A stretch of DNA of 31,024 bases from positions 1 to 31,024 of the forward strand of contig NW_003150015.1 in the NCBI RefSeq assembly GCF_000003605.2. Reading direction: 5' to 3'. Under the pieces are notes generated by a model that ran no database searches, was not told the origin of the DNA, and was given only the letters and a program-made list of their open reading frames with translations. The position numbers and the translations under genes were made by a program. Source of the DNA: Saccoglossus kowalevskii (lineage: Eukaryota > Hemichordata > Enteropneusta > Harrimaniidae). Position 1 is the first letter of the stretch. The number at the start of each line of letters is the position of its first letter. Positions 1 through 31,024 of the stretch are shown in pieces.

Positions 1-44
1 TTGATGTGTGATTCCCAGCTAACGTGACACTATCTTGTTCTAAC
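1..44. repeat. First monomer of the array (type A), 44 bp
   Basis: The window opens exactly at a unit boundary (TTGATG) and the next TTGATG is at 45. This monomer carries the type-A change, CTATCTTG in place of CTGTCCTG. Within the unit, GACA-C-TGTC at 26-34 is a perfect 4-bp inverted repeat about one central base. In T-type units AGTTA at 17-21 also faces TAACT at the junction with the next unit, giving a weak nested dyad. The only consensus CpG lies at 23-24. No start codon with a plausible open frame exists, because TGA or TAA occurs in all three forward frames of every unit. Confidence 0.95.
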
Positions 45-616
45 TTGATGTGTGATTCCCAGTTAACGTGATACTGTCGTGTTCTAACTTGATGTGTGAT
101 TCCCAGCTAACGTGACACTGTCCTGTTCTAACTTGATATGTGATTCCCTGTTAACGTGACACTGTTCTGTTCTAACTTGATGTGTGATTCCCAGATAACG
201 TGACACTGTCCTGTTCTAACTTGATGTGTGATTCCCAGCTAACGTGACACTGTCCTGTTCTAACTTGATGAATAATTCCCGGCTAATGTGACACTATCCT
301 GTTCTAACTTGATGTGTGATTCCCAGCTAACGTGACACTGTCCTGTTCTAACTTGATGTGTGATTTCCTGTTAGCGTGACACTGTCCTATTCTAATTTGA
401 TGTGTGATTCCCAGCTAACGTGACACTGTCCTGTTCTAACTTGATGTGTGATTCCCAGTTAATGTGACACTATCCTGTTCTAACTTGATGTGTGATTCCC
501 ATTTAACGTGACACTGTCCTGTTCTAACTTGATGTGTGATTCCCAGCTAACGTGACACTTTCCTGTTCTAATTTGATGTGTGATTCCCAGCTAACGTGAC
601 ACTGTCCTGTTCTAAT

Positions 617-669
617 TTGATGTGTGATTCCCAGTTAACGTGAGACTGTCCTGACTGTCCTGTTCTAAC
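617..669. repeat. 53-bp monomer class (type K), example
   Basis: This is the first of 45 monomers of 53 bp. The extra nine bases are a tandem copy of ACTGTCCTG, giving ACTGTCCTGACTGTCCTG. Nearly all such units also carry GAG instead of GAC before the duplication (GTGAGACTG), the exception being 2818-2870. Three subtypes exist: K (AGTTAAC), Q (AGATAAC) and N (CCAAGC with GAGGCTGACC). Each occupies its own fixed slot in the higher-order repeat, so the duplication is old and was spread by block copying rather than arising again each time. Confidence 0.93.
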
Positions 670-1083
670 TTGATGTGTGATTCCCAGTTAGCGTGACACG
701 GTCCTGTTCTAACTTGATGTGTGATTCCCAGATAACGTCACACTGTACTGTTCTAACTTGATGTGTGATTCCAAGCTAACGTGAGGCTGACCTGACTGTC
801 CTGTTCTAACTTGATGTGTGATTCCCAGTTAACGTGACACTGTGTTATTCAAACTTGATGTGTGATTCCCAGTTAACGTGACACTGTCCTGTTCTAATTT
901 GATATGTGATTCCCAGTTAACGTGAGACTGTCCTATTCTATTTTGATGTGTGATTCCCAGATAACGTGAGACTGTCCTGACTGTCCTGTTCTAACTTGAT
1001 GTGTGATTCCCAGTTAACGTGACACTGTCCTGTTCTAACTTGATGTGTGATTCCCAGCTAACGTGAGACTGTCCTGTTCTAAC

Positions 1084-2113
1084 TTGATGTGTGATTCCCA
1101 GCTAACGTGACACTATCTTGTTCTAACTTGATGTGTGATTCCCAGTTAACGTGACACTGTCGTGTTCTAACTTGATGTGTGATTCCCAGCTAACGTGACA
1201 CTGTCCTGTTCTAACTTGATATGTGATTCCCTGTTAACGTGACACTGTTCTGTTCTAACTTGATGTGCGATTCCCAGATAACGTGACACTGTCCTGTTCT
1301 AACTTGATGTGTGATTCCCAGCTAACGTGACACTGTCCTGTTCTAACTTGATGAATAATTCCCGGCTAATGTGACACTATCCTGTTCTAACTTGATGTGT
1401 GATTCCCAGCTAACGTGACACTGTCCTGTTCTAACTTGATGTGTGATTTCCTGTTAGCGTGACACTGTCCTATTCTAATTTGATGTGTGATTCCCAGCTA
1501 ACGTGACACTGTACTGTTCTAACTTGATGTGTGATTCCCAGTTAATGTGACACTATCCTGTTCTAACTTGATGTGTGATTCCCATTTAACGTGACACTGT
1601 CCTGTTCTAACTTGATGTGTGATTCCCAGCTAACGTGACACTTTCCTGTTCTAATTTGATGTGTGATTCCCAGCTAACGTGACACTGTCCTGTTCTAATT
1701 TGATGTGTGATTCCCAGATAACGTCACACTGTACTGTTCTAACTTGATGTGTGATTCCAAGCTAACGTGAGGCTGACCTGACTGTCCTGTTCTAACTTGA
1801 TGTGTGATTCCCAGTTAACGTGACACTGTGTTATTCAAACTTGATGTGTGATTCCCAGTTAACGTGACACTGTCCTGTTCTAATTTGATGTGTGATTCCC
1901 AGTTAACGTGAGACTGTCCTATTCTATTTTGATGTGTGATTCCCAGATAACGTGAGACTGTCCTGACTGTCCTGTTCTAACTTGATGTGTGATTTCCAGT
2001 TAACGTGACACTGTCCTGTTCTAACTTGATGTGTGATTCCCAGTTAACGTGACACTGTCCTGTTCTAACTTGATGTGTGATTCCCAGCTAACGTGAGACT
2101 GTCCTGTTCTAAC
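1084..2113. repeat. 24-unit higher-order repeat, copy 2, with a 97-bp deletion
   Basis: Order: A B S D E S F S G S H I J S M N O R P Q R R T, 23 units and 1030 bp. Relative to copy 1, units K and L are missing (53+44 = 97 bp) and one R has been added (44 bp), which accounts exactly for the length difference. Single changes against copy 1 include GCGATT in unit E at 1260, GTACTG in the S at 1480 and GATTTCC in the R at 1982. Loss of whole monomers with register kept points to unequal exchange between homologous units. Confidence 0.92.
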
Positions 2114-2870
2114 TTGATGTGTGATTCCCAGCTAACGTGACACTATCTTGTTCTAACTTGATGTGTGATTCCCAGTTAACGTGACACTGTCGTGTTCTAA
2201 CTTGATGTGTGATTCCCAGCTAACGTGACACTGTCCTGTTCTAACTTGATATGTGATTCCCTGTTAACGTGACACTGTCCTGTTCTAACTTGATGTGTGA
2301 TTCCCAGCTAACGTGACACTGTCCTGTTCTAACTTGATGAATAATTCCCGGCTAATGTGACACTATCCTGTTCTAACTTGATGTGTGATTCCCAGCTAAC
2401 GTGACACTGTACTGTTCTAACTTGATGTGTGATTTCCTGTTAGCGGGACACTGTCCTATTCTAACTTGATGTGTGATTCCCAGCTAACGTGACACTGTCC
2501 TGTTCTAACTTGATGTGTGATTCCCAGTTAATGTGACACTATCCTGTTCTAACTTGATGTGTGATTCCCATTTGACGTGACACTGTCCTGTTCTAACTTG
2601 ATGTGTGATTCCCAGCTAACGTGACACTGTCCTGTTCTAACTTGATGTGTGATTCCCAGTTAATGTGACACTATCCTGTTCTAACTTGATGTGTGATTCC
2701 CATTTAACGTGACACTGTCCTGTTCTAACTTGATGTGTGATTCCCAGCTAATGTGACACTTTCCTGTTCTAATTTGATGTGTGATTCCCAGCTAACGTGA
2801 CACTGTCCTGTTCTAATTTGATGTGTGATTCCCAGTTAACGTGACACTGTCCTGACTGTCCTGTTCTAAC
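2114..2870. repeat. 24-unit higher-order repeat, copy 3, rearranged (757 bp)
   Basis: Order: A B S D S F S G S H I S H I J S K, 17 units. E is absent. The triplet S-H-I is tandemly duplicated (2466-2597 and 2598-2729, 132 bp each). The final K (2818-2870) has the 9-bp duplication but keeps GAC rather than GAG, unlike the other 53-mers. Everything after K in copy 1 (L to T) is gone, and the array passes straight into the next repeat type at 2871. Confidence 0.9.
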
Positions 2871-3495
2871 TTGATGTGTGATTCCCAGCTAACGTGACAC
2901 TGTCCTGTTCTAACTTGATATGTGATTCCCTGTTAACGTGACACTGTTCTGTTCTAAATTGATGTGTGATTCCCAATTAACGTGACACTGTTCTGTTCTA
3001 ACTTGATGTGTGATTCCCAGATAACGTGACACAGTCCTGTTCTAACTTGATGTGTGATTCCCAGCTAACGTGACACTGTCCTGTTCTAACTTGATGAATA
3101 ATTCCCGGCTAATGTGACACTATCCTGTTCTAACTTGATGTGTGATTCCCAGCTAACGTGACACTGTCCTGTTCTAACTTGATGTGTGATTTCCTGTTAG
3201 CGTGACACTGTCCTATTCTAACTTGATGTGTGATTCCCAGCTAACGTGACACTGTCCTGTTCTAACTTGATGTGTGATTCCCAGTTAATGTGACACTATC
3301 CTGTTCTAACTTGATGTGTGATTCCCATTTAACGTGACACTGTCCTGTTCTAACTTGATGTGTGATTCCCAGCTAACGTGACACTTTCCTGTTCTAATTT
3401 GATGTGTGATTCCCAGCTAACGTGACACTGTCCTGTTCTAATTTGATGTGTGATTCCCAGTTAACGTGAGACTGTCCTGACTGTCCTGTTCTAAC
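2871..3495. repeat. 14-unit higher-order repeat, copy 1 (625 bp)
   Basis: Order: S D C E S F S G S H I J S K, 13 units of 44 bp and one of 53 bp. Its marker is C (CCAATTAACG), which directly follows D and is absent from the 24-unit series. Otherwise it is a shortened relative of that series, lacking A, B and L-T. The block restarts at 3496. Further copies of its S-D-C core are at 5644, 17370, 18946 and 28938. Confidence 0.91.
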
Positions 3496-4129
3496 TTGAT
3501 GTGTGATTCCCAGCTAACGTGACACTGTCCTGTTCTAACTTGATATGTGATTCCCTGTTAACGTGACACTGTTCTGTTCTAACTTGATGTGTGATTCCCA
3601 ATTAACGTGACACTGTTCTGTTCTAACTTGATGTGTGATTCCCAGATAACGTGACACTGTCCTGTTCTAACTTGATGTGTGATTCCCAGCTAACGTGACA
3701 CTGTCCTGTTCTAACTTGATGAATAATTCCCGGCTAATGTGACACTATCCTGTTCTAACTTGATGTGTGATTCCCAGCTAACGTGACACTGTCCTGTTCT
3801 AACTTGATGTGTGATTCCCAGTTAATGTGACACTATCCTGTTCTAACTTGATGTGTGATTCCCAGCTAACGTGACACTTTCCTGTTCTAATTTGATGTGT
3901 GATTCCCAGCTAACGTGACACTGTCCTGTTCTAATTTGATGTGTGATTCCCAGTTAACGTGAGACTGTCCTGACTGTCCTGTTCTAACTTGATGTGTGAT
4001 TCCCAGTTAGCGTGACACGGTCCTGTTCTAACTTGATGTGTGATTCCCAGATAACGTCACACTGTACTGTTCTAACTTGATGTGTGATTCCAAGCTAACG
4101 TGAGGCTGACCTGACTGTCCTGTTCTAAC
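3496..4129. repeat. 14-unit higher-order repeat, copy 2, then K-L-M-N
   Basis: Order: S D C E S F S H J S K L M N. Compared with the preceding copy it has lost G with one S, and I. After K it continues into L M N, the sequence that follows K in the 24-unit repeat, so this copy joins the two higher-order types at a shared K. The 53-bp units here are K at 3936 and N at 4077. Confidence 0.9.
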
Positions 4130-5458
4130 TTGATGTGTGATTCCCAGCTAACGTGACACTGTCCTGTTCTAATTTGATGTGTGATTCCCAGCTAACGTGA
4201 CACTGTCCTATTCTAATTTGATGTGTGATTCCCAGATAACGTGAGACTGTCCTGACTGTCCTGTTCTAACTTGATGTGTGATTCCCAGTTAACGTGACAC
4301 TGTCCTGTTCTAACTTGATGTGTGATTCCCAGTTAACGTGACACTGTCCTGTTCTAACTTGATGTGTGATTCCCAGTTAACGTGACACTGCACTGTTCTA
4401 ACTTGATGTGTGATTCCAAGCTAACGTGACACTGTCCAGTTCTAACTTGATGTGTGATTCCCAGCTAACGTGACACTGTCCTGTTCTAACTTGATGTGTG
4501 ATTCCCAGTTAACGTGACACTGTCCTGTTCTAACTTGATATGTGATTCCCAGTTAATGTGACACTGTCCTATTCTAACTTGATGTATGATTTCCTGTTAA
4601 CGTGACACTGTCCTATTCTAACTTGATGTGTGATTCCCAGTTAACGTGACACTGTCCTGTTCTACCTTGATGTGTGATTCCCTGTTAACGTCACACTGTC
4701 CTATTCAAACTTGATGTGTGATTCCAAGCTAACGTGACACTGTCCAGTTCTAACTTGATGTGTGATTCCCAGCTAACGTGACACTGTCCTGTTCTAACTT
4801 GATGTGTGATTCCCAGTTAACGTGACACTGTCCTGTTCTAACTTGATGTGTGATTCCCAGTTAACGAGACACTGTCCTGCTCTAACTTGATGTGTGATTC
4901 CCTGTTAACGTGACACTGTCCTATTCTAACTTGATGTGTGATTCCCAGCTAACGTGACACTGCCCTGTTCTAATTTGATGTGTGATTCCCTGTTAACGTG
5001 ACACTGTTCTATTCTAATTTGATGTGTGATTCCCAGCTAACGTGACACTGTCCTGTTCTAATTTGATGTGTGATTCCCTGTTAACGTGACACTCTCCTAT
5101 TCTAACTTGATGTGTGATTCCCAGTTAATGTGACACTGTGCTGTTCTAATTTGATGTGTGATTCCCAGTTAACGTGACACTGTCCTGTTCTAACTGGATG
5201 TGTGATTCCCAGCTAACGTGACACTGTCCTGTTCTAACTTGATGTATGATTCCCACCTGACGTGACACTGTCCTGTTCTAACTTGATATGTGATTCCCAG
5301 TTAACGTGACACTATCCTGTTCTAAATTGATGTGTGATTCCCTGTTAACGTGACACCATCCTATTCTAACTTGATGTGTGATTCCCAGTTAACGTGACAC
5401 TGTCCTATTCTAACTTGATGTGTGATTCCCAGTTAATATGACACTGTGCTGTTCTAAT
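4130..5458. repeat. 1329-bp segment with a near-identical copy at 20557-21885
   Basis: Order: S S Q R R X Y S R Z W V U Y S R (GAGACAC/TGCTC variant) b c d S b e R f g (GATATG unit) (CACCATCC unit) R e. The same units occur in the same order exactly 16,427 bp downstream, and I noticed no difference by eye. Shared private variants include TATTCAAAC in U (4667 and 21094), CTCTCC in b (5063 and 21490), ACGAGACAC with CTGCTC (4843 and 21270) and CACCATCC (5327 and 21754). The two copies end where one continues with I and the other with R. Confidence 0.92.
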
Positions 5459-5863
5459 TTGATGTGTGATTCCCATTTAACGTGACACTGTCCTGTTCTA
5501 ACTTGATGTGTGATTCCCAGCTAACGTGACACTTTCCTGTTCTAATTTGATGTGTGATTCCCAGCTAACGTGACACTGTCCTGTTCTAATTTGATGTGTG
5601 ATTCCCAGTTAACGTGAGACTGTCCTGACTGTCCTGTTCTAACTTGATGTGTGATTCCCAGCTAACGTGACACTGTCCTGTTCTAACTTGATATGTGATT
5701 CCCTGTTAACGTGACACTGTTCTGTTCTAACTTGATGTGTGATTCCCAATTAACGTGACACTGTCCTGTTCTAACTTGATGTGTGATTCCCAGCTAACGT
5801 GACACTGTCCTGTTCTAACTTGATGTGTGATTTCCTGTTAGCGTGACACTGTCCTATTCTAAC
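5459..5863. repeat. Fragment of the 14-unit repeat (I J S K S D C S G)
   Basis: Nine units including one 53-mer (K at 5591). The order matches the junction between successive 14-unit repeats, with E and F-S missing after C. Together with the preceding units from 5151, this stretch reappears at 28445-29157 with an offset of 23,294 bp. Confidence 0.9.
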
Positions 5864-6665
5864 TGGATGTGTGATTCCCAGCTAACGTGACACTGTCCTG
5901 TTCTAACTTGATGTATGATTCCCACCTGACGAGACACTGTCCCTGTTATAACTTGATGTGTGATTCCCAGTTAACGTGACACTGTCCTGTTCTAATTTGA
6001 TGTGTGATTCCCAGATAACGTGAGACTGTCCTTACTGTCCTGTTCTAACTTGATGTGTGATTCCCAGGTAACGTGACACTGTCCTGTTCTAACTTGATGT
6101 GTGATTCCCAGTTAACGTGACACTGTCCTGTTCTAACTTGATGTGTGATTCCCAGTTAACGTGACACTGCACTGTTCTAAATTGATGTGTGATTCCAAGC
6201 TAACGTGACACTGTCCAGTTCTAACTTGATGTGTGATTCCCAGTTAACGTGACACTGTCCTGTTCTAACTTGATGTGTGATTCCCAGTTAACGTGACACT
6301 GTCCTGTTCTAACTTGATGTGTGATTCCCAGTTAACGTGACACTGCACTGTTCTAAATTGATGTGTGATTCCAAGCTAACGTGACACTGTCCTGTTCTAA
6401 CTTGATGTGTGATTCCCAGTTAACGTGACACTGTCCTGTTCTAACTTGATATGTGATTCCCAGTTAATGTGACACTGTCCTATTCTAACTTGATGTATGA
6501 TTTCCTGTTAACGTGACACTGTCCTATTCTAACTTGATGTGTGATTCCCAGTTAACGTGACACTGTCCTGTTCTACCTTGATGTGTGATTCCCTGTTAAC
6601 GTCACACTGTCCTATTCTAACTTGATGTGTGATTCCAAGCTAACGTGACACTGTCCAGTTCTAAC
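5864..6665. repeat. Mixed units leading into the Z-W-V-U-Y module
   Basis: Order: f g R Q (AGGTAAC unit) R X Y R R X (Y-like) R Z W V U Y. The g unit at 5908 is 45 bp: it has an extra C (GTCCCTG) and reads TTATAAC instead of TTCTAAC. The Q at 5997 reads CTTACTG. R-X-Y-like appears twice in succession (6094 and 6270), so this stretch is itself locally duplicated. Z W V U Y is the hallmark five-unit module of the second repeat family, also found at 4535, 7282, 9236, 11024, 12388, 16041, 19985, 20962, 24184 and 30328. Confidence 0.88.
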
Positions 6666-7105
6666 TTGATGTGTGATTCCCAGTTAACGTGACACTGTCC
6701 TATTCTAACTTGATGTATGATTTCCTGTTAACGTGACACTGTCCTATTCTAACTTGATGTTTGATTCCCAGCTAACGTGACACTGCCCTGTTCTAATTTG
6801 ATGTGTGATTCCCTGTTAACGTGACACTGTTCTATTCTAATTTGATGTGTGATTCCCAGCTAACGTGACACTGTCCAGTTCTAACTTGATGTGTGATTCC
6901 CAGTTAACGTGACACTGTCCTATTCTAACTTGATGTATGATTTCCTGTTAACGTGACACTGTCCTATTCTAACTTGATGTTTGATTCCCAGCTAACGTGA
7001 CACTGCCCTGTTCTAATTTGATGTGTGATTCCCTGTTAACGTGACACTGTTCTATTCTAATTTGATGTGTGATTCCCAGCTAACGTGACACTGTCCTGTT
7101 CTAAC
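6666..7105. repeat. 220-bp five-unit tandem duplication
   Basis: R(CCTATTC)-W-c-d-S at 6666-6885 is followed at once by the same five units at 6886-7105. The copies look identical except at the end of the last S unit, which reads GTCCAG in the first copy and GTCCTG in the second. The c unit here has GATGTTTGATT. Such close identity between adjacent blocks indicates a recent duplication compared with the surrounding array. Confidence 0.93.
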
Positions 7106-7809
7106 TTGATGTGTGATTCCCAGTTAACGTGACACTGTCCTGTTCTAACTTGATGTGTGATTCCCAGTTAACGTGACACTGCACTGTTCTAAATTGATGT
7201 GTGATTCCAAGCTAACGTGACACTGTCCTGTTCTAACTTGATGTGTGATTCCCAGTTAACGTGACACTGTCCTGTTCTAACTTGATATGTGATTCCCAGT
7301 TAATGTGACACTGTCCTATTCTAACTTGATGTATGATTTCCTGTTAACGTGACACTGTCCTATTCTAACTTGATGTGTGATTCCCAGTTAACGTGACACT
7401 GTCCTGTTCTACCTTGATGTGTGATTCCCTGTTAACGTCACACTGTCCTATTCTAACTTGATGTGTGATTCCAAGCTAACGTGACACTGTCCAGTTCTAA
7501 CTTGATGTGTGATTCCAAGCTAACGTGACACTGTCCTATTCTAACTTGATGTATGATTTCCTGTTAACGTGACACTGTCCTATTCTAACTTGATGTTTGA
7601 TTCCCAGCTAACGTGACACTGTCCTGTTCTAATTTGATGTGTGATTCCCTGTTAACGTGACACTGTCCTATTCTAACTTGATGTGTGATTCCCAGTTAAT
7701 GTGACACTGTGCTGTTCTAATTTGACGTGTGATTCCCAGTTAACGTGACACTATCCTGTTCTAACTTGATGTGTGATTCCCAGTTAACGTGACACTATCC
7801 TGTTCTAAA
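7106..7809. repeat. R-X-Z-W-V-U-Y stretch, source-like for 30152-30547
   Basis: Order: R X (Y-like) R Z W V U Y (CCAAGC unit with CCTATTC) W S(GATGTTT) b e, then two R-type units with CTATCC, the first with GACGTGTG and the second ending CTAAA. The part up to 7501 matches 30152-30547 in the same order. The closing pair of CTATCC units always precedes the j unit that opens the large block at 7810. Confidence 0.88.
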
Positions 7810-10800
7810 TTGATGTGTCATTCCCTGTTAACGTGACACTGTCCTATTCTAACTTGATGTGTGATTCCCAGCTAACGTGACACTGTCCTGTTCTAACTGG
7901 ATGTGTGATTCCCAGCTAACGTGACACTGTCCTGTTCTAACTTGATGTATGATTCCCACCTGACGAGACACTGTCCTGTTCTAACTTGATGTGTGATTCC
8001 CAGTTAACGTGACACTGTCCTGTTCTAACTTGATGTGTGATTCCCAGCTAACGTGAGACTGTCCTGTTCTAACTTGATGTGTGATTCCCAGCTAACGTGA
8101 CACTATCTTGTTCTAACTTGATGTGTGATTCCCAGTTAACGTGACACTGTCGTGTTCTAACTTGATGTGTGATTCCCAGCTAACGTGACACTGTCCTGTT
8201 CTAACTTGATATGTGATTCCCTGTTAACGTGACACTGTTCTGTTCTAACTTGATGTGTGATTCCCAGATAACGTGACACTGTCCTGTTCTAACTTGATGT
8301 GTGATTCCCAGCTAACGTGACACTGTCCTGTTCTAACTTGATGAATAATTCCCGGCTAATGTGACACTATCCTGTTCTAACTTGATGTGTGATTCCCAGC
8401 TAACGTGACACTGTCCTGTTCTAACTTGATGTGTGATTTCCTGTTAGCGTGACACTGTCCTATTCTAACTTGATGTGTGATTCCCAGCTAACGTGACACT
8501 GTCCTGTTCTAACTTGATGTGTGATTCCCAGTTAATGTGACACTATCCTGTTCTAACTTGATGTGTGATTCCCAGTTAACGTGACACTGTCCTGTTCTAA
8601 CTTGATGTGTGATTCCCAGCTAACGTGACACTTTCCTGTTCTAATTTGATGTGTGATTCCCAGCTAACGTGACACTGTCCTGTTCTAATTTGATGTGTGA
8701 TTCCCAGTTAACGTGAGACTGTCCTGACTGTCCTGTTCTAACTTGATGTGTGATTCCCAGTTAGCGTGACACGGTCCTGTTCTAACTTGATGTGTGATTC
8801 CCAGTTAACGTGACACTGTATTATTCAAACTTGATGTGTGATTCCCAGTTAACGTGACACTGTCCTGTTCTAATTTGATGTGTGATTCCCAGTTAACGTG
8901 AGACTGTCCTATTCTAATTTGATGTGTGATTCCCAGATAACGTGAGACTGTCCTGACTGTCCTGTTCTAACTTGATGTGTGATTCCCAGTTATCGTGACA
9001 CTGTCCTGTTCTAACTTGATGTGTGATTCCCAGTTAACGTGACACTGTCCTGTTCTAACTTGATGTGTGATTCCCAGTTAACGTGACACTGCACTGTTCT
9101 AACTTGATGTGTGATTCCAAGCTAACGTGACACTGTCCAGTTCTAACTTGATGTGTGATTCCCAGCTAACGTGACACTGTCCTGTTCTAACTTGATGTGT
9201 GATTCCCAGTTAACGTGACACTGTCCTGTTCTAACTTGATATGTGATTCCCAGTTAATGTGACACTGTCCCATTCTAACTTGATGTATGATTTCCTGTTA
9301 ACGTGACACTGTCCTATTCTAACTTGATGTGTGATTCCCAGTTAACGTGACACTGTCCTGTTCTACCTTGATGTGTGATTCCCTGTTAACGTCACACTGT
9401 CCTATTCTAACTTGATGTGTGATTCCAAGCTAACGTGACACTGTCCAGTTCTAACTTGATGTGTGATTCCCAGCTAACGTGACACTGTCCTGTTCTAACT
9501 TGATGTGTGATTCCCAGTTAACGTGACACTGTCCTGTTCTAACTTGATGTGTGATTCCCAAGTTAATGTGACACTGTCCTATTCTAACTTGATGTATGAT
9601 TTCCTGTTAACGTGACACTGTCCTATTCTAACTTGATGTGTGATTCCCAGCTAACGTGACACTGCCCTGTTCTAATTTGATGTGTGATTCCCTGTTAACG
9701 TGACACTGTTCTATTCTAATTTGATGTGTGATTCCCAGCTAACGTGACACTGTCCTGTTCTAATTTGATGTGTGATTCCCAGCTAACGTGACACTGTCCT
9801 ATTCTAATTTGATGTGTGATTCCCAGATAACGTGAGACTGTCCTGACTGTCCTGTTCTAACTTGATGTGTGATTCCCAGTTAACGTGACACTGTCCTGTT
9901 CTAACTTGATGTGTGATTCCCAGTTAACGTGACACTGTCCTGTTCTAACTTGATGTGTGATTCCCAGTTAACGTGACACTGTCCTGTTCTAACTTGATGT
10001 GTGATTCCAAGCTAACGTGAGGCTGACCTGACTGTCCTGTTCTAACTTGATGTGTGATTCCCAGTTAACGTGACACTGTGTTATTCAAACTTGATGTGTG
10101 ATTCCCAGTTAACGTGACACTGTCCTGTTCTAATTTGATGTGTGATTCCCAGTTAACGTGAGACTGTCCTATTCTATTTTGATGTGTGATTCCCAGATAA
10201 CGTGAGACTGTCCTGACTGTCCTGTTCTAACTTGATGTGTGATTCCCAGTTAACGTGACACTGTCCTGTTCTAACTTGATGTGTGATTCCCAGTTAACGT
10301 GACACTGTCCTGTTCTAACTTGATGTGTGATTCCCAGCTAACGTGAGACTGTCCTGTTCTAACTTGATGTGTGATTCCCAGCTAACGTGACACTATCTTG
10401 TTCTAACTTGATGTGTGATTCCCAGTTAACGTGACACTGTCGTGTTCTAACTTGATGTGTGATTCCCAGCTAACGTGACACTGTCCTGTTCTAACTTGAT
10501 ATGTGATTCCCTGTTAACGTGACACTGTTCTGTTCTAACTTGATGTGTGATTCCCAGCTAACGTGACACTGTCCTGTTCTAACTTGATATGTGATTCCCT
10601 GTTAACGTGACACTGTTCTATTCTAACTTGATGTGTGATTCCCAGTTAACGTGACACTGTCCTGTTCTAACTTGATGTGTGATTCCCAGCTAACGTGACA
10701 CTGTCCTGTTCTAACTTGATGTATAATTCCCAGCTAACGTGACACTATCCTGTTCTAACTTGATGTGTGATTCCCAGCTACCGTGACACCGTCCTGTTCT

Positions 10801-11507
10801 AACTTGATGTGTGATTCCCTGTTAGCGTGACACTGTCCTATTCTAACTTGATGTGTGATTCCCAGCTAACGTGACACTGTCCTGTTCTAACTTGATGTGT
10901 GATTCCCAGTTAATGTGACACTATCCTGTTCTAACTTGATGTGTGATTCCCAGTTAACGTGACACTGTCCTGTTCTAACTTGATGTGTGATTCCCAGCTA
11001 ACGTGACACTGTCCTGTTCTAACTTGATATGTGATTCCCAGTTAATGTGACACTGTCCTATTCTAACTTGATGTATGATTTCCTGTTAACGTGACACTGT
11101 CCTATTCTAACTTGATGTGTGATTCCCAGTTAACGTGACACTGTCCTGTTCTACCTTGATGTGTGATTCCCTGTTAACGTCACACTGTCCTATTCTAACT
11201 TGATGTGTGATTCCAAGCTAACGTGACACTGTCCAGTTCTAACTTGATGTGTGATTCCCTGTTAACGTGACACTGTCCTATTCTAACTTGATGTTTGATT
11301 CCCAGCTAACGTGACACTGCCCTGTTCTAATTTGATGTGTGATTCCCTGTTAACGTGACACTGTTCTATTCTAATTTGATGTGTGATTCCCAGCTAACGT
11401 GACACTGTCCTATTCTAATTTGATGTGTGATTCCCAGTTAACGTGACACTATCCTGTTCTAACTTGATGTGTGATTCCCAGTTAACGTGACACTATCCTG
11501 TTCTAAA
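7810..11507. repeat. Large super-repeat block, copy 1 (3698 bp)
   Basis: It opens with j S f g R T, then A B S D E S F S G S H R J S K L O R P Q, then an X-Y-Z-W-V-U-Y tract, Q R R R N O R P Q R R T, a second A B S D tract, and closes with Z W V U Y b c d. The same layout reappears from 13092. Markers private to this pair are TTATCG (8972 and 14210), CCCATTC in Z (9236 and 14430), the GATGTATAATTCCCAG unit (10716 and 15733) and AGCTACCG (10760 and 15777). The unit at 9544 is 45 bp, with CCAAGTTAATG. Confidence 0.9.
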
Positions 11508-13091
11508 TTGATGTGTCATTCCCTGTTAACGTGACACTGTCCTATTCTAACTTGATGTGTGATTCCCAGCTAACGTGACACTGTCCTGTTCTAACTGGAT
11601 GTGTGATTCCCAGCTAACGTGACACTGTCCTGTTCTAACTTGATGTATGATTCCCACCTGACGAGACACTGTCCTGTTCTAACTTGATGTGTGATTCCCA
11701 GTTAACGTGACACTGTCCTGTTCTAACTTGATGTGTGATTCCCAGCTAACGTGACACTATCTTGTTCTAACTTGATGTGTGATTCCCAGTTAACGTGACA
11801 CTGTCGTGTTCTAACTTGATGTGTGATTCCCAGCTAACGTGACACTGTCCTGTTCTAACTTGATATGTGATTCCCTGTTAACGTGACACTGTTCTGTTCT
11901 AACTTGATGTGTGATTCCCAGATAACGTGACACTGTCCTGTTCTAACTTGATGTGTGATTCCCAGCTAACGTGACACTGTCCTGTTCTAACTTGATGAAT
12001 AATTCCCGGCTAATGTGACACTATCCTGTTCAAACTTGATGTGTGATTCCCAGCTAACGTGACACTGTCCTGTTCTAACTTGATGTGTGATTTCCTGTTA
12101 GCGTGACACTGTCCTATTCTAATTTGATGTGTGATTCCCAGCTAACGTGACACTGTCCTGTTCTAACTTGATGTGTGATTCCCAGTTAACGTGACACTGT
12201 CCTGTTCTAACTTGATGTGTGATTCCCAGTTAACGTGACACTGCACTGTTCTAAATTGATGTGTGATACCAAGCTAACGTGACACTGTCCAGTTCTAACT
12301 TGATGTGTGATTCCCAGCTAACGTGACACTCTCCTGTTCTAACTTGATGTGTGATTCCCAGTTAACGTGACACTGTCCTGTTCTAACTTGATATGTGATT
12401 CCCAGTTAATGTGACACTGTCCTATTCTAACTTGATGTATGATTTCCTGTTAACGTGACACTGTCCTATTCTAACTTGATGTGTGATTCCCAGTTAACGT
12501 GACACTGTCCTGTTCTACCTTGATGTGTGATTCCCTGTTAACGTCACACTGTCCTATTCTAACTTGATGTGTGATTCCAAGCTAACGTGACACTGTCCAG
12601 TTCTAACTTGATGTGTGATTCCCAGCTAACGTGACACTGTCCTGTTCTAACTTGATGTGTGATTCCCAGTTAACGTGACACTGTCCTGTTCTAACTTGAT
12701 GTGTGATTCCCAGTTAATGTGACACTGTCCTATTCTAACTTGATGTATGATTTCCTGTTAACGTGACACTGTCCTATTCTAACTTGATGTTTGATTCCCA
12801 GCTAACGTGACACTGCCCTGTTCTAATTTGATGTGTGATTCCCTGTTAACGTGACACTGTCCTATTCTAACTTGATGTGTGATTCCCAGCTAACGTGACA
12901 CTGTCCTGTTCTAATTTGATGTGTGATTCCCTGTTAACGTGACACTGTCCTATTCTAACTTGATGTGTGATTCCCAGTTAATGTGACACTGTGCTGTTCT
13001 AATTTGATGTGTGATTCCCAGTTAACGTGACACTATCCTGTTCTAACTTGATGTGTGATTCCCAGTTAACGTGACACTATCCTGTTCTAAA
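11508..13091. repeat. Short version of the super-repeat block (1584 bp)
   Basis: It opens like its neighbours with j S f g R then A B S D E S F S G S, but at 12168 jumps to R X Y S R Z W V U Y S R Z W c b S b e and ends with the two CTATCC units that precede the next j. Compared with the block at 7810, the tract from H through the second A-B series is missing. Oddities: GATACCAAG in the Y-like unit at 12256, TTCAAAC at the end of F at 11992 and CTCTCC in the S at 12300. Confidence 0.9.
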
Positions 13092-16000
13092 TTGATGTGT
13101 CATTCCCTGTTAACGTGACACTGTCCTATTCTAACTTGATGTGTGATTCCCAGCTAACGTGACACTGTCCTGTTCTAACTGGATGTGTGATTCCCAGCTA
13201 ACGTGACACTGTCCTGTTCTAACTTGGTGTATGATTCCCACCTGACGAGACACTGTCCTGCTCTAACTTGATGTGTGATTCCCAGTTAACGTGACACTGT
13301 CCTGTTCTAACTTGATGTGTGATTCCCAGCTAACGTGACACTATCTTGTTCTAACTTGATGTGTGATTCCCAGTTAACGTGACACTGTCGTGTTCTAACT
13401 TGATGTGTGATTCCCAGCTAACGTGACACTGTCCTGTTCTAACTTGATATGTGATTCCCTGTTAACGTGACACTGTTCTGTTCTAACTTGATGTGTGATT
13501 CCCAGATAACGTGACACTGTCCTGTTCTAACTTGATGTGTGATTCCCAGCTAACGTGACACTGTCCTGTTCTAACTTGATGAATAATTCCCGGCTAATGT
13601 GACACTATCCTGTTCTAACTTGATGTGTGATTCCCAGCTAACGTGACACTGTCCTGTTCTAACTTGATGTGTGATTTCCTGTTAGCGTGACACTGTCCTA
13701 TTCTAACTTGATGTGTGATTCCCAGCTAACGTGACACTGTCCTGTTCTAACTTGATGTGTGATTCCCAGTTAATGTGACACTATCCTGTTCTAACTTGAT
13801 GTGTGATTCCCAGTTAACGTGACACTGTCCTGTTCTAACTTGATGTGTGATTCCCAGCTAACGTGACACTTTCCTGTTCTAATTTGATGTGTGATTCCCA
13901 GCTAACGTGACACTGTCCTGTTCTAATTTGATGTGTGATTCCCAGTTAACGTGAGACTGTCCTGACTGTCCTGTTCTAACTTGATGTGTGATTCCCAGTT
14001 AGCGTGACACGGTCCTGTTCTAACTTGATGTGTGATTCCCAGTTAACGTGACACTGTATTATTCAAACTTGATGTGTGATTCCCAGTTAACGTGACACTG
14101 TTCTGTTCTAATTTGATGTGTGATTCCCAGTTAACGTGAGACTGTCCTATTCTAATTTGATGTGTGATTCCCAGATAACGTGAGACTGTCCTGACTGTCC
14201 TGTTCTAACTTGATGTGTGATTCCCAGTTATCGTGACACTGTCCTGTTCTAACTTGATGTGTGATTCCCAGTTAACGTGACACTGCACTGTTCTAACTTG
14301 ATGTGTGATTCCAAGCTAACGTGACACTGTCCAGTTCTAACTTGATGTGTGATTCCCAGCTAACGTGACACTGTCCTGTTCTAACTTGATGTGTGATTCC
14401 CAGTTAACGTGACACTGTCCTGTTCTAACTTGATATGTGATTCCCAGTTAATGTGACACTGTCCCATTCTAACTTGATGTATGATTTCCTGTTAACGTGA
14501 CACTGTCCTATTCTAACTTGATGTGTGATTCCCAGTTAACGTGACACTGTCCTGTTCTAATTTGATGTGTGATTCCCAGTTAACGTGACACTATCCTGTT
14601 CTAACTTGATGTGTGATTCCCTGTTAACGTGACACTGTCCTATTCTAACTTGATGTGTGATTCCCAGCTAACGTGACACTGTCCTATTCTAATTTGATGT
14701 GTGATTCCCAGATAACGTGAGACTGTCCTGACTGTCCTGTTCTAACTTGATGTCTGATTCCCAGTTAACGTGACACTGTCCTGTTCTAACTTGATGTGTG
14801 ATTCCCAGTTAACGTGACACTGTCCTGTTCTAACTTGATGTGTGATTCCAAGCTAACGTGAGGCTGACCTGACTGTCCTGTTCTAACTTGATGTGTGATT
14901 CCCAGTTAACGTGACACTGTGTTATTCAAACTTGATGTGTGATTCCCAGTTAACATGACACTGTCCTGTTCTAATTTGATGTGTGATTCCCAGTTAACGT
15001 GAGACTGTCCTATTCTATTTTGATGTGTGATTCCCAGATAACGTGAGACTGTCCTGACTGTCCTGTTCTAACTTGATGTGTGATTCCCAGTTAACGTGAC
15101 ACTGTCCTGTTCTAACTTGATGTGTGATTCCCAGTTAACGTGACACTGTCCTGTTCTAACTTGATGTGTGATTCCCAGCTAACGTGAGACTGTCCTGTTC
15201 TAACTTGATGTGTGATTCCCAGCTAACGTGACACTATCTTGTTCTAACTTGATGTGTGATTCCCAGTTAACGTGACACTGTCGTGTTCTAACTTGATGTG
15301 TGATTCCCAGCTAACGTGACACTGTCCTGTTCTAACTTGATGTGTGATTCCCAGCTAACGTGAGACTGTCCTGTTCTAACTTGATGTGTGATTCCCAGCT
15401 AACGTGACACTATCTTGTTCTAACTTGATGTGTGATTCCCAGTTAACGTGACACTGTCGTGTTCTAACTTGATGTGTGATTCCCAGCTAACGTGACACTG
15501 CCCTGTTCTAATTTGATGTGTGATTCCCTGTTAACGTGACACTGTTCTGTTCTAACTTGATGTGTGATTCCCAGCTAACGTGACACTGTCCTGTTCTAAC
15601 TTGATATGTGATTCCCTGTTAACGTGACACTGTTCTATTCTAACTTGATGTGTGATTCCCAGTTAACGTGACACTGTCCTGTTCTAACTTGATGTGTGAT
15701 TCCCAGCTAACGTGACACTGTCCTGTTCTAACTTGATGTATAATTCCCAGCTAACGTGACACTATCCTGTTCTAACTTGATGTGTGATTCCCAGCTACCG
15801 TGACACTGTCCTGTTCTAACTTGATGTGTGATTCCCTGTTAGCGTGACACTGTCCTATTCTAACTTGATGTGTGATTCCCAGCTAACGTGACACTGTCCT
15901 GTTCTAACTTGATGTGTGATTCCCAGTTAATGTGACACTATCCTGTTCTAACTTGATGTGTGATTCCCAGTTAACGTGACACTGTCCTGTTCTAACTTGA

Positions 16001-16612
16001 TGTGTGATTCCCAGCTAACGTGACACTGTCCTGTTCTAACTTGATATGTGATTCCCAGTTAATGTGACACTGTCCTATTCTAACTTGATGTACGATTTCC
16101 TGTTAACGTGACACTGTCCTATTCTAACTTGATGTGTGATTCCCAGTTAACGTGACACTGTCCTGTTCTACCTTGATGTGTGATTCCCTGTTAACGTCAC
16201 ACTGTCCTATTCTAACTTGATGTGTGATTCCAAGCTAACGTGACACTGTCCAGTTCTAACTTGATGTGTGATTCCCTGTTAACGTGACACTGTCCTATTC
16301 TAACTTGATGTTTGATTCCCAGCTAACGTGACACTGCCCTGTTCTAATTTGATGTGTGATTCCCTGTTAACGTGACACTGTTCTATTCTAATTTGATGTG
16401 TGATTCCCAGCTAACGTGACACTGTCCTGTTCTAATTTGATGTGTGATTCCCTGTTAACGTGACACTGTCCTATTCTAACTTGATGTGTGATTCCCAGTT
16501 AATGTGACACTGTGCTGTTTTAATTTGATGTGTGATTCCCAGTTAACGTGACACTATCCTGTTCTAACTTGATGTGTGATTCCCAGTTAACGTGACACTA
16601 TCCTGTTGTAAA
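13092..16612. repeat. Large super-repeat block, copy 2 (3521 bp)
   Basis: Same order as 7810-11507 apart from discrete block changes. T after the first R is absent, one R is missing after 14210, and the 485-bp tract corresponding to 9324-9808 is replaced by 176 bp (14518-14693). An extra T-A-B-S set is present at 15161-15512, and b-e is retained near the end (16437-16524) where copy 1 has a fused unit. The distance j to j from copy 1 is 5282 bp. Private single changes include TTGGTG in g at 13224, TAACATG at 14932, GATGTCTG at 14747 and GTACGATT at 16085. Confidence 0.9.
15161..15512. repeat. 176-bp four-unit tandem duplication (T A B S)
   Basis: T-A-B-S at 15161-15336 is followed by T-A-B and an S-type unit (GCCCTG, ending CTAAT) at 15337-15512. 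The corresponding place in the first block (10320-10495) has one set only, so the extra set arose after the large block was duplicated. The changed last unit looks like a join to a c-type monomer. Confidence 0.9.
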
Positions 16613-18276
16613 TTGATGTGTCATTCCCTGTTAACGTGACACTGTCCTATTCTAACTTGATGTGTGATTCCCAGCTAACGTGACACTGTCCTGTTCTAAC
16701 TGGATGTGTGATTCCCAGCTAACGTGACACTGTCCTGTTCTAACTTGATGTGTGATTCCCAGCTAACGTGACACTGTCCTGTTCTAACTTGATGTATGAT
16801 TCCCACCTGACGAGACACTGTCCTGTTCTAACTTGATGTGTGATTCCCAGTTAACGTGACACTGTCCTGTTCTAACTTGATGTGTGATTCCCAGCTAACG
16901 TGAGACTGTCCTGTTCTAACTTGATGTGTGATTCCCAGCTAACGTGACACTGTCCTGTTCTAACTTGATGAATAATTCCCGGCTAATGTGACACTATCCT
17001 GTTCTAACTTGATGTGTGATTCCCAGCTAACGTGACACTGTCCTGTTCTAACTTGATGTGTGATTTCCTGTTAGCGTGACACTGTCCTATTCTAACTTGA
17101 TGTGTGATTCCCAGCTAACGTGACACTGTCCTGTTCTAACTTGATGTGTGATTCCCAGTTAATGTGACACTATCCTGTTCTAACTTGATGTGTGATTCCC
17201 ATTTAACGTGACACTGTCCTGTTCTAACTTGATGTGTGATTCCCAGCTAATGTGACACTTTCCTGTTCTAATTTGATGTGTGATTCCCAGCTAACGTGAC
17301 ACTGTCCTGTTCTAATTTGATGTGTGATTCCCAGTTAACGTGAGACTGTCCTGACTGTCCTGTTCTAACTTGATGTGTGATTCCCAGCTAACGTGACACT
17401 GTCCTGTTCTAACTTGATATGTGATTCCCTGTTAACGTGACACTGTTCTGTTCTAACTTGATGTGTGATTCCCAATTAACGTGACACTGTCCTGTTCTAA
17501 CTTGATGTGTGATTCCCAGCTAACGTGACACTGTCCTGTTCTAACTTGATGAATAATTCCCGGCTAATGTGACACTATCCTGTTCTAACTTGATGTGTGA
17601 TTCCCAGCTAACGTGACACTGTCCTGTTCTAACTTGATGTGTGATTCCCAGTTAATGTGACACTATCCTGTTCTAACTTGATGTGTGATTCCCAGCTAAC
17701 GTGACACTTTCCTGTTCTAATTTGATGTGTGATTCCCAGCTAACGTGACACTGTCCTGTTCTAATTTGATGTGTGATTCCCAGTTAACGTGAGACTGTCC
17801 TGACTGTCCTGTTCTAACTTGATGTGTGATTCCCAGTTAGCGTGACACGGTCCTGTTCTAACTTGATGTGTGATTCCCAGATAACGTCACACTGTACTGT
17901 TCTAACTTGATGTGTGATTCCAAGCTAACGTGAGGCTGACCTGACTGTCCTGTTCTAACTTGATGTGTGATTCCCAGTTAACGTGACACTGTGTTATTCA
18001 AACTTGATGTGTGATTCCCAGTTAACGTGACACTGTCCTGTTCTAATTTGATGTGTGATTCCCAGTTAACGTGAGACTGACCTATTCTAATTTGATGTGT
18101 GATTCCCAGATAACGTGAGACTGTCCTGACTGTCCTGTTCTAACTTGATGTGTGATTCCCAGTTAACGTGACACTGTCCTGTTCTAACTTGATGTGTGAT
18201 TCCCAGTTAACGTGACACTGTCCTGTTCTAACTTGATGTGTGATTCCCAGCTAACGTGAGACTGTCCTGTTCTAAC
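16613..18276. repeat. Return to the 24/14-unit repeat types
   Basis: Order: j S f S g R T S F S G S H I J S K S D C S F S H J S K L M N O R P Q R R T. It starts as another super-repeat (j S f g R T) but lacks A to E, passes through a 14-unit segment (S K S D C) and finishes with the L-to-T half of the 24-unit repeat. The J at 17229 carries AGCTAATG, a variant shared with the J at 18805, 1576 bp downstream. 53-bp units: 17317, 17766, 17907 and 18092. Confidence 0.9.
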
Positions 18277-19165
18277 TTGATGTGTGATTCCCAGCTAACG
18301 TGACACTATCTTGTTCTAACTTGATGTGTGATTCCCAGTTAACGTGACACTGTCGTGTTCTAACTTGATGTGTGATTCCCAGCTAACGTGACACTGTCCT
18401 GTTCTAACTTGATATGTGATTCCCTGTTAACGTGACACTGTTCTGTTCTAACTTGATGTGTGATTCCCAGATAACGTGACACTGTCCTGTTCTAACTTGA
18501 TGTGTGATTCCCAGCTAACGTGACACTGTCCTGTTCTAACTTGATGAATAATTCCCGGCTAATGTGACACTATCCTGTTCTAACTTGATGTGTGATTCCC
18601 AGCTAACGTGACACTGTCCTGTTCTAACTTGATGTGTGATTTCCTGTTAGCGTGACACTGTCCTATTCTAACTTGATGTGTGATTCCCAGCTAACGTGAC
18701 ACTGTCCTGTTCTAACTTGATGTGTGATTCCCAGTTAATGTGACACTATCCTGTTCTAACTTGATGTGTGATTCCCATTTAACGTGACACTGTCCTGTTC
18801 TAACTTGATGTGTGATTCCCAGCTAATGTGACACTTTCCTGTTCTAATTTGATGTGTGATTCCCAGCTAACGTGACACTGTCCTGTTCTAATTTGATGTG
18901 TGATTCCCAGTTAACGTGAGACTGTCCTGACTGTCCTGTTCTAACTTGATGTGTGATTCCCAGCTAACGTGACACTGTCCTGTTCTAACTTGATATGTGA
19001 TTCCCTGTTAACGTGACACTGTTCTGTTCTAACTTGATGTGTGATTCCCAATTAACGTGACACTGTCCTGTTCTAACTTGATGTGTGATTCCCAGCTAAC
19101 GTGACACTGTCCTGTTCTAACTTGATGTGTGATTTCCTGTTAGCGTGACACTGTCCTATTCTAAC
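18277..19165. repeat. 24-unit series A-J joined to a 14-unit segment
   Basis: Order: A B S D E S F S G S H I J S K S D C S G. The first thirteen units follow the reference series from position 1. At K the array switches into S D C S G of the 14-unit type. The stretch from I (18761) onward matches 28753 onward at an offset of 9992 bp, except that J here has AGCTAATG and the later copy has AGCTAACG. Confidence 0.9.
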
Positions 19166-20741
19166 TTGATGTGTGATTCCCAGCTAACGTGACACTGTCC
19201 TGTTCTAACTTGATGTGTGATTCCCAGTTAATGTGACACTATCCTGTTCTAACTTGATGTGTGATTCCCAGCTAACGTGACACTTTCCTGTTCTAATTTG
19301 ATGTGTGATTCCCAGCTAACGTGACACTGTCCTGTTCTAATTTGATGTGTGATTCCCAGTTAACGTGAGACTGTCCTGACTGTCCTGTTCTAACTTGATG
19401 TGTGATTCCCAGTTAGCGTGACACGGTCCTGTTCTAACTTGATGTGTGATTCCCAGATAACGTCACACTGTACTGTTCTAACTTGATGTGTGATTCCAAG
19501 CTAACGTGAGGCTGACCTGACTGTCCTGTTCTAACTTGATGTGTGATTCCCAGTTAACGTGACACTGTGTTATTCAAACATGATGTGTGGTTCCCAGTTA
19601 ACGTGACACTGTCCTGTTCTAATTTGATGTGTGATTCCCAGTTAACGTGAGACTGTCCTATTCTAATTTGATGTGTGATTCCCAGATAACGTGAGACTGT
19701 CCTGACTGTCCTGTTCTAACTTGATGTGTGATTCCCAGTTAACGTGACACTGTCCTGTTCTAACTTGATGTGTGATTCCCAGTTAATGTGACACTGTCCT
19801 GTTCTAACTTGGTGTGTGATTCCCAGTTAACGTGACACTGCACTGTTCTAACTTGATGTGTGATTCCAAGCTAACGTGACACTGTCCAGTTCTAACTTGA
19901 TGTGTGATTCCCAGCTAACGTGACACTGTCCTGTTCTAACTTGATGTGTGATTCCCAGTTAACGTGACACTGTCCTGTTCTAACTTGATATGTGATTCAC
20001 AGTTAATGTGACACTGTCCCATTCTAACTTGATGTATGAATTCCTGTTAACGTGACACTGTCCTATTCTAACTTGATGTGTGATTCCCAGTTAACGTGAC
20101 ACTGTCCTGTTCTACCTTGATGTGTGATTCCCTGTTAACGTCACACTGTCCTATTATAACTTGATGTGTGATTCCAAGCTAACGTGACACAGTCCAGTTC
20201 TATCTTGATGTGTGATTCCCAGCTAACGTGACACTGTCCTGTTCTAACTTGATGTGTGATTCCCAGTTAACGTGACACTGTCCTGTTCTAACTTGATGTG
20301 TGATTCCCAGTTAATGTGACACTGTCCTATTCTAACTTGATGTATGATTTCCTGTTAACGTGACACTGTCCTATTCTAACTTGATGTGTGATTCCCAGTT
20401 AACGTGACACTGTCCTGTTCTAACTTGATGTGTGATTCCCTGTTAACGTGACACTGTCCTATTCTAACTTGATGTGTGATTCCCAGCTAACGTGACACTG
20501 CCCTGTTCTAATTTGATGTGTGATTCCCTGTTAACGTGACACTGTTCTATTCTAATTTGATGTGTGATTCCCAGCTAACGTGACACTGTCCTGTTCTAAT
20601 TTGATGTGTGATTCCCAGCTAACGTGACACTGTCCTATTCTAATTTGATGTGTGATTCCCAGATAACGTGAGACTGTCCTGACTGTCCTGTTCTAACTTG
20701 ATGTGTGATTCCCAGTTAACGTGACACTGTCCTGTTCTAAC
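19166..20741. repeat. 1576-bp segment duplicated at 23365-24940 (copy I)
   Basis: Order: S H J S K L M N O R P Q R (AGTTAATG) X Y S R Z W V U Y S R Z W R b c d S S Q R. The copy lies 4199 bp downstream. Shared private changes: ATGATGTGTGGTTCCC opening the R at 19580, TTGGTG in X at 19809, GTATGAATTCC in W at 20029, TATTATAAC in U at 20117, and CACAGTCCAG with TATC in Y at 20161. This copy alone has TCACAG in Z at 19985. Its last units overlap the segment shared with 4130-5458. Confidence 0.92.
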
Positions 20742-21885
20742 TTGATGTGTGATTCCCAGTTAACGTGACACTGTCCTGTTCTAACTTGATGTGTGATTCC
20801 CAGTTAACGTGACACTGCACTGTTCTAACTTGATGTGTGATTCCAAGCTAACGTGACACTGTCCAGTTCTAACTTGATGTGTGATTCCCAGCTAACGTGA
20901 CACTGTCCTGTTCTAACTTGATGTGTGATTCCCAGTTAACGTGACACTGTCCTGTTCTAACTTGATATGTGATTCCCAGTTAATGTGACACTGTCCTATT
21001 CTAACTTGATGTATGATTTCCTGTTAACGTGACACTGTCCTATTCTAACTTGATGTGTGATTCCCAGTTAACGTGACACTGTCCTGTTCTACCTTGATGT
21101 GTGATTCCCTGTTAACGTCACACTGTCCTATTCAAACTTGATGTGTGATTCCAAGCTAACGTGACACTGTCCAGTTCTAACTTGATGTGTGATTCCCAGC
21201 TAACGTGACACTGTCCTGTTCTAACTTGATGTGTGATTCCCAGTTAACGTGACACTGTCCTGTTCTAACTTGATGTGTGATTCCCAGTTAACGAGACACT
21301 GTCCTGCTCTAACTTGATGTGTGATTCCCTGTTAACGTGACACTGTCCTATTCTAACTTGATGTGTGATTCCCAGCTAACGTGACACTGCCCTGTTCTAA
21401 TTTGATGTGTGATTCCCTGTTAACGTGACACTGTTCTATTCTAATTTGATGTGTGATTCCCAGCTAACGTGACACTGTCCTGTTCTAATTTGATGTGTGA
21501 TTCCCTGTTAACGTGACACTCTCCTATTCTAACTTGATGTGTGATTCCCAGTTAATGTGACACTGTGCTGTTCTAATTTGATGTGTGATTCCCAGTTAAC
21601 GTGACACTGTCCTGTTCTAACTGGATGTGTGATTCCCAGCTAACGTGACACTGTCCTGTTCTAACTTGATGTATGATTCCCACCTGACGTGACACTGTCC
21701 TGTTCTAACTTGATATGTGATTCCCAGTTAACGTGACACTATCCTGTTCTAAATTGATGTGTGATTCCCTGTTAACGTGACACCATCCTATTCTAACTTG
21801 ATGTGTGATTCCCAGTTAACGTGACACTGTCCTATTCTAACTTGATGTGTGATTCCCAGTTAATATGACACTGTGCTGTTCTAAT
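20557..21885. repeat. 1329-bp segment, second copy of 4130-5458
   Basis: Identical unit order to 4130-5458 at an offset of 16,427 bp, beginning S S Q R R X Y and ending with the e unit that carries TAATATG (21842). All private variants listed for the first copy are present here, and I saw no mismatch by eye. Before the segment this copy has c d where the first has N; after it, R f g where the first has I J. Confidence 0.92.
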
Positions 21886-22061
21886 TTGATGTGTGATTCC
21901 CAGTTAACGTGACACTGTCCTGTTCTAACTGGATGTGTGATTCCCAGCTAACGTGACACTGTCCTGTTCTAACTTGATGTATGATTCCCACCTGACGTGA
22001 CACTGTCCTGTTCTAACTTGATGTGTGATTCCCAGTTAACGTGACACTATCCTGTTCTAAA
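21534..22061. repeat. Partial local duplication of e-R-f-g (308-bp step)
   Basis: The series e R f g and an R-like unit with CTATCC/CTAAA begins at 21534 and begins again at 21842, seven units (308 bp) downstream. The second pass replaces GATATG in the unit after g by GATGTG and then diverges. Near 5107-5458 only the first pass is present, so the second was probably added on this side after the long-range copying, or lost on the other. Confidence 0.85.
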
Positions 22062-23364
22062 TTGATGTGTGATTCCCTGTTAACGTGACACTGTCCTGTT
22101 CTAACTGGATGTGTGATTCCCAGCTAACGTGACACTGTCCTGTTCTAACTTGATGTATGATTCCCACCTGACGAGACACTGTCCTGTTCTAACTTGATGT
22201 GTGATTCCCTGTTAGCGTGACACTGTCCTATTCTAACTTGATGTGTGATTCCCAGCTAACGTGACACTGTCCTGTTCTAACTTGATGTGTGATTCCCAGT
22301 TAATGTGACACTATCCTGTTCTAATTTGATGTGTGATTCCCAGCTAACGTGACACTGTCCTGTTCTAATTTGATGTGTGATTCCCAGTTAACGTGAGACT
22401 GTCCTGACTGTCCTGTTCTAACTTGATGTGTGATTCCCAGTTAACGTGACACTGTCCTGTTCTAACTTGATCTGTGATTCCCAGTTAACGTGACACTGTC
22501 CTGTTCTAACTTGATGTGTGATTCCCAGTTAACGTGACACTGTCCTGTTCTAACTTGATGTGTGATTCCCAGTTAACGTGACACGGTCCTGTTCTAACTT
22601 GATGTGTGATTCCCAGATAACGTCACACTGTACTGTTCTAACTTGATGTGTGATTCCAAGCTAACGTGAGGCTGACCTGACTGTCCTGTTCTAACTTGAT
22701 GTGTGATTCCCAGTTAACGTGACACTGTATTATTCAAACTTGATGTGTGATTCCCAGTTAACGTGACACTGTCCTGTTCTAACTTGATCTGTGATTCCCA
22801 GTTAACGTGACACTGTCCTGTTCTAACTTGATGTGTGATTCCCAGTTAACGTGACACTGCACTGTTCTAACTTGATGTGTGATTCCAAGCTAACGTGACA
22901 CTGTCCAGTTCTAATTTGATGTGTGATTCCCAGCTAACGTGACACTGTCCTGTTCTAACTTGATGTGTGAATCTCAGTTAACGTGACACTGTCCTGTTCT
23001 AACTTGATGTGTGATTCCCAGTTAATGTGACACTGTCCTATTCTAACTTGATGTATGATTCCCAGTTAACATGACACTGTCCTGTTCTAACTTGATGTAT
23101 AATTTCCTGTTAACGTGACACTGTCCTATTCTAACTTGATGTGTGATTCCCAGTTAACGTGACACTGTCCTGTTCTAACTTGATGTGTGATTCCCAGTTA
23201 ACGTGACACGGTCCTGTTCTAACTTGATGTGTGATTCCCAGATAACGTCACACTGTACTGTTCTAACTTGATGTGTGATTCCAAGCTAACGTGAGGCTGA
23301 CCTGACTGTCCTGTTCTAACTTGATGTGTGATTCCCAGTTAACGTGACACTGTATTATTCAAAC
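21886..23364. repeat. Composite stretch with GATCTG, AATCTC and GTATAATTT variants
   Basis: Order: R f g R (CCCTGTT) f g G S H S K R R(GATCTG) R L M N O R R(GATCTG) X Y S (AATCTCAG) Z (TAACATG) (GTATAATTTCC) R L M N O. L here has TTAACG rather than TTAGCG. The L-M-N-O run occurs twice, at 22555 and 23180. The portion from 22828 to 23364 (537 bp) is repeated at 25161-25697. Confidence 0.88.
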
Positions 23365-24940
23365 TTGATGTGTGATTCCCAGTTAACGTGACACTGTCCT
23401 GTTCTAACTTGATGTGTGATTCCCAGTTAATGTGACACTATCCTGTTCTAACTTGATGTGTGATTCCCAGCTAACGTGACACTTTCCTGTTCTAATTTGA
23501 TGTGTGATTCCCAGCTAACGTGACACTGTCCTGTTCTAATTTGATGTGTGATTCCCAGTTAACGTGAGACTGTCCTGACTGTCCTGTTCTAACTTGATGT
23601 GTGATTCCCAGTTAGCGTGACACGGTCCTGTTCTAACTTGATGTGTGATTCCCAGATAACGTCACACTGTACTGTTCTAACTTGATGTGTGATTCCAAGC
23701 TAACGTGAGGCTGACCTGACTGTCCTGTTCTAACTTGATGTGTGATTCCCAGTTAACGTAACACTGTGTTATTCAAACATGATGTGTGGTTCCCAGTTAA
23801 CGTGACACTGTCCTGTTCTAATTTGATGTGTGATTCCCAGTTAACGTGAGACTGTCCTATTCTAATTTGATGTGTGATTCCCAGATAACGTGAGACTGTC
23901 CTGACTGTCCTGTTCTAACTTGATGTGTGATTCCCAGTTAACGTGACACTGTCCTGTTCTAACTTGATGTGTGATTCCCAGTTAATGTGACACTGTCCTG
24001 TTCTAACTTGGTGTGTGATTCCCAGTTAACGTGACACTGCACTGTTCTAACTTGATGGGTGATTCCAAGCTAACGTGACACTGTCCAGTTCTAACTTGAT
24101 GTGTGATTCCCAGCTAACGTGACACTGTCCTGTTCTAACTTGATGTGTGATTCCCAGTTAACGTGACACTGTCCTGTTCTAACTTGATATGTGATTCCCA
24201 GTTAATGTGACACTGTCCCATTCTAACTTGATGTATGAATTCCTGTTAACGTGACACTGTCCTATTCTAACTTGATGTGTGATTCCCAGTTAACGTGACA
24301 CTGTCCTGTTCTACCTTGATGTGTGATTCCCTGTTAACGTCACACTGTCCTATTATAACTTGATGTGTGATTCCAAGCTAACGTGACACAGTCCAGTTCT
24401 ATCTTGATGTGTGATTCCCAGCTAACGTGACACTGTCCTGTTCTAACTTGATGTGTGATTCCCAGTTAACGTGACACTGTCCTGTTCTAACTTGATGTGT
24501 GATTCCCAGTTAATGTGACACTGTCCTATTCTAACTTGATGTATGATTTCCTGTTAACGTGACACTGTCCTATTCTAACTTGATGTGTGATTCCCAGTTA
24601 ACGTGACACTGTCCTGTTCTAACTTGATGTGTGATTCCCTGTTAACGTGACACTGTCCTATTCTAACTTGATGTGTGATTCCCAGCTAACGTGACACTGC
24701 CCTGTTCTAATTTGATGTGTGATTCCCTGTTAACGTGACACTGTTCTATTCTAATTTGATGTGTGATTCCCAGCTAACGTGACACTGTCCTGTTCTAATT
24801 TGATGTGTGATTCCCAGCTAACGTGACACTGTCCTATTCTAATTTGATGTGTGATTCCCAGATAACGTGAGACTGTCCTGACTGTCCTGTTCTAACTTGA
24901 TGTGTGATTCCCAGTTAACGTGACACTGTCCTGTTCTAAC
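23365..24940. repeat. 1576-bp segment, copy II of 19166-20741
   Basis: Same order as copy I at offset 4199, starting with R instead of S. It has two changes that copy I lacks: GTAACACTG in O (23735) and GATGGGTG in Y (24052). Both recur in the third copy at 29528 and 29845, so copies II and III are closer to each other than to copy I. At 24941 the matching stops, because an R present at 20742 is missing here and X follows directly. Confidence 0.92.
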
Positions 24941-25697
24941 TTGATGTGTGATTCCCAGTTAACGTGACACTGCACTGTTCTAACTTGATGTGTGATTCCA
25001 AGCTAACGTGACACTGTCCAGTTCTAACTTGATGTGTGATTCCCAGCTAACGTGACACTGTCCTGTTCTAACTTGATGTGTGATTCCCAGTTAACGTGAC
25101 ACTGTCCTGTTCTAACTTGATGTGTGATTCCCAGTTAACGTGACACTGTCCTGTTCTAACTTGATGTGTGATTCCCAGTTAACGTGACACTGCACTGTTC
25201 TAACTTGATGTGTGATTCCAAGCTAACGTGACACTGTCCAGTTCTAATTTGATGTGTGATTCCCAGCTAACGTGACACTGTCCTGTTCTAACTTGATGTG
25301 TGAATCTCAGTTAACGTGACACTGTCCTGTTCTAACTTGATGTGTGATTCCCAGTTAATGTGACACTGTCCTATTCTAACTTGATGTATGATTCCCAGTT
25401 AACATGACACTGTCCTGTTCTAACTTGATGTATAATTTCCTGTTAACGTGACACTGTCCTATTCTAACTTGATGTGTGATTCCCAGTTAACGTGACACTG
25501 TCCTGTTCTAACTTGATGTGTGATTCCCAGTTAACGTGACACGGTCCTGTTCTAACTTGATGTGTGATTCCCAGATAACGTCACACTGTACTGTTCTAAC
25601 TTGATGTGTGATTCCAAGCTAACGTGAGGCTGACCTGACTGTCCTGTTCTAACTTGATGTGTGATTCCCAGTTAACGTGACACTGTATTATTCAAAC
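24941..25697. repeat. X-Y tract and second copy of 22828-23364
   Basis: Order: X Y S R R X Y S (AATCTCAG) Z (TAACATG) (GTATAATTTCC) R L M N O. Units from 25161 to 25697 match 22828-23364 one for one at an offset of 2333 bp, including the private AATCTCAG (22960 and 25293), TAACATG (23048 and 25381) and GTATTATTCAAAC in O (23321 and 25654). I saw no mismatch in this 537-bp pair. Confidence 0.9.
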
Positions 25698-26949
25698 TTG
25701 ATGTGTGATTCCCAGTTAACGTGACACTGTCCTGTTATAATTTGATGTGTGATTCCCAGTTAACGTGAGACTGTCCTATTCTAATTTGATGTGTGATTCC
25801 CAGTTAACGTGAGACTGTCCTGACTGTCCTGTTCTAACTTGATGTGTGATTCCCAGTTAACGTGACACTGTTCTGTTCTAACTTGATGTGTGATTTCTCA
25901 GTTGACGTGACACTGTCCTGTTCTAATTTGATGTGTGATCCCCAGTTAACGTGAGACTGTCTTGACTGTTCTGTCCTAACTTGATGTGTGATTCCCAGTT
26001 AACCTGACACTGTCCTGTTCTAACTTGATGTGTGATTCCCAGTTAACGTGACACTGTCCTGTTCTAACTTGATGTGTGATTCCCAGTTAACGTGACACTG
26101 CACTGTTCTAACTTGATGTGTGATTTCCAAGCTAACGTGACACTGTCCAGTTCTAACTTGATGTGTGATTCCCAGCTAACGTGACACTGTCCTGTTCTAA
26201 CTTGATGTGTGATTCTCAGTTAACGTGACACTGTCCTGTTCTAACTTGATGTGTGATTCCCAGTTAATGTGAAACTGTCCTATTCTAACTTGATGTATGA
26301 TTCCCAGTTAACATGACACTGTCCTGTTCTAACTTGATGTATAATTTCCTGTTAACGTGACACTGTCCTATTCTAACTTGATGTGTGATTCCCAGTTAAC
26401 GTGACACTGTCCTGTTCTGACTTGATGTGTGATTCCCTGTTAACGTGACACTGTCCTATTCTAACTTGATGTGTGATTCCCAGCTAACGTGACACTGTCC
26501 TGTTCTAATTTGATGTGTGATTCCCTGTTAACGTGACACTGTTCTATTCTAATTTGATGTGTGATTCCCAGCTAACGTGACACTGTCCTGTTCTAATTTG
26601 ATGTGTGATTCCCTGTTAACGTGACACTGTCCTATTCTAACTTGATGTGTGATTCCCAATTAATGTGACACTGTACTGTTCTAATTTGATGTGTGATTCC
26701 CAGTTAACGTGACACTGTCCTATTCTAACTTGATGTGTGATTCCCTGTTAACGTGACACTGTTCTGTTCTAACTTGATCTGTGATTCCCAGCTAACGTGA
26801 CACTGTCCTGTTCTAACTTGATGCGTGATTCACTGTTAACGTGACACTGTCCTATTCTAATTTGATGTGTGATTCCCTGTTAACGTGACACTATCCTGTT
26901 CTAACTTGATGTGTGATTCCCAGTTAACGTGACACTATCCTGTTCTAAA
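25698..26949. repeat. Most diverged stretch of the array
   Basis: Order: R P K R (45-bp unit with TTTCTCAGTTGACG) (diverged 53-mer) R R X (45-bp Y, TTTCCAAGC) S (TTCTCAG) Z (TAACATG) (GTATAATTTCC) R b S d S b (CAATTAATG) R D S(GATCTG) (GATGCGTGATTCACTG) b R. It holds two of the four 45-bp units (25883 and 26113) and the most altered 53-mer (25928, with GATCCCC, GTCTTGACTGTT and CTGTCCTAAC). Other single changes are AACCTG at 25981, GAAACTG at 26246 and CTGAC at 26378. The units from 26158 to 26377 echo 25249-25468, but with extra substitutions. Confidence 0.87.
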
Positions 26950-28444
26950 TTGATGTGTCATTCCCTGTTAACGTGACACTGTCCTATTCTAACTTGATGT
27001 GTGATTCCCAGCTAACGTGGCACTGTCCTGTTCTAACTGGATGTGTGATTCCCAGCTAACGTGACACTGTCCTGTTCTAACTTGATGTGTGATTCCCACC
27101 TGACGTGACACTGTCCTGTTCTAACTTTATGTGTGATTCCCAGTTAACGTGACACTGTCCTGTTCTAACTGGATGTGTGATTCCAAGCTAACGTGAGACT
27201 GTCCTGTTCTAACTTGATGTGTGATTCCCATGTAACGTGACACTATCTTGTTCTAACTTGATGTGTGATTCCCAGTTAACGTGACACTGTCGTGTTCTAA
27301 CTTGATGTGTGATTCCCAGCTAACGTGACACTGTCCTGTTCTAACTTGATATGTGATTCCCTGTTAACGTGACACTGTTCTATTCTAACTTGATGTGTGA
27401 TTCCCAGTTAACGTGACACTGTCCTGTTCTAACTTGATGTGTGATTCCCAGCTAACGTGACACTGTCCTGTTCTAACTTGATGTATAATTCCCAGCTAAC
27501 GTGACACTATCCTGTTCTAACTTGATGTGTGATTCCCAGTTAACGTGACACTGTCCTGTTCTAACTGGATGTGTGATTCCCAGCTAACGTGAGACTGTCC
27601 TGTTCTAACTTGATGTGTGATTCCCATGTAACGTGACACTATCTTGTTCTAACTTGATGTGTGATTCCCAGTTAACGTGACACTGTCGTGTTCTAACTTG
27701 ATGTGTGATTCCCAGCTAACGTGACACTGTCCTGTTCTAACTTGATATGTGATTCCCTGTTAACGTGACACTGTTCTATTCTAACTTGATGTGTGATTCC
27801 CAGTTAACGTGACACTGTCCTGTTCTAACTTGATGTGTGATTCCCAGCTAACGTGACACTGTCCTGTTCTAACTTGATGTATAATTCCCAGCTAACGTGA
27901 GACTGTCCTATTCTAACTTGATGTGTGATTCCCAGCTAACGTGACACTGTCCTGTTCTAACTTGATGTGTGATTCCCTGTTAGCGTGACACTGTCCTATT
28001 CTAATTTGATGTGTGATTCCCAGCTAACGTGACACTGTCCTGTTCTAACTTGATGTGTGATTCCCTGTTAGCGTGACACTGTCCTATTCTAACTTGATGT
28101 GTGATTCCCAGCTAACGTGACACTGTCCTGTTCTAACTTGATGTGTGATTCCCAGTTAATGTGACACTATCCTGTTCTAACTTGATGTGTGATTCCCAGT
28201 TAACGTGACACTGTCCTGTTCTAACTTGATGTGTGATTCCCAGCTAACGTGACACTGTCCTGTTCTAATTTGATGTGTGATTCCCAGCTAACGTGACACT
28301 GTCCTGTTCTAACTTGATGTGTGATTCCCGCTAACGTGACACTGTCCTGTTCTAACTTGATGCGTGATTCCCAGTTAACGTGACACTATCCTGTTCTAAC
28401 TTGATGTGTGATTTCCAGCTAACGTGACACTGTCCTGTTCTAAC
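26950..28444. repeat. j-led block with A-B tracts and terminal S/G units
   Basis: Order: j S f g R T A B S D R S (GTATAATTCCCAG) R T A B S D R S (GTATAATTCCCAG) S G S G S H R S S (43-bp unit) (GATGCGTG) S. It resembles the openings at 7810, 11508, 13092 and 16613. Single changes are GTGGCAC at 26994 and TTTATG in the R at 27126. The unit at 28314 lacks the A of CCAGC (CCCGCTAAC) and is 43 bp. A 396-bp internal duplication is listed separately. Confidence 0.88.
27170..27917. repeat. 396-bp nine-unit tandem duplication
   Basis: T A B S D R S (GTATAATTCCCAG) R at 27170-27565 is followed by the same series from 27566 to 27917, without the final R. Both A units (27214 and 27610) carry CCATGTAACG, seen nowhere else in the window, and both T units begin TGGATG. 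Differences are few: CCAAGC versus CCCAGC in T, and GAGACTGTCCTATTC in the last unit of the second copy. Confidence 0.92.
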
Positions 28445-29157
28445 TTGATGTGTGATTCCCAGTTAACGTGACACTGTCCTGTTCTAACTGGATGTGTGAT
28501 TCCCAGCTAACGTGACACTGTCCTGTTCTAACTTGATGTATGATTCCCACCTGACGTGACACTGTCCTGTTCTAACTTGATATGTGATTCCCAGTTAACG
28601 TGACACTATCCTGTTCTAAATTGATGTGTGATTCCCTGTTAACGTGACACCATCCTATTCTAACTTGATGTGTGATTCCCAGTTAACGTGACACTGTCCT
28701 ATTCTAACTTGATGTGTGATTCCCAGTTAATATGACACTGTGCTGTTCTAATTTGATGTGTGATTCCCATTTAACGTGACACTGTCCTGTTCTAACTTGA
28801 TGTGTGATTCCCAGCTAACGTGACACTTTCCTGTTCTAATTTGATGTGTGATTCCCAGCTAACGTGACACTGTCCTGTTCTAATTTGATGTGTGATTCCC
28901 AGTTAACGTGAGACTGTCCTGACTGTCCTGTTCTAACTTGATGTGTGATTCCCAGCTAACGTGACACTGTCCTGTTCTAACTTGATATGTGATTCCCTGT
29001 TAACGTGACACTGTTCTGTTCTAACTTGATGTGTGATTCCCAATTAACGTGACACTGTCCTGTTCTAACTTGATGTGTGATTCCCAGCTAACGTGACACT
29101 GTCCTGTTCTAACTTGATGTGTGATTTCCTGTTAGCGTGACACTGTCCTATTCTAAC
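28445..29157. repeat. 713-bp segment, copy of 5151-5863
   Basis: Order: R f g (GATATG unit) (CACCATCC unit) R e I J S K S D C S G, unit for unit as at 5151-5863, offset 23,294 bp. The first half also matches 21578-21885, but the I that follows e (28753) is found only at 5459, so the 5-kb segment is the closer relative. From I onward it equally resembles 18761-19165, so a switch of template could lie anywhere in that shared stretch. Confidence 0.9.
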
Positions 29158-29976
29158 TTGATGTGTGATTCCCAGCTAACGTGACACTGTCCTGTTCTAA
29201 CTTGATGTGTGATTCCCAGTTAATGTGACACTATCCTGTTCTAACTTGATGTGTGATTCCCAGCTAACGTGACACTTTCCTGTTCTAATTTGATGTGTGA
29301 TTCCCAGCTAACGTGACACTGTCCTGTTCTAATTTGATGTGTGATTCCCAGTTAACGTGAGACTGTCCTGACTGTCCTGTTCTAACTTGATGTGTGATTC
29401 CCAGTTAGCGTGACACGGTCCTGTTCTAACTTGATGTGTGATTCCCAGATAACGTCACACTGTACTGTTCTAACTTGATGTGTGATTCCAAGCTAACGTG
29501 AGGCTGACCTGACTGTCCTGTTCTAACTTGATGTGTGATTCCCAGTTAACGTAACACTGTGTTATTCAAACATGATGTGTGGTTCCCAGTTAACGTGACA
29601 CTGTCCTGTTCTAATTTGATGTGTGATTCCCAGTTAACGTGAGACTGTCCTATTCTAATTTGATGTGTGATTCCCAGATAACGTGAGACTGTCCTGACTG
29701 TCCTGTTCTAACTTGATGTGTGATTCCCAGTTAACGTGACACTGTCCTGTTCTAACTTGATGTGTGATTCCCAGTTAATGTGACACTGTCCTGTTCTAAC
29801 TTGGTGTGTGATTCCCAGTTAACGTGACACTGCACTGTTCTAACTTGATGGGTGATTCCAAGCTAACGTGACACTGTCCAGTTCTAACTTGATGTGTGAT
29901 TCCCAGCTAACGTGACACTGTCCTGTTCTAACTTGATGTGTGATTCCCAGTTAACGTGACACTGTCCTGTTCTAAC
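29158..29976. repeat. 819-bp segment, copy III of the 19166/23365 segment
   Basis: Order: S H J S K L M N O R P Q R (AGTTAATG) X Y S R. It carries ATGATGTGTGGTTCCC at 29572 (also at 19580 and 23779), GTAACACTG at 29528 and GATGGGTG at 29845 (both shared with copy II only). Offsets are 5793 bp from copy II and 9992 bp from copy I. It stops exactly where Z would follow in the other two copies. Confidence 0.92.
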
Positions 29977-30019
29977 TGATGTATGGATTTCCTGTAACGT
30001 GACACTGTCCTATTCTAAC
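29977..30019. repeat. Damaged 43-bp unit at a segment junction
   Basis: A W-like unit with three single-base length changes: one T is lost at the front (CTAACTGATG), one G is gained (GTATGGATTT) and one T is lost (CCTGTAACG). The net length is 43 bp. To its left the array follows the 23365 segment; to its right it follows the 6974 segment, where W is the preceding unit. No other unit in the window has more than one indel. It is either a repaired breakpoint or a sequence or assembly error. Confidence 0.85.
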
Positions 30020-30547
30020 TTGATGTTTGATTCCCAGCTAACGTGACACTGCCCTGTTCTAATTTGATGTGTGATTCCCTGTTAACGTGACACTGTTCTA
30101 TTCTAATTTGATGTGTGATTCCCAGCTAACGTGACACTGTCCTGTTCTAACTTGATGTGTGATTCCCAGTTAACGTGACACTGTCCTGTTCTAACTTGAT
30201 GTGTGATTCCCAGTTAACGTGACACTGCACTGTTCTAAATTGATGTGTGATTCCAAGCTAACGTGACACTGTCCTGTTCTAACTTGATGTGTGATTCCCA
30301 GTTAACGTGACACTGTCCTGTTCTAACTTGATATGTGATTCCCAGTTAATGTGACACTGTCCTATTCTAACTTGATGTATGATTTCCTGTTAACGTGACA
30401 CTGTCCTATTCTAACTTGATGTGTGATTCCCAGTTAACGTGACACTGTCCTGTTCTACCTTGATGTGTGATTCCCTGTTAACGTCACACTGTCCTATTCT
30501 AACTTGATGTGTGATTCCAAGCTAACGTGACACTGTCCAGTTCTAAC
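30020..30547. repeat. 528-bp segment, copy of 6974-7501
   Basis: Order: c d S R X (Y-like) R Z W V U Y, the same twelve units as 6974-7501, offset 23,046 bp, with no mismatch noticed. The c unit has the GATGTTTGATT form that follows W in the 220-bp duplication at 6666-7105. That fits with the damaged unit just before it being a remnant of W. Confidence 0.9.
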
Positions 30548-30855
30548 TTGATGTGTGATTCCCAGTTAACGTGACACTGTCCTATTCTAACTTGATGTAT
30601 GATTTCCTGTTAACGTGACACTGTCCTATTCTAACTTGATGTGTGATTCCCAGTTAACGTGACACTGTCCTGTTCTACCTTGATGTGTGATTCCCTGTTA
30701 ACGTCACACTGTCCTATTCTAACTTGATGTGTGATTCCAAGCTAACGTGACACTGTCCAGTTCTAACTTGATGTGTGATTCCCAGTTAACGTGACACTGT
30801 CCTATTCTAACTTGATGTATGATTTCCTGTTAACGTGACACTGTCCTATTCTAAC
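30416..30855. repeat. 220-bp five-unit tandem duplication (V U Y R W)
   Basis: V-U-Y-R(CCTATTC)-W at 30416-30635 is repeated at 30636-30855 with no visible difference. After the second copy the array continues c d S(GTCCAG), the order seen once at 6534-6885. The extra set is therefore a local addition in this copy, of the same length as the 220-bp duplication at 6666-7105 but with a different starting unit. Confidence 0.92.
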
Positions 30856-30987
30856 TTGATGTTTGATTCCCAGCTAACGTGACACTGCCCTGTTCTAATT
30901 TGATGTGTGATTCCCTGTTAACGTGACACTGTTCTATTCTAATTTGATGTGTGATTCCCAGCTAACGTGACACTGTCCAGTTCTAAC

Positions 30988-31024
30988 TTGATGTGTGATT
31001 CCCAGTTAACGTGACACTGTGATG
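30988..31024. repeat. Truncated last unit with an unusual end
   Basis: The final 37 bp begin as an ordinary R unit, but the last bases read CACTGTGATG where R has CACTGTCCTG. O-type units start CACTGTGTT and e-type units CACTGTGCT; none other has GTGATG. With only four deviating bases this could be a new variant, the first bases beyond the array, or low-quality end sequence. Confidence 0.7.

Follow-up and report, generated by a model that had tools for sequence, protein, structure and literature searches.

A 31-kb array of 44-bp monomers in the acorn worm Saccoglossus kowalevskii: a mosaic of repeated blocks with local tandem repeats

The contig NW_003150015.1 of the Saccoglossus kowalevskii assembly GCF_000003605.2 raises the question of how a long array of very short repeats comes to carry order at several larger scales, and whether that order is a higher-order repeat (HOR) of the kind known from alpha satellite. 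The window, by which is meant the whole stretch of 31,024 nucleotides that was analysed, is the entire contig and holds nothing besides one head-to-tail array. Slippage and unequal crossover are usually seen as the ways in which short-unit arrays change. With 696 readable monomers and 303 long exact repeats at seemingly random offsets, the locus represents a compact test bed for copying versus crossover.

The array and its monomers

TRF reports a single 44-bp array over positions 1–31020, with 695.8 copies and 89% matches, and wrap-around decomposition divides the contig into 696 monomers, comprising 644 of 44 bp, 45 of 53 bp, four of 45 bp, two of 43 bp and one terminal piece of 37 bases. Both give one unbroken array, as the first-pass annotation had proposed in calling the locus a pure satellite. 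There are 136 distinct monomer sequences, 39 of which occur at least five times and 29 at least seven times, which fits the earlier estimate of about 30 recurrent variants. Monomer pairs differ by a mean of 4.73 edits, corresponding to a mutual identity of about 89%. Adjoining monomers are not more similar to each other (4.78 edits versus 4.73 for random pairs), and identical neighbours are depleted, being found in 9 of 695 cases (0.013) against an expected 0.038. The 44-bp unit (53 bp in 45 of the 696 monomers) lies within the 11–60 bp given for minisatellite units in the portion of PMC12692304 drawn on here, and the array, which is at least 31 kb long and runs to both contig ends, slightly exceeds the minisatellite range of 0.5–30 kb quoted from PMC8122249.

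No function is indicated by the window itself. A coding array was rejected, there being no stop-to-stop open reading frame of at least 80 aa in the window, and Rfam gives no match to the window at gathering score. A hairpin-driven array was also rejected, as the single-strand fold of the dimer is not unusual in comparison with shuffles (z 0.34 and −1.38), and so was a viral origin, with 0 exact matches in IMG/VR to a 26-base pattern. Sites resembling the CENP-B box, a mammalian motif, number 0 in the window with up to one mismatch allowed. We infer that the array carries no sequence-coded function.

Blocks repeated across the array

Above the level of the monomer the array combines local tandem repeats with a mosaic of blocks that have been copied from place to place along it (Table 1). 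In a plain ungapped autocorrelation, multiples of 44 prevail, and a base-level blastn self-comparison, which mostly gave the full 44-bp lattice, was set aside. Gapped alignment at the monomer level recovers offsets of 5282, 4199, 16,427, 5793, 1083 and 625 bp. The top alignment score is 78, as against 7–11 for 12 order shuffles and 19–38 for 12 first-order Markov sequences. The longest exact repeats measure 1346 bp (offset 16,427), 806 bp (5238), 801 bp (5793) and 774 bp (4199), whilst 80.4% of the window falls within exact repeats 220 bp or longer. Local tandem offsets are found at 220 bp (exact matches of 239 and 292 bp) and at 396 bp (319 bp). All of the offsets named in the first-pass annotation are therefore present, well above the shuffled and Markov nulls, and its view that the monomer variants follow fixed recurrent orders is upheld by decomposition, exact repeats and monomer-level alignment alike.

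Table 1. Repeated features of the window (positions counted from its first base)
Feature	Position	Strand	Basis or remark
Whole-contig 44-bp monomer array	1–31024	+	696 monomers; TRF omits 4 bases, 31021–31024
Adjacent tandem block repeat, offset 1083 bp	1–2597 (1–1611 vs 1084–2597)	+	Monomer-level alignment
Adjacent tandem block repeat, 14-unit, offset 625 bp	2598–3803 (2598–3178 vs 3223–3803)	+	Monomer-level alignment
Block with copy at 20557–21929	4130–5502	+	Offset 16,427; 1346 bp exact
Second copy of 4130–5502 block	20557–21929	+	Offset 16,427
Local tandem 5-unit (220-bp) repeat	6578–7149; also 24897–25380, 30284–30899	+	Local tandem analysis, exact repeats
Block of ~4 kb with copy at 12872–16744	7590–11639	+	Offset 5282; whole-monomer indels
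Second copy of 7590–11639 block	12872–16744	+	Offset 5282
Nearly adjacent block repeat, offset 1576 bp	16921–19808 (16921–18232 vs 18497–19808)	+	Within local 35–36-monomer periodicity
Block with copy at 23365–25116	19166–20961	+	Offset 4199
Block with copy at 29158–29976	23365–24183	+	Offset 5793
Local tandem 9-unit (396-bp) repeat	26950–28005	+	Local tandem analysis, exact repeats

Local tandem n-mers of 5, 7, 9, 14, 19, 22 and 35 units are present in runs of only two to three copies, and a local periodicity of 35–36 monomers (~1.58 kb) extends across roughly 9–20 kb. Where such local repeats occur, neighbouring copies are much closer to one another than monomers are, differing on average by 0.31 edits per monomer for offset 625 and 1.08 for offset 1083, but these local copies are few. 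The tandem duplications at 1083 and 625 bp and at these local n-mer sizes are real, and count against block copying.

The recurrent orders and local tandem n-mers bear out part of the nested higher-order organisation that had been proposed, but they do not make the array an HOR of the alpha-satellite type. Diverged monomers do recur in order, with 89% identity and the alignment score of 78 above both nulls, but a tandem n-mer that makes up the array is not found. Since an HOR consists of n-mer blocks placed side by side, and only 2 of the 44 strong block pairs are adjacent (four lie within six monomers), the HOR reading fails in that sense. Exact repeats 150 bp or longer number 303, of which 4 are tandem and 285 dispersed, with lengths below one quarter of the respective offset. 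The offsets show no dependence on distance, with quantiles of 977/4454/9280/14948/23243 compared with 794/4146/9090/15529/24017 for random position pairs, in a count that leaves out 100-mers with more than 40 occurrences. Over the whole array there is no dominant period at lags up to 300 monomers, the best lag giving 4.375 edits against a shuffle minimum of 4.398 (n = 100) and 4.73 for random pairs, and a periodic HOR across the entire array was thus rejected. The 5.2-kb super-repeat described earlier turns out to be a single 4-kb block copied once, 1.2 kb off, rather than a periodic unit.

Proposed recombinational repair and its alternatives

The array is probably a long minisatellite-type locus, apparently a private one, and recombinational repair acting inside it is the likeliest source of its mosaic. 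A break at one place would be repaired by copying roughly 10–40 monomers (~0.4–1.8 kb) from an out-of-register place, through gene conversion, synthesis-dependent strand annealing (SDSA) or break-induced replication. Sister or homologous copies of the array may also serve as templates, and tandem duplications would occasionally be added. The pattern of the array suggests such a pathway, and modelling suggests the length of the copied tract. In human minisatellites, mutation has been put down to gene conversion by SDSA and to non-reciprocal exchange (PMC2599865).

Simulations of array evolution, which use simple models with exact monomer identity, constant rates and no population, favour out-of-register block copying and disfavour large-step unequal crossover. 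In a set of 6840 runs, block copying accounts for 99 of the 100 best (prior 0.50), with a median tract of 18 monomers and a 10–90% range of 9–42. A set of 6207 runs, covering three size laws and mixtures, has among its 100 best 59 runs with copying only (prior 0.17), 33 mixed runs with at least half copying (0.16) and 4 mixed runs with less than half (0.16).

Unequal sister-chromatid exchange acting alone is an unlikely source of the mosaic; it would take large steps, from tens up to hundreds of monomers, within an array extending past the contig, and later events that disrupted the tandem copies. Small-step unequal crossover, with a mean of 5–20 monomers, was rejected, as it gives a surplus of short offsets and tandem runs and a median offset/N of 0.093 versus 0.305 observed. 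Tandem-only models with a mean of 100–300 monomers reach 0.245–0.314, runs with a mean step of about 60–200 monomers approach the observed statistics, and the offset distribution does not separate large-step exchange from copying; the two clearly adjacent duplications also speak for such exchange. Among the 6207 ranked runs, numbered from 0, the first tandem-only one stands at rank 63, but such runs contribute just 4 of the 100 best although they make up half of that set (prior 0.50), and 1 of the 100 best among the 6840.

Assembly is known to be error-prone in short repetitive contigs, and reads or haplotypes misjoined at identical monomers could themselves yield a mosaic; both contig ends lie inside the array and identical blocks reach 1346 bp. 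Such an artefact is nonetheless improbable, given that the 136 monomer types hold a consistent local order and that a block mosaic at many scales is also seen in six other arrays. Moreover, the offsets near 16 kb lack collinearity, so the second half of the contig does not duplicate the first. It is very improbable that the contig samples the rearranged edge of a genuine HOR satellite serving a chromosomal role, for example at a centromere. The recurrent n-mers, the local 35–36-monomer periodicity and the extension of the array beyond the 31-kb contig would suit such a satellite, but the lack of a dominant period, the adjacency of only 2 in 44 block pairs, the count of 0 CENP-B-box-like sites, the confinement of the exact monomer to one contig and the many unrelated arrays of similar character all stand against it. 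Expansion in place of the internal repeats of a mobile element, whether Helitron/Helentron-like or LINE-linked, is barely credible. One other array of the assembly, with a 57-bp unit (L082), does start, as judged by eye, right after a (TTA)n tract behind a LINE-like 3' end, but the window is without any sequence besides the array, and its exact monomer is found nowhere else in the readable assembly although element-borne repeats ought to recur.

Other arrays and known systems

In the assembly of 572 Mb, outside N stretches, all 91 exact occurrences of the commonest monomer fall on this contig, a count that covers exact copies of that one monomer only. The mitochondrial gene order in this assembly is of the Saccoglossus type, and a lancelet source was rejected, as the order of Asymmetron does not fit (PMC2034537). 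Sampling of 63 readable contigs gave, in 26, stretches that are arrays of other 20–102-bp units with no common 12-mer, and the window array looks like one unremarkable case in a large class typical of the genome. In array C4010, unlike in the window, tandem copies make up 9 of the 35 long exact repeats, and in both C4010 and C4300 adjoining monomers are the most alike. Tentatively, the genome may hold very many long private minisatellite loci of unrelated units, each a block mosaic formed by distance-independent copying within the locus; across the genome of this invertebrate deuterostome they would together preserve a natural record of recombinational repair out of register. If many sister arrays do behave alike, they would provide a set of independent replicates in one genome.

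The comparisons that follow draw on portions of the articles cited; Saccoglossus is not mentioned among the literature matches listed, and no claim is made that the satellite is unpublished. In the crayfish Pontastacus leptodactylus, minisatellites account for 240 of 258 tandem repeat sequences, and this satellitome resembles the acorn-worm genome in its many unrelated short-unit families, the likeness being one of unit families alone (PMC12692304). Alpha-satellite HOR arrays share with the window divergent monomers in recurrent multi-monomer blocks, whereas the window is without a long tandem run of one n-mer and without a CENP-B-box-like site, and its monomer identity is ~89% versus 50–70% or about 70% within alpha HORs (PMC8122249, PMC8125562). 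The contrast drawn earlier with 171-bp alpha satellite is less sharp than implied, as human satellite I can build HORs of 2.97 kb from its 42-bp repeat and the beta satellite, with a 68-bp unit, forms HORs as well (PMC8125562). Both resemble the window in having a short monomer whose variants recur in order on a larger scale, but they are multimeric HOR families, beta satellite at several chromosomal places, whereas the window consists mostly of dispersed blocks on one contig (PMC8125562). Like the window, the hypervariable human minisatellites MS32, CEB1 and MSY1 have a unit of 9–100 bp and internal maps of variant repeats; they are private loci, as the window appears to be, and their changes are attributed to gene conversion or SDSA, as is proposed for the window (PMC2599865). 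The MSY1 allele studied has 77 repeats and undergoes single-repeat conversion, whereas the window has 696 monomers in 31 kb and its copied tracts would span ~10–40 monomers (PMC2599865).

Composition of the array and arrangement of its blocks

The window is the entire contig C4015 of a 572-Mb assembly of 4830 contigs, has a G+C content of 42.3% and consists of one 44-bp array, with both contig ends lying inside it. Wrap-around decomposition gives 696 monomers. Of these, 644 are 44 bp long, 45 are 53 bp (a form with a 9-base internal duplication), four are 45 bp and two 43 bp, and the last is a terminal 37-base piece. The 696 monomers represent 136 distinct sequences, 39 of them seen at least five times and 58 only once. 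At the CG of monomer columns 23–24, C to T is frequent (62/644) and G to A scarce (7/644), a skew that may come from block inheritance or else from strand-biased change.

A higher-order repeat (HOR) array is formed of a single n-mer repeated next to itself. The first-pass annotation had described the window as a nested HOR satellite, and all of the offsets it named are recovered by exact repeats, gapped monomer alignment and local tandem counts. The longest exact repeats, at offsets 16,427, 5238, 5793 and 4199, measure 1346, 806, 801 and 774 bp respectively. Gapped monomer alignment returns 44 block pairs with a score of at least 20, at offsets that include 5282 (a pair about 4 kb long), 4199, 16,427, 5793, 1576, 1083 and 625, and the top block score is 78 against 7–11 in 12 monomer-order shuffles and 19–38 in 12 first-order Markov sequences. 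The proposed 5-unit and 9-unit repeats are present as local tandem repeats. Adjacent 5-unit copies occupy 11 windows (shuffle mean 1.4) and 7-unit copies nine (0.26); adjacent 2-unit and 3-unit copies are under-represented, with 19 where shuffles give 40 and 2 where they give 7.9. A local periodicity of 35–36 monomers extends across about 9–20 kb.

Recurrent orders, offsets and local tandem n-mers thus stand, but the HOR sense of the claim does not, since only two of the 44 block pairs are adjacent (four lie within six monomers), tandem copies are rare among exact repeats and a dominant lag is absent. The count of exact repeats 150 bp or longer, which leaves out 100-mers occurring more than 40 times, comes to 303. 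In four of them the match spans 0.8 or more of the offset, which classes them as tandem; in 285 it is shorter than a quarter of the offset, and these are classed as dispersed. The offset quantiles of the 303 repeats (977, 4454, 9280, 14948 and 23243) are near those of random position pairs (794, 4146, 9090, 15529 and 24017). At the best lag up to 300 the mean distance is 4.375 edits, compared with a minimum of 4.398 across 100 shuffles and 4.73 for random pairs. Neighbouring monomers are not closer than random pairs (4.78 against 4.73 edits), and identical neighbours are depleted (9/695). The window is therefore better described as a block mosaic with local tandem repeats than as nested HORs.

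Origin of the mosaic

Arrays of monomer types were simulated under tandem duplication and deletion, block copying and mixtures of these. In a first grid (48 settings, three runs each) tandem events with a mean of 5–20 monomers produced an excess of short offsets or tandem runs, and the settings near the observed array were copying with a mean of 20 monomers and also tandem events with a mean of 60–200. The latter would correspond to unequal exchange with large steps. The median offset/N is 0.305 observed and 0.245–0.314 under tandem steps of mean 100–300 monomers, so that offsets by themselves do not discriminate these from copying. Tandem steps of mean 20 monomers were rejected (0.093).

Ranked on eight summary statistics, copying accounts for 99 of the best 100 of 6840 runs, against half of all runs, with a median tract of 18 monomers (10–90% range 9–42). 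A second ranking of 6207 runs, covering three size laws and mixtures, placed copying only in 59 of the best 100 (prior 0.17), mostly copying in 33 (0.16), mostly tandem in four (0.16) and tandem only in four, despite a prior of 0.50. Block copying is accordingly favoured by the modelling, and large-step unequal exchange is the less likely source. For human minisatellites, the proposed mechanism is out-of-register conversion by synthesis-dependent strand annealing (PMC2599865), and the same pathway could act in the window array.

Relation to known repeats and to other arrays of the assembly

Short-monomer HORs are already known: they are formed by human satellite I, in which a 42-bp monomer builds 2.97-kb HORs, and by the 68-bp beta satellite (PMC8125562). 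Published definitions give minisatellites a unit of 11–60 bp (PMC12692304) and an array of 0.5–30 kb (PMC8122249); going by unit length the window array classes as a minisatellite, though slightly longer than the upper array limit. Nothing points to a sequence-coded function, as the window holds no stop-to-stop frame of 80 aa, no Rfam match at gathering score, no notable fold and no site within one mismatch of the CENP-B box, a mammalian motif.

For exact copies of its commonest monomer, the array is shown to be private to one contig: all 91 matches in the readable assembly lie on one strand of C4015, the same number as within the window. Two other arrays are alike in confinement of their core, with all 86 occurrences on C4500 for one and, for the other, 252 occurrences, all 100 among the matches listed being on C4016.

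Stretches of 10 kb, 2 kb or 700 bases were read from 80 other contigs chosen by number, 20 of them adjoining the window's; 17 were all N. A tandem array covers at least 90% of the stretch in 28 of the 63 readable contigs, from which no genome share can be read because these are stretches only and small contigs are over-represented. The other 35 include the tRNA array of C500. The 28 comprise two 5S rDNA arrays and 26 with 20–102-bp units (L002, L003, L014, L017, L018, L019, L028, L034, L046, L049 and others in L001–L081); the 5S pair aside, no 12-mers are shared between consensus units, or with the window unit. The window is not exceptional in its genome.

Across 10 kb of each of six of the sampled arrays, dispersed copies make up 10/14, 20/35, 10/14, 9/11, 10/17 and 18/18 long exact repeats, and tandem copies 3, 9, 0, 0, 2 and 0 in the same order. 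The six are not uniform: in C4010 and C4300 adjacent monomers are the most similar, suggesting a larger part for small-step change in those two. The arrays of C3650 suggest that long contigs can contain such arrays, perhaps seeded beside element tails.

Features located in the window and in stretches (L) of other contigs (C) of the assembly
Feature	Stretch (contig)	Positions	Details
44-bp array	window (C4015)	1–31020	695.8 copies, 89% matches (TRF)
5S rDNA array	L036 (C3444)		216-bp unit; 10 5S matches in 2 kb (Rfam)
5S rDNA array	L047 (C4011)		216-bp unit
tRNA array	L011 (C500:1–10000)		units of about 261 bp, one tRNA each; 36 tRNA matches per 10 kb, all minus strand (Rfam)
57-bp array	L082 (C3650:2001–9000)	652–3763	54.6 copies; starts directly after a (TTA)10 tract, itself after LINE 3' end-like sequence (by eye)
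30-bp array	L082 (C3650:2001–9000)	5553–7000	begins 1.8 kb beyond the 57-bp array
Mitochondrial genome	L020, L041 (C4830)		17,037 bp

The mitochondrial contig

Ten frames (code 5) of the mitochondrial contig match Pfam families, namely COX1, ND2, ND1, COX2, CYTB, ATP6, ND5, ND6, COX3 and ND4; small and large rRNA were found with Rfam, tRNA-Pro and tRNA-Phe with ARAGORN, and ND3 and ND4L were assigned by eye. The order is COX2, ATP6, COX3, ND3, ND4L, ND4, ND5, CYTB, ND6 (reverse), 12S, 16S, ND2, ND1 and COX1 (reverse). According to Perseke et al. (PMC3121625), the Saccoglossus kowalevskii order is obtained from that of Balanoglossus by COX1 inversion and transposition of ND1 or ND2. On this basis the assembly probably belongs to Saccoglossus or a close relative within the Harrimaniidae. 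The contig has the Saccoglossus-type order, with COX1 inverted and ND2 ahead of ND1.
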